A stretch of DNA of 64,000 bases, taken from Rhodotorula mucilaginosa. Taxonomy: Eukaryota; Basidiomycota; Microbotryomycetes; Sporidiobolales; Sporidiobolaceae. Under the pieces are notes generated by a model. That model worked only from the letters and a program-made list of their open reading frames with translations. It had not been told where the DNA came from and did not search any database. The stretch is from the NCBI GenBank assembly GCA_034406715.1, contig CP137873.1, positions 62,001 to 126,000 on the forward strand, given 5' to 3'. The position numbers were made by a program, and so were the translations under genes. Shown piece after piece: positions 1 to 64,000 of the stretch (within the stretch, counting starts at the first letter, position 1; each line of letters opens with the position of its first letter).

Positions 1-1626
1 ACGCAAATCGCCAACGAAGCGATCGCCTTGACGACGCACTTGCCGCAATTCGGCGTGCGCCTTCTCGTCGGAGGGTCGTCGAAATCGGCGCAGCTTCGCG
101 AATGGTACCGGAGCCCGAGCAACGACATCGTGGTTGCGACGCCCGGACGCTGCGTCGACCTGCTGCAGACAGAGTCGATGATCCGCAAGCCGATCGAGAA
201 CGCACGGATGTTGATCCTCGACGAAGCCGACACGCTCCTCGACATGGGTTTCGCCGACGACATCGCGTCGGTGACGCAGCACCTGCCGGACACCGCCCAC
301 CGACAAACGTTCTTGTTCTCGGCCACCGTGTCCAAGTCGATCCGAGAGGTCGCACGGAAGAGCTTGAAGAAGGACCACGAGTATATCGACACGGTTCCGG
401 TCGACGAGGTCGACACGCATCTCCACATCCCGCAGTACCACACCATCCTCCCGTCTGCGGCCGACCAAATGGAGCACATCCTTCGACTCATTGCCCACGA
501 CCAGCTTCTTTACGCCCGCGACGCCGCCAAGAACGGTGGTACCGGAGGCGGCAAGACGGTGGTCTTCCTCCCGACCACTCGCCTGACGCAGCTGTTCTCG
601 CAAATCCTGTCCTCGATGAAGACGCACCTGCCGTGGGGACGCGACACACTCGTGGTCGAGATCCACTCGAAGAAGACCCAGGAGCAACGGACTCGGGCGT
701 CGGACATGTTCCGGCGCGCGTCGACGGGCTACTCGGTACTCGTCACTTCGGACGTGTCGGCTCGCGGAGTCGACTATCCCGGCGTCACGCGTGTCATCCA
801 AGTCGGAATCCCGGGTTCGCGCGATCTGTACATTCATCGCGTCGGCCGAACGGGTCGTGCCGGCAAGGCTGGGCGCGGCGACCTCGTCCTCCTCCCGTGG
901 GAGAGCGGCTTCGTCTCGTGGCAGTTGAACGACATCCCACTCAAGCCGTGCCCGGTCGGCGAGCTGCAGGCGGAGGTCGAAACCCTCACGCGGGAATGGG
1001 ATGCCGATCCTCCCACGTTTGCGCTTCCTGCCCCCGAGCCGAAAGAGTCCGGGTACCGATCGCGCGGGAACTTCTCGCGTGCTCCTCGTCCCGTGTCCAT
1101 CCCGAAGGCCCTTTCGCCTCGTCTTGAATCGCTCTCTGAATCGCTCAAAACCAACGTCATCCCGACTCTCGACATGCTCTCGGTCCGCGAGACGTTCGCC
1201 TCCTTGCTCGGCTACTATATCAACAAGGCGCACGAACTCCGAACGACAAAGGAGGTCGTACTGACCGGCCTCAAGAAGTGGTCGGTCGAGGCTGCCGGCT
1301 TGGACGAAGAGCCGTACGTCAGTCCCGAATTCCTCAAGAAGCTCGGCTACAACGACGGTCGGACGAAGCGGCGAGGCACTGTGCGGCGAGAGTACGAGGA
1401 CCACGGGCGCGCCGGTGCCTCTCCGTGGGAACGCCGTGGCCGTCAGACATCCGGAGGAGCTCGCGGCGGCCGCGACGACGCCCGCGGGGGTGGGCGCTAC
1501 GATGACCGGCCGCGCCGGTACGGTGGCGGGCGCGACGATTACGGCGCTAGACCCTCTCGGCGGTTCGAGCAGGACAGCTACGGCTCGCAGCGCCGCGGCA
1601 GCGGAGGCGGTCGGGACTCGTATTGA
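1..1626 (+). CDS. DEAD-box ATP-dependent RNA helicase, Mss116-like, 5' truncated by window edge
   Basis: The open frame enters from the left edge with TQIANEA, the end of helicase motif Ia, so the N-terminus and Q/Walker A motifs lie outside the window. Visible motifs in order: VATPGR (Ib), LDEAD (Walker B, about nt 220), FSAT (III), TSDVSARGVD (V) and HRVGRTGRAG (VI). A helical C-terminal extension follows the RecA2 domain, and then an Arg/Gly-rich tail (RGG, GGR and RR clusters, about nt 1390-1620). This combination is typical of Mss116-type helicases, which unwind RNA and act as chaperones for group I/II intron splicing, usually in mitochondria. Without the N-terminus I cannot confirm a mitochondrial presequence. 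No intron is needed in this part. DEAD-box helicase is certain; the Mss116 subfamily is likely. Confidence 0.9.
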   Translation, partial: TQIANEAIALTTHLPQFGVRLLVGGSSKSAQLREWYRSPSNDIVVATPGRCVDLLQTESMIRKPIENARMLILDEADTLLDMGFADDIASVTQHLPDTAHRQTFLFSATVSKSIREVARKSLKKDHEYIDTVPVDEVDTHLHIPQYHTILPSAADQMEHILRLIAHDQLLYARDAAKNGGTGGGKTVVFLPTTRLTQLFSQILSSMKTHLPWGRDTLVVEIHSKKTQEQRTRASDMFRRASTGYSVLVTSDVSARGVDYPGVTRVIQVGIPGSRDLYIHRVGRTGRAGKAGRGDLVLLPWESGFVSWQLNDIPLKPCPVGELQAEVETLTREWDADPPTFALPAPEPKESGYRSRGNFSRAPRPVSIPKALSPRLESLSESLKTNVIPTLDMLSVRETFASLLGYYINKAHELRTTKEVVLTGLKKWSVEAAGLDEEPYVSPEFLKKLGYNDGRTKRRGTVRREYEDHGRAGASPWERRGRQTSGGARGGRDDARGGGRYDDRPRRYGGGRDDYGARPSRRFEQDSYGSQRRGSGGGRDSY

Positions 1627-2092
1627 GTACGCGTTTGGCGGCGGAGGAGCGGGAACCGCATCCTAACCCCGTTCACATGATGTATCAACACTTTAGATCA
1701 CCTCTCAACCTTGTCCGTCGTGTCCCGCATCCCTTGCAGCTCTGTTGTAGCGCATAGACTGTCGTGTACAATCTCCAATCTCTTTCCGTTGTCCTCCAGA
1801 GTCGAGTGTGGGTACTGCTTTCGTTTCATTACATTGTCAATCGTACAGCCAAGTAGACGGAAGGGCACAAGCGGGGAAGACAGCTGATCGGGATTGCTGA
1901 CGGCAGTATGGAAGGCGGGGCGCAATGGAAATGCAGAAGAAGGCCGACTCGCCGGACTGCCTCTCTGCGTGAAGCTCTGCTCGCACGAGGCACGAGTCAC
2001 TCGTATCAGCGAGCGGCAACAGCGATGGTGCGCGCGCGCAGGCATCTGTGCGATCGGCGTGTTGAGACAGAGAAGGGTCACCAGGCAGCTTA
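1627..2092. other. Convergent intergenic region, no gene seen
   Basis: This stretch lies between the helicase stop and the stop of the downstream minus-strand gene, so it should hold two 3' UTRs. The short frames across it show no domain and no convincing splice pattern. Confidence 0.5.
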
Positions 2093-3176
2093 CTAGACGA
2101 GCAGGTTCGAGACTGGGTTGTTCTTCTTGTCGTTCTTGGCGCGCTTCTGCCCTTCTTTCTGCGGATAGGGGGTTTTGATAATTCGCGGACAAGAGCGGCG
2201 GGACGAGGCGAGCACGGGACAAAGTAGGGAGATGGTGGCGAACGAGGAGAGGAGAATGGTCAGCCCTCTCGCCGTCTCTGCCAAAGCGAGTCCTGCTGCA
2301 TGTCCTCGGGACTTGAACGGGGATCTGAGGTGCGATGCGCCGGCTTCCTGATGGACCTCTAGGCGAGATCCGAAGAGTTTAAGGAGGCCACAATTTCGCG
2401 GAGGCGAGGGCATGGCGATTGACGGCGTCGATGGCACCGCGACCAGACTCGGGCGACTCACAGTCAGCTTCGCAATTTGCTTCCTGCGAGTGCGGCGCAT
2501 GCGAATCAGCGCCCCGTCGCGAGCGAGCGAAGGGAGAAAGAGGAAGCGCACTTGAACCCCCAGCAGGTGGTGCATTCGGTCTTTTTGTGCTTCCTGGGAG
2601 AGCGAGGCGGGTGACAAGTGCGGGTCAGAAAGACGGGGCTCTCAGCCATGGAAGCAGCTCCGGCGGCGTGTCCGAAGTCGGCAGCATCGCAAGGGCCGAG
2701 GTCTTTTGCCACTCACTTGCACTGCGGTTCGCCGTTGGCGTTCATGGTAAAGTCGGCGGCGATCGGTTCGCGGAACGGCTCAGGGTCGACGCCAGCTACG
2801 AGTCAGAGAGTGGGTCCAGTGCCGCAGCGAGGTCAGCACGGCGGGACGGTACGAGGCCCAAGCGCCCGAGTGGCTGGGAGAGCAGGTCCAGGGTGCTGCG
2901 GGCGGGAAGACGTGCACGCACCGGTGAACGAGTTGTCTTCACCTGCGCGGCGTGCAACACGTGAGAAGCAAGAGTCAGTTCAATGCGAGCAGAACGGTGG
3001 TGGCAACAGGAAGCAAGGGCAGGGAAGAGTTGTTGCGGGAAGGGGCAGACAGACTGACGAAAATCGCATTGGGTGCTCTTGCACTGTTCCGACCCGCAGT
3101 GGGCGCAGAAAAGGTAGTCGCCGAGCTCGACGGAAGCGGTCGATTCGTTCGAAGTGACTTGCTCGAGCGGTTCCAT
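2093..3176 (-). CDS. Small Cys-rich, Lys-rich hypothetical protein, multi-exon
   Basis: I assembled this by splice signals. The first coding exon (3176 down to about 3059) encodes LGDYLFCAHCGSEQC and CDFRE. Short exons follow, giving a segment with WASY, then VDPEPFREPI and NGEPQC, then KKHKKTECTTCWGFK, then a basic tail ending PVSNLLV at 2093. Together they make a protein of about 130 aa with paired CxxC/CxxxxC elements at both ends, as expected for a compact zinc-binding protein. Several introns show GTNNGT donors and CTGAC branch points. The boundary near 2800-2850 is uncertain because only weak donors fit the frame. A clean intron at about 3258-3329 lies upstream of the ATG and appears to be in the 5' UTR. 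I do not recognise the family. Confidence 0.5.
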
Positions 3177-3567
3177 GGGTGCGTTGTGAACTGGACGTCG
3201 GGATCGAAGCGGGGTGCGGGGATGATGAGAACGAGATCAAGAAATGCGCAAGCTACATGGCACCAGTCAGCGTGATTCGATGATCGGCAGAGAGTGTAGT
3301 GGCCTGCGAAAGAGGTGCTTACGATCGCTGCTTGTAAAAGTGGAGAGAGGAAGGAGAAAGAGAGAGAGAAAGAGACGGACGAGTTGATGAGCACAGCCGA
3401 AGGTGGGGCAAAGCGAGGCTCAAACTTGTCGAGGAGTCGTGTGACCAGAGAGCCTAGACCTCCTTGCTCGGGGCACAGCCCACAACCCTCCACCAATCAG
3501 TTGCGCCCAAATACACATTGGCATTGCGCAGCAGCAGCGAAAGCCTACGCTGTGAGGCCAACTTTTC

Positions 3568-5052
3568 TCAAGGTGCTCTCCTCCTCCGCTCGACAGCCAC
3601 CAATCGCTTGCCCTGCTCGTTCGCTTCCCGCTCCACCTGCTGCTGCACCAAGGTCCGCACCGTCTCGGCGATCTGCGCGACGACGGGGAACGAAGGAATC
3701 GCCTCGTACCGCTCGACGAGCGTCTTTCTCCTCGCAGGCCCTCCTCCGCCGCCGTCCGCACCAGCCGAGGGCCCACCTATTGCCGCGGACGTAGGCGGCT
3801 GCGACTGCGGCTGGGCTGCATCGCCATCGTGCTCCATCTGTGAAGACGGAGCCTCGACGGCGCCGCCTTCGGCCGCGACGGCATCGAGCAGCTTGACCAA
3901 CTCGGGGTCGATCGGCACCCGCCCGAGGAATCGGCACCCTTCGCCTTCCTCCTCGCCCTCCGGCAACGGCATCCCCGGCTGGCGCTTCTCGCAATCGCGC
4001 CTGCAGAAATCTTCGCCGCCGCCGGTCCCAAACACGCCGACAATGTCGCTGCAGTGCGGGCAGACGTAGCCGGACATGTTTTCGACGAGGCCGAGCAGGG
4101 GGAGTCGGGTCCTCCGGACGAACGAGAGCTCTTTGGAGACGTCGAGGAGGGCGACGGCCTGCGGGGTCGAGACGAGGAGGGCCGACAGCGTCGGGAGAGG
4201 CGGAGCGAGCGGTGCAGAGGGAGACGGGGGCATCAGGAGCGGGCGGAGCGACTCGAGCAGAGAGATGTGTTCGTCCGAGGTGCCTGTCGCGAGCACAGTA
4301 TCAGCAATATGAAGTCTTGTTCGAGGGAAGGAGCGAGGGAAATCGCAGAGTTTCTCTGCGAAAGAGTGGCGCACCTGGAGGGGTATCGACGATGAGCCAG
4401 TCGAGTTCGCCCCACCGGACTTCGGCGAGAAACTGTTTGACCATGGCGTTCTTCTTCGGGCCGCGCCAGACGACCGACTCGCGCGACGACGAGAGGAGGA
4501 ACCCGATCGACATGCACGCGAGGACGCCTCCGGACCGCGAGGTCGTGACCGAGTCGCTCGCTTGTGCTTCGCTCTGCGATTACGCGAGGAGAGAGGATTT
4601 GGTATGAGTACGCTGTGTGTGTCACACTGCATGCTTCGGCAGCCGAGGCGGGCGCTCAGGTAAGCGAAGAAGAAGTGAGAGGAGGGACTCACCGGAGGCG
4701 CCTGCATCTCTTCGTCTTCGTCTCCACCATTGCCAGTAGTGTCACCTTGACCGGGCAGGATGCCGTGCTGGCGAGCGTTGTGGACTGCCTTGGAGGCGTC
4801 GAGGTAGACGGGGACCCAGCCGTCATCGCTCGCGAGGACGTCCCTCCCTTCCATGCCGAGCATGCGGGGCAAGCTGGGCCCGGTCAAGTCGACATCGAGG
4901 AGTCCGACTCTGAGCGTCGGGTCGTGGGCGAGGAGGGCGAGGGCGAGTTGGACCGAGATGGAGGATTTCCCGACGCCGCCTTTGCCGGAGAGGACGAGGA
5001 GGACGTGCTGGATGTGACTCAATCGGCGGACGAGCGCTGCATCGGCATCCAT
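3568..5052 (-). CDS. CFD1: Cytosolic Fe-S cluster assembly factor CFD1 (NUBP2-type P-loop ATPase)
   Basis: The protein is a Mrp/NBP35-family ATPase that, with Nbp35, forms the scaffold on which the cytosolic iron-sulfur machinery builds 4Fe-4S clusters. Three exons (5052-4693, 4573-4375, 4283-3568) join in frame to about 424 aa. Visible motifs are [11 protein letters not shown] (deviant Walker A) near residue 20, [15 protein letters not shown] (switch/Walker A'), [29 protein letters not shown] spanning intron 2, and the C-terminal cluster ligand [11 protein letters not shown]. An N-terminal four-Cys ferredoxin-like region is absent, which favours CFD1 over NBP35. The linker after residue 340 is longer and more acidic than in yeast. 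The gene is divergent from UMP1 across about 126 bp. Confidence 0.93.
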
Positions 5053-5178
5053 CGCAAGCTCGCTCAGCAGCAGTTTGTTCCAAAGTGACAACGGGCTGGC
5101 TGCAGCGCTGGCTGACTGACGACGAGGTGCACCGCCTCTTCTCTTCTTCCGGCTCCACGCACACTCAGACAGCACAAT
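5053..5178. promoter_or_regulatory. Short bidirectional promoter CFD1/UMP1
   Basis: Only about 126 bp separate the start codons of two divergent conserved genes, so this segment and the first UMP1 intron must hold both promoters. No TATA box is evident. Confidence 0.5.
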
Positions 5179-5942
5179 ATGGTGAGCAAAGCGTACACAG
5201 AGCACCGCTAGAACGAGAGCTAACACACGGCCGCCCTCCAGGAACCGTCGCTGCACCTGGTCCCGAGTCAGCAGCCGACGGCGTCTCACGTCTCGCTCGC
5301 CGACACGGCGTCGTCCCTCGGCCCGCACGACGCCCTGGCCCACGGAGGACCGAGGTCGATCGCCTCAGAAGTCGCCAACAAGCACCCCCTCCAGAACCGG
5401 CTCGCCCAGGTCAGTGTCTCCTTCTTTCGTTAGTCGGGGCAAAGGGGCGACGTAATCCCCTTCCCCCCGTGACATTATCGAAGTGGAGCGCACTGACAGC
5501 CACTCATCGCGCCGCACAGTGGGACGCCACCCGCGAGAACCTCCACCTGACCCTCGAACGCAACATGTACGGCCTGCACGCCCCCGTCCGACTCGAGATG
5601 GAACGCCAACTCGTCGGCGCTGCGCCGACGCCGCTCTCGCTCGGCCTGCCCGGTAGCGGATTCACCCGGCCAGGCAACTTGGGACTCGACATCCTCACCG
5701 GCAGGGACGAGGAGATCAGGCCAGAGGACGTCCTCATCGGTGCGTCCCACTTTATCTCTTGTTGAAACCACACACACCGTCTAACGAGCCTTTCTATTCC
5801 CTCTATCATCGCCGTTCTCTACACTCTTCGACTCGTCCCGTTGCGACACACGCGCCCTCCGCCCCTGTCGCCAGACCGAGTCCACACCGCCCCGCCCGCC
5901 GACTTCCACCGCACGATGGAGCGCAAGCTTCGTATCGCATGA
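5179..5942 (+). CDS. UMP1: Proteasome maturation factor Ump1/POMP
   Basis: This is a short-lived chaperone of 20S proteasome assembly that is enclosed in half-proteasomes and degraded on maturation. The model has four exons. The ATG alone (5179-5181) is followed at once by a GTGAGC donor; then 5242-5409, 5520-5739 and 5875-5942 join in frame to 152 aa, close to the 148 aa of yeast Ump1. Family signatures are NKHPLQNRLAQWDATRENL, RNMYGLHAPVRLEMERQLV and GRDEEIRPEDVLI. The protein ends MERKLRIA. If the first intron is retained, translation from the ATG stops after ten codons, so splicing is essential. Confidence 0.9.
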
Positions 5943-6333
5943 ACAGCACTCCACGCCGCTCGCCCTCCTCCTCCCCATGCTTGTAGATTGATGTCGATCC
6001 TCCTCCCCATTCTGTTCCTTCCTGCGACTCTCGTCGCTCATGCCGTTTCGCCGCCCCGCCGTCCTTTCTGGATGTTCACCGGCGTTTGTAACACCACTTT
6101 TTTCTCCTTTTCGTCCAGCGACATGCGCGAATACCAGGCGAGTCTTGTGGCGGACGGTGGTGGGGCGCAGGCACGAGCGAGGGGTCCGCCTCGGCGTGTG
6201 CGACGGGGACGGCGGGGACTTGTGACGAGACGAAGCGGTAGCGCGAGGAGGGCACGGTGCCTTGTCGACGCGCACTGCATCGTGTGCGCGCGCTAGGGCC
6301 GTGGAGACCCCAAAGTCGGTAGATCTGGTGTCG
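5943..6333. other. Convergent intergenic region, no gene seen
   Basis: The stretch lies between the stops of UMP1 and the minus-strand oxidoreductase-like gene. I see no supported gene or repeat. It should contain the two 3' UTRs. Confidence 0.5.
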
Positions 6334-7192
6334 TTACGGCGCCGGCACCGGCGTCGCCGCTCGTGCTTCCTTCTTCTGCTGGTCTTGCTGCTTCTTCTTC
6401 ATCCGCGCCTCCATCTCCAAAAAGGCCCTCAACGTCGGGTCCGAGATCTGCTTCCTCGCCTCGGCCGCTTCCCGTTCCGCTACTTCAGCCGGATAGGGCG
6501 GGCCTGACGTCGTGTCGCTACCGTTGTTGTCGTACGGAGTAGCGTCGCTCATTTCGGACAGCGTGGGCGGAGGACCGAGTTGACTTTCTGGCCAGCCAGA
6601 GAGGTCGACGGGAGCACCGGTGCCGGCAGCTTCGGCGCGGAGGGTGTTGAGGATCTGGCGTTTCGCTTCCCGGACTTGCGAGTGGAAGTGCTCGAGGTCG
6701 TCGAGGTAGAGGTCGTACACGCAAGTCGCGCATCCGGACATGCAACATTCTGCGAGGGAGGTTCCGTTTCGGAGAGCGAGAGAGAGATATTTCCTTACGT
6801 CAACTAACAGAGGGCGCGTTGGCCGAAGAGCGGAAGGAAGGGAGCTCACCTCCTTCGGCTGGCGGTGAGGGCTTTCTCGGGACTTTGATCCCACGGAAAG
6901 ACGCTGCCTGCTCGAGCGCGGGACTTCCAGCATCCGGGACGGGCACCGCTCCTGCGTTCGGCGTTCCGATCCTGCTCCCTTGTCCGGCGTCAGCGGATCC
7001 AGCAGCAGCCGGCGCCGGCGCCGCCTGGATGGAAGGGACGGGAGTCGTCTCGCTCGCGAGGGTCTCGAACTTTGATTTCGGAGGTGGTATGCGGCCGTGG
7101 CGAGAGAGGTTGAGCGAAGTGAGCGGAACGCGGATCCACTGTCGGCCCGAGGGAGCGAGGCGGAGGACGGTACGGGTCGCTCGCGAGGTCAT
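6334..7192 (-). CDS. Oxidoreductase-like domain protein (OXLD1 type), probably mitochondrial
   Basis: Two exons (7192-6850 and 6749-6334) join in frame to 252 aa. The joined sequence carries ECCMSGCATCVYDLYLDDLEHF, the diagnostic Cys cluster of the oxidoreductase-like N-terminal domain family (PF09791); the intron falls just before the first Cys. The N-terminus MTSRATRTVLRLAPSG is Arg-rich and lacks acidic residues, which suits a mitochondrial presequence, and this is why I chose this start. A proline/alanine-rich linker precedes the domain and a Lys/Gln-rich helix follows (MKKKQQDQQKKEAR). The biochemical function of the family is not established. It is divergent from COQ4 across about 160 bp. 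Confidence 0.83.
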
Positions 7193-7354
7193 CTTGTCTT
7201 TTAGGGCTTGTACGAGCGTAACACACGCATCAGAAACGCTCGTCGAGTCTGCGCTGGTGAGTGAAGAGTCGCGGAGAAGAAGCCGCATCTCGCCGTTTTC
7301 TCTCTCCCAGATTCGCTGCACCCCGTGCTTCGGACAGCTGATTGCACAGGGACC
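7193..7354. promoter_or_regulatory. Bidirectional promoter between two mitochondrial-type genes
   Basis: About 162 bp separate the start codons of the OXLD1-like gene and COQ4. Both products appear to be mitochondrial, which makes shared regulation plausible. No specific site is recognised. Confidence 0.4.
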
Positions 7355-8454
7355 ATGGCTTGCTGCTGCTCTCGCGCTCTCGCTCGGCGCACCGATCCCA
7401 TTACTCCCCACGCTGTCGTCGGCGCACTCGCTCCTCGGTCCAACGTCATCCAACCGCGCAAACGGCTCCACTCGACGAAGCAAGGGCCGCCAGTAACGCC
7501 GCAAAACGCTTTACCCTTGCTTGAGGGCTCAAACTACCGCGGGCATGTCCCCGTCAACTGGTTCCAGCGCGGTCTCCTCACCGTCGGCAGCGCCGTCATG
7601 GGCTTGGTCGACACGCACAGGCACGGTGAGCCATATCCCCAGCAGCATCCACAGAATGTTCATTCTGACATGCCTCCAACCACGACACAGATATGGTCGC
7701 CGTCCTGTCCGAAACCTCTTCTCCGGCACCTTCACTCCGTCGACTGCAATCGGCGATGCGGTCCAGTCCGTCCGGCCGCGCCATCTTGAGGGAACGCCCG
7801 CGAATCACAGAGCAGAGTATCAACGTCGAGCAGCTGGGGCAACTGGCACCGGGGACGTTCGGAAAGGCGTACTACGACTGGCTGAGGCGGAACAAGGTCA
7901 CGCCCGATACGCGCGATCCGGTGCGGTGACGTTTCTCTTCTGGATCAGATCCATCGGCTTGCCTTTCCGAAAAGATAGCTTGATTGATCAGCTGCTTTTC
8001 GATCGCCACGCAGGTCCGCTACATTGACGATCCGGAACTCGCCTACATCATGCAGCGCTATCGCGAATCGCACGACTTTTACCACGTCCTCCTCGGATTC
8101 GGTGTCTCCCTCCCGGCCGAACTCGTCGTCAAATGGTTCGAACTCGCCAATTTCGGCCTGCCCGTCGCCGCCCTGAGCGGCATCTTTGGCCCACTCCGGA
8201 TCGAAGACTCGGACGAGCGCAAGAACCTCTGGCGGACGTACGGACCGTGGGCGCTCCGAGCTGGCGGCAAGGCCGATTGCCTGATCAGCGTGTACTGGGA
8301 GCGCGAGTGGGAGACTCCGATCGCCGAGTTGCGCGAGCGCTTGGGCGTCGAACGGCCTCCCGTCGGGTTCAAGGCGTGGCGCGACGAGCAGCGGCGGATC
8401 AAGGCGGACAAGATTGCGCGTAGCGGGGCAGAAGAGGAGGCCATTCGTATGTAG
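7355..8454 (+). CDS. COQ4: Ubiquinone biosynthesis protein COQ4
   Basis: This is a matrix-side inner mitochondrial membrane protein that organises the CoQ synthome and binds zinc. Three exons (7355-7625, 7691-7920, 8014-8454) join in frame to 313 aa. The first exon starts at GACCATGG and contains a Cys/Arg-rich leader followed by HVPVNWFQRGLLTVGSAV. The COQ4 signature HDFYH within RESHDFYHVLLGFGVSLPAE supplies the metal-binding HDxxH. Downstream are RTYGPWALRAGGKADCLISV and YWEREWETPIAELRERLGV, typical of the family. Another in-frame ATG lies ten codons upstream (7325) and cannot be excluded. Confidence 0.94.
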
Positions 8455-8584
8455 CTATGTAGCTGGTTTCCTGTGACCATTCAAGCTCAGAGCTATCCCC
8501 TACTTGCTCCGGCCAGTGCAGGAGGACACATGTTGAAGTTGCAGAATTACCGGAAACCACCTGCTTGACCCGGGGCTCTGCACA
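8455..8584. other. Start of island 1, no gene seen
   Basis: These bases follow the COQ4 stop and lead into the relict family exon. The visible base composition becomes less GC-rich here. Confidence 0.4.
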
Positions 8585-8930
8585 AGGCAGCGCCAGAAAC
8601 CAGAGGTTTTCCGCATTCGTTGCGCGACGTGACAAGGATTGCAAACCTGGTCGGCCCTAACCTTGGTCATGAGCACTCCCTGGGCCTCCGGGCGAGTGTG
8701 CGATATGACAGGGCCATCCGGCACTGGTATACCCTACTCAGGAGGAAGGATAGTGTTTCTCTGTAACCGAGTTCTGATCTTTGTTCAGCCAAGACAAGAC
8801 AAAGTTGCCTTGGAAGGGACAGAGCATCCACAGTCCTCCATCGCCAGAAAGGCTATCCGTTGTTCCCTTTGTCTGACCGGTCACGCCGCGCCCATCTTGC
8901 TGTTCGACCAAGAGAGCATCCACAGGAGGC
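8560..8930 (+). repeat. Duplicated segment, copy 1 (decayed)
   Basis: Copy 1 matches 10490-10830. It contains the relict family exon and then a stretch reproducing the 3' end of the neighbouring minus-strand FN3-type gene. Shared words include CAGGAGGA, ATAGTGTTT, CTGTAACCGAG, CGCCGCGCCC and TCTTGCT in the same order. The duplicated host-gene tail no longer has an intact frame. Confidence 0.7.
8585..8775 (+). pseudogene. Relict last exon of the twin-microexon family
   Basis: A frame here reads RGFPHSLRDVTRIANLV and then LGHEHSLGLRASVRYDRAIRHW. It matches the last exon of the intact gene at 9345-10645 (TAFPGSSRSVSIHNLI, then TGHQQSLGLRASMRYGRAVRW). No upstream exons, microexons or promoter motif are found in front of it, and the frame runs past the equivalent stop to a later TAA. 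I read it as a broken copy. The homology continues beyond the coding part into the 3' flank. Confidence 0.7.
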
Positions 8931-9219
8931 CAAATCTGGATATATATGCAAGGCCACGTTGTTATGCCCGAGCATGTGCTTGGAATTTCGAGCTATGTAT
9001 TGTAAGCAGGAACTCTAGCGTAAACTGATGATTTCTTCGGTTCTGCGGCTCCGAGGAACGCCGAGCGCCACGCCACTGGCGCTCAATGTCGCGGGACTGG
9101 CCTGATGACCATAGCATAATGATTGAGCGTTCTGTATGAGATGTGACAATCGTACAACGAAGCACCTGGTTCACCGGTTGACCAATCACGCGCCTGCACG
9201 CGCACACTCCCCTCCCTCT
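8931..9219. other. Upstream region of the island 1 family gene, no gene seen
   Basis: The stretch has mixed composition and includes a TATATATG run near 8942. No supported coding exon is seen. Confidence 0.4.
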
Positions 9220-9234
9220 TCCGCGGACATCCCG
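9220..9234 (+). promoter_or_regulatory. Family promoter motif, copy upstream of island 1 gene
   Basis: TCCGCGGACATCCCG lies 110 bp before the start codon, in gene orientation. It keeps the CGG-N5-CCG core shared with all other family promoters. Confidence 0.7.
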
Positions 9235-9344
9235 AGACCGACTTGGCCAAACCCGCGTCCTTCTTGCTGGCAGTCCTCTCTCTTACGTCTCTGCCGTACC
9301 CTTACAATCTCCACGCAGTTTCGCAGATAACCCTCTGAGTATTG

Positions 9345-10645
9345 ATGCAGCCCACTCGCCCCACTGAGCCGGACCGTGCACTGGTCCACGTGCGAGATCA
9401 CTTCCTGCGTAATCATCAGCAGCAGCTCAAAGCCCTCGCAGAGCAATGGATCAAAAGCAACGTTCCAGACGCAGACGTCAGCCGGGAGACGACCGGTCTC
9501 GACCTTCGACTGCTCCTCAACGAGTTGCCAGTTGAAGCGCACCAGCATCATCTCGATCCGCAGTGGGGCGAGCTTCTCCAGCACTCCATGAGACACTTCG
9601 TTGCGCAGATAACGGAGGTCTTCTCTGACTGGTTTAATCAGGCCAAACCAGATCAGCGAACCTTGTTCTATCTGGTCTTGCAGGAGGTGCGGGATCATGT
9701 GAGGGCGTGCGAGTCTGCGCTGTCCAAGCTCCAGTTCTTTGTAAGTTGCCAACGCAGAGTTTGGCTCTCGAGTGTGAGCTGATCACTGATGCAACGAGAA
9801 ACCCAGACTATCGTGACTCCGCCTGGTTTCTGGACCCGTATGGTACTGCATTTAGCCCTCCGGAGCAAGTCCTACTGGCAAGCTGACTCTGACGTGTGCT
9901 CTACAGTGCCAATGGCGCCTTGCACTAACCGAACATGGGCGGAGAATAGCTGCCCTCAATGCCCCGGACGCGATTGGGCAAAACAGATGGGACCAGGCCT
10001 GGGACCAGGCCCCGGTCCACCTTGACTTTGCACATCCAGCGATCTACCCAGGTGTGCTGTTCCCCTGGGACAAGAACAAGGAAACACTTCTGAGAGCAGA
10101 GGGTATCGTGAAGTCCTCCCTACGGGCGATTCAAGCCAACGATCCTTTTAAGTCAATTCTCGAAGGTCGACTTGCGCAGCAGGTTCTGCTCCTCATTGGG
10201 CCCGGCGTAGAAAATTGGTACACCCAGAATACTGGTGCACGGGCCTGGTATACAGCTCTAATTCAGGCAGTGTCGGCAAAACTTGCTACAATCAATGAGC
10301 ACAATGGGCCAGTTTTTGCTATCCACTTCCTGGTGGGTACTGTGGCTGCCTCTTACACCTGACAAGTTGCGTAACTGATGTATACTTCCTATCCAGATGC
10401 GCTATACTGCAAACGGCATCGACTCGCACATGGTGAGTGGCGCAAAGCAAAGACCGCGCACGTTAAATCATTTCTTACCAGCTCTCAAGCATATCGTTCA
10501 GCATCACGCAGTGGCGGATGCCACAGCGTTCCCAGGATCATCAAGGAGTGTGTCCATACACAACCTGATCCAGCCCAGCACTGGCCACCAGCAATCCCTG
10601 GGCCTTCGCGCTAGCATGCGGTACGGCAGAGCCGTCCGGTGGTAG
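9345..10645 (+). CDS. Twin-microexon family protein G (unknown function), island 1
   Basis: Five exons with phase-0 introns (9345-9740, 9807-9842, 9907-10332, 10395-10430, 10490-10645) give 349 aa. Exons 2 and 4 are exactly 36 nt and encode TIVTPPGFWTRM and MRYTANGIDSHM. Exon 1 ends with FSDWFNQAKPDQ and then VLQEVRDHV. Exon 3 has VENWYTQNTGARAWYTALIQ and ends FAIHFL. Exon 5 has TAFPGSS and ends RYGRAVRW. The exon plan and key residues match the six other members, although overall similarity to them is low, making this the most divergent member and the only one on the plus strand. It has no signal peptide, no clear membrane segment and no recognised domain. An in-frame ATG one codon upstream (9342) is also possible. 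Confidence 0.72.
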
Positions 10646-10830
10646 CCAGGAGGAATAGTGTTTCCCTGTAACCGAGATATGGCCTTTGTCCACATGAGAC
10701 AAGTCAAAGTCGAGTTGAAAAGAGAGCATGCAGTGTCTTTCCCCGCCAGAGCAGGCTACTCAGTCTTCCCCCTCGTCGGACAACTGCGCCGCGCCCGTCT
10801 TGCTCTTTGACCGAGACAGCGCCTTGGCGC
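10490..10830 (+). repeat. Duplicated segment, copy 2 (parental copy)
   Basis: This segment spans the last exon of family gene G and the 3' end of the minus-strand FN3-type gene. It is the functional counterpart of the decayed copy at 8560-8930, so the duplication crossed the boundary between two convergent genes. Confidence 0.7.
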
Positions 10831-13609
10831 CTCCACGACCTACCACCTGACTCCACGTCCCGAGCCTCGCCCAGCCGCTCGAAGTTGATCCGCCGCTCTT
10901 ACTGCTCGCGATGCTGGCGCCGTCTCCGTTCGGATCTCGCGACGATGACGTTGACGCGTTTTTGCTGTTCGGATCTCGAGAGTCGGGAGCTGCAGTCGTC
11001 GTCGTCGTATCGGGGGAAGAAGAGCCATGTTCTGGAGTCGCTGAGGCCGTGTTGTCGCCCGGATTCGCGGAGGAGGACGACGAGGGCACAGGTGGCGGCA
11101 TCGAATCTCCACCGGAGGCCTCTGTACCCGGAGTGAGCGAAGGCGAAGAATTGTCCGACTTGGTAGCAACAATGCCGGTGCTCGTGGTCCCGATCGGATT
11201 CGTGAGCGAGCCGGCTCGAGATCGCATCCCTGCCGGGCTAATCGACGGCGCTGACGAGCTCGTCGTGTACGCAGGATTTGCCGATCCAGCTCCGTACACG
11301 CCGCGGATCGATGACTGCTGCGTGGAGGGATGCATCCCTTGCTGCTGCTGACCGAGGGAGAGCGAATGCGAGTGCGAATGGGAATGCGAGTGCGAGTGGG
11401 CCTGCGCCTGCGCATGAGCCCACATCGCCTGAGCCTGATGCGCCTGCGCAAACTGCTGCTGCGCAATCTGTCGATCTGAAGCCCCGCCGGGAACGGCGGT
11501 CGCGTTCGAGGTCGAAGCCGAACCGGAACCGGAAGCGGAGGGGGGAGTTGGCGGGAGGATGACTTGAGAGGGGATGAGGAGTGCGTTGGGGTTGGCGGCG
11601 GCGGCAGCGAGCAGAGAAGGCGACAAGGAAGAACCGCCGGACGACGACGAGGGAGGCAGAGTCGTTACGCTGACGTTTGCAGATTGCACATTGTTCGTCG
11701 TCGTCGTGGAAGCGTTCGCGCCCGCGTTTCGTCGGAAGAAACGACCAAACGATCGCGGGTCTTGCTGCTGCTCAGTTCCGGGTCCGTTCGCCCCCTGGTT
11801 CCGCCTGCCCTTCCACAACCCAGCCAATCCTCCTCCGCCGCCACCGCCTCCGGTCGACCCCGCCGCCCCGCTACCCGAACCCGCGCTGCCGCTACCACTT
11901 CCTTGAGCCGTCTCAACCGCCGAAGGAACGAGCGGGAGCGGGACTTGCTGGCCGGGAAGGACGACGGGCTGCTGCATCGAATGCATCGCCGCGACGAGGT
12001 TCGGGTCGAGTTGAGCCGCGTGCTGTTGCTGCTGCTGCTGCTGGTGATGATGGTGATACCGCGCCGCGAGCTGATACCGGTGAGCTTCATCGCGGTCGAG
12101 CCTAGGTAAGTGGACGTGTCAGTTGCTGTACAAAGGCCCTAACGAACGACTTTTTGCGTAAGGAGACGGCACGACGCACTGGATCAACTCGCCCTCGACG
12201 AGGTGCATCTCCCTCTCGATCGCCTTGAGGACCTCTGTCGCCTTTTCGTGCCTCTCTCGCTCGGCCGCGTCGATCGCCTTGTTGAGCGCGTCGAGTTCCT
12301 TGGCGAGGTCGGCAAGTCCGAGCCCTTCCAAGTCCGAGGGGGGTCCCGTGCCGCCCCCGCTCCCGCCGACTGGCGAGTCGAGATGGTCGTCTCCGCCTCC
12401 TCCAGCGGAATCTCCCGATCCTTCCGTCGGTGTCACTGCCGCCGGCGCCGCCACCGCGGGCGCCGCGACTTGCCTCTTCCCCGCCTTCCACTCTTCCAAC
12501 TCGTCCTTGACGCTCTCCTCCAACTTCTCCATCTCTTCCAACCGTTCCTCGACCTGCCTCCTCCCCGCAGTGCGCATCTCGTCCTCTGCCTCGCGGGCTT
12601 TCCGAATCGCCTCTTCGAGGGACTGGATCCTCGTCCGCGCGCGTTGGTCCTCTTTCGAGGCTTTGTCGACGGCGCGGCGGAGCGAAGCGAGCGAGGCTTG
12701 CAGGGTCGATTCGGTCCGTTTGGAATCGAGCCGGAGGGCTTTCAACGCGGCGCGGAGGGAGGGTTCGTCCACGACGACGGAGGCTGGTGTAGGCGCAGAT
12801 GAATCGCCTCCTCCTCCTCCTACTGCTGTGGCCGTATTCGGAACCGTCGAGTGATCGGTACCGTGTTGGTTGTAGGATTCGGTCGGAGGCGAGTACGGAG
12901 GCGGAGGTGCATCGTCGTCGACGACGAGCAGGTCGTGACTCGTATCGGCGGTCGCCGGATTGGATACGGTCGAAGAGGAATGGCGATGGTGGTTGTGACC
13001 GGTGGCGGAGCTCGAAGGGTTGGCTGCCGCCGCGTCGACTGAGCCTCTCCGCGAAACCGAGGTCGAGACGGTACCAGTCCCTGCCGGAGTGGTCTCGACG
13101 TCGACAGTGGCCGTCGTTCCTGCCTCGGAAGCAGCTCCCCCACCGAGTGCGGCTTCGTCGTCTGTGCCATCGATGACTTGCAACGAGATTTCGTACTCTC
13201 GTTCCGGGTCGAGTCCGTACACGATGACGGTCGTTTCCCCTCCGCCTCCTCCCCCTCCTTCGTCGGCGAGTGGTCTCGTAGTGGATCCAGCTGCGTGGGC
13301 TACGTGGGGCCACGGTCTCCTGTCGAGTTGGATCGAGATGCACGGCGGCTTGTGATGGCGGACGCTCTTGGTCCAGACCGAGAGGGCGACGGCTGAACTC
13401 GACACGTCGAGCACTTGGAGGCGTAGCTTGGAAGGCTCCCCTCTCGCCTCGCCGTCGTCATCGTCATGCTCGTGCTGCTGGTCCTCGGCGGCGGCGTCGA
13501 GCGGCGAAGGGTTGGACGACGACGGCGTACTCGAAGCGGTGGCGAGAGAGAGCGAGCCTGCACGGTGCCGTCGCGAGTGAGACTGCGACCGTCCAGACGA
13601 GCTCGGCAT
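10760..13609 (-). CDS. FN3-like/coiled-coil protein with long low-complexity C-terminus
   Basis: Two exons (13609-12180 and 12101-10760) join in frame to 923 aa; the intron has a GTGCGT donor and a CTGAC branch. The N-terminus is Ser-rich. Residues about 60-155 form a fibronectin type III-like sandwich (KLRLQVLDVSSSAVALSVWT, then TTVIVYGLDPEREYEISLQVI). A disordered stretch precedes a predicted coiled coil (about residues 260-370; RIQSLEEAIRKAREAEDEM, VEERLEEMEKLEESVKDEL), and a second helix (LAKELDALNKAI) ends exon 1. Exon 2 is almost entirely low complexity: a His4-Gln7 run, an alternating His-Ser tract, poly-Gly and Thr/Ser runs. A scaffold role is possible, but the function is unknown. 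Transcription is divergent from PRP2. Confidence 0.82.
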
Positions 13610-13780
13610 CCTGCGCGGTCTCAGTCGGCGAGTAAGTATAGCCGCGAGAGAGTCAGTCCGGGGAGAGGGAAATGCAAAGGGTTTGTAATCGGCTCCAATA
13701 CAAAGGCTGCATTACAATTTGCACTCGAGACGTCACCCTTGTCTCTCTCTCTACACACGGTCGCAGTACGAGGGGAAGGG
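13610..13780. promoter_or_regulatory. Bidirectional promoter FN3-type gene/PRP2
   Basis: About 171 bp separate the divergent start codons. The segment includes a CT-rich tract (CTTGTCTCTCTCTCTAC) just before the PRP2 start. No specific site is identified. Confidence 0.4.
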
Positions 13781-16700
13781 ATGCCCAGCGGACTCGAGAC
13801 GTGGGTGAGCGACCAGCTGCTGCAGCTGCTCGGCGCGAGCGACTCGACGACGGTGTCGTACTTTATCACGCTCGCGTCCAACGCAAAGTCACCCGCCGAC
13901 CTCGCCGCGACCCTCGCCAGCAACGGTCTCGAGTCGACTCCGCACGCGACCAGGTTCGCCACTGAGCTGTACAGCAGGGCGCCCCGCAAGGTCTCGAAGC
14001 GCGCAGAGCAGAATGCAGCAGACGCGAGGAGAAAGGCCGACCGGGAGAAACTCTCGCTGCAGGGGCAAAAGTTCTCGCTCATGATGGACGACGAGCTCGT
14101 GCAGGCCGGCGGGTCCTCTTCAACAACCGGAGCCGCCGCCGAAAAGAGGTCGAGAAAGGACGGCAGCAAGGACAAGTCCGCGAGGAAACTCCGCAAACGC
14201 GCAGACGGCAGCAAGGACGGCGGCGGCGGCGGCGGGGATGCCTGGGCCAGTGAGGACGAGGAAGAGCGCGAGATACGGCGACAGAGGGAACGCGAGCGCG
14301 AAGGACGAGCAGGCCGGTCACAGCAGCGCTCGCCGTCTCGTTCGCCTTCTCGAGAACCTGCAGCGCCGAAAGAGGACGAGGACGAGGACCCGGAACTGCG
14401 CCGCGAGCGAGAACGCCTCGCCGACTTGGCCGAACGGGACGCGTTCGCAGCTCGCATGCGCGACAAGGACAAGGACCGCACCAAGAAACTCGTCGAGGAC
14501 CGCTCGTCCGCCGCCGCCGCCAAGCGGAGCAACGACCCCGAAGCCCTCCTCCGCGCCTCACTGGCCGAAGCTTCAGACAGTATGGACCCGAAAGCGCAGA
14601 TCGGATCACTCCGAGACGCTTCGAGGCAGGCGTACCTCGGCAAGCGAGAACAGCAACAACTCGACTTGCTCCGGATCGAGATTGCCGACTGGGAACGCGA
14701 CTTCAAGGGCGTCAAGTTGACCAAGCGCGAAGAGCAAGAGTTTCAGCGCAAGAAAGAGTTGCTCAGGCTCGCAGAGGAACGGCTCGCCATCGACGAAGGG
14801 ACCGACCACTACCAGATGCCGGATGGTGAGCAGGCAGTCAGCACGGGCCCGAAGTCTCGTGTGTCGTACTGACCCCTTTGCACCCGCCGGCACGACAGAC
14901 TACTTTACGGCTCAGGGCAAGATCGACTCGAAGCGGAAAAAGGACCTCTTGACGCAGCGGTACCAGGACGTCAAGCCGAAGCGGTACGGCGAAAAGGATT
15001 CCGAGTTTGTCACCGACCTCGAGCAGTACGAGATGGAGCAGACGAACAAGGCGCAGATGAAAGCCGGCGCGCTCGACCGCGAACAGGTCGAGATGGGCGC
15101 CGAGTACGACTACGTGTTTGACGAGTCGGTGCAGATCCAGTTTGCGCTCGACATGGAGGACCGGATCGAAGGCACCATCGACCCGAAGGAAGCGGCGTTG
15201 CAGGCGCAAATTGACGAGGCGCAGAGGCGCGCCCAGTCGATCGACGAGGTGAGGAAATCGTTGCCCGTCTATGCGTGGCGGCAACAGTTCCTCGACGCCG
15301 TCGCGCAGTACCAAGTCCTCGTCATCGAAGGTGAGACCGGTTCCGGCAAGACGACCCAGTTGCCGCAGTACTTGTACGAAGCGGGGTACTGCCGCGACGG
15401 CAAAAAGATCGGCTGCACCCAACCGCGCCGAGTCGCCGCCATGTCGGTCGCCGCGCGCGTCGCGGAAGAAGTCGGCTGCCGCGTCGGTGCCGAAGTCGGC
15501 TACTCGATCCGGTTCGAGGACTGCACGAGCGACAAGACCAAGATCAAGTACATGACGGACGGGATGCTCCTCCGAGAGTTCTTGACGGAACCCGATCTGG
15601 CGGGTTACTCGTGCATGATCATCGACGAGGCGCACGAGCGCACCCTCAGCACCGACATCCTGCTCGGACTCGTCAAGGTGCGGGCGGGACGGATTCCATT
15701 CCTTTTTTGAGCTCACTCGGTTCGTGACTTGCCGCTGACCCTGGTTGGATTCTGAATTCCGATGTTGCCCACCCAGGACATCGCACGCTTCCGCCCCGAC
15801 TTTCGTCTACTGATCGCGTCCGCCACCCTCAACGCGACCAAGTTCTCCGATTACTTTGACGGCGCGCCCGTCTTTCGTAGTGCGTTACTTGCACTTCTCT
15901 CTCTCTCGGCGAAGGGGGGGTCTCGGCGAAACTGATTCGAAAACATCTTGCCTGCGCGCAGTTCCCGGCCGACGGTACCCTGTCGACATCCTGTACACGC
16001 CCCAACCGGAAGCGAACTACCTCCACGCCGCCGTCACCACCGTCTTCCAGATCCACACCACTCAACCGAAAGGCGACATCCTCGTCTTCCTCACCGGTCA
16101 GGACGAGATTGAGGCGGCGCAGGAGAGCCTGGAAGAGACGGCGCGGGCGTTAGGGAATAAGGTCGCCGAGTTGATGATCTGTCCGATCTATGCCAACTTG
16201 CCGACCGAGATGCAGGCCAAGATCTTTGAGCCGACACCAGAAGGGGCAAGAAAGGTGCGTGCGCCACACGTCGGGTTGCTCCGAACGGGGCGTGGCGGCG
16301 GAGGAGAATGCTGACTTGCGCTGTGCGTCCTACAGGTCGTCCTCGCCACCAACATTGCCGAGACGTCCATCACCATCGACGGCGTCGTCTACGTCATCGA
16401 TCCGGGCTTCGTCAAGCAAAACGCCTACAACCCGCGAAACGGCATGGAATCGCTCGTCGTCACGCCGTGTTCGCGAGCTGCGGCAGGACAGCGCGCCGGG
16501 CGAGCCGGTCGAGTCGGTCCCGGCAAGTGCTTCCGGCTATACACGAAGCATGCCTTTATGCACGAACTCGAGCAGGACACGGTGCCCGAGATCCAGCGGA
16601 CAAATCTGGGCATGGTCGTCCTCATGCTCAAAAGTCTGGGCATCAACGACCTGATCGGCTTTGACTTTCTCGACCCGCCCCCGGGCGACACGCTCATCCG

Positions 16701-17890
16701 CGCTCTCGACAATCTGTACGCGCTTGGAGCGTTCAACGACCGCGGCGAGCTTACGAAACTCGGGCGGAGGATGGCCGAATTCCCGATGGATCCGGCCCTG
16801 TCGAAAGCGATTCTCGCGAGCGAAAAGTACAACTGCACCGAAGAGGTACGCTCAGATTCCCGAGCCACTCGAGCTTCGCTACATGAGCTGATACGTCTTC
16901 GCTCGCACAGGTCCTCACGATCGTCTCCATGTTGTCGGAATCGGGATCGCTCTTCTACCGACCGAAGCAGAAGAAACTCGAAGGTGCGCTTGACTTGCCC
17001 CGCGTTTTCCTCATGCGCGATCTCAAGTAATCTGACGAGCGTTTGCGTCCCCGCAGCCGACACCGCGCGACAGAACTTTGTCAAACCCGGCGGCGACCAC
17101 TTCATGTTGCTGAACATCTGGGAGCAGTGGCAAGAATCCGGCTTCTCCGTTTCCTGGACCTACGAGCACTTCGTCCAAGTCAAGGTGGGCACATTTCGAC
17201 AGTAGCTACATCGCCAGAATGCTGACTATCCACCATCGTCGTGCAGTCTCTCACCCGCGTGCGAGATATCCGCGACCAACTTGTCGGACTCTGCGAGCGA
17301 GTCGAGATCTTTGTCGAAGGCAACCCGAACTCGAGCGACATCGTACCGATCCAGAAGGCTATCTGTGCAGGGTGAGTTGCCGATCTGGCTCTGGACCGAC
17401 CGACCCGAGGCTGACGAGTCTGCTCATCGAACAGGTACTTCCAAAACACCGGTCGCCTGAACCGTAGCGGCGACGCGTACCGAACCATCAAGTGAGCAGC
17501 CTTGTACTTACAGTTACGTTCATACCTCTTGGCTGACGTATCTCCTTCCAAAACAGAACCAATCAAACTGTTCACATCCACCCTTCGTCGTCCATGTTCC
17601 AGCATCAGCCTCCACCAAAGCTCATTCTCTGGTTCGAGCTTGTCATGACCTCGCGCGAGTACGCCCGACAAGTCATGGAGATCAAGCCAGAGTGGCTTCT
17701 CGAGGGTATGTTGGTCCCTTGGCGTTTCAAGCGCTTCGCTGCGGTTGACTGACAATCTCTGCGCCCCTCTGCAGTCGCGCCGCACTACTTCAAGCCCGTC
17801 GACCTCGAGTCTCTAGGCGGCACCAAGAAGGGCCAGGTCAACGCCAAGGCACAAGGCGCGGCGCAGCTTCCGAAGCAGTCCCAGGTTTAG
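13781..17890 (+). CDS. PRP2: Spliceosomal DEAH-box ATPase Prp2/DHX16
   Basis: This RNA-dependent ATPase activates the spliceosome before the first transesterification. Eleven exons (13781-14825, 14899-15677, 15777-15879, 15962-16254, 16336-16845, 16911-16983, 17057-17184, 17247-17371, 17435-17491, 17557-17705, 17775-17890) join in frame to 1125 aa. The N-terminal third is charged and RS/RE-rich. Helicase motifs are [10 protein letters not shown] (I), TQPRRVAA (Ia), DEAHERT (II), SATLNA (III), FLTGQDEIE (IV), TNIAETSIT (V) and QRAGRAGR (VI), followed by the ratchet/HA2 and OB domains ([29 protein letters not shown]). The N-terminal [21 protein letters not shown] and [17 protein letters not shown] are typical of DHX16/Prp2 rather than Prp16, Prp22 or Prp43. 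Confidence 0.94.
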
Positions 17891-18041
17891 TCACCAACCC
17901 GCGCATGTACATCCTCAACTCTTATACGGTCGTCAAACGCATCGCAACGCAGTACCGCTCGTGTTGTAATACTCAGGCGATGTGGATTGATTTTACCTAG
18001 CGATAAAGATATGCAGTATGGACAATCGGAAAGACGCGAAC
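17891..18041. other. Convergent intergenic spacer
   Basis: About 150 bp lie between the stops of PRP2 and the first ArAE gene. It is likely shared 3' UTR or terminator sequence. Confidence 0.4.
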
Positions 18042-21000
18042 TTAGACATCTCCACGAGCGGCTCGGTCCGCCAGCATCGAGTAGCCGGGGAAGCCGACTT
18101 CTCCGAGGACCGCCTTGGCTGTGAGCTCAGCCTCGTCAACGTAGATGAGGAGGTTGGCAAGCGCCTCGACCGCAGATGCGTAGATCCCAAAATTCTCGTC
18201 GCGCAGGACGTTGAACGTGATCGGGAAGTCACCGAAATGGGCACCTTCGGCCTTGACGGCAGACGAGACATCGTCCGCTTCGTCTGCCGTCGCAACGACG
18301 TTGCCGAGTCGCTTCAAGCGGGCGTCGTGGTAGATGAGGCGGTCGAGGAGAGGGCCGGGCATCGCGGCGGGTAACGGTACCCCTTGGCGCAAAGCGAGGG
18401 AGATCTGCGAACGCAGGAGAGTGAGCAACGCAATGCCGCGGGAAGGGAGAACATACTCACCAGGCTGAAGCTAGTCGTCACGTCCGCAATCTGTTCCGCA
18501 TGTCGAGAGCGTCATTAGCGCCGCTCGTTTCTCAAGCTCCTCGCTGACAGATTTGACTTACGAGTGGCTGATTCAAGAAAGCGGTCTCGTGGACCAGCCG
18601 TTTCCGCCATCGCGGTTCGAGGCGCACAAGCGCGCGTCCGAGCTGAGACAGCGACTGCAACAAGCCGAGCTGATAGCGCAGCAGGCGCTTGTACTCGGCC
18701 ACCGGCCAGTCGCCCCGTAGCGATAGCTCAAAGACAGCTTGCTCGGCCGTGAGTTTGGCTCCGTTGAGCTTCCGACGAATCGCAATGATCCGGGCGCGGG
18801 CGGCACGTTGAGTGGCGAGACTCGTCGGCGCCACCTCGTCTGTCGATTTGCCGGCACCCGACGAGCGATCCTCCTTGGCGACAAAGTCGTCGTCAAGCTG
18901 CTGCTCTTCGATCCAAAGCGTGGTGATGGCGGCGTAGACGCGGCCGAGCTGTTCGAGGCACGTCGCGTGCGTACGGCGGACGAGGGTACGAGAGCTGTAG
19001 GCGGGCGGAAGAATCATAAAGACCAGACCGACTCCCTGCAAAGCGAGTTCTCGGTCAGGTCGTGTTCCGAAGAGTAATGAAGCGAAAGATTACGGACGGC
19101 GCCAATCATCACGAGCAGTCCGCGGCGCCAGGCCACATCGGTTCCTTGTCCAGGGTTCCCGACCCGCGGCAAATAGCCGTCGTTCCAGGAATAGCCGGCG
19201 ACGAGAAGGGCGGTGACGATGATCATGATCGGGAAGAGCGCCTTTTGCATTGACGAATGCACTCGCGCGGCGAGCAGCGGCAGCGAAAGGACAAAGATTG
19301 ACGCTCCGTTCCCGACTCGAGTGCCGCGACCGTTGGCGGCGCCAATATACCACTGAAAAGTGTTTATTTATGTGAGCGCAAGCGGGCAGGGATCATCTCA
19401 TTCCGGAACTTACCATCACTGCGGTCGGCGAAGACGATTCGCGAGCAGTCATCAGCATGCTGGACTGATTTTTGAGGAGAACGACGGCACTCACACATCC
19501 CATAAACCAGTCCGAGAGCTGAAAGGTTTAAGTGTTAGTGCTCCGAGCTAATCCACCGGACTGAAGCGAACACGGTTCGGACCTGTAGCGATCACACGCT
19601 CGATCGTGGCCAAGATCTGGTCTCCAGCGTAAGGCGCCATGAAAGTCTGCGCCGTAATCTGCGCCCAGACGAGCTGCGCGGCCGGAAAGCTGTCAGAGCT
19701 TTTCCAAAGGAGCTTCAACGCGCGGGAACGCACCTTTTCCGTGTACGCCAACCAAGCGGTCGACTTGAAGACTTGCGGAAGCCAAATGACAAGAGTCGCT
19801 GCGGCGTACTTGAGTGCGAAAATGACGTCGGGTGTCGCCCACCAGCGAATGAAGCCGTATCCGTAACGACCGAAACGCTGCAGGACATTCCGCGGCGGTC
19901 GCGCGTCCGGGCTGTAGTCTGAGAGTATCGACAGGACATAAGTAGAAATAAAGGCAAGCACATGTGGCAACCAAGAGAACCCACTTGGAGTCTTCATGAG
20001 CTCGTCAAAGGCGTTGCGGCCGTTTCGCCCCTCCGACTGCGACTTCGCCGGTGCCGCCCCGTTACCGGCTGCCTCTTGAGGCGACACGTCGTCTGCCTCG
20101 GGCTCTTCGACGGCGTCCGGATTTTCGCTGCCGTTGATGAGATCCGCGCCGCTCGCATGGTGACCTCGACGGGTCAAAAGGTGACCGATCCTGCGAAGTC
20201 CGGTGGGGAGCCAGAGTCGGCTCTTTCGGCGGCGATGACCGAGGTCAAGGAACTTGCGAGCGAGGTCGAGCACCGACTCCGAGTATGTGGTGACGTCGTC
20301 CGAAGCGGCGAGGACGGTGATCAGGGATTCGGGCGCGAAAAGTCGGATGGGGGCGTCGGGACCTGCGCGGCGGCGGCGTTCGGCGAGAGGCAGAGCTCGT
20401 CCTGTCTCCGGGTCGAAAAACTCCCGAAAGGGCTCGAGCAAACGTAGGCGATGTTCCTGTCGGTACGAGAGCAGAGCGGATTCGAGATGCTGGACCTTCT
20501 CATCGAGTTCGGCGAGGGACAGCTCTTCGGCATGACGAGCCTTGCTACTGAAGATCCAAGCCCACCGGGCGTCGTTCTGGGCGATGAGCCATTGCGACAA
20601 TGCCGCGAGCGCTGCGTCGTCGGCGTGACGGACTTCGGTCGACGCGTCGTTGAGCAGCGCCAGCAAAGTCGCGGAATCGTGCCCCTGCTGCCGCTCCGTC
20701 TCGCGAAGTTTGCGCCTGAGCTCTCGATTGGCCTTACTGGCGTACTCGCGCTCGGGTCCGGCTCCCGTCCGCTGACCTGGCGCCCGTTTCGCTTCGTCGC
20801 CGTCGGCGCTGGTGTGAGAGAGTCGGACCGAGATCGTCGACCAGAAACTCGCGAGCGAGATGCTGCGGGTGACGAGTTCCCGGATCGGTTCGACCAGCGA
20901 GCGATAGTCCTTGGCGCTGAGCTGGCCCATGGAGAGTTCCAGCTCGGAGAGAGGCAAGGCGATCATGAGGAGCTCGAGTCCGGACGAGATCGCCTCTTGC

Positions 21001-22230
21001 GTCGCGATCCACATCTCGCCCAAAGTGCTCCATCTGTGTGATTTGACGGCGGCAGCGTCGTCGTCGTCCGACGGCGGCGGGGTCGCGAGGATCTTGGCGT
21101 GCAAGTCGGCGCGCTGTCGAACCGGCGAGATGATGCGATCGACGAGGCCTTCGGTCAAGGCGTGGCTGACGGTCTGAGGAAAGATGATGATGGTACCGGC
21201 AATAGCGATCGCGAGGTAACAGGCGGTCGGCACCATGAACATCGTGCTCAAGGTGTAATTCTGGTTCGGGAAGAGCGGACCGTAGGCCGTCTGTAAGGGC
21301 AATCGTTTAGCTCGCATCGAGGCAATACTAAAGGGTGGACAATGAACGCACCATGACGTCGATAATGATGGATCCGAATAGGGATGTGACGAGGAGGATG
21401 GGAACTTTGGCTCGGAGCAAGCCCATACCGAAACTGCCGACGAAAAGGAAAACGCCAAAGACGAGCGACGATTTCCAGTCGAGGAAGGCGCCTTCGAACA
21501 AGCGCTTGGTATAGGCTTCTTCGGGGTTGGTGGCGGAGGAGATGCTGCCCTTGACCGTCATGACTTGACTTGCGGTCAGGACCAGGTCGCGCGCGCGCAA
21601 CGCAGCTGCCATCGCGGCGCAGCCCCAGGCCCAGCCGAGCGCCATGCCGAACGTGAGAGCGAAAGCGGCGATGATGAAGAGCTGCACCGGGAACATGGGC
21701 GGGATGAGGCAGGCGACGATGAGTCCGAAGAACGCAACTTTGCCGAGAACGCGGAGAGTCGTCTGGTCGACCACTGCAGAGTTTGCCCATCAGCTTGACC
21801 TCGAAGGAGACCGGCTTGAGACAACACTCACGCAAAACGACGTTGGCGAGGAACACGATCGCAATGCGCACGAACGTCTTGCGGTTCCGCCATCTGGACC
21901 GCGAGTTTGCTTCCAGCACGAACGCGGGCGGAGTATCGTACAGGGCAGAAGGAACCGCGAGAGGGAAAAGAGCTGCCGTCCAAGTGGGACCCGTCAGTGC
22001 GCGACCCTCAGAAGGCTCAGGTCAGACTGCTCACCGTTCAAGGGACCCTTGATCACGGTAGGCAGCTTCCCGCGGAGAGCGTTGCGGCGGCGCGGGTCGA
22101 ATATGCTTCTCTTGCTCTTCGGCTGCTGCTTCCGGGCGTCAACTGCGCCTGCTGCTGCCTCCGTGGTGTCGGACGATGTCGGGCTCAGGTGCTTCTCCCC
22201 ATCGGCTGCTGGGCTTGCAGACGGCCCCAT
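18042..22230 (-). CDS. ArAE/BRE4-type multi-pass membrane protein, copy 1
   Basis: The gene encodes a predicted endomembrane transporter of the fungal aromatic-acid-exporter-like family, with a 6TM N-terminal domain (PF10337 type) and a BRE4/DUF2421 C-terminal region (PF10334 type). Early exons are 22230-22035, 21972-21832 and 21773-21352, then one beginning at 21290; all join in frame. The first hydrophobic block contains VVDQTTLRVLGKVAFFGLIV and MFPVQLFIIAAFALTFG. A long charged middle region follows. A second membrane block contains WWATPDVIFALKYAAATLVI and QTFMAPYAGDQ, and later exons contain WYIGAANGRGT and AWRRGLLVMIGA. The C-terminus (LGEVGFPGYSMLADRAARGDV) matches copy 2. The substrate is unknown; Bre4 in yeast is linked to brefeldin A sensitivity. 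Confidence 0.85.
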
Positions 22231-22883
22231 GGTGCCGGCGCGGGTCGGTTCAAGCGGCAGTGACCCCGACAAGTTTGGGATGCTGCGTGGTCGACGTCTG
22301 CGTCTAGTCGCGCGAGTCTTGTACCTCGCTGGCAGTCGTGTCGCAACAGGTCCTTGCGAACTGCACGATAGAGTTGCAGCCAAGGCAAGAGAGAGCGCTT
22401 TCCGGATTTGTTCTGGAGCCGCAAACCGGAAAAGATCGCCCGACGGCGGCACCTTTCTCATTGCAAGCGCTGAGTGGCGCTGGGCGACGTTCGCTACCAG
22501 AGCACTCGCTGTAAGCTTGTCTTGCACACCGCGCTTTTCTCGCTGCGCCAGAATGAGCCACGACAGGTTGAGTCCTGCTGCTCGAGGCTCGGTCACGCGC
22601 GGTCACGTGAAACTCGCTCTTTGTCTCATCAGTTCAAAGTCCGCCCGATCGATAAGTCCGCCCGCTTGCACACTTGCAGGCGCCAAGTACCGCCGAGAGG
22701 CAGCACACCAAGGAAGCACATGCACCAAGGTGCACGATGCATAGACCCTCTGGACCCGTAGCCGCGACTTACTTCCGTCGGATCGAGACGTTGCCGCGCG
22801 ACGCAGGTTGAGGGTAGGGCTCTATAATACACACAGTCTACGTGCGGAAGTCATGACACACGATATATATATGGACGGGGGCT
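22231..22883. other. Intergenic region between the ArAE copies
   Basis: The stretch holds the promoter of copy 1 and the 3' end of copy 2. An imperfect repeat of AAGTCCGCCCG(A/C) occurs at about 22631 and 22650. No gene is seen. Confidence 0.4.
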
Positions 22884-25800
22884 CTAGACGTCTCCGTAGA
22901 AGTTGCGATCAGCGAGGAGCGAGTAACCAGGGAAGCTAATCTCGCCCAACAACGCCTTGGCCGCGAGCTCGAGCTCGTCCACGTCGAGGAGGATGTTTGA
23001 GAGAGCCTCGAGCGCCGCCGCGTAGACGCCGAAGCGCTCGTCGCACAGCGTCTCAAAGGTGAGTTGAAAGTCGCCGACCCGGGCGCCTTCCATCTTGGTC
23101 GCGTGCGCCTCGCTATCCTCGCTATCCGTATCGTCCGAGTTGCCGCGCATCAAGCTATTTGAGAAAGCTCGGAGGCGACCGTCGTGGTAGATCAGGCGGT
23201 CAAGTAGAGGTCCTGGCATGGCCGCCGGAAGAGAACAACCTTGCCGCAACGCGAGCGAGATCTGGCAAACGCGGTACTGACTCGAGTCAGTCCGGAAAGC
23301 CCCTGGAGAAAATTGAACACCAAGGAGACTCACCATGGTGAACGTGGTCGTCACGTCGGCCACCTGCACAGGCGTCAATGCGATATCAGCGGATCGCGCA
23401 CGATGAGGAGGCTAGACTTCTAGGACTTACGAGTGGCTGGTTCAGGAATGCAGTCTGGTGCACAAGCTGCTTGCGCCACTCGGGCTCGAGGCGGGTGAGC
23501 GCCAAGCCTAGCTGCGCTAGTGCTTGCAAGAGCGCGAGCTGCAGCCGCATCAGGCGGAAATATTCCGCTTGCGGCCAGTCGCCGCGGAAGGTGAGGTCGA
23601 ACGCCGCCTGGACGTTGGCGATCTTGGTCGAGTTGAGCTTGTTACGGATAGCATACATGCGAGCCTGCGCGGCTTTTTGCGAAGCTTGACCGAACGGCGC
23701 TGCCTCTGACGAGTCGTTCTTCGTCGTCGAGTCGAACGAGTCCACCTGCTTGGTGCGGAGGCGATCTTCATGGCGCTGCTCTTCGACCCAGAGCGTGGTA
23801 ATGGCAGCGTAGACGCGTCCGAGCTGTTCGAGGCATTTCGCATGCGAGCGCCGAACAAGTTTGCGCGTCGAGTTGGCAGGTGGCAGGATCATGAAGACGA
23901 GTCCGACGGCCTGAACAGTACATAGTCTCCGTCAGTAAACTTGATTTCAAGAGGGTACGGATAACAAGGTCGGAGGAAAGCACTCACCGCACCGATGATG
24001 ACGAGCAGACCTCGGCGCCATGCAACGTTGTACCCTACACCTGGATTACCCACCCTGGCGAGACGAGTGTCGATGATGCTGTAACCGACGACGAGTACCG
24101 TCGTGACCGTGATCATGATTGCTATCATCGCCGACGCGGGCGGAGCGTGGAGCCTCATCGCGAGGACTGGGAGGGACAGAACAAACAGCGAGGACCCGAC
24201 GCCCACGGAGGTCCCGCGTCCGTTTGCAGCTCCAATGTACCACTGTGTAGGGAAACAAATTAGCACCTCCAGAGAAGAGAATAACGTTGAGCAATCTGGC
24301 ATACCAAAACTGCAGGATGAAAGAACGAACGAGGTCAGCTCCGGCTTTCACCAACCTCCGGAGGAAGTGGACCGAACCTACGCATGCCATACACGAGACC
24401 GATCGCTGTTCCGAAGATGCGCTGCAAAGTCGAGAACACTTGATCGCCCGCGTAGGGTGCCATGAAAGTCTGGGCAGTGATCTGAGCCCAGAGTAGCTAT
24501 GGCGCGAAGAGACTTCAGCAAACAGCACGCGAAGCAGGATACGACCCTCTGAGAAGATACAAGGAAGGCTGAAAGGTCGGCGGCACCTTTTCCGAATACA
24601 TCAGGAACGCCGTCGTCCGGAAGACTTGCGGGAGCCACAGCACGATCGAAGCGGCGGCGTACTTGAGCGCAAAGATGACGTCGGGGGTGGTCCACCAATT
24701 CATAAACTTGTAGCCGATAAGGCCGACGCGTTGCAAGGCGTTTCGAGGCGCTTTGGCGTCCGGATCGCGATCTGCCCACCAGGAAATCCATCAACGACGA
24801 GAAACTCGGGGGCAGCATTAGGACCACACCGCCTCGACTTACTCTGTGTCTTCATGAGCTTGTCGAAGGGGTTCTCGGGCTTCTTGTCCTTCTTCTTCTT
24901 GCTCTTCTTTCCCGACAACGACGACGACGATTTTTCCTTCTCGCCCGCGGCGGTTCGATCCCGCCGACTCGACAACGTGGCCTCGTCAGAAGAGGCGTCG
25001 TCATCATCGACAGGCTCTTCGTCGACTCGGTCGGGATCCTCTCCGCCGGCGGCAAAATCGACGCCAGAAGTCGTCCCGCGATGGTGACCGGCGAGGAGGT
25101 GCCCGATCTTGCGGAGTCCGGTCGGGAACCAGAGCTTACTCCTGCGACGTTGCTGCGCCAAGTTGAGGAGCCTTCGCGTGAACTTGAGTACAGACTGCGA
25201 GTACAAGACGAGCGTGTCGGCAGCCGAGAGGACGGTGAAGAGCGACCCGGGCGCAAACAAGCGTTCGCGCGCGCTGTAGCCTCCCCGCTTCCGGCGTTCC
25301 GTTTGAGAGAGGAGAACGCCCGTCTCGGGATCGAAAAAGTCGCGGAACGGCTCGACGATCTGGAGACGGTGGCGCGAGCGGAAAGCCTCGATCTCGACCT
25401 CGAGAGAGTCGACGGCTCGTTCGAGATCGGCGAGGCGCGCTTCTTCGTCCGTGCGCGCCTTTTTGCTGTAGATCCAGGCCCAGCGCGCATTGTTCTGCGC
25501 GATGAGCCAGTCCATTGCGGAGGCGATGGCCGTGTCGTCGGCGCGTCGCATGTCGCTTGAGACTTCGGCAAAGAGCTTCAGCAAGGTCGTAAAGTCGTGT
25601 TGGTTGTGAACTTCGGCTTCGTGGAGCCTGTTGCGCATGTTGAGGTGATGGCCTTGCCCGCGTCGCGACTCTGCCTGTCGTTTCGCGTGATGGGGCGAAT
25701 CGGCGGCGAGGTCTGCTGCATCTTCGCGGGGTGAAGAAGCTGGGTCGTTCTCGTCCCCCTCCTCCTCTTGATGCCGACGCACGCGCGACCACACCGTCGA

Positions 25801-27278
25801 CCACATGCCCGCGAGTCCGAGACTGCGCATGTGCAATTCGCGAAGCGGCTCGACCAGGGATTTGAGGTCTTTCGCGCTGAGCTGACCAAACGAGACTTCG
25901 AGTTCGGCGAGACCGATATTCCCGAGCAACCCTTCGAGTCCACCCGACATAGCCTCCTGTATCGGGATCCACATGTCACCGAGTTTGGTCCACGGGTGCG
26001 ATTTAAGGTCGGTGGTTTCGAGCGTGACGGGAGGAGTCGAGAGGATCTTGCTGTGCAGGTCGCCGCGTTGACGAGTCGGACCGAGGAACTTGTCGGCGAG
26101 GTCGATGCTGAAGAACACGGGAAATCAGCCCAGTCATTGGGTAGAACTGGCGACGAAGGAAAAGCGAACGCACGTCCAAGCATGGTTCAGAGTTTGCGGG
26201 AAGATCAAGATTGTAGCGGCCAGGGCAATGGCGACGTAGCAGCCGGTCGGGATCAAGAACGTCGTCGCGAGCGTGTACTGCTTGATCGGGAACAGCGGGC
26301 CGTAGGCGGTCTGTGGTGGATCGAGTCAGTCCGTAGCTCAGATCGCCGACCGAACAGAACGGCTATTGACAATGAAAAATCTAGCTCACCATGACGTCGA
26401 GGACGATCGTGCCAAAGATGGCGAGCAGCATCAGCTTTGGGCGCTTGGCCCGCATGAGGCCAAAGGCGAAAGTGCCGGTTCCGAGAAAGACGCCAAACAC
26501 GAGGGTCGAGCGCCAGTCGAGGAACGCGCCTTCAAAGATCTGGCGCTGGTAGGCCGCGTCGGGGTTCGTGGCGGCCGAGATGCTGCCTTGCACGGTTTGG
26601 ACCTGACTCGCGAGGAGGACTTGACTGCGGGCGCGGAGGGCGGCGGCCATTCCGGCACAACTCCAGGCCCAGCCGAGGCACATGCCGAGGACGAGCATGG
26701 CGCTGACGATCAGGAAGAGCTGGACCGGGAACATCGGCGGCAGCATGGCCGAGACGATGAGGCCGAAGAAGCCGGCGCTGCCGAGGACGAGGAGCGATTT
26801 TTGCTCGAGCACTGCGCGGTGGCGGTTGCAGCTGGATCAGCCTGGGGCATACCTTCAGGTGCTACATAATGCGAACTCACTCAGGATCATATTTCCGAGA
26901 AAGACGATGCACGTCCGGACGTAGATTTTGCGGTTCCGCCATTTCGACCGGTTGTTTCCCTCGACGACAAAGGCGGGCGCGGAGTCGTACAGGGCGGACG
27001 GCTTGAAGGTCGGAAAGGATGCTGCAAGTGTGCGGAGTCAGCTACGCGGCCTGCTATGGCGCAAAGAGGCTCTTCTTACCGTCGATCGGACCTCTGAAGA
27101 TGCTCGGCAACTTGTCCCTCACGCCGCGTTTCTTGGCCTGGGTATGCCCTGCACCTCCGTTTGCGTCTGTACCGTCGGTTCCTCGCCCTTGACTGCTGCC
27201 CTGCCCGTCTCGAGTCGAGTTTGTTTGCCGCCCCACGCGGGCCGCAATGTCGTCAGAGAAGCGTGCGTTTGACGGCAT
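22884..27278 (-). CDS. ArAE/BRE4-type multi-pass membrane protein, copy 2
   Basis: This is a tandem paralogue of the preceding gene, in the same orientation and with the same exon order and domain plan. The start is MPSNARFSDDIAARVG at 27278, followed by KLPSIFRGPIDG before intron 1. Matching landmarks include RSKWRNRKIYVRTCIVFLGN, MFPVQLFLIVSAMLVLGMCL, SISAATNPDAAY, TAYGPLFPIKQYTL, WWTTPDVIFALKYAAASIVL and the C-terminus SFPGYSLLADRNFYGDV. The charged middle loop differs more, with a Lys-rich stretch (KKSKKKKDKKPENPFDKL) before the second membrane block. Conserved membrane segments and divergent loops suggest an old duplication under constraint. The substrate is unknown. Confidence 0.85.
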
Positions 27279-27534
27279 CTTGGCACCGCCGGACAGCGCG
27301 GAACACTTTGCAGCAGCTGTTTGATACCCGTCTAGCGTGTTCGCAGAGAAGCAAGTGTAGTGAGGTGAGGGCGAGACGGCGGCGAGAAAAGTTGATCGCA
27401 CAGCGCCGTGCTTCCGCGCCACAGCGAGCATAGACTGACTGCCAACTACGCGAGGAGATGGTTGGAACAGTAATTTGCAGGTTGCGACCATCGAGACTGC
27501 ACACAAAAAGAAAACAACAGAGGAACAATCCCCT

Positions 27535-30500
27535 TCAAGCGACCAGTTTCTCGAGCCACTGCGCCGTGTCGTCAGCGGCCCCTTTCCACCCTTCGAGCTT
27601 TCTCAACGCCTGCTCAATCTCGACGACGAGGTCCCGCTTCTTCTCCTGCTGCTCCGCCTTGCGCAACTTGTCCCGCTCCGCCTCCATCTCTTGCGGAGTC
27701 TTTTGCTTCCCGCCCGGATGCCACGGGCTGACGTACACCCCGCCGGCTCCGTACGGTTCGAGCATGTGCGACCCGGCGACCTTGTCGTGCTGCGGCGACC
27801 AAGCGTGCAGACGCGCGTCCTTGGTCGCCCACTCTTTGACGGTCGCGAGGACTTGGGCGCGACGGAGGAGGAAGTGCGACGCGATCACGTCGGCCCAGAT
27901 CGAGTCCTTGTTCTTGTCGCTCTCGATCCAGTCGAGGATCGCCCACCGTGCCGTTGCGAGCGAAATGTTCTTGTTGTAGGCTGCTCAAGTGGGAAATCAG
28001 GTCAGCTCGAGTAGGATCGTGGTCGAAGAGGGGCAGAACTCACTCTTGTTCCGCTCGTCGTCCCTCGGCGCGCCAAAGCCCGGCTCGTTGTAGAACGGAT
28101 AATTGGTCCTGTAGAGTCGCCGATATTTAGCTGGATGTCCGAGCACACAGAACGGGAGAGATCGGCTCACCCGAGGATCATTGACGTGATCGAAAGCAAA
28201 ACTTGCAGGATCGTTGACTTATTCGGTTGCCACATCTCCTCCTGCGTTGGGATAGGTGAGTCGCTAGGTTGGTGAACTCTTGCTCTTGGAATCATGACTC
28301 ACCGGAGTTCCGGACCAGGTGCCGAGGAGGCTCCTATGTGTCGGTTTGAGGCGGCTGTCAGTCACGAGAAGAACCGAATGATACGCGACGCCTGAACGTA
28401 CAAGCAGACTTTTCCCTCGGCGTACTGCAGACGTGAGCAAGAATCAGTCAAAGGCCCGCATACGTGCGAGAACTAGAGCGAAACGTACGAGGTTGGGATT
28501 GAAGCGAACTTTGTTGCCGCCAGTCTTAACGAGCCAGCACTGCGGGCTCACTTCCGGGTAGCCTGAGCGAAGTCGAACCACGCAGAAGTCAGCCCAGCAA
28601 CTCAGTCAGAAAATTATCAGAGTGAGTCGCGTGAAGACGGCCACTTACGGAGAGGGAGGAAGATGTCAAACTCGAACAAGCCGCCCGCGTAGGGCGAGTG
28701 TTCCGGACCAGCGATTAAGCACCTCACGCGCGAGGGCACACGATATCAGTCTCGGAGTTCCGCCGCACCAAAGAGGAGGGAGCGAGCAGACCCACTTGAT
28801 GACGTCGACACGCTCTTCATCATGACGGACCCAGATCCCAGGCGGCAACGAAGTCGACAGGACGGCCAACTCCTTCGCGAGGTGGACGAATGACCCGTGC
28901 GGACGCCTCGACGAGGCACTCTGCGTGATGTCCCGCGAGTAGTGGCTGAAGGCGTGTATGAGTCAGTCGGACCTCGAGCCTATAGCTAGCCGACGGAATC
29001 GGAGGGGAATCGGGAAAGGAAAACGCACTGCTTCGTGCTATCGATTTCGACCGCTCCATACGCGAGTTCTTCGCAAGCTTTGATGTACTCGCGGTCGGTC
29101 CAGACCCTCTCCTCCTTCCCTTTCCCCTTCCCACCTCTCTTCCTCTTGCCCACCTCAGATCCAACCTCGTCTCCATCTCCCACTTGCGCAAGCGCGGCCG
29201 CCGCCGCCGCCGCTTGGCGATTCTCCTTCTCGCGTTCGTTCCAGACTTTTTCAGCCGCGACGAAGCGTTCTCCCGCGGTAGCAAAGTCGCCACAGATCCC
29301 GAGGAGCGCAAAGTCGGCGTCGTCAAACTCGTTCGAAGACGAAGCGGCGCGGCGGAACGCGTGCGCTTGGATTAGGAGCTTCTTCAGCAACGAATAGAGG
29401 CTGTCGTTGTGAAAACGTTCGGAGCTTCTGTCAATTAGCGCCCACAGGTCTTGAGACGGAGAGGCTGCGAACTCACGGCGACGCGAACACCACCTTGCCT
29501 TGATCAACCACAGGCTCCGGTTCGGCGTCCGCTTTGCGCTTCTTGCCCTTGGCGGCACTGGTCGCCGCCGCCGCCTTTCCCTTCCCTTTCCCCTTTCCCT
29601 TCCCTTTCCCCTTCGTCGTCGTCGGATCAGGCTCGCCTCCCTCATACACCCAGGCGATCTCGCCCTGCCCATGGATCCACTTCCCAATCCCGTCCGTAAA
29701 CTTCTTCTCCCTTCGTTGTCCAAACAAGCATCCCAAAGTCGCCTCGCAACCCCCCAACAACCCCAACACGTCCAGCATCGCAAAGTAGACATCACTCCTC
29801 CTCTGCCACTCGGGGACCGAATCGTTCCTCAACAAAGTCGCGAGCAGGTCCGGCAAAGTCGAGAGTTCGATCAAAGCCGCGAGGGAAGCGTGCGGCAGGA
29901 ATTCGTACATCCGGACGGAGGCGGTCGGGCGGTCCGGTTGCGGGAGGAGTGAGGCGACGATCCGCAACGCGGCGAGGTAGATTCGGTCCTGGGCGGCGTC
30001 GCGAGCGGCTTCAGCCGAGATCGGTTCCTCTTTCGGCTTCGACGGTCCAGCCTGTGCCATTGGCGCGTCGCGAGCAATAGCGGCCTCTTGTCACTTTCCG
30101 GGGACCTTGTACGGCAGATCCACTCGCACGCACCTTGTTGCCGCGCCCGTTGGCTTTCGCTTTTTGGGCCGCCGCCTTGGCTGCGGCCGTCGTCGCCGTT
30201 GCCGCTGGAGCCTTCTTCTTGGCAGCATTGACCTTGGCCTCCATCGCCTCATAGAACGCCTCGTCGTCGGAATACATATCCGGATCATACCCTCCCTCCC
30301 CTCCTTCGCTGTCTCCTGGGGAAAATCCAAACCCTTCGCCGTCGTAGTCCATCTCGCTGTCGTAGTCGACGAAATCTTCGTCGTCTTCGTACGCGTACCC
30401 GGTACCGTTACTAGCCACCACAGAAGCGGGACCTCCGTAACCATAGGGTCCAACGCCGGCGCCGGAGCCGTACCCCGTTCCGGCGCCGAGGCCTTTCGGA

Positions 30501-31558
30501 CCGGCGCGCTTGCGCTTCTTCGGCGCTGATCCTCCTCCTCCCGCCGGCAAGGAGGGACGTTGCAAGTGGTCGAGGGTGTAGATGGCGTCGAGCGAAGCGA
30601 GGAGCTGTGCGAAGCGTTGTCAGGCTTGTTTTCCTCTTTGTCGAACCCTGAAAACGCGAATACACACACCTCAAAGAGCGCGATGACCCTCCCCTCGGCA
30701 CAGCATTCGCCCTTGGTACTCGCCTCCTCGCCATTGTCGCTCGAACCGAACGCGGACCCGCAGCCGCGGCAAATCTCGGTTTCGCACGTCTCGCAGCGCG
30801 CCGAGGTCAGGTCGAGAAAATCTTGCAGGGTCGAGTCGGCCGTGAGAGTCGCACGGGGCGCATACGGGGATTTGCCGTCCTGTATTGCCGAGTGCAAGGC
30901 GCACGCGCGTCAATACCCACACTTGTCGGGCAAGGTCCAGCAAAATTGCTGCTTCGATATCGGTCCAGCGGCCAAGTCGCCGTTCCCGAATGACACCTAC
31001 TCTGTCGAAGAGAGCGGCGATGGTCCACAAGCTCGACAAGCGCGCAACGAATCCACTCACGGCACTCTGCTTCGAGGCTGTCTTGTTGTCGTTCTCGGTC
31101 GAGGGTCCAGCGGCGCCGCACTTTTGACATCCGGTCCCGTCGACGAACAAGCTCCTGAACGCGCCGACGATGGCTTGCGGGTCGTCCTTGTCATTTTGAG
31201 TGGCTTCGCTGGTGCTTGCAGAGGCCTCCGGGGGCGCGTTTCCGCTCAAAGTCGAGTTCATCGTTGCCGCATCCGACTGGTTGGCTTTGCTCGTCCCCGC
31301 TGCAGCTGGCGCACCCTGGTCCATGACCGCGGCCGCCGCCGCAGCATTCTCCTCTTCTTGCAAAGCCCTCGCAAACGCTTCGTCGGCGTCTTCCATCGTC
31401 GTCGCTGTGGTCGTCTTTGTCTTCTTCCTGGGCGACGAACGACGATGAAGAGCGTCTTGCACTTCGACGTCGGACGAGGGCGAGGGCGAGGACGACAGGG
31501 TCAAGTCGACCGCTGCCTTGCCCTCGCTGGCCTTGCGTGCAGACCGCCGTGGCGCCAT
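27535..31558 (-). CDS. Large multidomain E2 ubiquitin-conjugating protein (UBE2O/BIRC6-type UBC fold)
   Basis: Thirteen exons (31558-30923, 30879-30670, 30604-30134, 30051-29477, 29427-29029, 28945-28796, 28722-28649, 28562-28489, 28424-28402, 28333-28303, 28241-28171, 28108-28044, 27980-27535) join in frame to 1074 aa. The N-terminus has zinc-ligand-like CQKCG and CETCETEICRGCG. An acidic and Lys/Gly-rich middle contains helical stretches. The C-terminal UBC domain reads AGPEHSPYAGGLFEFDIFLP, VRFNPNL, then YAEGKVCLSLLGTWSGTPEE with the catalytic Cys, and YPFYNEPGF. This resembles UBE2O, UBE2Z and BIRC6 rather than small E2s, so it may act as a hybrid E2/E3. The catalytic Cys sits on a 23-nt exon. 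Targets are unknown. Confidence 0.85.
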
Positions 31559-31999
31559 GAGCGGCTCGATAGTGCGGAAGAGAGAGAGCGGGCCTCGGTT
31601 CGCGCGGCGGGTGGAGCACCGCCGCCTCGCAACAACACAGCGCTCTCTCTCGCTTGATCGGGTGCTACTGTAGTTTGACTCATAGCAGTCGTGACAGACT
31701 GACCGCTGGACCGGGCCGTTCGAGAAGCTCTGCGGAATTAGCATCTCTTGAGCCTCGAGGTTCCCCCTGACTGCGACTTCGCCTCGCCGCCCTGCGTCAT
31801 CATAACTCGATTGCACCTGTGGCTACACGTGCACCCGGACGTACGTGCAAGAAGCGCTGCTTGCTCCGATCCAAACCCAACGAAGCTCCTGACCAGCGAA
31901 ATCCGCTTCTCCATTTGGCGCGCCCGCCTACAGAACTCGCACACGCCTCTCCGAGTCCGCCACTTGTTCGCCACGCTTGCCACACCAGCCAGAGCCAAG
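31559..31999. promoter_or_regulatory. Bidirectional promoter E2-type gene/PMP3
   Basis: About 440 bp separate the divergent starts. No gene and no recognised operator are seen. Confidence 0.35.
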
Positions 32000-32530
32000 A
32001 TGGTCCGCGCTTCAGATAGTGGGTATCCACTGTACCCGCCATCTGCCCTGAAGCCAGGGACTCGCTAACCGCGCTCCTTCCCGCTTGCTTCCGTTGCGCA
32101 GTCCTTCTGGTTCTCGTCGCCATCTTATTCCCGCCCGCAGCTGCAGGAATTCTCGTGCGTACAGCTTTTTCCCGAGCCACACAGTATCCTCCTTCGCGTT
32201 AACACGTCTCCGGTTCGAGCGACTCCTCTCGCGCAACCAAGACCTGACCCTTGTTCCTTTCGCCCCGCGCAGACCGGCTGCTCCTGCGACCTCCTGATCA
32301 ACATCGCCCTCACCTTGTTAGGTTACATTCCCGGACACCTCCATTGTTTCTACCTCATCTACAAGAAGATGCAGGCCGAGGAGCGTTACGGCCCCGACGT
32401 CCAGTACTTCGGCAACGCCGAATGGGGTCCGGCGGGCACAGGAGCGGGACAGTATCTCCCGGTCGGAGTCCCTCCTCCCCCTCAACAGCAGTCACAGCAG
32501 GGGTACCAGACGACGTATGGTACCGCTTGA
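32000..32530 (+). CDS. PMP3: Plasma membrane proteolipid Pmp3 family protein
   Basis: This is a small two-helix membrane protein of the Pmp3/UPF0057 family, which affects membrane potential and salt tolerance. Three exons (32000-32018, 32102-32154, 32273-32530) join in frame to 109 aa. The first exon is only 19 nt. The sequence reads ILLVLVAILFPPAAAGIL, then GCSCDLLINIALTLLGYIPG, then HLHCFYLIYKKM, the family signature. The hydrophilic tail rich in Pro, Gln and Gly is longer than in the 55-aa yeast protein and resembles the long Sna-type members. Confidence 0.9.
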
Positions 32531-33475
32531 GGAGTGCGGATCCGTTCTCTCTTCCGGCCCTCCTTTCTCGCCCTCTTCGCATCCACGAGCATACCTGATC
32601 CATCTGTAATATGACTGTTACACCCAATAAGTAACAAGAGACTGAGAAGCTCAAACCGGGCCGAGATTCATGGCGGAAGGGGGAAGTGGGTCTGTTTCTC
32701 GGAGGTGAAAGGCTGGGGAAGATTTGCCGCTGCACTTTCCAGGACACTATTGGCGCTTATGCTGAAGCCTGTAGAGTTCCTGCAGCGGCTAGAGAGAATA
32801 AACGCTGGTGCTATGCTGGACAACACCTTAGGAGACCGGAACGCTTCGATCAAGGAAGACGTGAACCGAGCTGTCCACCGTCATTGGGTTCAGCTCCCCC
32901 CGACCCTAGCGCTGCTCCGATCAGTGGAGCAGTCTTGGGACTTACAAGCTCCTGAGCTAGTGGCAGTCGGCGATCTGCGGGGGGCGCACAGCCCTCAGCG
33001 CAAAACAGAAAAAGACCACAGCGCTCAGAGCTTCTGCGTCTAGAGGGCGGAAGGGTGTCCAGTCCCGGCGAGTCATCACAGAGCCATCGATTCCTGATAG
33101 GACAAGCAGTAATGGAAGCAGAACAGCGGAAAAAGACGAGTGGCGAAGGACCTCCTTTTCCTCGAGCTTTTAAGGAATGCGTTCCACCATCACCCACGGA
33201 GGCGACTTTAGCGCGCAAGCGTGCTCACCCCAGTCCATCCACTCAAGTGTAATACCCCTACATTTGAAAGCCGTCGGCAGCACGACCGAACGGCGGCGGA
33301 AACGAGAAACCCCTTCCCTTGAGAGAACGCCCGCTTTTCGCCCCGTTCTCGCCAACACCCGCATCCCTCTCGTTCCTTCCACTCCCACAGGGTCCACAGC
33401 ACCATAGAGCACCATCGAGAAGTCATTCAGAGCAAAGGGAACGGGTCGGAAGGCGGAAAAACTCGTTTATTGCGA
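32531..33475. other. Intergenic region with one unsupported open frame
   Basis: The stretch lies between the stops of PMP3 and thioredoxin reductase. The plus frame 32705-33043 (MKGWGRFAAALSR at its start) has no recognisable domain, clear splice partners or family match. It could be an orphan exon, but I do not call it a gene. Confidence 0.3.
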
Positions 33476-35067
33476 TTACTGCCCGTTGCCGACCGGGGGA
33501 GACACGTCCTCCGAGCTAACGCATTCGTGCTCGGCGAGGAAACGCTCTGCGGCTAGTGCGGCCTGGCATCCTGTACCCGCTGACGTGATTGCTTGCCTCC
33601 AAATCTTATCCTGTGTCCGGGCGATCCAAGGTGGTCAATTTTACGTCTTTTTTTTTGGCGCATTTTGGCGAGATTTTTGAACGCACCTGAACGTCTCCAG
33701 CCGCAAAGACACCGTCGACACTCGTCTCGGGAGTACCCGGCTTGGTCTTGATGTAACCATCCTCATCCAACTCGAGTTGACCCTTGACCAATTCCGTCGC
33801 GGGGACGTGACCGATCGCGTAGAACAAGCCGTTCACTTCGAGGTCGCGTTCCTCGCCCGTCTTGGTGTCCTTCAAGCGGAGGGCGGTCAACAACTCGCCG
33901 TCGCCCTTGGCTTCGATCGGGGTGGTGTTCCAGAGGACGGTGATTTTCGGGTGAGAGAGGGCGCGCTTGGCCATGACTTTCGAGGCGCGGAGGACGTCGC
34001 GGCGGACGAGCATGTACACGTGCGAGGCGTACTGTGGGGGAATTTGCACAAGGGTCAGAGACAGAATTAGAGCGGTCCAGAGAAAAGAGAGGAAAAGGGG
34101 GGCCGCACCTTGGTGAGGTACATGGCCTCTTCGCAGGCCGAGTCGCCACCGCCGACGACGGCGAGGGGCTTCTTCCTGAAAATGGGGACGGCGCCGTCGC
34201 AGACCGCGCAGGCCGAGATTCCACTCTGCCAGTACGTCTCCTCTCCCGGGATGTGCATCCTCTTGGCACTCGCGCCCGTCGCAATGATCAACGTCTCGGC
34301 CGTCTCGGGTTCGTTCTGCTCCTCCCCCTCGCGCCAGTACTTGAACGGCCGTTCGGACAAGTCGACCTTGGAGATGGTCTCGGTGTGGATGGTCGTGCCG
34401 AACCGGACCGACTGAGCGCGGAAGAGGTCCATCATCTCCGGGCCGCGGATCCCTTCCGGGAAACCGGGGAAGTTCTCGACGTCGGTGGTGGTGGTGAGTT
34501 GACCACCGGCGGCGAACCCGTTGGCGAGCATGCCCTCAAACATGACGGGGTTCAAGTTGGCGCGGGCGGCGTAGATCGCGGCCGTGTCTGGTGGCGCGGC
34601 GCGGGTGGTCAGTACCTCAGCTCGCCCCAGAACCAACAAGACGAGACATGGGACTCACGGCCTGCGGGACCGGACCCGATGATGACGACCTTGTTGTGCT
34701 TGGAGGGCTTTTCAGCGGCGGCGCCTCCGTTGACTTCGATTGGGGCCATGGCTGCCACGGGGGGACCATATCGTCAGTGATTGTCTCTATAGAGCATCGC
34801 TTGTGAATGGAATGGCTCACCGAACGGGGATGCGTAGAGGGTGCGAGTGGCAGTGAGAGTAGCGGCGGCGGTGGCAGCAAACGCGGCGGCTGTGGCTGCG
34901 GCTGGTCTGGTCGTCGGGCGGGACAAGAAGAAGGTGCGAGTGGTAGCTGCGATTCGAGTGTAGTACGCTCGGTGGGCCAGCGTGTCCTTTTGACGTTTGT
35001 GTCTAGAGTGAGAGAGAAGAGAGCGCTCTCCTCGCTCTTCTCTGCCGCGCTGCTGTCGGGATGACAA
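33476..35067 (-). CDS. TRR1: Thioredoxin reductase with a possible organelle-targeting leader
   Basis: This is a low-molecular-weight, FAD- and NADPH-dependent thioredoxin reductase. Exons are 35067-34821, 34751-34659, 34587-34109, 34031-33687 and 33610-33476, all in frame. FAD site: [20 protein letters not shown] across intron 2. Redox centre: [14 protein letters not shown] site: [18 protein letters not shown]-terminal FAD motif: [14 protein letters not shown], followed by [21 protein letters not shown]. Starting at MAPIEVNG (34749) gives 349 aa and a standard cytosolic enzyme. Starting at 35067 gives 432 aa with an Arg/Ala/Thr-rich leader lacking acidic residues near its end ([14 protein letters not shown]), as in mitochondrial presequences. 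Both may be used. Confidence 0.92.
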
Positions 35068-35731
35068 ATTCCAGACGCGCGCGCGGCTGACAAAATACAG
35101 CCGGCAAAGCCTCCCCTCAGTCAGTGCTCCACTTGGCAGTCTCTGGCCCTGGCAGGAAGTCTGGGTAGCCGTATACTCGTCAAAAGATGCTGCCTATTCA
35201 CCTTTGTGCGCTTCGAACTGCAGAGTGGCTTCTCGGGCGAGCTGTAGACCGGCCAATCAGACGTGGGCCAGAGAGGTGCGTGGCGTTGAAGCAGCGACTC
35301 GCCGTCGTTCCGCGCCAACTTGCCGATTGACTCGCTGATCTCGGCTTTGGCGGACTGACAAGACTCTGATCCAGTCTGACGTTGGGCGAGTGCGAGGAAT
35401 AGCGAGGTGAGCTGCCCACTCAGTAGCGTCCCTCGATACTGCCACCCGTTCTCCCCTCCCCTCGAGGCGACTCGGCCTCTCCACCTCGGCTCTCATCTCT
35501 TTCGACTTTTTCTCGCGACCCGCCTCGGACGGCTAGAGGCAAGGAGCGCGGCACGCTAAGACGAACTGACGCGCTCACCGTGCCTCACCCCCGCCTCCCC
35601 GCGAAACAGCTCATTCCAACTCGTCTTGCTACGCCTGTGCCGAGCGAACTCAAAGAAACACCTCCGCGGCTTAACTCCCGTTCGCCACCTCTCTCTCTAG
35701 CTGCGCATTCAACGGTTCTTGCAACAACGAG
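35068..35731. promoter_or_regulatory. Divergent promoter region TRR1/ILV3
   Basis: About 660 bp lie between the starts. No gene is seen. A CTCTCTCTCTAG tract lies close to the ILV3 start. No recognised operator is found. Confidence 0.35.
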
Positions 35732-38618
35732 ATGGTCAACGCAATCGTCCGCATGAGGACGGCATCGACCCGTCTCGGTCGGCGTGGGTTGGCGTCGACT
35801 CCGGCGACCAGGACTCGTTCCAACGACAGTAACGACCCGTTGGCACCCCCGCCCGGAGACCGCCCCAACCGCTACTCGTGAGTCGAGACGTTGTCGTCGC
35901 TGGGAGTGCTGGAACTGACACTGCGTGTCCTGGCAGGTACACCATCACGGCCGACAAGACTCAAGGGTCAGTCACCGCACTTCTATGCCACCCATCCCAC
36001 ATTTACTGACCCTGATTGCGCTCCCTTGACGTGAAACAGAGCCTCGCAAGCCATGTTGTACGCCACGGACCCGATCGACCAACCGGGAGATCTCGGCAAA
36101 CCCATGGTCGGAATCGCAAACGTCTGGTGAGTGTCCGCCCCCTCTCCTCCTTCAAAGCTGCAATTGTACTCTCGGAACAAGAGACAACCATTCTGACTGA
36201 GGTCTCCTCTGTGCGCACGCGCCAACAGGTACGAAGGCAACCCGTAAGTCTGCGCGCCTCCCGCCGCCCCCTTCTCTCTCTCATCCAGACTTTTCGACGC
36301 ACCTGCTAATCGCGCCGTCGCAAATCCACCCACCCCACCCAACACATCAAAAAAAATCCTCACAGCTGCAACAAGCACGTCCTGACTCTCGGTACCCGGA
36401 TCAAGAAATCGCTCGCCGATTCCGGCATCACGGGGTACGGGTTCGGGACGCCCGCCGTCTCGGACGGGATCTCGATGGGCACGTTCGGCATGAGTTACTC
36501 GCTCCAGTCGAGGGACTTGATCGCCGATGCGGTCGAGACCGTCGGGGGTGGGCATTGGTTGGATGGCATGGTCACCATTCCGGTCAGTCTCTCCTTCCTT
36601 TTCCTTCGTGCGGGAGGCTGCACGATGATGAGGAAACGGACGGCGTCTGACAGTTCTACAACCTTTGTCCCTTTGCGAATATAGGCTTGCGACAAGAACA
36701 TGTGCGTTCCGATTCTTACGCATCCCCAACCTCCCTTTTGCTGCGAGCGTTACCCTGTGCTGACACGTCGCTCTCCAAAGGCCCGGTGTATTGATGGCTC
36801 TCGGTCGCTTGAACCGACCCGGTCTCATGGGTGCGTTCTCCCCTTCTCCTTTCACCCGGCCCGAAACCCCTCCCACTGACGGCGCCGACAACCCGACAGT
36901 GTACGGCGGGACGATGCAACCCGGCTCGTGCGGCGCCGGCATGCCCTCCCTCGACGTCGTCTCGGCGTTCCAGTCGTACGGCAAGTATTTGGAGATGGGA
37001 GCGACGGAAGAGGCGGAGAAGGTCAGGCTCGACACGGTCCGGAATTCGTGCAGGAAGGAAGGTGGAGCTTGTGGAGGTGAGTGGTCATGCGCCGTCCTTT
37101 CTGGAGCAGGGAAAAGAAGGGGGAACTGATGGATGTTTTCGCCGCCGCACTCGCGCCAGGCATGTACACGGCCAAGTGAGTCTGCCCCTTCGCTTCGGAA
37201 AGCTAACGGCAACTGACCAGGACTTTCTCTCGCAGCACGATGGCTTCGGCGGCTGAAGCGATGGGCATGACCCTCCCCGGCTCGTCTTCGACTCCAACGG
37301 CATACAAGGAGAAGCAAGAAGAGTGCGACCTCGTCGGCCCGGCCATGCTCACCATGCTCGAGAAGAACATCCGCCCGCGCGACATCATGACCCGTTCGGC
37401 GTTCGAGAACGCCCTCGTCCTGACGATGATCTTGGGCGGTTCGACCAACGCCGTGTTGCACTTGATTGCGATCGCCAAGAGTGTCGGCATCGAGTTGACG
37501 ATCGATGATGTCCAGAGCGTTTCGGACCGCGTGCCGTTCCTCGCCGACCTGAAACCGAGTGGAAAGTATGTCATGGAGGACCTGCACAAGGTCGGAGGTG
37601 TTCCCGGTGCGTGCCTACCCTCCGCTCTCTTTCTCTTTCTCCGCCTTCGATCTCTCGGTCCTGACTAGACCGCACTTGCCCGCCCGCAGCCGTGCTCAAG
37701 TACCTGATGGAGCACAAGCTCATCGACGGCGACATCATGACCGTCAACGGTCGCCAGCTCGGCGACAACCTCGACCGCGCCAAGCCGCTCGCCGCCGGCC
37801 AGGACGTGATCCGCCCGCTCTCGCAACCGATCAAGTCGACCGGTCACCTCCGCATCCTCAAGGGCAACATCGCCCCGGGCGGTTGCGTCTCGAAAATTAC
37901 GGGTAAGGAAGGGTTGACCTTCCGCGGCAAGGCGCGCGTGTTTGACAACGAGGACGACGTCGTCCACGCGATCGAGACCAAGTCGATCAAGCAAGGGGAA
38001 AAGACCGTCATCGTCCTGCGGTACCTCGGACCGAAGGGTGGACCGGGCATGCCCGAGATGCTCAAGACGACGAGTATGGTCATGGGAGCCGGGTTGGGAC
38101 TCGACGTCGCGTGCGTGACGGACGGACGGTTCTCGGGCGGCACGCACGGATTCACGGTCGGCCACGTTGTGCCTGAGGCTTTCACGGGCGGCAACATTGC
38201 CCTCATCGAGGACGGTGATGTGAGTTCTCTTTCGCCGCTTCCTGTTTGCGCGCTGGTTCTAGAGCATTCCCAGAGGAGAAGGCCACGGAGGAGGAAACGA
38301 ACGCTGACTTGGACCTTCTCATTCCTCTCTCGCGACCTTGCGTCTACCTTTCGCGCGCGTTCAACAGGAGATCTACATCGACGCGGTCAAGAACACGATC
38401 GACATGAAGGTGTCGGAGGAGGAACTCGCCGAACGGCGCAAGAAGTGGGTCCCGCGGGAACCCAAAGTCAAGTCGGTGCGTCGCCCTCCGTGTCTCGCTC
38501 TCACCAATTTCCGTAGATTCTGTGAACTGACAAAAAGGACATATCTGTTCAGGGCGCGCTGTACAAGTACATCAAGCTCGTGTCGGACGCTTCGCACGGA
38601 GCCGTCACCGACTTGTGA
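35732..38618 (+). CDS. ILV3: Dihydroxy-acid dehydratase Ilv3 (mitochondrial)
   Basis: This Fe-S enzyme converts dihydroxy acids to keto acids in valine, isoleucine and leucine synthesis. The N-terminus ([19 protein letters not shown]) is a mitochondrial presequence. Early exons are 35732-35877, 35937-35966, 36040-36126, 36229-36243 (15 nt), 36366-36582 and 36685-36701 (17 nt); larger ones follow. Signatures include cluster-ligand regions around NPCNKH and [70 protein letters not shown] and the C-terminal [21 protein letters not shown]. The protein ends [11 protein letters not shown]. It is complete and has several very small exons at the 5' end. Confidence 0.94.
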
Positions 38619-38921
38619 AGAAAACCGGGAGGCGATCTTTTCCTTGGCTGTATTTTCCAACCCCTCCTTATGCATTTCATTTCGTTCATCCTCCAACCGA
38701 GTCGCTCCACCATGTCTGACCGTGAGTGTACAGATGTGCGCAAGTAGTGTCGTGCTTGACATTTTTCAAAGCCGCACCTGCTGCCGTTAAAGCAAACCTC
38801 GCAGGTCTGCTCTTCTGTCCGGAAGGCTAGACAAGAGCTGACAGTGTCTGTGTTTCAAAAACCCTAAGTTTGTTTCTAGAAAGGAAACCGCCCGCGCCGC
38901 GCCGCGCCGCCGTTGGAGAAT
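38619..38921. other. 3' flank of ILV3 and start of island 2
   Basis: A GC-only simple stretch (CGCGCCGCGCCGCGCCG, about 38893-38910) ends just before the stop of family gene F. Otherwise nothing is seen. Confidence 0.4.
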
Positions 38922-40429
38922 CTACCACCGTTGCGCAGTCTTTCCGTACCGAACCGCCATGCGGAGACCGAGTGCATGCTTGCCGGATGCAGCGTGATAT
39001 TGCGCCACAGCTGAAGGCATCATGAGAGGGAGGTCAAACCGAGACCAGAATTTCGGAACCAACTTTGTACGGTCCCCGCGGTAGTGCGCAGTTCCCGGGA
39101 ACGGTTTGTACCAGCTCAAATCTCCCTCATGTAAGTGGGGCAGCTCTGACTGGATTGTCTTGTGCTGCGCAACCTGCAGGGCATTCACCTGTTTCAGCTT
39201 CATAGATACACTTGCAGGGGATGAGGAAATGTCTGCTCTGCCCACCATACAGTGGTCAACATATGCAGGCGTCCACAACATCTGTTGTTTAAGCAATGTA
39301 AAATACTGGATCAGATCAGTAGCAGCATGGGGAAGGAAACGATCCACGTACTGCATAGTTGAGCGCAATGAAATAGCCGTCGTGTTGACCGATCTCGCGA
39401 CACCGCGAGGAAATGTGGCGAAGCAGTGTGCAGAAATGCATCTGCTGCAGCCGGGGGAGGGACATGTACCACTTTTCCACCGGCTCGCTCCGGAGCCAGA
39501 CAAGACTCATCTGGGCATTCCAGACCTCTGATTGGGTGTCGCCCTTTGCCTTGTCGATGTGGAAAAGGATTCCTGAGACGGCAAGATTGATCCGCTGCAG
39601 CACAGAGTGATCGGTCCCAGCTGAATTGCTCCACTCCAGGGCTTTCTGCAGTGGAGCACCGCTGTCAATGAATGTCATTGGCGGGGCATAGCGCGTCCAG
39701 GGGAGCAACGCAGCCTGTTCCCAAGACTTCGCCCAGAGGGTTTTAGGGCACGGGACCTCTGTGTGATAGCGGCGCTGACATCCAGATTAGAGTATGAGTG
39801 CGAGGCCGGTAGTCGGTGAAAAGCTGGACTGGAACACACCATCCTTTCGAGCATGGCAGGTGGTGTACGTGCAAGCTGAGGCAGCAGGATTAAGTCCGCC
39901 TTGCACACAAAGTCATCCACCCACAGGAAACAAGGGGACCCACAAATATTGCGCAGATACAGAGCCTTGTGCCTGACCTGATTATATCCCTTTCTTCCTC
40001 TGACATTTCTTCTGGCCAACATGTGCTGTATGCTTCATCCTTAAGCTGGGTGACGTCCTGAACGAGCTCATCAAGCACTTGCGAGTAGATTTTGGCTACC
40101 ATTGCGGGTGAGCATGTGCTTGTGAATGTACAGGAGCGCATCCAGCTTGAGTCCGTTGAGTGAAAGACTGCTTTGGTCCTAGCAGTCCAATCGTGGAAGG
40201 CTGAGAAAATTGGATTGGCTCCTCCGCACACTGCTTGAGGCAGGCTTGTCAGCAGCTTGCCAAGCCGAATTTCCACTGTATGGATGTGAACATCAGCGTT
40301 GCGCCCATCCTCAGGGTGAGGCGGGAAGATTGGTCCAGCGAGTGGACGCTGGCGATACTCTTGTGTCTGCCAGACAACTTCGTCGCAGATTTTAGGGTGG
40401 TGGTCCAGGTTCAGGATCAGCAGCGTCAT
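38922..40429 (-). CDS. Twin-microexon family protein F (unknown function), island 2
   Basis: Five exons with phase-0 introns (40429-39944, 39875-39840, 39774-39352, 39281-39246, about 39173-38922) give about 410 aa. Exon 1 begins MTLLILNLDHHPKICDEVV and has QTQEYRQRPL. Microexon 2 encodes LARTPPAMLERM. Exon 3 has KSWEQAALLPWTRYAPP, VEKWYMSLPRLQQMHFCTLL and ends DGYFIALNYA. Microexon 4 encodes MLWTPAYVDHCM. The last exon has WYKPFPGT and ends RMAVRYGKTAQRW. A second acceptor would lengthen the last exon by 15 nt. It is the first of four same-strand paralogues between ILV3 and ARP6. It has no signal peptide or known domain. The model rests on agreement of exon phase and motif order with six paralogues. 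Confidence 0.74.
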
Positions 40430-40511
40430 GCTGGATGCTTCTGTCCAAAGGAGGCCGGGTGAAGAGGAACGGGAAGAGGTCAGCCCAGATGAGACGGATC
40501 GACTTGATACT

Positions 40512-40526
40512 CGGCTTGTCCGCGGA
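40512..40526 (-). promoter_or_regulatory. Family promoter motif upstream of gene F
   Basis: In gene sense the site reads TCCGCGGACAAGCCG, 82 bp before the start codon. Confidence 0.75.
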
Positions 40527-40965
40527 GCTGCGAAAGCAGGTCCGAGCGCGTCGGGGAAACAAGCTCAGTCCGCTGGTGCTCACCGTGCAAAGACCCCAAC
40601 ACAGCCTCCCCGACGGTCCGCTGCTAAATAACCCGACAACACCACTCTAACGTCGGTTTGATGTGGAGCTCGAGGACACTGAGTGGACCTTCTTATTCCT
40701 CTTCCGCGATACGCAATGCCTTGCACTTCTCATAGAAGATCCACACTGCCGGGGTCTCAATTCCAGTGACCTGACCAGATATCTCTCTCTGTAACAGACT
40801 ATAAAGTGATATCAAGCGTGTGCTAACTGAAGTTTTTTGTAACCCTGGGTCTGATCAGCCCAGGCTTTTAAAAGGCATAGACAAGAAGAGGCATGGACAA
40901 ACACAAACAGCATCCATATTCCACGTCCTCCTTGGCATGGTGCCTGCCTATCACTGGGATCAACT
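40527..40965. other. Spacer between family genes F and E
   Basis: The stretch runs from upstream of gene F to the stop of gene E. No gene is seen. Confidence 0.4.
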
Positions 40966-42482
40966 TTACCACCGCTGCTCTGCCCCACAGTAAGGAATCG
41001 CCACACTGCCTCCTGGGGTAGGCTCGCCATGTGCAGCCTGCAGTCGTGCCACTTCCGAAGGCATCTTGTTATAGGTATAAAAGCGTCCCCAGATTGTCGG
41101 GTCCAGTTGTGTCCAGTCGTGACAGTACAAGCTGCCAGGGAAAGGTGGAAGGCATGGCGCCCTACCATGTGGGTATTTGAGAGTAGATGTATGCCTGTCA
41201 TGTTGTACATACTGCAAAGTTCAACAGTGTGTGTGTCAGCTTGTCCAAGATGAGACCTGAAGTGACTTTGTGGAACACTTTATCAACCCACCATCCACCT
41301 TTGAACAGTGTCCGGTGTCCAAGACATCTACTTGAGCTGAATTAGTACTAAGTACTGTGAAGGACCAGTGTGAATGGACTGATCAGACTCACTGCATACT
41401 TGAGTGCAATAAAGCAGCCGTTGTCTCTGCCAATTAGGCGGCATTGCAGCGAGATGTGGTAAAGCAGTGTGCAGAAAATCTGGTGCTCGAGCTCTGTAAG
41501 AGACCAGTACCAGACTTCTACCGGCTTGCTTGCCAGCCACTGAAGACTGCTTTGGGCTTTTTGAGCTATGTTGTCATCTCTGGCGTATTTCCAGCGAGAC
41601 AGGATCCCGCGTACTGCTCTGTCAAGTATTGAGAGGACAGAACGGGTGGCACCGCCCCAGGTGCTCCATACCAAGGCAGTGCGCAGCTGAGTATCTCTAG
41701 GAGGGTATATGATTGAGGAGCATGTCCAAGGGAGCAAGGCAGGCTGCTCCCAAGAGTGTTCCCAAAGCGCTGTAGGGCATGGAATGCCACGTGGGCAGAA
41801 GCGGTGCTGACCATACAGGTGCAGGTGTAAGTGCAGGAGACTTGTGATCCCATATAACTTCAACGTACCATCCTCTCAAGCATGGCGCTTGGTGTACGCG
41901 CAAGCTGGCAGGAAAAATTTAGCCCTTCTGGCAGTATCACAGAGGGCCTTCATCTGAGCACGGTAGAGGACTCACAAACACTGCTGCTGCATGCAATGCC
42001 ATGCTTGCCTTGAAGGCATGCCTTTTGCCCATTTTCATCCATTTCTGGTGGAATCCCTTCTCGCCTTCATTCCGGAGCCACTTGATGTCCGCAACAAGCT
42101 CCTCAAGCACGCAGCAGTATACCGGTGCGGCCATTGTGCTTGACTGCATCCAGCCTGGATGATCTCCCTCCGGGGAGACTGTCTCTGTGAGAAAGACCAC
42201 TGCATTTCTTCCAAACCAGTCGGCGGCGGCGGCCGAAAGCATCTCATCTGCTCGCCACATCCCTGCGCGAAAACATAGGTCTTTGACCAGCTGCTTAAGC
42301 TCATCAAGCGCATACTGAATGCGCCTGTTTGGGTTGAAGTTCTCGCCAGGCGGAGGCACGGGGACGGGCGTGGTGAGCGGCCGGTTGCGGTACTCTTGTG
42401 TTTCCCGGACAACCTCGTCGCATTGCTGAGGGTCCTTGTCAAGGCGGAGAGCAACCAAGTGCAGAGTGCTGCTGTTCTCCAT
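40966..42482 (-). CDS. Twin-microexon family protein E (unknown function), island 2
   Basis: Exons 42482-41976, 41904-41869, 41806-41393, 41327-41292 and 41211-40966 are all multiples of 3 and give 412 aa. Exon 1 carries DPQQCDEVVRETQEYRNRPL and later CVLEELVADIKWL. Microexon 2 encodes LARTPSAMLERM. Exon 3 has HSWEQPALLPWT, VEVWYWSLTELEHQIFCTLL and ends FIALKYA. Microexon 4 encodes MSWTPDTVQRWM. The last exon has CLPPFPGS and ends CGAEQRW. It is closest to genes F, D and C. A Pro-rich linker (PVPVPPPGENF) follows the N-terminal motif. An in-frame ATG seven codons upstream (42503) is an alternative start. Confidence 0.75.
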
Positions 42483-42571
42483 GGGCGGCAGGCCTATGGG
42501 CATCCGTTGACCTGGAAGAAGAGCAGAGCGACTGGGAGACAGGCCGGAAAAAGCGTTGAGGTTCGCGGTTT

Positions 42572-42585
42572 CGGCTTGTCCGCGG
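42572..42585 (-). promoter_or_regulatory. Family promoter motif upstream of gene E
   Basis: In gene sense the site reads CCGCGGACAAGCCG, 89 bp before the chosen start. The base before the core differs from most copies. Confidence 0.72.
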
Positions 42586-42894
42586 GTTCGACCGACACCG
42601 TCTGAGCGCCTTTCACTCGAAGGTTTTTTTCCTACATAGCACCAAAGCGCTGTGACGCGCATCCCGTAAAGTCGGACAGGATATCCTTGGGATAAGGATC
42701 TGACACGGCCAAGCACTCACGAAGCTACCTGCCTCCCTGAGCTCTGAATTTACCCGCACCCTCCATAAGACATGTGAGAAACCAGCGGACCAGCGGACTG
42801 TCTAGTTTACAAGCGCCCTGGCGCATCAGCCCTGTCACGCTCAGGATCGTGGCAGGTTCGGATCGCGAGCTGTAAAATTGTAAAACCTCAGACT

Positions 42895-42908
42895 CGGAGT
42901 GTCCGCGG
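42895..42908 (-). promoter_or_regulatory. Orphan motif-like site in the E-D spacer
   Basis: In minus sense it reads CCGCGGACACTCCG. It keeps the CGG-N5-CCG core but lies about 410 bp from the gene E start, beyond the usual distance. Confidence 0.4.
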
Positions 42909-42914
42909 CCGCGC

Positions 42915-42950
42915 ACGCGACGCGGACCGTTCACGCGACGCGGACCGTTC
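42915..42950. repeat. 18-bp tandem repeat, two units
   Basis: The unit ACGCGACGCGGACCGTTC occurs twice with no spacer (42915-42932 and 42933-42950), directly beside the orphan motif-like site. Confidence 0.85.
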
Positions 42951-43528
42951 ACGACCCGTAGGAGTCAGCGGTGACTTCGTCTCGAGCTACCGGAGACTGT
43001 GGTCTTGTCAATGGGGAGCCACAATATACCCCGCAAGCGCAGGCTGCCTGAAACGCTTCTGATCATGCGCTTGAAAGGGAACTAAGAAAGAGAAGGCAAA
43101 AGAAAACAAAAAGAAAAAAAGAACACTTGCTAGCTAAGCTCCCAAAGGACGCAGGTGCTTCTGTTATGACTCACATAAGGTCTGAAGACAAGGGATGCAC
43201 AACAAAGCATTTCAAAGGCACATCACTTTGATTTGATGAGGGCGAACAAGACAGCAAGGAAATAACACACAAGCAGGATGACACACCTACCGCGGATAGA
43301 GGTAGACTGCTTTGCTATGGACAACCGCTGTACGCATTTTGTATGGAGATTGAAAAAGCTTCCTAAGTCTGCCCGCACACTGCAAAGTTAAATTGCCGCT
43401 ACCTCCGCCACCAAAACAAAGCTTCACCACAGCTGCTCAGAGCCTGCTCTACCACCCAGATCAGACTTTTGGTCTGCTCGTGCACCAGTATGTCTGACGT
43501 GCTGCATGGCGCATCTATCCGCTTGCCC

Positions 43529-45001
43529 TCAGATTGGTGGCTCCAGTGCCCCATGGTGAGGAACTCTGTCGGAACCCGGAAATGGTCGGAGCGGGATTCG
43601 GACCCGGTCATGCAGGTCATGTCGGTTCTCTTCCCGTTCCTGTCCACAGAGCAGGGACAGTCAGAGGATGAGCATCAATACGGCCAATATGGGGAAGGGG
43701 ACTGAGAGATCTGGACCAAAGCCCAAAATGACAGACAGAAAGCTTGCTCAGACTTGCTCACCATCCAGGCCTGGACATGGCCAGGTGTCCACAGTGACTA
43801 GACAGATCTTGGGGTGAGCTTTTTGATCAGAATTTTTGTGGAGCAGAAGGAGTCACGCACCGCATAGTTGAGCGCAATGAAGCACCCGTCTTCCCAACTG
43901 ACGCAACCGCATTCCAAAGCAATGTGTCGGACAAGCATGCAGAATGACTTTTGCTGCATGTGAGTGAGTTGTTCATACCAATCTGTCACGTGTTGAGCCC
44001 TGAGCCAGGCAAAACACTTCCAGGCCTCCGTCGGAAGAGCATTGACCGCCCAGCCTGCGTCCGACACAGCATCTCGGTGAAGTTGGATTCTCCAGATGGC
44101 TGCCGAGATCCAATTGTGAATTGATTCAACCCCTTCCCCTGCATACCACGGTAGAGCGGCGTGAGGAAGGGCATATGGCTGGGGAAAGTTGCGCGGCGGT
44201 GCGTAGCGCACCCAATGGTGCAAAGCGGGTTGCTCCCATGAGCAGTGCCAAAGCGGCTCAGGGCACGGGACATAGCCTGTGCGGCGCTGTCATGCACATA
44301 AAGCAGTCAAGATTGCAGGTGTCAGCGAAAACAATCCCACACGGGCAAAGATTCAAACAAAAGGAATGGTGCACCATGCGTTCAAGCATTGCGGGTGGGG
44401 TGCGAGCAAGCTGTGAGATGGTAGGGACTTCTCTGAGTCAGTAGTTCCAGTAAACATTGAGGTGCATAGAAAAACACACAAAGATGACTTTGACCTGCAA
44501 CATCAATCTGCTCAATGCGGCATGCCTCGTATGCTCATTCGGGATCCCTCGCCAATTTGCGTGCAGCCGATGAATACCACTCTTGAGGTCGTGAATGAGC
44601 TCATCCATCACGCATTTGTACAGGTCTGCTGATCTTGTCTCTCGCTGTAACCAGCGAGGGCCGGTCGGAGAACAAAACACGGCCCGGTTCCGTTGTGCCC
44701 AGTCGACGGCCGCCTTCATCATGCCATTGAGATCCAAGGTCTCGGGACGTTGGAGTGCCAACCGGGGCAGTAACAGCAAGTGTTGGTAGACCTCCTGAAA
44801 GTCTTGATGGAGTGGGGAAAGGACCCCATCAAGGTATGGCTCGACAGGCGCGGGCTGGGGCGGCTGGACGGGTACGAGCGGGAGCGGCTCGACAGGTGCG
44901 AGTGGAAGAAGGTCACGACGCCGATAATCTTGCGTTTCGCGGATGACTGCTTCGCACAGGTGCGGCTCTCGGTTCCAATCGAGCCTGACCAGGTTCGCCA
45001 T
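43529..45001 (-). CDS. Twin-microexon family protein D (unknown function), island 2, short C-terminus
   Basis: Exons 45001-44480, 44410-44375, 44286-43861, 43797-43762 and 43639-43529 give 376 aa with phase-0 introns. Exon 1 begins MANLVRLDWNREPHLCEAVI and has RETQDYRRRDLLPL, followed by a Pro/Val-rich repeat. Microexon 2 encodes LARTPPAMLERM. Exon 3 has CSWEQPALHHWVRYAPP, VTDWYEQLTHMQQKSFCMLV and ends DGCFIALNYA. Microexon 4 encodes SLWTPGHVQAWM. The last exon has IPLRPFPGSD but ends soon after (LEPPI), so the C-terminus is much shorter than in E or F. Whether this is functional or early decay is unclear. An in-frame ATG lies 11 codons upstream (45034). Confidence 0.7.
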
Positions 45002-45072
45002 TAGTGGGTCGCGCAAGTGTTCTTTGAGAAGCACGAAAGAGCAGATCGTCGAACGTCGACGAAGTACGGCAT

Positions 45073-45087
45073 TCGGCTTGTCCGCGG
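45073..45087 (-). promoter_or_regulatory. Family promoter motif upstream of gene D, proximal copy
   Basis: In gene sense the site reads TCCGCGGACAAGCCG, 71 bp before the chosen start. Confidence 0.75.
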
Positions 45088-45182
45088 ATGAGCGGTCGCC
45101 CGAGCTTGGGTCAACCTGAGGATTCGCAGCGGACTAGACCGTCTTGGAAGCCATCGGGAGCTAGGCAAGCGCACATCGATCT

Positions 45183-45197
45183 CGGCATGTCCGCGGA
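45183..45197 (-). promoter_or_regulatory. Family promoter motif upstream of gene D, distal copy
   Basis: In gene sense the site reads TCCGCGGACATGCCG, with one change outside the CGG-N5-CCG core. It lies 110 bp from the proximal copy in the same orientation. Confidence 0.65.
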
Positions 45198-46107
45198 GCA
45201 CGCGCAAGCGTTTGAAAGTGCATCGCCCCCTTCATAGCGCACTCAGTCTTGGCCCAAAAGCTTGGCCCGAAGAGCCAGTTGCGATCAGACCGATTCGCGA
45301 GCACGGTGGACGGCGGGACGGGATTTGAAACATGCAGCAAACTCGGATCCGAGTTTCAAAACTCTGCACAGCCTATGCACAGCCTTGCAAGCTGACCGCC
45401 AAGCCGGACCATTCCATCTCAAGTCGGAGGAATTGGCGGTCCATGCAATGGGCGATTGAAGAAAGAGATGAGCGCGCCGGCGAGCAGCAAAAGCGGGCCA
45501 GTGAAATGCAAAGATACATGACTGGCTCTACTCGGATCTGAGAACAAAGATCAAGCTCTACAGGTCATTTAAAGATAGAGCCCATTGCGTGCCAGAGGGA
45601 GGCTCTATGCACCCAATCGCCACTCAGGCCACGGAGAAAGCTGCCTGAACGCAGACTCAAAGCTGTCATCCTGCCGCGGAAAATGTGTGACACCCGGGAA
45701 ATCTCACAGTCACGGTGGCGTACGCCTCTGTAGGACCCATGAAAGAAGTTTGGCGCTTTCGTGAAAATCAGGACTAGAGGTATGGAGAGCTCGCGCTCAA
45801 CTTGAAACCGCCACTTGATAACTACAAGTGCGAGTGTATCCGTGAAGACTCCCTCCAGCTTCGGTTTTCATGTAGGAAAATGCAGCAAGCATCATCAGCA
45901 TAGGAAAACATGATCTTGTTTGCTGGAAACTCTGCTTTGCTTCGCTTGAGCCTTACTCTTTGTCCTTTTTTGTTAGCGAGAATTAATATCACTGAACAGT
46001 CATCACTACATAATATGGAACTCAATGCCAGCACCGCTAGGACCCAGATCCTACCTATAAATTGTGCTGGACAATGTGCACTGACCGACCGCTGCCGCCA
46101 CTGAAAA
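45198..46107. other. Spacer between family genes D and C
   Basis: No gene is supported. A perfect 18-bp palindrome lies at 45339-45356 (listed separately). Confidence 0.45.
45339..45356. repeat. Perfect 18-bp palindrome
   Basis: AAACTCGGATCCGAGTTT is its own reverse complement. It contains CGG-N2-CCG. Confidence 0.8.
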
Positions 46108-47655
46108 TCACCGCTGCCCCCTTGCTGGCGGGATCACTGGGGTTCTCGATCTCAAAGCCAGTGCCACTGGAGGCACGACATGTTTGCTCCGCACAATTTC
46201 AACAGAACTCCTGTTTCTTGGCTGCAATGCTGCGCGGACAGCAGCAAGTGACGTGCCGGGAAACGGGGGATGCGGAACATTGTGCCCGTGCCGATGGAGC
46301 TGTTGTCAGAAGCAAGCAAACCAGCGGAACACGTCAACATGGTGAAAAAGCTTCGGTTAAAGTCTGCGAGAAGTTGTTGGGTTTAAAGGGAAATCAGTCT
46401 GAAATTACCTTCCACAATGTGACCAATTCAGGCGTCCAGAGCAGCTGCAAGCAAGGCATAACCCAAAAAGGGTTAGTTTTGACAATGTAACAGACAGTGA
46501 AAGAGCAAGGGGTACACTTACTGCATAGTTGAGCGTGATAAAAAAGCCATCTTCCCGACTGATCCGGCCGCACTCGGACACAATGTGCCGTAGCAGCATG
46601 CAGAATGACCCTTGTGGGGCCAACGTGTGGGACAAATACCACCTTTCAGCATCCTCCCTCGGAAGCCAGTCAAAGCTTGACTTGGCCTGCTTTGAATGCG
46701 CCGCAAGCTCCCAGGGCGGGCCCACAACCACATCCAGGCGGCCCTGTATCTTGACTGTCATATCTTCAATCAAGTCAAGAACAGCAACTGGTCCAACTGC
46801 CCAAGGTAGGGCCTGCTGTGCGTGGGCATCCGGGGCAGGAAAGGTACACGGCGGGGCGTACCGCGTCCAGGGAAGGAGGGCGGGTTGCTCCCACGCTTGG
46901 TGCCAAAGCGCCTTGGGACAGGGGATGTGACATGTGCGACGCTGTTAAGTCAAGAGGGAGGGGTCAATCCTGCACAAATCTGTAAGGAACATGTGCTGTG
47001 TCTGAGGCTGTGAAGTTGGAGCAAGACGGCCGCACCATCCTCTCGAGCAAAGCAGTCGGTGTGCGTGCGAACTGCGAGATGGCCTTGACGCTGTCAGCTT
47101 AGCAGTTTTCGCTAAGAAAGATGCATTGAATCAGGAAGCACACACAAAGATCACTGTGGCCTGCATCAAGACCCCATCCAAAGCTTCCTCCTTTGCAGAG
47201 ACACCCTCAATCCTTGACCAGTTTGCGCACAGGCCGTCGATACCGCATTGAAGGTCTTGAATGAGCTCGTTGATGACGCATTCGTACATCTGCGCTGTTG
47301 TCGTGCCCGGCTGTAGCCAGCAAGGCTCTGTGTGAGAGCGGAACACGGCCAGGTTTCGCTGACACCAGTCCTCGGCCGCCGTTTCCACCGAGTCGAGTTC
47401 CGGGTATTCCGGCTCCCGGAGTGCAAGCCTAGGCAAAGACATCAGCTTCTTGTAGACCTCCTTGAAGTCTTGATCAAGTCGCCGCATCATGTCAACGGGG
47501 TTTCGCCTAGGGCGTGCGTGTCCGCGCGGCGCGAGCGGTGCCGCCGGCGCGGGGAGCGGAAGACGGTCACGACGCCGATACGCCTGCGTTTCGAGAATGA
47601 CTGCTTCGCACAGGTGCGGCTCTTTGTGCCAGTCAAGCGTCCATAAATGCGGCAT
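46108..47655 (-). CDS. Twin-microexon family protein C (unknown function), island 2
   Basis: Exons 47655-47146, 47071-47036, 46941-46522, 46444-46409 and 46299-46108 are all multiples of 3 and give 397 aa. Exon 1 begins MPHLWTLDWHKEPHLCEAVI and has LETQAYRRRDRLPL. Microexon 2 encodes FARTPTALLERM. Exon 3 has QAWEQPALLPWTRYAPP, DAERWYLSHTLAPQGSFCML and ends DGFFITLNYA. Microexon 4 encodes LLWTPELVTLWK; the final Met found elsewhere is replaced by Lys. The last exon has HPPFPGTS and a basic tail ending PPARGQR. It is most similar to D in the N-terminal half. Confidence 0.74.
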
Positions 47656-47735
47656 TGGCGGGTCATGCAAGCCGGTGTTGAGAAAGTTAGAGAGCGCCTG
47701 TCGTCGATGGCTCGATGCATCGTCTCCGAAATGCT

Positions 47736-47750
47736 CGGCTTGTCCGCGGA
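47736..47750 (-). promoter_or_regulatory. Family promoter motif upstream of gene C
   Basis: In gene sense the site reads TCCGCGGACAAGCCG, 80 bp before the start codon. Confidence 0.75.
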
Positions 47751-48406
47751 GGACAACGCAAGCGATCTGAGCTTTAACGTCGAAGCATGTGCCCCTTGTA
47801 TGTAGGCCCACAAAAGCTCGCTTAGGGGTACTGTAGCGCTAATGATAGAACCGATCGACTTCTGTGGGCCGAAGAAGACTTGTGGCAGCGTCAGCAGCGA
47901 CGTACAGGCGGAGGTCGTTGCGGATATATCGCATCGCAGGCAAGCTGCTGCCACAAGAAATCTTCAGCCATTCAGTTGGCGCCAAAGCGTATAGCCGAGA
48001 CGCACATGAACGGTAAGGAAAGAGGAAGAGCGCGAACATGAGCTTTCTAGGAGTGCTTACAGAGAGACGAAAATCTGTGTTAGCTTCCGGAGCAAATATG
48101 ACAGCTTATGACAGCTCTCCTGAGAGTCTAGCGTTCTGACTGTAGACGTGAGACTATGCAGGCCCGTGCGAAAAGTGCACCGCCTCGTCGCGCCGCTCCA
48201 CAAGTCGACTTTCATCAGTCTCGCGCATCTGGTCAACGCAGCGCTTCCAGAACTGGGCTGAGCCCGACAGCGATACGCTAGCCATCAGTCAGTGACCTCG
48301 GAGCCACAGCCGTTTCCAAGAGTCACCCGCTGCCTCTCCTCGCTTCTCGCCTTCATCGAACCGAAAAAGTTGAGCGCCTCGCGAGCGAGTAGGCGCACAC
48401 GAGACG
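47751..48406. other. End of island 2 and promoter of ARP6
   Basis: Short frames only, and no supported gene. GC content rises again from about 48150. Confidence 0.45.
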
Positions 48407-50633
48407 ATGCAGGACGCGCTGCCGCCGACGCGAGTGCTCGTGCTCGACAACGGCGCCCACTCGATCAAGGCAGCGTGGGCAGATCCGGCTCACCCTTCCC
48501 TCGACCCGCAAGTAGTCTCTCTCGCAACTTGGCCCCCATCGTATAGCAGATACTGACACCGCCCGCCGTTCACACAGACCGGTGACCACATTCCGGAACG
48601 CCATCTCTCGAAGCAAGACCGCCAAGCGGAACTATATCGCCGACCAACTCGAATCCGAATGCGACGACTTTGGCGGGTTGACTTTCAGGGTCCCGTTCGA
48701 CCACGGCATCTTGAACAACTGGGACGTGCAAAAGACGGTGTGGGATCGCGTGTACGGCGACAAGGGAAAAGGGCTCGCCGTAAGTGAGCGTGGGCGAGTG
48801 TGGATGGGATTCAAAAGAACTGATGCCCGGACGATGGACGCAGATCAACCCGCAAGAGACCAACTTGCTCCTGACAGAGCCCGTCTTGAATTTGCCAAAC
48901 GTGCAAGAACACTACGACCAGATCGTATTTGAAGAGTACGACTTTGCGAGCTACTTGCGGTGTCCCGGTGCGTTTTCCGTTTTCACATGAGTCAAAACTA
49001 TACCTCCGTGAGTCCCGACGGCATCTTGCTGACCTGAGTTCAGGAAATACCGCACAGCACCGGCACTTGTTCCGTACGGTCTCGAAGCAAGAGGGTTCCC
49101 GAACGCTCCACCACCCGAATGCGCGCTCGTGATCGATTCCGGATTCAGCTTCACCCACATCGTCCCCGTCTTGCGCGGTCGCGTCGTCAGCCACGCCGTC
49201 AAGAGGTGCGTAGTCTGGCTTTCCTTGGTCATCATGTGGAATCATGCGCTGATTGACCAAGAGATCGCCGCCGCGCAGGATCGACGTCGGCGGGAAATTG
49301 CTCACCAACTACTTGAAGGAGCTCGTCTCGTTCCGGCATTGGTACATGATGGATCAGACGAGCGTCATGGAACATGCCAAGGAAAAGGCGTGTTACGTCT
49401 CGACCCAGTGGGAACACGATTGGGAACTCGCAACGTGAGTTTGTTTTTCTCTCTTTCTGACTCGCGCTTTTTCTTTCCAGCGCGGGGAAGCGCAAGCCTG
49501 ATCGTCCGACTCGCCTTTCTCACAGTCACAACTCTAACAACCCGATCGTTCGAACCTACGTCCTGCCCGACTTTGTCCCGACCTCGACCAACAAACTCGG
49601 CTATGTCCGCACCGGTTTGACGCCGCCTCCACCGCCTTCGCCTCAAAATGAGGGTGACGACATGACCGCCTCCACGTCCGCGTCGATGATGACGGGAGGA
49701 CCGCAACCACCACCCGCAGCGACGGCGACGGAGGAGGAGGAACAGCTCCTCCACTTGTGCAACGAGCGGTTCAGCGTGCCCGAGGTCTTGTTCACCCCTT
49801 CCACGATCGGTAAGCATCCCCCGATCCGTCCTATCGCTTGATAACCGCCGTCTCGAACTCGTGTGGTTGATCACCCAATCTCCGTCCGTCCGCCCGTCTC
49901 GCCGCAGACATGAACCAGGCTGGGACCGCCGAAACGGTCGCTGCGAGTATTGCTCTCCTGCCCGACTCATTGCAGGGCTTGTTCTGGAGCAACGTCGTCT
50001 GCGTCGGCGGCAACGTCGCGTTCGAAGGCTTTGCCGAGCGGCTGTAAGTCCCAGCCGCGCATTCTCTTCCAACGCCCAATAGGAAGGTTCGAGTCGCTCT
50101 CGAGTCCCGGAGGTCTTCTTGAGAAAGGCCGCGGTGGGGATCTCCATACTGACTACACTATACGACTGCAAACAAGACGGACCGACTTGAGGTCGTTTGC
50201 GCCGCAAGAGTTTGACATCAACGTCACCGTCTCCGCTCGGTGAGTAGCCTCCTCTCTCTTTTTTCAACAAAGACGCACGGTGCTGACAACCCACCCTCGT
50301 AACCCGCAACCCGAAATGCACGCTAGCCCAACTACCGCCGCCACCGCCGCCGCCGCTTCCTATCTCTCCCTCCCTCCTACTTCCCCTCTCCGCGCCGCCT
50401 ACCCGACTCCGCTGGACCTCTCGTCCTTTGTTACGCGGCAAGAGTACCAAGAACAAGGAGGGAGCAACGCTTGTCGGAGAAAGTTTGGTCGGTTCTACCT
50501 CCGCAGCGAGAAGAAGGAAGATGTCGAGAGATACGTGTATGGGGCTGGTGCTGCTGGCATGGATGGCGTGACGGGCGGTGGGACGTTCAAGGGTCAGGGG
50601 ACCGCGTTGGGATATGGACAGCGAGGGGGGTAG
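48407..50633 (+). CDS. ARP6: Actin-related protein 6 (SWR1 complex subunit)
   Basis: Arp6 is a nuclear actin-fold protein of the SWR1 chromatin remodeller, which deposits H2A.Z. The N-terminus reads VLVLDNGAHSIKAAWADP, the nucleotide-binding loop. Further spliced segments include YIADQLESECDDFGGLTFRV, DHGILNNWDVQKTVWDRVYG, NLLLTEPVLNLPNVQEHYDQ, ALVIDSGFSFTHIVPVLRGR, IDVGGKLLTNYLKELVSFRH and the C-terminal VVCVGGNVAFEGFAERL, all Arp6-like. About nine exons are needed. A Pro/Thr/Ala-rich insertion (TPPPPPSPQNEG onward) lies before FSVPEVLFTPS, and another Ala/Ser-rich insertion precedes the C-terminal block. It is the right boundary of island 2. Confidence 0.92.
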
Positions 50634-50732
50634 CGGCCGCGAGGACAACGATGATGGTGTAAGGAAAAAGTTGCAATTTGCGTGACAAAACGCTGCCCTC
50701 TCCATCATAAAGCTACACCGCCAGTGCCCATG

Positions 50733-52578
50733 CTAAGCTACGCCGCTGTCCCCGCTCCGAGTCGCCGGCGCTGCTACTACCGCCCCATCATCATCTTGCA
50801 GTTCCCACAACCGCTCGATCAATCCCACCACGCCACTCTCGATACTGATGCCGGCTGCTTCTCCGACGGCCGTGGTGGTTGCGGTCAACGGTAACGGCAC
50901 CTCGGCCAATTGAACGTCGACGCCTTGCGTGCCCAACAAGCCAACCAGATCTCCTCGCACTCGAGCAGCAACGTTTCGCATCGTCTCATCCAGCTTTTCG
51001 TCGCGAGTCGACACCGAATCGAGGACGAGGTGGGAGAGGGAAAGCAGGATTGAGATGGTTTCGGTCTTCCTTGGCCATTGATCTTGGTCCGAGTCTGTGA
51101 TCGTATTTGTGTCCGGCGGTCGAAGGGTATCCTGTTCCCCATCGGCGGCGTCGAGGAGTACGAGCTCGCGCAGCAAAGTGACGAGTTGGCGGACGAGAGA
51201 AGGGAGGATCACCTCGGCGGCGAGGAATGTTCGAGAGGGAGAGGACGAGGACGGCGAAGAAGAAACAGGGCTGAGCTGCGTTGTCAGGAGGGTGATGAGC
51301 GTTCGGAGGGAGGTCGGATCGCGAGAGGCGATGGCGGCGAGGTTGGCGAGCAAAAGGGCGAGCTGACAAAGCCTCGCATCGGGTCAGCTCTTGGCGGTGT
51401 AGGTAGGAACGAAGCGGTTGAACAAGATCGCATCAAATAAGAAACTCACCCGTTGCGCGCACTCTCCTGCCGTCTGACCGTCGCCCGTCTCTTGACCTTC
51501 CAGCCTTTGTTGAGCACGGTTCCCCTCCTCGGACGAGACAGCCACTTCCAGTTGTTCGATCAACCACGCCGCGACAGTTCCGAGCGCTTCGAACCTCGTT
51601 GCCACTCCGTTCTTTATCGAGTCGCCCGCCACGCCTGCTGGTGTCACGAGGGGTTCGAAGCTCTGCTTGATAGCGGTGAGGAGACGAGTGACGGCGGGAA
51701 GTGACATCGGCGGAGGAGGATGGGCCGAGGAGGAGAGCAGTGCTGGGAGCAGAGGAGCCAAGAGTGGTTCGAGGGCGGCGATGACTCCGGGTCCGACTGT
51801 GCGTGAGCTCGAAAGTGAAGGTTCAGCTCAGTCTGATGGTGTGTCGTATTGGAGGACCATCGAAAGAGCAGCGCCGAAGAAGAGGGTAACGCACGAGTTG
51901 AGGCTGCAAGACGGAGTCGCGTCGACAACGGCAGCGCTTCCGAAGCCCCGGTGCGTTCCGGCACTGCGTGACGGGCGTCATCGCACTTAAGTGTCTGAAT
52001 TGGTACACCGCGTGAAGCAGTGCGCCCGTAGAAACACGAACGGCGAAGGAAGAACTCGTTCTCGTCACGCACCTTCCAAAAACCCGGACGCGGTCCGTGC
52101 ACCCTCCGCTTGAGTCGCGCTTGCCGGCGTTCCAGGCGCTCGAGGTTGATGATAGAAGCCGTATAATCCCCCTGCACTCTGGTCCGGTCCGATCCGAGCC
52201 TCGTAGCCCGCGTCAACTCCATTCTTGCCCGCTTGTTGAAAGCACAAGGACTGCTGTTTCGCTTCGTCGTTGCGCGCTCGGACAATCTCGCGGAGGGACG
52301 AGAGCCAGTCTGCTTGCCCAGTTTGAGTCAGTCCGGAGTTCTCCCTGCTCAGTCGATGGGAGAGCGGGAGAGATGGAGACTCGCCTTGCAGGGACAAAGT
52401 TGCCGGCTGATGCTCAATCAGCACGAGCGCCTGTCGTTCGTTCGTCGAGCTTACAGAGTCAGCGTCTACGCGAGTACGCTCTCACCGATTCGATCGCACA
52501 TCAAGAGCTGTGCGGGTGGCGTCTCCACCAGAAGCTCACCAGTGCGATCCGCAACTCGAACGCGCCACTCTGCAGCAT
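50733..52578 (-). CDS. Hypothetical helical protein, multi-exon
   Basis: I assembled this from splice signals, starting at MLQSGAFELRIAL (52578). Exon 2 adds ALVLIEHQPATLSLQ, followed by an apparent GC-AG intron (GCGAGT donor). Exon 3 has ADWLSSLREIVRARNDEAKQ, then come an exon with VPERTGASEALPLSTRL and the long helical exons (GPGVIAALEPLLAPLLPALL, WLIEQLEVAVSSEEGNRAQQ, LALLLANLAAIASRD, ILPSLVRQLVTLLRELVLL). The frame closes at 50733. The Leu-rich helices suggest an alpha-solenoid, but I recognise no family. It is convergent with ARP6 (about 100 bp). The start is uncertain. Confidence 0.5.
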
Positions 52579-52814
52579 CGCGAGCGAGTCCGGGGGCGGG
52601 TGCACGTAGTCCCGTGTCAGTAAAGCTCGTGTACGCGCACGTCAATCGCGCCTATGGTTGGCGCGGGAGAGCAAGGGAAGAGGTGAGAGAAAGGGAAAGC
52701 GAATCTCAAAACCAAAAAACACAAGGTCTGGAAAGAATTGACTTTTTTGTAATCAAAGAGAGGAAGGAATACAACCCGAGTTTCATAGTACAGTCAGTCC
52801 ATGCTGTCGGGGTC

Positions 52815-55486
52815 TCACAATCCCGCCGGAGGGGGTACAGCACCATACCGACCCGCACCACCGCCTTGCTGCTCATTCGAAGGAGGCGGCGGAGGAGGAG
52901 GCGGCGCATCACTCGGCGGAGGAGGGGGAGGTGCCTCGCCCGGAGGAGGGGGAGGGGGAGCCGACGACGGAGCAGGTGGTTGCTGCTGCTGCTGCTGCTG
53001 TTGTTGGGCAGCTTGCGGGTTGGCGGCATATTGCGCGTAAGCGGCGTAGTACCTGTCGAAGGGGCGTGGAGTTGCATCAGCTTCTCGGTTCTTCTTCTCG
53101 GAGCCCACAGTGACGACGTTCAACCCGACCTCCGAAGCGGGTTCGGGTCAAACGACAAGAAGAGCGCAAGTAAGGAAGAAGAACGCACTGAGTGTAGTAA
53201 GCCTGACTAGCCGCATCGAGCGAGTTCCACCAAGCCATGTACTGCTCGTTCGACATGCCGCTCGCGGCCGCTCCTCCAGCCGGTGCTGCCGCCGCTCCCG
53301 CTCCTGCTCCGGCTCCTTCGCCACCGGGAGGAGGAGGCGGTGCTTCGCCAGGAGGCAGAGGAGCCGTGAGACCCGGACTGGCGTACTGGTTCGCCTGCGC
53401 AACGGGGTTTCGAAACGAGATGAGCTCGCACGTTTGTCGGACCCTCGTGCACGCATACGGAGGAAGGGGGTCACTCACCTGGTACTGATACGGGTTCTGC
53501 TGCTGCTGTTCCATTCCCATTCCCATGCCCGGTCCCGCCGGCGGTCCCCCACCGCCATACCTCTGAGGCCCACCACCGCCATACCCATTCGGTCCCGTGG
53601 GAACGAACCCACCACCACCATGTCCGCCATGGAAGTGCTGCGGAGGTCCTTGCTGCATCGCTTCGGCGTGCTTTTCCCGGATCACTTGCAACAAGTCTTT
53701 GGCGAGTTCGAGCGCCTTTTCGATTTGTTGCGGTTCCGGGCCACTGTACGTCCCGGTTCTGAGTCAGTTTCCAGGAGAGGACTCGTCCCGTGCGAATGCT
53801 GCAAAGGGAGAGAAGGAGAAAGAGAACGCACGCAACGCTGATGTGCATCGGTTCGTCGCTCTCGCGCCCCGTGTCGGTCTCGATGTACCCCGATCCGAGG
53901 CCCTTGATCTGCACGCGCGTGCCCGTCTCATTCTGGATGTACTTGACGAACATGCCCTGTGTACGCGTACACTTTCTATGTCAGCATGCGGAGTTTCTTG
54001 ACGGTGGCGGGCGGTGTTACGAAGGAAAGCCAGAGCGTGGGCGGGCGAAGAGAGGAGCTTGTTCCGAGAATCTTTGGAGCAAAGGCACGGAAGGCGCTAG
54101 TGCGTGCAGAACGGAGGAAGAGAAGAGGAGGACTCACGCCCGGACCGACGACCTTGGCGCGGACGTTAAAGTTGCGCAACGGTTCCAACTCGATCGGGAG
54201 TTTCTCCTCCGGCCAGCGGCGCTGTACATCGAGTCAAATTAAAGGATGAGATCTTGTCAGTGCGAAGCTCCTGGCCGTGCAGGAGAGAGCGGCGAGCAAA
54301 GCGCGCGTCTCGCCCGTCGCAGCACCCCTTCGCCGCAAGAAAACCTCGAAACTCACCCTCTGACCATACCCGCTATCGCGATCCCCACCCGGTCCATCCG
54401 AGCCTTGTCGACCTCCCGGACCGTGCGGACCTCCGGGACCTCTCGGACCGCCGGCGAGCAGGTTCAAGTCTTGGTCGATCAGGGCACGGACGGCTTTCAC
54501 GCCGGCGGCGAGTTTCTCTTCCGTGTCCTATCGTGCGATAATATGAAGGAGTTGGTGTCGCACGGCACAATGAGGCGGAAGAAGAGAGAGATTAGCCTCG
54601 AGTCAGTTTCCGAGTTGCAATCCTCGACCCTCCTTAGCGCTCGCGACTCACGCCGGCGATGTGCAGGTACAAAGGCGGGTCCTTTTCCGTCGCCATCGAC
54701 TTGTCCGGGTACCACACTCCCCTCGTCAAGACATTCGCGCCCGTATCAGCCAAGATCTGTTGCTGCGTCGGCCCCTTTGTGAGGAGGTACCGGTTCCTCA
54801 AGTCGTTGATCTCGATGTCTTCGACGAACAAGCCGGCTTCGCGATCGCGGTCGCGTTCGCCCTTGTGGCCGATGCCGTGCGGGGCTGCGCCGGCGGGAGG
54901 AGGGGGCGGCGGTGCGGAACCGGGAGGAGGAGGAGGAGGCGGTCCTCCTCCGACGCCTTTGTACTGCGAGGCGAGGCGAGCGGCGATCGCGGCTGCATTC
55001 GCGCGCATTGAAAAGCGGTGTCAGTTTTGCGGAGCCTCGCGCCATCCCTGCGTGATCTCGTGGTTTCGGCGAGAGCAGCTCGAGGGGGAAGTGAGGGCCA
55101 AGGAGAGCGTGATGGCGAACGCCCTTCCTGCGACCGCGCGGTTCCCAGCGAGGGAGCCACCCTCAAATCCATCGTAAGGGAGTATAGTCGCCCCCGCCCA
55201 GTCCCCCACCCCGCCAGAGAGCGCACGCCGTCGTAGCGTCGCCTGATCAGAGACCCCACTCTCGGTCCTCGTCTCCCTCACCATCCCAGGGGAAGCGTCC
55301 AAGGGACTGACCTGCCGCCTCTGCTGCCTTGTCGACTCCTCCTCCACCTCCTTCATGGCTCGCCGAGCGCGTCGATGCGCCTTCCTCCGTCTTGACGGCT
55401 TTGAGCGGCGTGTCGCCCTCCGTCTGAGCACCCGCTCCGGCTGGCGCTGCTTCGGCGGGTTCGTCCCACTTGCGTTTGCGGTCCAT
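52815..55486 (-). CDS. KH-domain RNA-binding protein, KHDC4/BLOM7-like splicing factor
   Basis: The protein starts MDRKRKWDEPAEAAPAG (exon 1 about 55486-55312). The second exon has AAIAARLASQYKG, Pro runs, and FVEDIEINDLRNRYLLTKGP followed by QQILADTGANVLTRGVWYP, the divergent first KH-like domain. LPIELEPLRNFNVRAKVVGP and VKYIQNETGTRVQIKGLGSG with IETDTGRESDEPMHISVA form the second. This pair matches animal KHDC4/BLOM7, which associates with pre-mRNA splicing complexes. The C-terminus is Gly-, Pro- and Gln-rich with MAWWNSLDAASQAYY and YYAAYAQYAANPQAA, resembling the Tyr-rich repeats of SF1- or FUBP-type factors. The final exon is mostly poly-Gln and poly-Pro. About nine exons are inferred. 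It is not BBP/SF1 itself, because the zinc knuckles are absent. Confidence 0.83.
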
Positions 55487-56316
55487 TCTGCTCGTATTCT
55501 TCCGCACACAGAGCACGTGAGACTGGCAGAGGCGAGGCTGCGGAGGGCGAGACCAGAGCAGCAGCGCGGCGTCCGTTCCGCGTCAACTTGCGACAATTCC
55601 GATTAACTCCGGCGCTTTGCCATATGCATAGCAAGGCTCTTTGCGTCCGACCGAGAAAATTCAGTACAGTTGTATAGAGCGGAAACTGGTCCGCCGAAGT
55701 GAGAAAACCCGAGACCAGCCTTATAAGTAAGTTCTCTTTTCCTTTTCCGTTCTGCCAGTTACTGTACCTTGCAAGGGATCACAATCTGTAATACAGTCAA
55801 CACAGTCACATTTGACTGCACTCCGTCAGTAGACGTCAGAACGGTCAAGTTCAGCCGAGAGTCAAATCTGACGCCGAATTATAGGCCATTTTGGCTGGTC
55901 GCCGGTCGGGAACGAAACAGTCAAAAGTGGGAGAGAGTCAGATCCAGCCAGAGGTCGACTGTGGGCTAGTGATCAGGCCGCCAAGGCGTACCGGTCTCAA
56001 GCGCCATGCGAGACCAGGTGACAAGCGCAGGTGGGGATTGCTAAAGAGAAGGAGTGAGGGACTGAGCTACGACGTGTCCCCGAGATCCTCCATCAATGAA
56101 TTCTTCTCGATCTCGAGTCATTCTATGCAAGAATCACAAATCTCTTGCATAGAATAAACATAAGCGGCGCACAAGAGAGTATCAAGTTTCCAACTAAATG
56201 TCTACACAGAAGGAAAGAGAGAACAGCCCACTGAGACAAAAGAGTACGGTAACAGGTTTGAGCCAGGTCTCCTGACTTGTTTCGGGTCAAAGCGCAGCCC
56301 ATCTGCGCTTGTTGTA
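55487..56316. other. KHDC4-like promoter and start of island 3
   Basis: No gene is supported. Short GTCAA/GTCAG-containing words recur at about 55795-55880. A perfect inverted repeat at 56120-56155 is listed separately. Confidence 0.45.
56120..56155. repeat. 13-bp perfect inverted repeat with 10-nt loop
   Basis: ATTCTATGCAAGA (56120-56132) and TCTTGCATAGAAT (56143-56155) can form a hairpin. It lies about 160 bp past the stop of family gene A. Confidence 0.85.
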
Positions 56317-57745
56317 TCACCATGTATACTGGTGACGCCCAAGTACATGAAAGGCTGGTGCGGGGTTGTGGGCAACAACAAGAGGAGGTAGGATGAACGC
56401 ATGAAATTCCGGATGGGCTTGCATGAACTGGTGAGGGTTGTGGTCGGGTGAAGACCCAGGGAATGGGGTCTTGATGATTTCCGGTTCAGTGTATTCATGC
56501 TTCTGATCATGCAAGGTGTTGCAGATCAGGGTCAGCTGTTGGTGTTAAGTGCTGAGGAATGTGTTCACTTAGAAAGACAAGCTACCATCCAGTGCTGCAC
56601 ACCGCGCGGACTCCATGCAAGCTGTGGCAGTCAATGCAGGGACAAAGTTCAGCTGCCAAAGCTGCCAATATCGGAGGGAAACAGCATGTGACCAACCAAG
56701 TAGGAAAGCGTGATCAAACCTCCGGATTTTTTGAGTCCCGCTCGGAGAAACTCATACACACTAACAAGCCACGCTGAAAACGCTTTTTTGGTGGCAAAAG
56801 GTGCTTGAGTGTACCAGTCTTGGACAACTCTGCTTGTGATCCAGGCAACAGCGCCATTGACTATTTGCGGCGTTTCACTGCAGCCGGGGCCGGGGTAGTT
56901 GTATCTGCGGACTTCTTTGCTCAGGCGCTGCTTGATGATGTGGGCCAGGGCTGCAATGCAACCAGTGATGGTCCATTCAGCAGCCGGGCCGTGGTGCTGC
57001 CAATGATCATCTTGCGACCAGCGTAACAACATGATATTGTTTGGGACTGAACAGTGCAGTCGAGGCGCAAAGCGCATCCATGTGCGGAGTTTTGGCTGAT
57101 CCCACAGACCCTCTCGCAAAGACTGTGGTGCTTTGGGGCAAGGAGCACAGCTTTGCTGCGCAGCACAACAGGGAATGTCTTTCAGTTCTGAGGCCTGGCA
57201 AGGGGTGAGTGACGCACCATTCGCATGTACATCACCATGGGTGTCCTCGAAAGCTGCCAGCCCAAGACTTTGGTCAGCAGTGCCAGTTCCGTAGCCCCGA
57301 AGGAGGACAAGCTCACCAAAAGTGAGACATAGTGATCTTCTGTGCCAGTTTCCTCCAGGTGTTGCGGCTTTGACCCATGCAGGTCTCCCAGAAGCTCATC
57401 AAGTGCGGCCACGTAAGCTGGGTCTGCACACTGACGCAGCGGCTGCAGCGCCTCGTGACGAGCTTGCCAATCTTGCCAAGCTCGAGAGATCGGCACCGGC
57501 GCTGACGAACCAGTAAACTGGCGTTTAAGGTGTTCGATTTGAAGAGAGATACAGTCCATGGCATGGTTGCAATGGTGTTGCACCCATTCCCCTGTTATCA
57601 GGTCCCCAACCGAGTCCTTGAGCGGACAAAGCGGTTCCCGATACAGATACGCACCTGTCTCGTGGATGACGAGCTGACACAGTTCCTGCTCGCCTTCCTT
57701 GGCCGGATCGAGGGTTACGAGCTGCGCCGTGATGCGAGGATCCAT
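56317..57745 (-). CDS. Twin-microexon family protein A (unknown function), island 3
   Basis: Exons 57745-57317, 57253-57218, 57155-56697, 56621-56586 and 56502-56317 are all multiples of 3 and give 381 aa. Exon 1 begins MDPRITAQLVTLDPAKEG and has LCQLVIHETGAYLYREPL, then WQDWQARHEAL and YVAALDELLGDLHG. Microexon 2 encodes LSRTPMVMYMRM. Exon 3 has EGLWDQPKLRTWMRFAP, VVQDWYTQAPFATKKAFSAW and ends GGLITLSYL. Microexon 4 encodes LAWSPRGVQHWM. The last exon has IIKTPFPGSSPDHNP and HPEFHAF. It forms a closely related pair with gene B. The residue pattern around the second microexon is the same as in island 2, although identity is low. Confidence 0.75.
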
Positions 57746-57834
57746 AGAGGCAGTGGGTACTGTTTTGTGACTGGAACAAGAAAGAAAGCCAAAGAAGAAA
57801 GCTGAGAGCGCTGAGAAGTCCGTGGGTGATACAC

Positions 57835-57849
57835 CGGCTTGTCCGCGGA
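57835..57849 (-). promoter_or_regulatory. Family promoter motif upstream of gene A
   Basis: In gene sense the site reads TCCGCGGACAAGCCG, 89 bp before the start codon. Confidence 0.75.
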
Positions 57850-58241
57850 CCGAGCGTTCGGCAAGGCTCGAGCGTTCCAAACTACGATTCGCCAAGGCGA
57901 GGAGTCCAGATAAGCTGCGGGCACCGGAACTTATTCAGGGTCGCACCAGGCAAGGAGGCAAACGGGCAGGTCCAGTCAGCCGGGAAGGGCGGCAACACAG
58001 TGACGGCGAACGGAAACACGTGTTGGAGACTCGAGAGCGAACAGCATGCTTTTCAGCCCGGTGGAGCCAAACTCCGAGGCAGAGTGTAGGCAAAATTGAG
58101 GCGAGGCAAGTGGCGCTGGGCTCCAAGCCTGAGGACAAGTCGCGCTCGGCTCCAAGTGAAAATAAAACGGGTTTCAAGCGAAAATAAAGTCTCTCAAACT
58201 CGCTTGATGTTGCCTTGATCAGGTGCAGCAAACCTTGCCCA
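57850..58241. other. Spacer between family genes A and B
   Basis: No gene is seen. Repeated words CAAGTGAAAATAAA and CAAGCGAAAATAAA occur at about 58154 and 58175, just past the stop of gene B, and may be 3'-end signals. Confidence 0.4.
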
Positions 58242-59668
58242 TCACTGTGCAGCTCCATGATATACAAAGACGTGCACACCAGCAGCATCTGGGTGGCGCG
58301 CGACCGGCTCGACAACGGGAGTCGGAGTCGGAAGGAATGCGTGGAATTCGGGATAAGCTCGGATCCGGTCCCCGTGGTGCTCTAGGTCGGCGGGAGATCC
58401 TGGGAACGGGATTGCGTCGGCGGCGGTCTCGCCACATGAGTGACGCTAAAAGTGAGAGTGGCAAATCAGCGTAAGCCCTTGAACCACTGCGCCGGAGTGT
58501 GCCTGCGGTTGAAAAAAGAGGAGGGACCCATACCATCCATTGCTGCACCATTGTTGGACTCCAAGCAAGCTAGATAAGCCATTACAAGTCAGCTTACAAT
58601 CTTGTGGAAGACAAGAGATTGCAAGTTCGGACAGTGAGAGAGACATACCAAGTGGGACAGCGTGATCAAACCTCCCACTTTGTCGAGCCTGGCCATTGTG
58701 GAGTCGTGCAAGTCTACAACGCACGAGGAAAAAACTTTCTGTGCATTGAAAGGAATTGTGTGATACCAGTCTTGGACTGGCGTGCTTGTGAGCCAGGCAG
58801 TGCCCGACTTGAGTTCCTCGATGACGAGGAAGTGGTCCGCGGCCCCGCGGACCTCGAGTCCGAGGCGGGTTTGGATGCAGAGGTCCAAGTTCTTAATATA
58901 CGTGGTGATGCTGACACACTCACCTTGCTGGGAACTTGTCCACAGCAACGGTGCGTCAAGTCCCCGTGTTGGAAACTCCACCGGGGGAGTAAACCGCAGC
59001 CACTTGCGAAGCTTGGGCTGACTCCATGTGTGGTTACGCAAGGGCATTGGTGCGTCTGGGTAAGGGTCATAGGTTTGCTGTGCACTGCATGTCATTCCAA
59101 AAAGGTCCAGGAATGAAGAGGCCTTGAGCCAACGCACCATCCGCATGTACATGGCTGTCGGCGTCCTTGAAAGCTGGCGGTCCACAAGTGGGGGTCAGTT
59201 TGTTGCTTTACAAGAGGGTCAATGGGAAGAGGTATGTACCAAAATAGCAACGTAGAGAGCCGCTCGTTCATGGACCCGTCGACAGGCCGGCCTAACCAGA
59301 TCACTGAGGAGTTCGTCAAGCACTGCGAAGTAAGCTGGGTGCCCGACAGTGTGATGGTCACGCAGCGCCGCATGCCGCGCTGTCCAATCCTTGCAGGCTT
59401 GTTCAATTGTCACGGGACTTGTCGAGCCGGCATAGCGATCCCAGGGGCCATTGAACTCCCTCGTGAGAAATTCGATAACAATGCCGCCGTACTTGAGCAC
59501 CTTTTCATGGGTCATCGGATTCCCGTACGCGTCCCAGAACCGGGGGAGTGGCTGCCGACGCAAGTATGCGTGTGTCTCTTCGACGACGAGCTTGCACAGG
59601 TCGTGCTGGCTCGGGTCGGCGGGATCCAGAGTCACAAGCTGCGGCTGCTCGGGAATATGCGTGTTCAT
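58242..59668 (-). CDS. Twin-microexon family protein B (unknown function), island 3
   Basis: Exons 59668-59240, 59173-59138, 59077-58649, 58570-58535 and 58445-58242 give 377 aa. Exon 1 has the same length (429 nt) as in gene A. Exon 1 has MNTHIPEQPQLVTLDPADP, LCKLVVEETHAYLRRQPLP, CKDWTARHAALRDH and FAVLDELLSDLVRP. Microexon 2 encodes LSRTPTAMYMRM. Exon 3 has HTWSQPKLRKWLRFTPP, VQDWYHTIPFNAQKVFSSCV and ends GGLITLSHL. Microexon 4 encodes LAWSPTMVQQWM. The last exon has AIPFPGSPADLEHHG and YPEFHAFLPTPTPVV. A clear tandem duplicate of gene A, with conserved start, microexons and last-exon core. Confidence 0.76.
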
Positions 59669-59756
59669 AGCTTGAAGGATCGCAGCAGCAGGAAGAGGAG
59701 GCAGAACCAAATTCAATGGCAAGCGACCTCGAACGTCGGAACAAGGGACAAGGGGT

Positions 59757-59771
59757 CGGGTTGTCCGCGGA
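59757..59771 (-). promoter_or_regulatory. Family promoter motif upstream of gene B
   Basis: In gene sense the site reads TCCGCGGACAACCCG, 88 bp before the start codon, almost the same distance as in gene A. Confidence 0.75.
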
Positions 59772-60354
59772 TGCTTGGAAAGTCCGATTTCGCGATACCG
59801 ACGGGGGCGGCGCGGAGGGTCTGAATAGGCGGGGAAGGTCGGGCCAAGCTGCGGACGGCATGCCGTCAAGAGACCGACAAGGAGAGCGCATCGTCGGCAT
59901 GCAGAAAGGTCGTCCAGATTTAGGGAGAGTGGTGCTTGCGGTGGCGAAGAAAGCGCAAGGAGAACGGCGGGTCGGTGGACACAGCTCCCGGTCGTTGAAG
60001 CACGTGTGTACGCCTGCCTATAGCTAGCCACATCAGCCACGCGCCTGGCTAGCATGCATACGGAAAGAGGACAAGCGCCGTTTGATTTCCGTCAAGCCGA
60101 CGGCTGCCAGTGCTTATCTCGCGCTTGCGCGAAGCGGCGCCTCCCTGCGCACAAGCTAGGCAAGGCGACCCAGCAATCTCCTGCTTGTTCCGAAAGCCCT
60201 GCTCCGGTCTCTCTGCAGCGCTGCTATATCTGCTCGTGCACAGCTGCTGACTGCCCCACATCGATCAACCTCGACGCAAACACGTCGACGTCAGCGCATA
60301 ACGAGGAGGCTTCCGAGGACCGCGCGCTCGGGATAACACGGAGACGCTCACTCG
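59772..60354. promoter_or_regulatory. End of island 3 and promoter of the phosphodiesterase gene
   Basis: The region lies between the divergent gene B and the phosphodiesterase gene. No other gene is supported. Confidence 0.4.
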
Positions 60355-62853
60355 ATGTCGGTGCAGGCGAACGGGCGGGTTCGCTTGTGCGGGAACGGTC
60401 GCGCTGGTGGTGAACGGAAACCCGTGTTCGAGATGCTCGTCTTGGTGCGTTACGACGAGTCGTTCTGGCGGGTCTAGTCCCGATGCGATTCAAAGACAAG
60501 GCTGACGGAATCTGTGCAGGGCTGCGGCGGCGGACCGGTCGGTTCGAACCTGAGTTCTTATCTCGTCAAGCCGGCAGCGAGGAAATGGTCAGAAGGATGC
60601 ACAGGGCTCGAGGGTGCGTACACGCCGTGCGCATGAACCAGAGCTGCAAACATGTTTGCTTGGAATCTGGGCGCTGACGTTTCGCCCTCCGTGCTTCTGT
60701 TCCGACTTTGCGTTCCCGAACCCGCCACGAATTCGATTCGGCCTTTACCCTCTTCTGTGCGCGTGCGCTTCGTTCGCTCCATGCCTCGCAGGTGGCTCTA
60801 CACTCGGAGCCATCGTCGCCCTTGCCGAGAGAGATCCAGACCTCTTTTCGGAGTTCTCGAGCGTCGGAGAAGAAGACGACGACTTGCAAAGTCGAGGCAG
60901 GAGGAGGACGAGACGAATCAATGGCGGCGCTGCCCCCCAAGAGCGAGTCGAGACGGTACGGCAACGACAGGCGAGGGCGCACAGGACTGGAGGGATCGTC
61001 TGGGACTCGATCAAGTCAGTCTGCCGCGGATTTTTCCGGTCTCCTACTTTCTTTCCCACCCCGCTCCGCCCAAAACTGTCCCTCACCTCTTTCGCCTCTT
61101 GACAGCTGCTTCCTCATCACCCACGGTCACTTGGACCACATCGCCGGACTCGTCATCTCGTCTGCGCTCTGTCGTCCGCGAGTGAAACCCGTCTACGGGG
61201 TGGAGCACACGATTGCGAACATCGAACGGGCGATGGACGGAGGGGTGTGGCCTGTTTTGGGGGGCAGGGAGGATCTCGACGGTACGGGAAAGGGGAAAGG
61301 GATTGCTTATGAGTACAGAGTGTGAGTCTGCGTGCGATGCGATGCGCCATCAGCAGACAGGAGTTGCACCTCGCTCCGAGTCGGTTTTTACGCTCTTGCT
61401 GATGTGCCCATGCTTCGCCGAGACTGATCAAATTACCTGAGTTCCCTGCCAGTTTCGAAGCTCCCTCGACTCGCTCTCGGACTTTATCGCCCTCGCTGTC
61501 ATTCACCGCTTTCCCGATCGCGCACGGTCCGAACCCATCTTCAGGCGCTTCCGCAGCAGATCCCTCCTCTTCCTCTTCAAGATCAGCCACACAGAAAACA
61601 ACAACAACAGCGACGAAGACGACGACAGCAAGAACGGGAAGAGGGTCACTGGAGCAGGAGGTGTATTGCTCGACGGCGGCGTTCGTCAAAGACGAAGAGA
61701 CGAAGCGCGAGTTCTTGTTCTTTGGTGACGTCGAATCAGGTGCGTTACGCGCTGCGCCACCGGCATCTCAAGCACTCTGAGATCAAGCTTCTGATTGTGG
61801 CTTGCCCGGTCGCTGACGGGATCCTTTTTCGGGCTGATGCGGGCGCACAGACTCAGTCTCGGGCACGGATCTGAACCACAGAGTGTGGGCGGCCGCGGCG
61901 CCAAAGATCCTCGACCGCACACTCGACACAATCTTTCTCGAGTGCAGCTACCCTGTGCGCTCCACCCTTCCCTCTCTCGCCCCTTATATTCCTGTTAGGG
62001 TGCTGACCGAGCGCGCACCCGCAGTCTGCTCAGCCGAGGGAACTCTTGTTCGGGCACTTGTCGCCCCCTTTCTTGATGGAAGAGCTAGACGTCCTCGCCG
62101 ACGAGGTGCGCAAGCGACAAGCAGCAGCAGCAGCAGCGGCTACGAGAATAGGCGCGCAGGAAGAGCCGGACGAGGGGTCCGAGATGCCGCCGCCGCTGGA
62201 GGGCGTGACTGGTATGTGGCCCTTTTTCTCGTCACTGGGAATCTGCACATGGGCGGCGTATGCCGATGCTGGTGTTTGTTCTCCGGCCGGCTCCTACCCT
62301 GGCGCGAAACGAGTCGAGGGCGACTTACTGATGTCAAATGTTTTCCCTCCTTGCGCAGTCGTGATCATGCACATCAAGGACGAGCTCTACCCGACCCCGC
62401 GACCGCGACCTCCCCCATCATCAAAACCTCAGCCCGTGCGGCTCGAGACCGAAACCGCCGCCGTCGCCGCCGCCGACCCATCCTCCTCCTCCTCCAATTC
62501 AGGACCTCGCCGTTCCCCTCGCCTCGGAAGCGCTCAACCTTCTTCTCTAGCATCAGGTTCATTGCCAACAGGCAAAGACGAGGACGAAGACGCAGAGGAG
62601 GAGGAGGCGGAGGAGGAGGGAGAAGACGACGACGACGAGACGGTGCAAGAGCGGATCGAGCGCGAGTTGAACGAGCTGGAACGGACCCGCCGGACTGGAG
62701 TCAAGTTCTTGCTGGCCCAGCAGGGGATGCGGATCGGTGAGTTTCTGATCTCTTCTTCTGGTTTGGGTTCACTTCGGGTTGGAGTTGGCCAGGCCAGACG
62801 ACGACGAGGATCTGACTCGTTGTTCCTGCTCTCGCGGACACGCAGAGTTCTGA
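60355..62853 (+). CDS. PDE1: Class II 3',5'-cyclic-nucleotide (cAMP) phosphodiesterase
   Basis: This low-affinity cAMP phosphodiesterase hydrolyses cAMP and damps PKA signalling. Nine exons (60355-60444, 60520-60613, 60792-61014, 61106-61321, 61453-61739, 61851-61954, 62025-62211, 62359-62736, 62846-62853) join in frame to 528 aa. The N-terminus has FEMLVLGCGGGPVGSNLSSY and GGSTLGAIVALAERD. The metal-binding class II signature is FLITHGHLDHIAGLVISSA. Further blocks are EFLFFGDVES, LDTIFLECSYPSAQ, LLFGHLSPPFLMEEL and VVIMHIKDELYP. A long Ser/acidic low-complexity insertion (about residues 390-470) precedes the final helix. The last exon carries only the end of one codon, F and the stop. Confidence 0.92.
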
Positions 62854-63849
62854 GCGCGCCTCTCCTCTTTCTCTCCACTCCACATTGCGTCTCTTGCGCA
62901 TATGCTGCTCGATGGGCGTGTTCCATTCTTCCCTTATCCTTATTCATATTGCCATGTGTCTTGCTAGCCCGCCCCGCCCTGTCGATGAGATGATTTCGGT
63001 TCTTTCCCCTGACAAGCGCCGGGTCCAGCGGCGCCAATGCTGTAGGACATAGAGAGAGACGTGCAATTTTCAGCAAGCAAAAGCCTCCATTGCTGACTGA
63101 GCTCCGGCGGGGTTCGGCGAGGAGGCTGCGCGGCCCCACTTCCGCCTCTCTCCTTCTGCCATCACCGCGCACTCTGCTCAGACAGCCAGGCACTCACACA
63201 CAGGGTCAGTCAAAGCGATCGGATTAGTGTGCACCTGCTCTCCCCGCCCCGCGCCTGCTCGAACGCGCGCGAGCCCTCCTCGAGTCGCGAGTCGGAGCGA
63301 TGAGAATCAGCGCACCGACGACGGCAACTATGGCTTGCGATACGGCTTGACTGAGGGCTAGACAGGCTCGCTATACCTTCAAGGACCGCTACTGGGCTCA
63401 CGCTGCTCCCGACCGTCCCCTGTCTGACTCCGGAGTGCCGCCACTTCGACGAATCGGGTGCATCGAGCGGGAAACGATCTCCCTCCCGAAGGGGGCCAAA
63501 CGACGAGTCTATACGCACAGTCAAGGAAACGCAGCGAGCACTATACACGTCGTCCTCGTCGCGCGCCCTGCCGCTCTTCCGGATTCACACCTCATCACCA
63601 CCCGTCTCTCGAGGAACCCGAGATGGCTGACTCCGTTCGCCTCCTCCTCCTCGCGCAGAGAAGAGTCCCACCAGCGGACCACGCCCTCTGTGGCGCCGTG
63701 CACACAGCGCCAGTCTTGCCCCAGCAGAAGCCGTTTCTGGCGCCGCGCGGAGCGAAAGGTGAGGACGACCAGAGCCCACTTTCGGACAAGTAGCATCCCT
63801 TTCGGGATCGCATTGCTGATGCGGAGAGTCCGTGGACCTCACAGCCGTA
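62854..63849. other. Long intergenic region before the right-edge gene
   Basis: The stretch is about 1 kb and has several overlapping short frames with no domain. It probably holds the promoter and 5' UTR of the next gene. I cannot exclude a 5' exon of that gene here. Confidence 0.4.
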
Positions 63850-64000
63850 ATGACAGGCTCACCCGCAAGCGAGACCGTCGAGGCCGAACCCGTCGGGCAA
63901 CCGAGTCTCGCCGCGTCGGAAACCTCGACGCTGCCCGACCCGTGGTCCGAAGACGAAGATGACGACGACGACGACGGTGGCGGAAGCCGCAACAGTCTCG
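63850..64000 (+). CDS. N-terminus of an acidic protein, truncated by window edge
   Basis: The frame opens MTGSPASETVEAEPVGQPSL and continues into PDPWSEDEDDDDDDGGG, still open at the right edge. Codon use is consistent with a real exon, with GC-rich third positions. The acidic run suggests a nuclear or chromatin-related protein, but nothing specific can be said. The gene could begin further upstream. Confidence 0.45.
   Translation, partial: MTGSPASETVEAEPVGQPSLAASETSTLPDPWSEDEDDDDDDGGGSRNSL

Follow-up and report, generated by a model that had tools for sequence, protein, structure and literature searches.

The window, i.e., the whole 64-kb stretch of DNA analyzed here, contained seven genes (A to G) that we tentatively interpret, at close to an even chance, as members of a real, fast-diverging subtelomeric orphan multigene family of five-exon genes with two 36-nt microexons, inducible via a common upstream element; protein properties, regulation and role are what we infer within this reading. 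In the proposed scheme, a zinc-cluster activator would turn on each gene through the upstream element, where its binding is predicted. Both microexons would always be included, and in each half of the protein the helical portion would be followed by a short Thr-Pro (TP) segment that a microexon encodes. The proteins, presumably soluble, intracellular and mostly helical, would act in an inducible response to stress, xenobiotics or nonself and may diversify as copies are duplicated and lost close to the end of the chromosome.

Seven genes share five exons, including two 36-nt microexons

Script-built models gave each gene five exons and four GT-AG introns, the latter being 60-122 nt long and all in phase 0. 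On the minus strand, gene F (38922..40429; 410 aa, C-terminus RYGKTAQRW) consisted of exons 40429-39944, 39875-39840 (36 nt, LARTPPAMLERM), 39774-39352, 39281-39246 (36 nt, MLWTPAYVDHCM) and 39173-38922. Gene E (40966..42482; 412 aa) consisted of exons 42482-41976, 41904-41869 (LARTPSAMLERM), 41806-41393, 41327-41292 (MSWTPDTVQRWM) and 41211-40966. They were followed by gene D (43529..45001; 376 aa) with exons 45001-44480, 44410-44375 (LARTPPAMLERM), 44286-43861, 43797-43762 (SLWTPGHVQAWM) and a short last exon, 43639-43529, and by gene C (46108..47655; 397 aa) with exons 47655-47146, 47071-47036 (FARTPTALLERM), 46941-46522, 46444-46409 (LLWTPELVTLWK) and 46299-46108. The other two minus-strand genes were A (56317..57745; 381 aa), with exons 57745-57317, 57253-57218 (LSRTPMVMYMRM), 57155-56697, 56621-56586 (LAWSPRGVQHWM) and 56502-56317, and B (58242..59668; 377 aa), with exons 59668-59240, 59173-59138 (LSRTPTAMYMRM), 59077-58649, 58569-58534 (LAWSPTMVQQWM) and 58445-58242. 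Gene G alone was on the plus strand (9345..10645; 345 aa, C-terminus RYGRAVRW), with exons 9345-9740, 9807-9842 (TIVTPPGFWTRM), 9907-10332, 10397-10432 (MRYTANGIDSHM) and 10502-10645.

For each gap, all open phase-0 internal exons of 9-120 nt were enumerated in each of the seven genes. A single gene allowed 2-18 candidate lengths, and 36 nt was the only length common to all seven, in both places. The models and the enumeration thus upheld the structure proposed in an earlier note, namely seven genes in which all four introns are phase 0 and exons 2 and 4 each measure 36 nt. The least certain microexon was exon 4 of G, which fell outside the top four candidates by leave-one-out profile and was assigned because the nearest paralog, C10:179k, has ERYTPDLIDKHM. 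That every exon length is a multiple of three was also true, but it follows from the phase-0 introns and is no separate fact. The novelty claimed for the twin-microexon architecture was overstated, because descent from one gene predicts a common architecture and because genes of basidiomycetous yeasts are reported to have, as a putatively common feature, microexons and adjoining GC-AG introns (PMC9142197). In these yeasts, microexons by themselves are nothing unusual and not new.

Family copies are concentrated near telomeres

Judged by a PAL exon, the genome is probably that of Rhodotorula or of a yeast close to it. Approximately 15 family loci were found in the genome, 14 of them no more than 180 kb from the start of contig C10 and one on C2 (80.9k), after a C9 match at E 2.4 was left out of the count. 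The C10 loci lay at 86-139 (relic), 8k, 70.6k (relic), 71.9k, 101-109k (four), 118-121k (two), 130k, 170k, 171-177k (split) and 179k. Both contigs start with CCCTAA-type (telomere) repeats, and the relic at 86-139 adjoins those of C10. This concentration near telomeres is as expected of a lineage-limited subtelomeric multigene family. The tandem arrays F-E-D-C and A-B, together with the relics, one copy split by an insertion having identical 317-bp ends, and one copy (C10:170k) in which neither exon 1 nor exon 2 was found in roughly 600 bases read upstream, fit birth-and-death evolution. Within the window, positions 8520..8727 (plus strand, limits set by eye) held a relic, the final exon of a further G-like copy, reading LGLRASVRYDRAIRHW; its similarity to the gene G 3' flank extended to 8917 (8664-8917 versus 10582-10820, 71%). 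The additional loci, the telomere link, this relic and the common upstream element go beyond the earlier note.

Among copies having the part in question, exon 2 was 36 nt in C10:8k, C10:130k, C2:80k, C10:177k and C10:179k, and exon 4 in C10:8k, C10:130k, C2:80k, C10:170k, C10:171k and C10:179k, making 12/12 and 13/13 with the window's seven. Exon 2 of C10:130k and exon 4 of C10:8k, C2:80k and C10:170k were identified by eye, outside the search pattern.

Protein divergence, selection and relatives outside the assembly

The family proteins were homologous, 19-43% identical to F, so the likeness of the seven genes is not due to chance. Their alignment held 19 invariant columns, including TP, the WY pair and FPG. 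The fixed-order set of shared anchors described earlier proved looser than stated; PFPG was exact in 6/7 proteins and FIALNYA-like strings were present in four (C-F), but ETQxYR and W[ED]QPAL were exact only in C, D and E, and RYAPP only in C, D and F. Gene G had few of the anchor strings.

Since all internal exons are in phase 0, each could be skipped in frame, and the microexons might instead be optional cassettes. As with the microexon of Trichoderma Xlr2, they could then be kept or left out, and as many as four isoforms would arise that differ in the presence of the TP segments. In favour of this possibility, the 36-nt exons are symmetric, exon 2 is followed by a GC donor in C10:130k and C10:177k, and a fungal microexon switch is on record (PMC11121469). 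However, exon 2 showed the top DNA identity among nine segments in four of seven paralog pairs (exon 4 in none) and its peptide was well conserved, which fits constant inclusion. Furthermore, donors after microexons were not clearly weaker, with +5 G in 10/14 compared to 13/14 after long exons by hand count. We therefore consider optional inclusion unlikely.

dN/dS was calculated by NG86 over exons 1-4 for 7 of the 21 possible pairs. Five pairs gave values below 0.5 (EF 0.46, CD 0.26, AB 0.37, CF 0.27 and DF 0.37; range 0.26-0.46), whereas DE and CE were saturated. These values, the open spliced frames and upstream element in 7/7 genes, and the pairing of external relatives with single paralogs argue against the view that the genes are decaying or non-functional subtelomeric duplicates with no role. 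Such decay would account for the relics at 8520-8727 and next to the telomere, the split copy, the copy lacking a visible 5' part, and the overlap of exon and intron DNA identities between paralogs. It would also suit the differing C-termini of A-D: F, G, C10:8k and C10:130k end in RYG/RYYG...W, D stops early, and A, B and C end otherwise. On balance, decay without a role seems rather improbable.

A protein set without taxonomy yielded 13 external relatives, in line with the predicted spread beyond this assembly. In the exon-3 tree, F, E, A and C10:179k each paired with external rows with starred support, and G grouped with P0008 (85/88, not starred). Over exon 3, P0015 was 80% identical to E and P0005 63% to A. 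The family is so far known from this yeast and from environmental or public sequences.

A common element lies upstream of every gene

TCCGCGGACAAGCCG or a variant was found upstream of all seven genes. Its core, TCCGCGGA, was exact before six of them and differed by one base in E. The genome held 112 exact sites compared to 0 for the reversed pattern; in the window, a search for the 14-mer that tolerated one mismatch found seven sites, all before A-F, where 0.05 were expected. On the minus strand, the element lay at 40512..40526 for F (TCCGCGGACAAGCCG, the core ending 89 bp before the ATG), 42572..42585 for E (CCGCGGACAAGCCG, the first base of the 15-mer differing), 45074..45087 for D (with a second, one-mismatch site at 45183-45196), 47736..47749 for C, 57835..57848 for A and 59757..59770 for B (one mismatch, CCGCGGACAACCCG). 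For G, it lay at 9221..9234 on the plus strand, with two mismatches (CCGCGGACATCCCG). The element is probably a zinc-cluster-type site common to the family. In a wider reading, the TCCGCGGACAAGCCG 15-bp element would mark a dedicated regulon whose genes, several tandem orphan families among them, are mostly uncharacterised. Within this regulon, the twin-microexon family would be the member linked to a telomere and would form a conflict or self/nonself system inside the cell, with paralogs long kept distinct and microexons giving in-frame isoforms. We give this wider reading only about one chance in ten.

Mobile-element, known-family and targeting searches

The genes could also originate in a mobile element, or be part of one, and have been spread by it, as their dispersed and tandem copies, the relics and their low GC (0.534-0.560 versus 0.61 in the remainder of the window) might suggest. 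However, none of the seven proteins matched a Pfam transposase or reverse transcriptase model under E 0.05, as claimed earlier. In three islands of the window, nearly all direct repeats tracked exons, the upstream element or the G 3' flank; the three short inverted pairs found there did not flank a gene, and no terminal repeats were seen. Moreover, external rows paired with single paralogs, unlike the expectation from a recent burst, and one copy was itself split by the 317-bp-ended insertion. A mobile origin is thus very unlikely.

No Pfam or NCBIfam model matched under E 0.05 and comparison with PDB sequences gave no convincing match, in agreement with the claim of no known family. Thus, the family looks new, matching nothing described in the libraries searched (Pfam, NCBIfam and PDB). 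Structure prediction, a check suggested in the earlier note, was run on exon 3 and returned an all-helical model (pLDDT 68.3, pTM 0.63). A hydropathy scan, which is not a dedicated predictor, found no membrane-like or hydrophobic signal-like stretch (top 19-residue mean 1.32), bearing out at that level the claim of no signal peptide. The proteins are probably soluble and mostly helical. Secreted or surface families are a common kind among subtelomeric fungal families, and the subtelomeric, tandem, fast-diverging genes resemble them, but with no membrane-like stretch and a top 10-residue mean of just 1.2 among the first 34 residues, an adhesin- or effector-like family is the least probable alternative.

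Significance and comparison with known systems

With the orphan multigene family, the red-yeast genome gains a protein family without known relatives. Gene finders may mis-model such genes because of the 36-nt exons, the common 15-mer makes their regulation directly testable, and paralogs kept apart next to a telomere offer a handle on the persistence of subtelomeric families.

Subtelomeric multigene families of fungi form near-telomere clusters with birth and decay, fast divergence and relics. The present family shares all of these, but differs from such families in general in having no signal-like or membrane-like stretch and no known domain. The bglA genes of Hamamotoa singularis and Rhodotorula minuta have 3 and 10 microexons among 19 and 22 exons, introns averaging 59-60 nt and a GC-AG intron adjoining microexons, and encode a known glycosidase (PMC9142197). 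Very short exons, short introns and a GC-AG intron next to a microexon recur here, in contrast to bglA in a family with two microexons of one fixed length and no known domain. Xlr2 of Trichoderma virens likewise has a microexon affecting the protein; this is a switch in a single transcription factor gene with regulated inclusion established by experiment (PMC11121469), whereas ours is a multigene family known from sequence. Finally, TCCGCGGA is identical to the palindromic core of the pleiotropic drug resistance element, the Pdr1/Pdr3 site of Saccharomyces, as given in PMC11111045; here, probably in another phylum, it forms a candidate site, predicted from the DNA, in which an added CAAGCCG makes the core a 15-mer.

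Gene models and the fixed 36-nt exons

The genome comprised 20.35 Mb in 19 contigs, of which the window corresponded to C10:62001-126000. At E <1e-50, a PAL exon had 1y2m and 1t6j as its sole matches among solved PAL structures; both are from Rhodotorula toruloides, which probably places the genome in or close to Rhodotorula. Seven genes (A-G) had been proposed in the earlier note to share five exons, four phase-0 introns and 36-nt exons 2 and 4, and scripted models rebuilt this architecture in all seven. Exons 1 to 5 measured 396-522, 36, 414-459, 36 and 111-252 nt; introns of 60-122 nt were GT-AG and phase 0 throughout, and the products had 345-412 residues. In the alignment, the proteins were 19-43% identical to F, and 19 columns were invariant. 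All open phase-0 internal exons of 9-120 nt were enumerated per gap. The sole length common to the seven genes was 36 nt at both positions, while individual genes permitted others; the second microexon of G was the least secure, being outscored by rival candidates with a profile built from the other six genes. Exon 2 ended with ATG ahead of the donor in 12 of 12 copies. T at −2 of the donor is not splice consensus, and this ending therefore indicated protein-level constraint. Two external proteins read through an intron in frame: P0004 contained the microexon-type peptide MLWTPEHVDHGM, and in P0005 the end of such a peptide alone was visible (MAMYMRM).

Copies and genomic location

Loci were searched with exon 3 of C, B, G and the copy at C10:8k, plus one external query. 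On C10, family loci were found at 8k, 71.9k (G), 101k, 103k, 106k and 108.5k (F, E, D, C), 118.7k (A), 120.6k (B), 130k, 170k, 171.7-177k and 179k; C2 had one at 80.9k. A C9 match with E 2.4 was excluded from the count. The copies beyond the window encoded the microexon peptides LAYTPAAILERM and MTLRPNDVQHWL (C10:8k), LARTPTALLQQM (GC donor) and KHWTPLLIDGFM (C10:130k), LSRTPTAMCIRM and LAWHPNDVQYWM (C2:80k), LSRTPTAMFMRM (GC donor) and LAWSPDAVQQWM (the split copy, C10:171-177k), and FVLTPQAVWAQM and ERYTPDLIDKHM (C10:179k). The C10:170k copy gave LAWQPDAVQWWM; its exons 1 and 2 were not seen within the upstream stretch read. At window 8520-8727, the last exon of another G-like gene was present as a relic.

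Both C10 and C2 started with CCCTAA-type repeats. Right behind those of C10, at C10:86-139, the 18-residue reading HIASETCKIGARDGCYIA scored 43.5 against the family exon-3 end, compared to 20.8 for the highest-scoring unrelated position anywhere in the 64-kb window. The C10:171-177k copy (L061, L072) was interrupted by an insertion whose 317-bp terminal repeats are identical, indicating that the insertion is probably recent. By its motifs, a frame inside it resembles a Ty1/copia RNase H, but this frame had no Pfam match.

Within the window, GC content was 0.534-0.560 in the family genes (9345-10645, 38922-47655 and 56317-59668) and 0.61 in the rest. Most DNA between the family genes was likewise GC-poor (0.495-0.558), with the exception of 59669-60050 (0.61). 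A dihydroxy-acid dehydratase gene (Pfam ILVD_EDD_N) adjoined F. Another tandem duplicate occupied 18064-21952 and 22906-27001; its two units matched piecewise over 4 kb at ~65% identity, and a frame in each unit carried ArAE_2_N (Pfam; putative ER transporter).

Relatives, protein properties and selection

Three search rounds against 5.8 billion proteins matched 2 of 3411 candidates (E ≤0.01), 13 of 940 (E ≤1) and 9 of 2743 (E ≤10). These were 15 distinct proteins, 13 of them external after removal of P0003 and P0006, which carry no source and resemble the window's own proteins. Two were named 'hypothetical protein', and none had a precomputed Pfam domain. The seven proteins gave nothing at E <0.05 against Pfam and NCBIfam and no convincing match in PDB profile searches, in agreement with the earlier note, which could assign them to no known family.

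The exon-3 tree contained 11 own and 9 external rows. P0003, P0006, P0002 (an exon-1 piece), P0014 (short), and P0007 and P0009 (near copies, judged by eye) were left out. Starred support was obtained for F with P0001 and P0004, E with P0015, A with P0005, and C10:179k with P0010 and P0012; G grouped with P0008 at 85/88. A long-branch warning applied to C10:130k and C2:80k. The best exon-3 identities of paired rows were 63-85%. The likeliest reading of these sequences is that the paralogs predate the split from the external sources; some external rows, however, may come from this species or be further paralogs.

Exon 3 alone, predicted from an alignment of 17 rows, gave an all-helical model (pLDDT 68.3, pTM 0.63; residues 41-70 and 91-130 better), for which no fold was prominent. 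Charge was balanced, and Trp amounted to 2.7-4.6%. Hydropathy revealed no signal-like or membrane-like stretch.

Selection was analyzed by NG86 over exons 1-4 in 7 of the 21 gene pairs. The dN/dS values were 0.46 (EF), 0.26 (CD), 0.37 (AB), 0.27 (CF) and 0.37 (DF), all rough because dS exceeded 1; DE and CE were saturated. Rough as they are, these values speak for real genes. However, in gap-optimised alignments DNA identity was 0.53-0.83 for exons, 0.56-0.72 for introns and 0.54-0.57 for shuffled sequences; exons were not clearly higher, and this overlap counts against the selection argument. Exon 2 was the most similar segment in four of the seven pairs.

Upstream element

The element CGGCTTGTCCGCGG (sense orientation CCGCGGACAAGCCG) preceded all seven genes, exactly or as a variant. 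Its core TCCGCGGA was exact in six genes and ended 79-117 bp before the ATG; D had a second core 188 bp before the ATG, and E a variant at the first core base. Allowing up to one mismatch, the window contained seven sites, all ahead of A-F (two at D), against 0.05 expected. The G site had two mismatches, at which level 9 sites were found against 1.48 expected, with one extra at 42895 between E and D. Genome-wide, there were 112 exact sites versus 0 for the reversed pattern, and 213 versus 2 with up to one mismatch. Conservation beyond the 15-mer was slight (44 distinct exact sites compared), and no strand preference toward open frames was seen over 40 sites. Elsewhere, sites preceded unrelated frames and other small tandem families, for example in four regions on C3.

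A second tandem family (L049, C3:1469000-1476000, and L048) lay in four regions behind the identical 15-bp element. Regions read had an LDFG peptide close to the start, and the segments scanned gave no family-wide Pfam match. At C4:518500-526000 (L051), two near-identical units ~4.7 kb apart each carried the element, and a third exact site followed 4.7 kb beyond, at C4:530015.

Proposed mechanism and known systems

The chain we propose starts from what was demonstrated: the genes as open frames after splicing, their splice architecture and conservation, where they lie, and the element. A zinc-cluster factor would drive transcription of the family genes, and both microexons would be constantly included. 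The protein product would be soluble and helical, each half ending in a Thr-Pro segment, and it might act in an inducible intracellular response. We rate the whole chain just short of an even call, and doubt over the external sources slightly reduced our confidence in it; taken alone, the role in an inducible response is unlikely.

No published description of the protein family was found among the titles, abstract openings and selected passages searched. The family belongs among the subtelomeric multigene families. According to PMC11111045, the core TCCGCGGA serves budding yeast as its Pdr1/Pdr3 element; by analogy, the factor acting here may be of the Pdr1/Pdr3 type. Microexons are described in PMC9142197 as a trait of basidiomycetous yeast genes, with which we place the microexons of this family.
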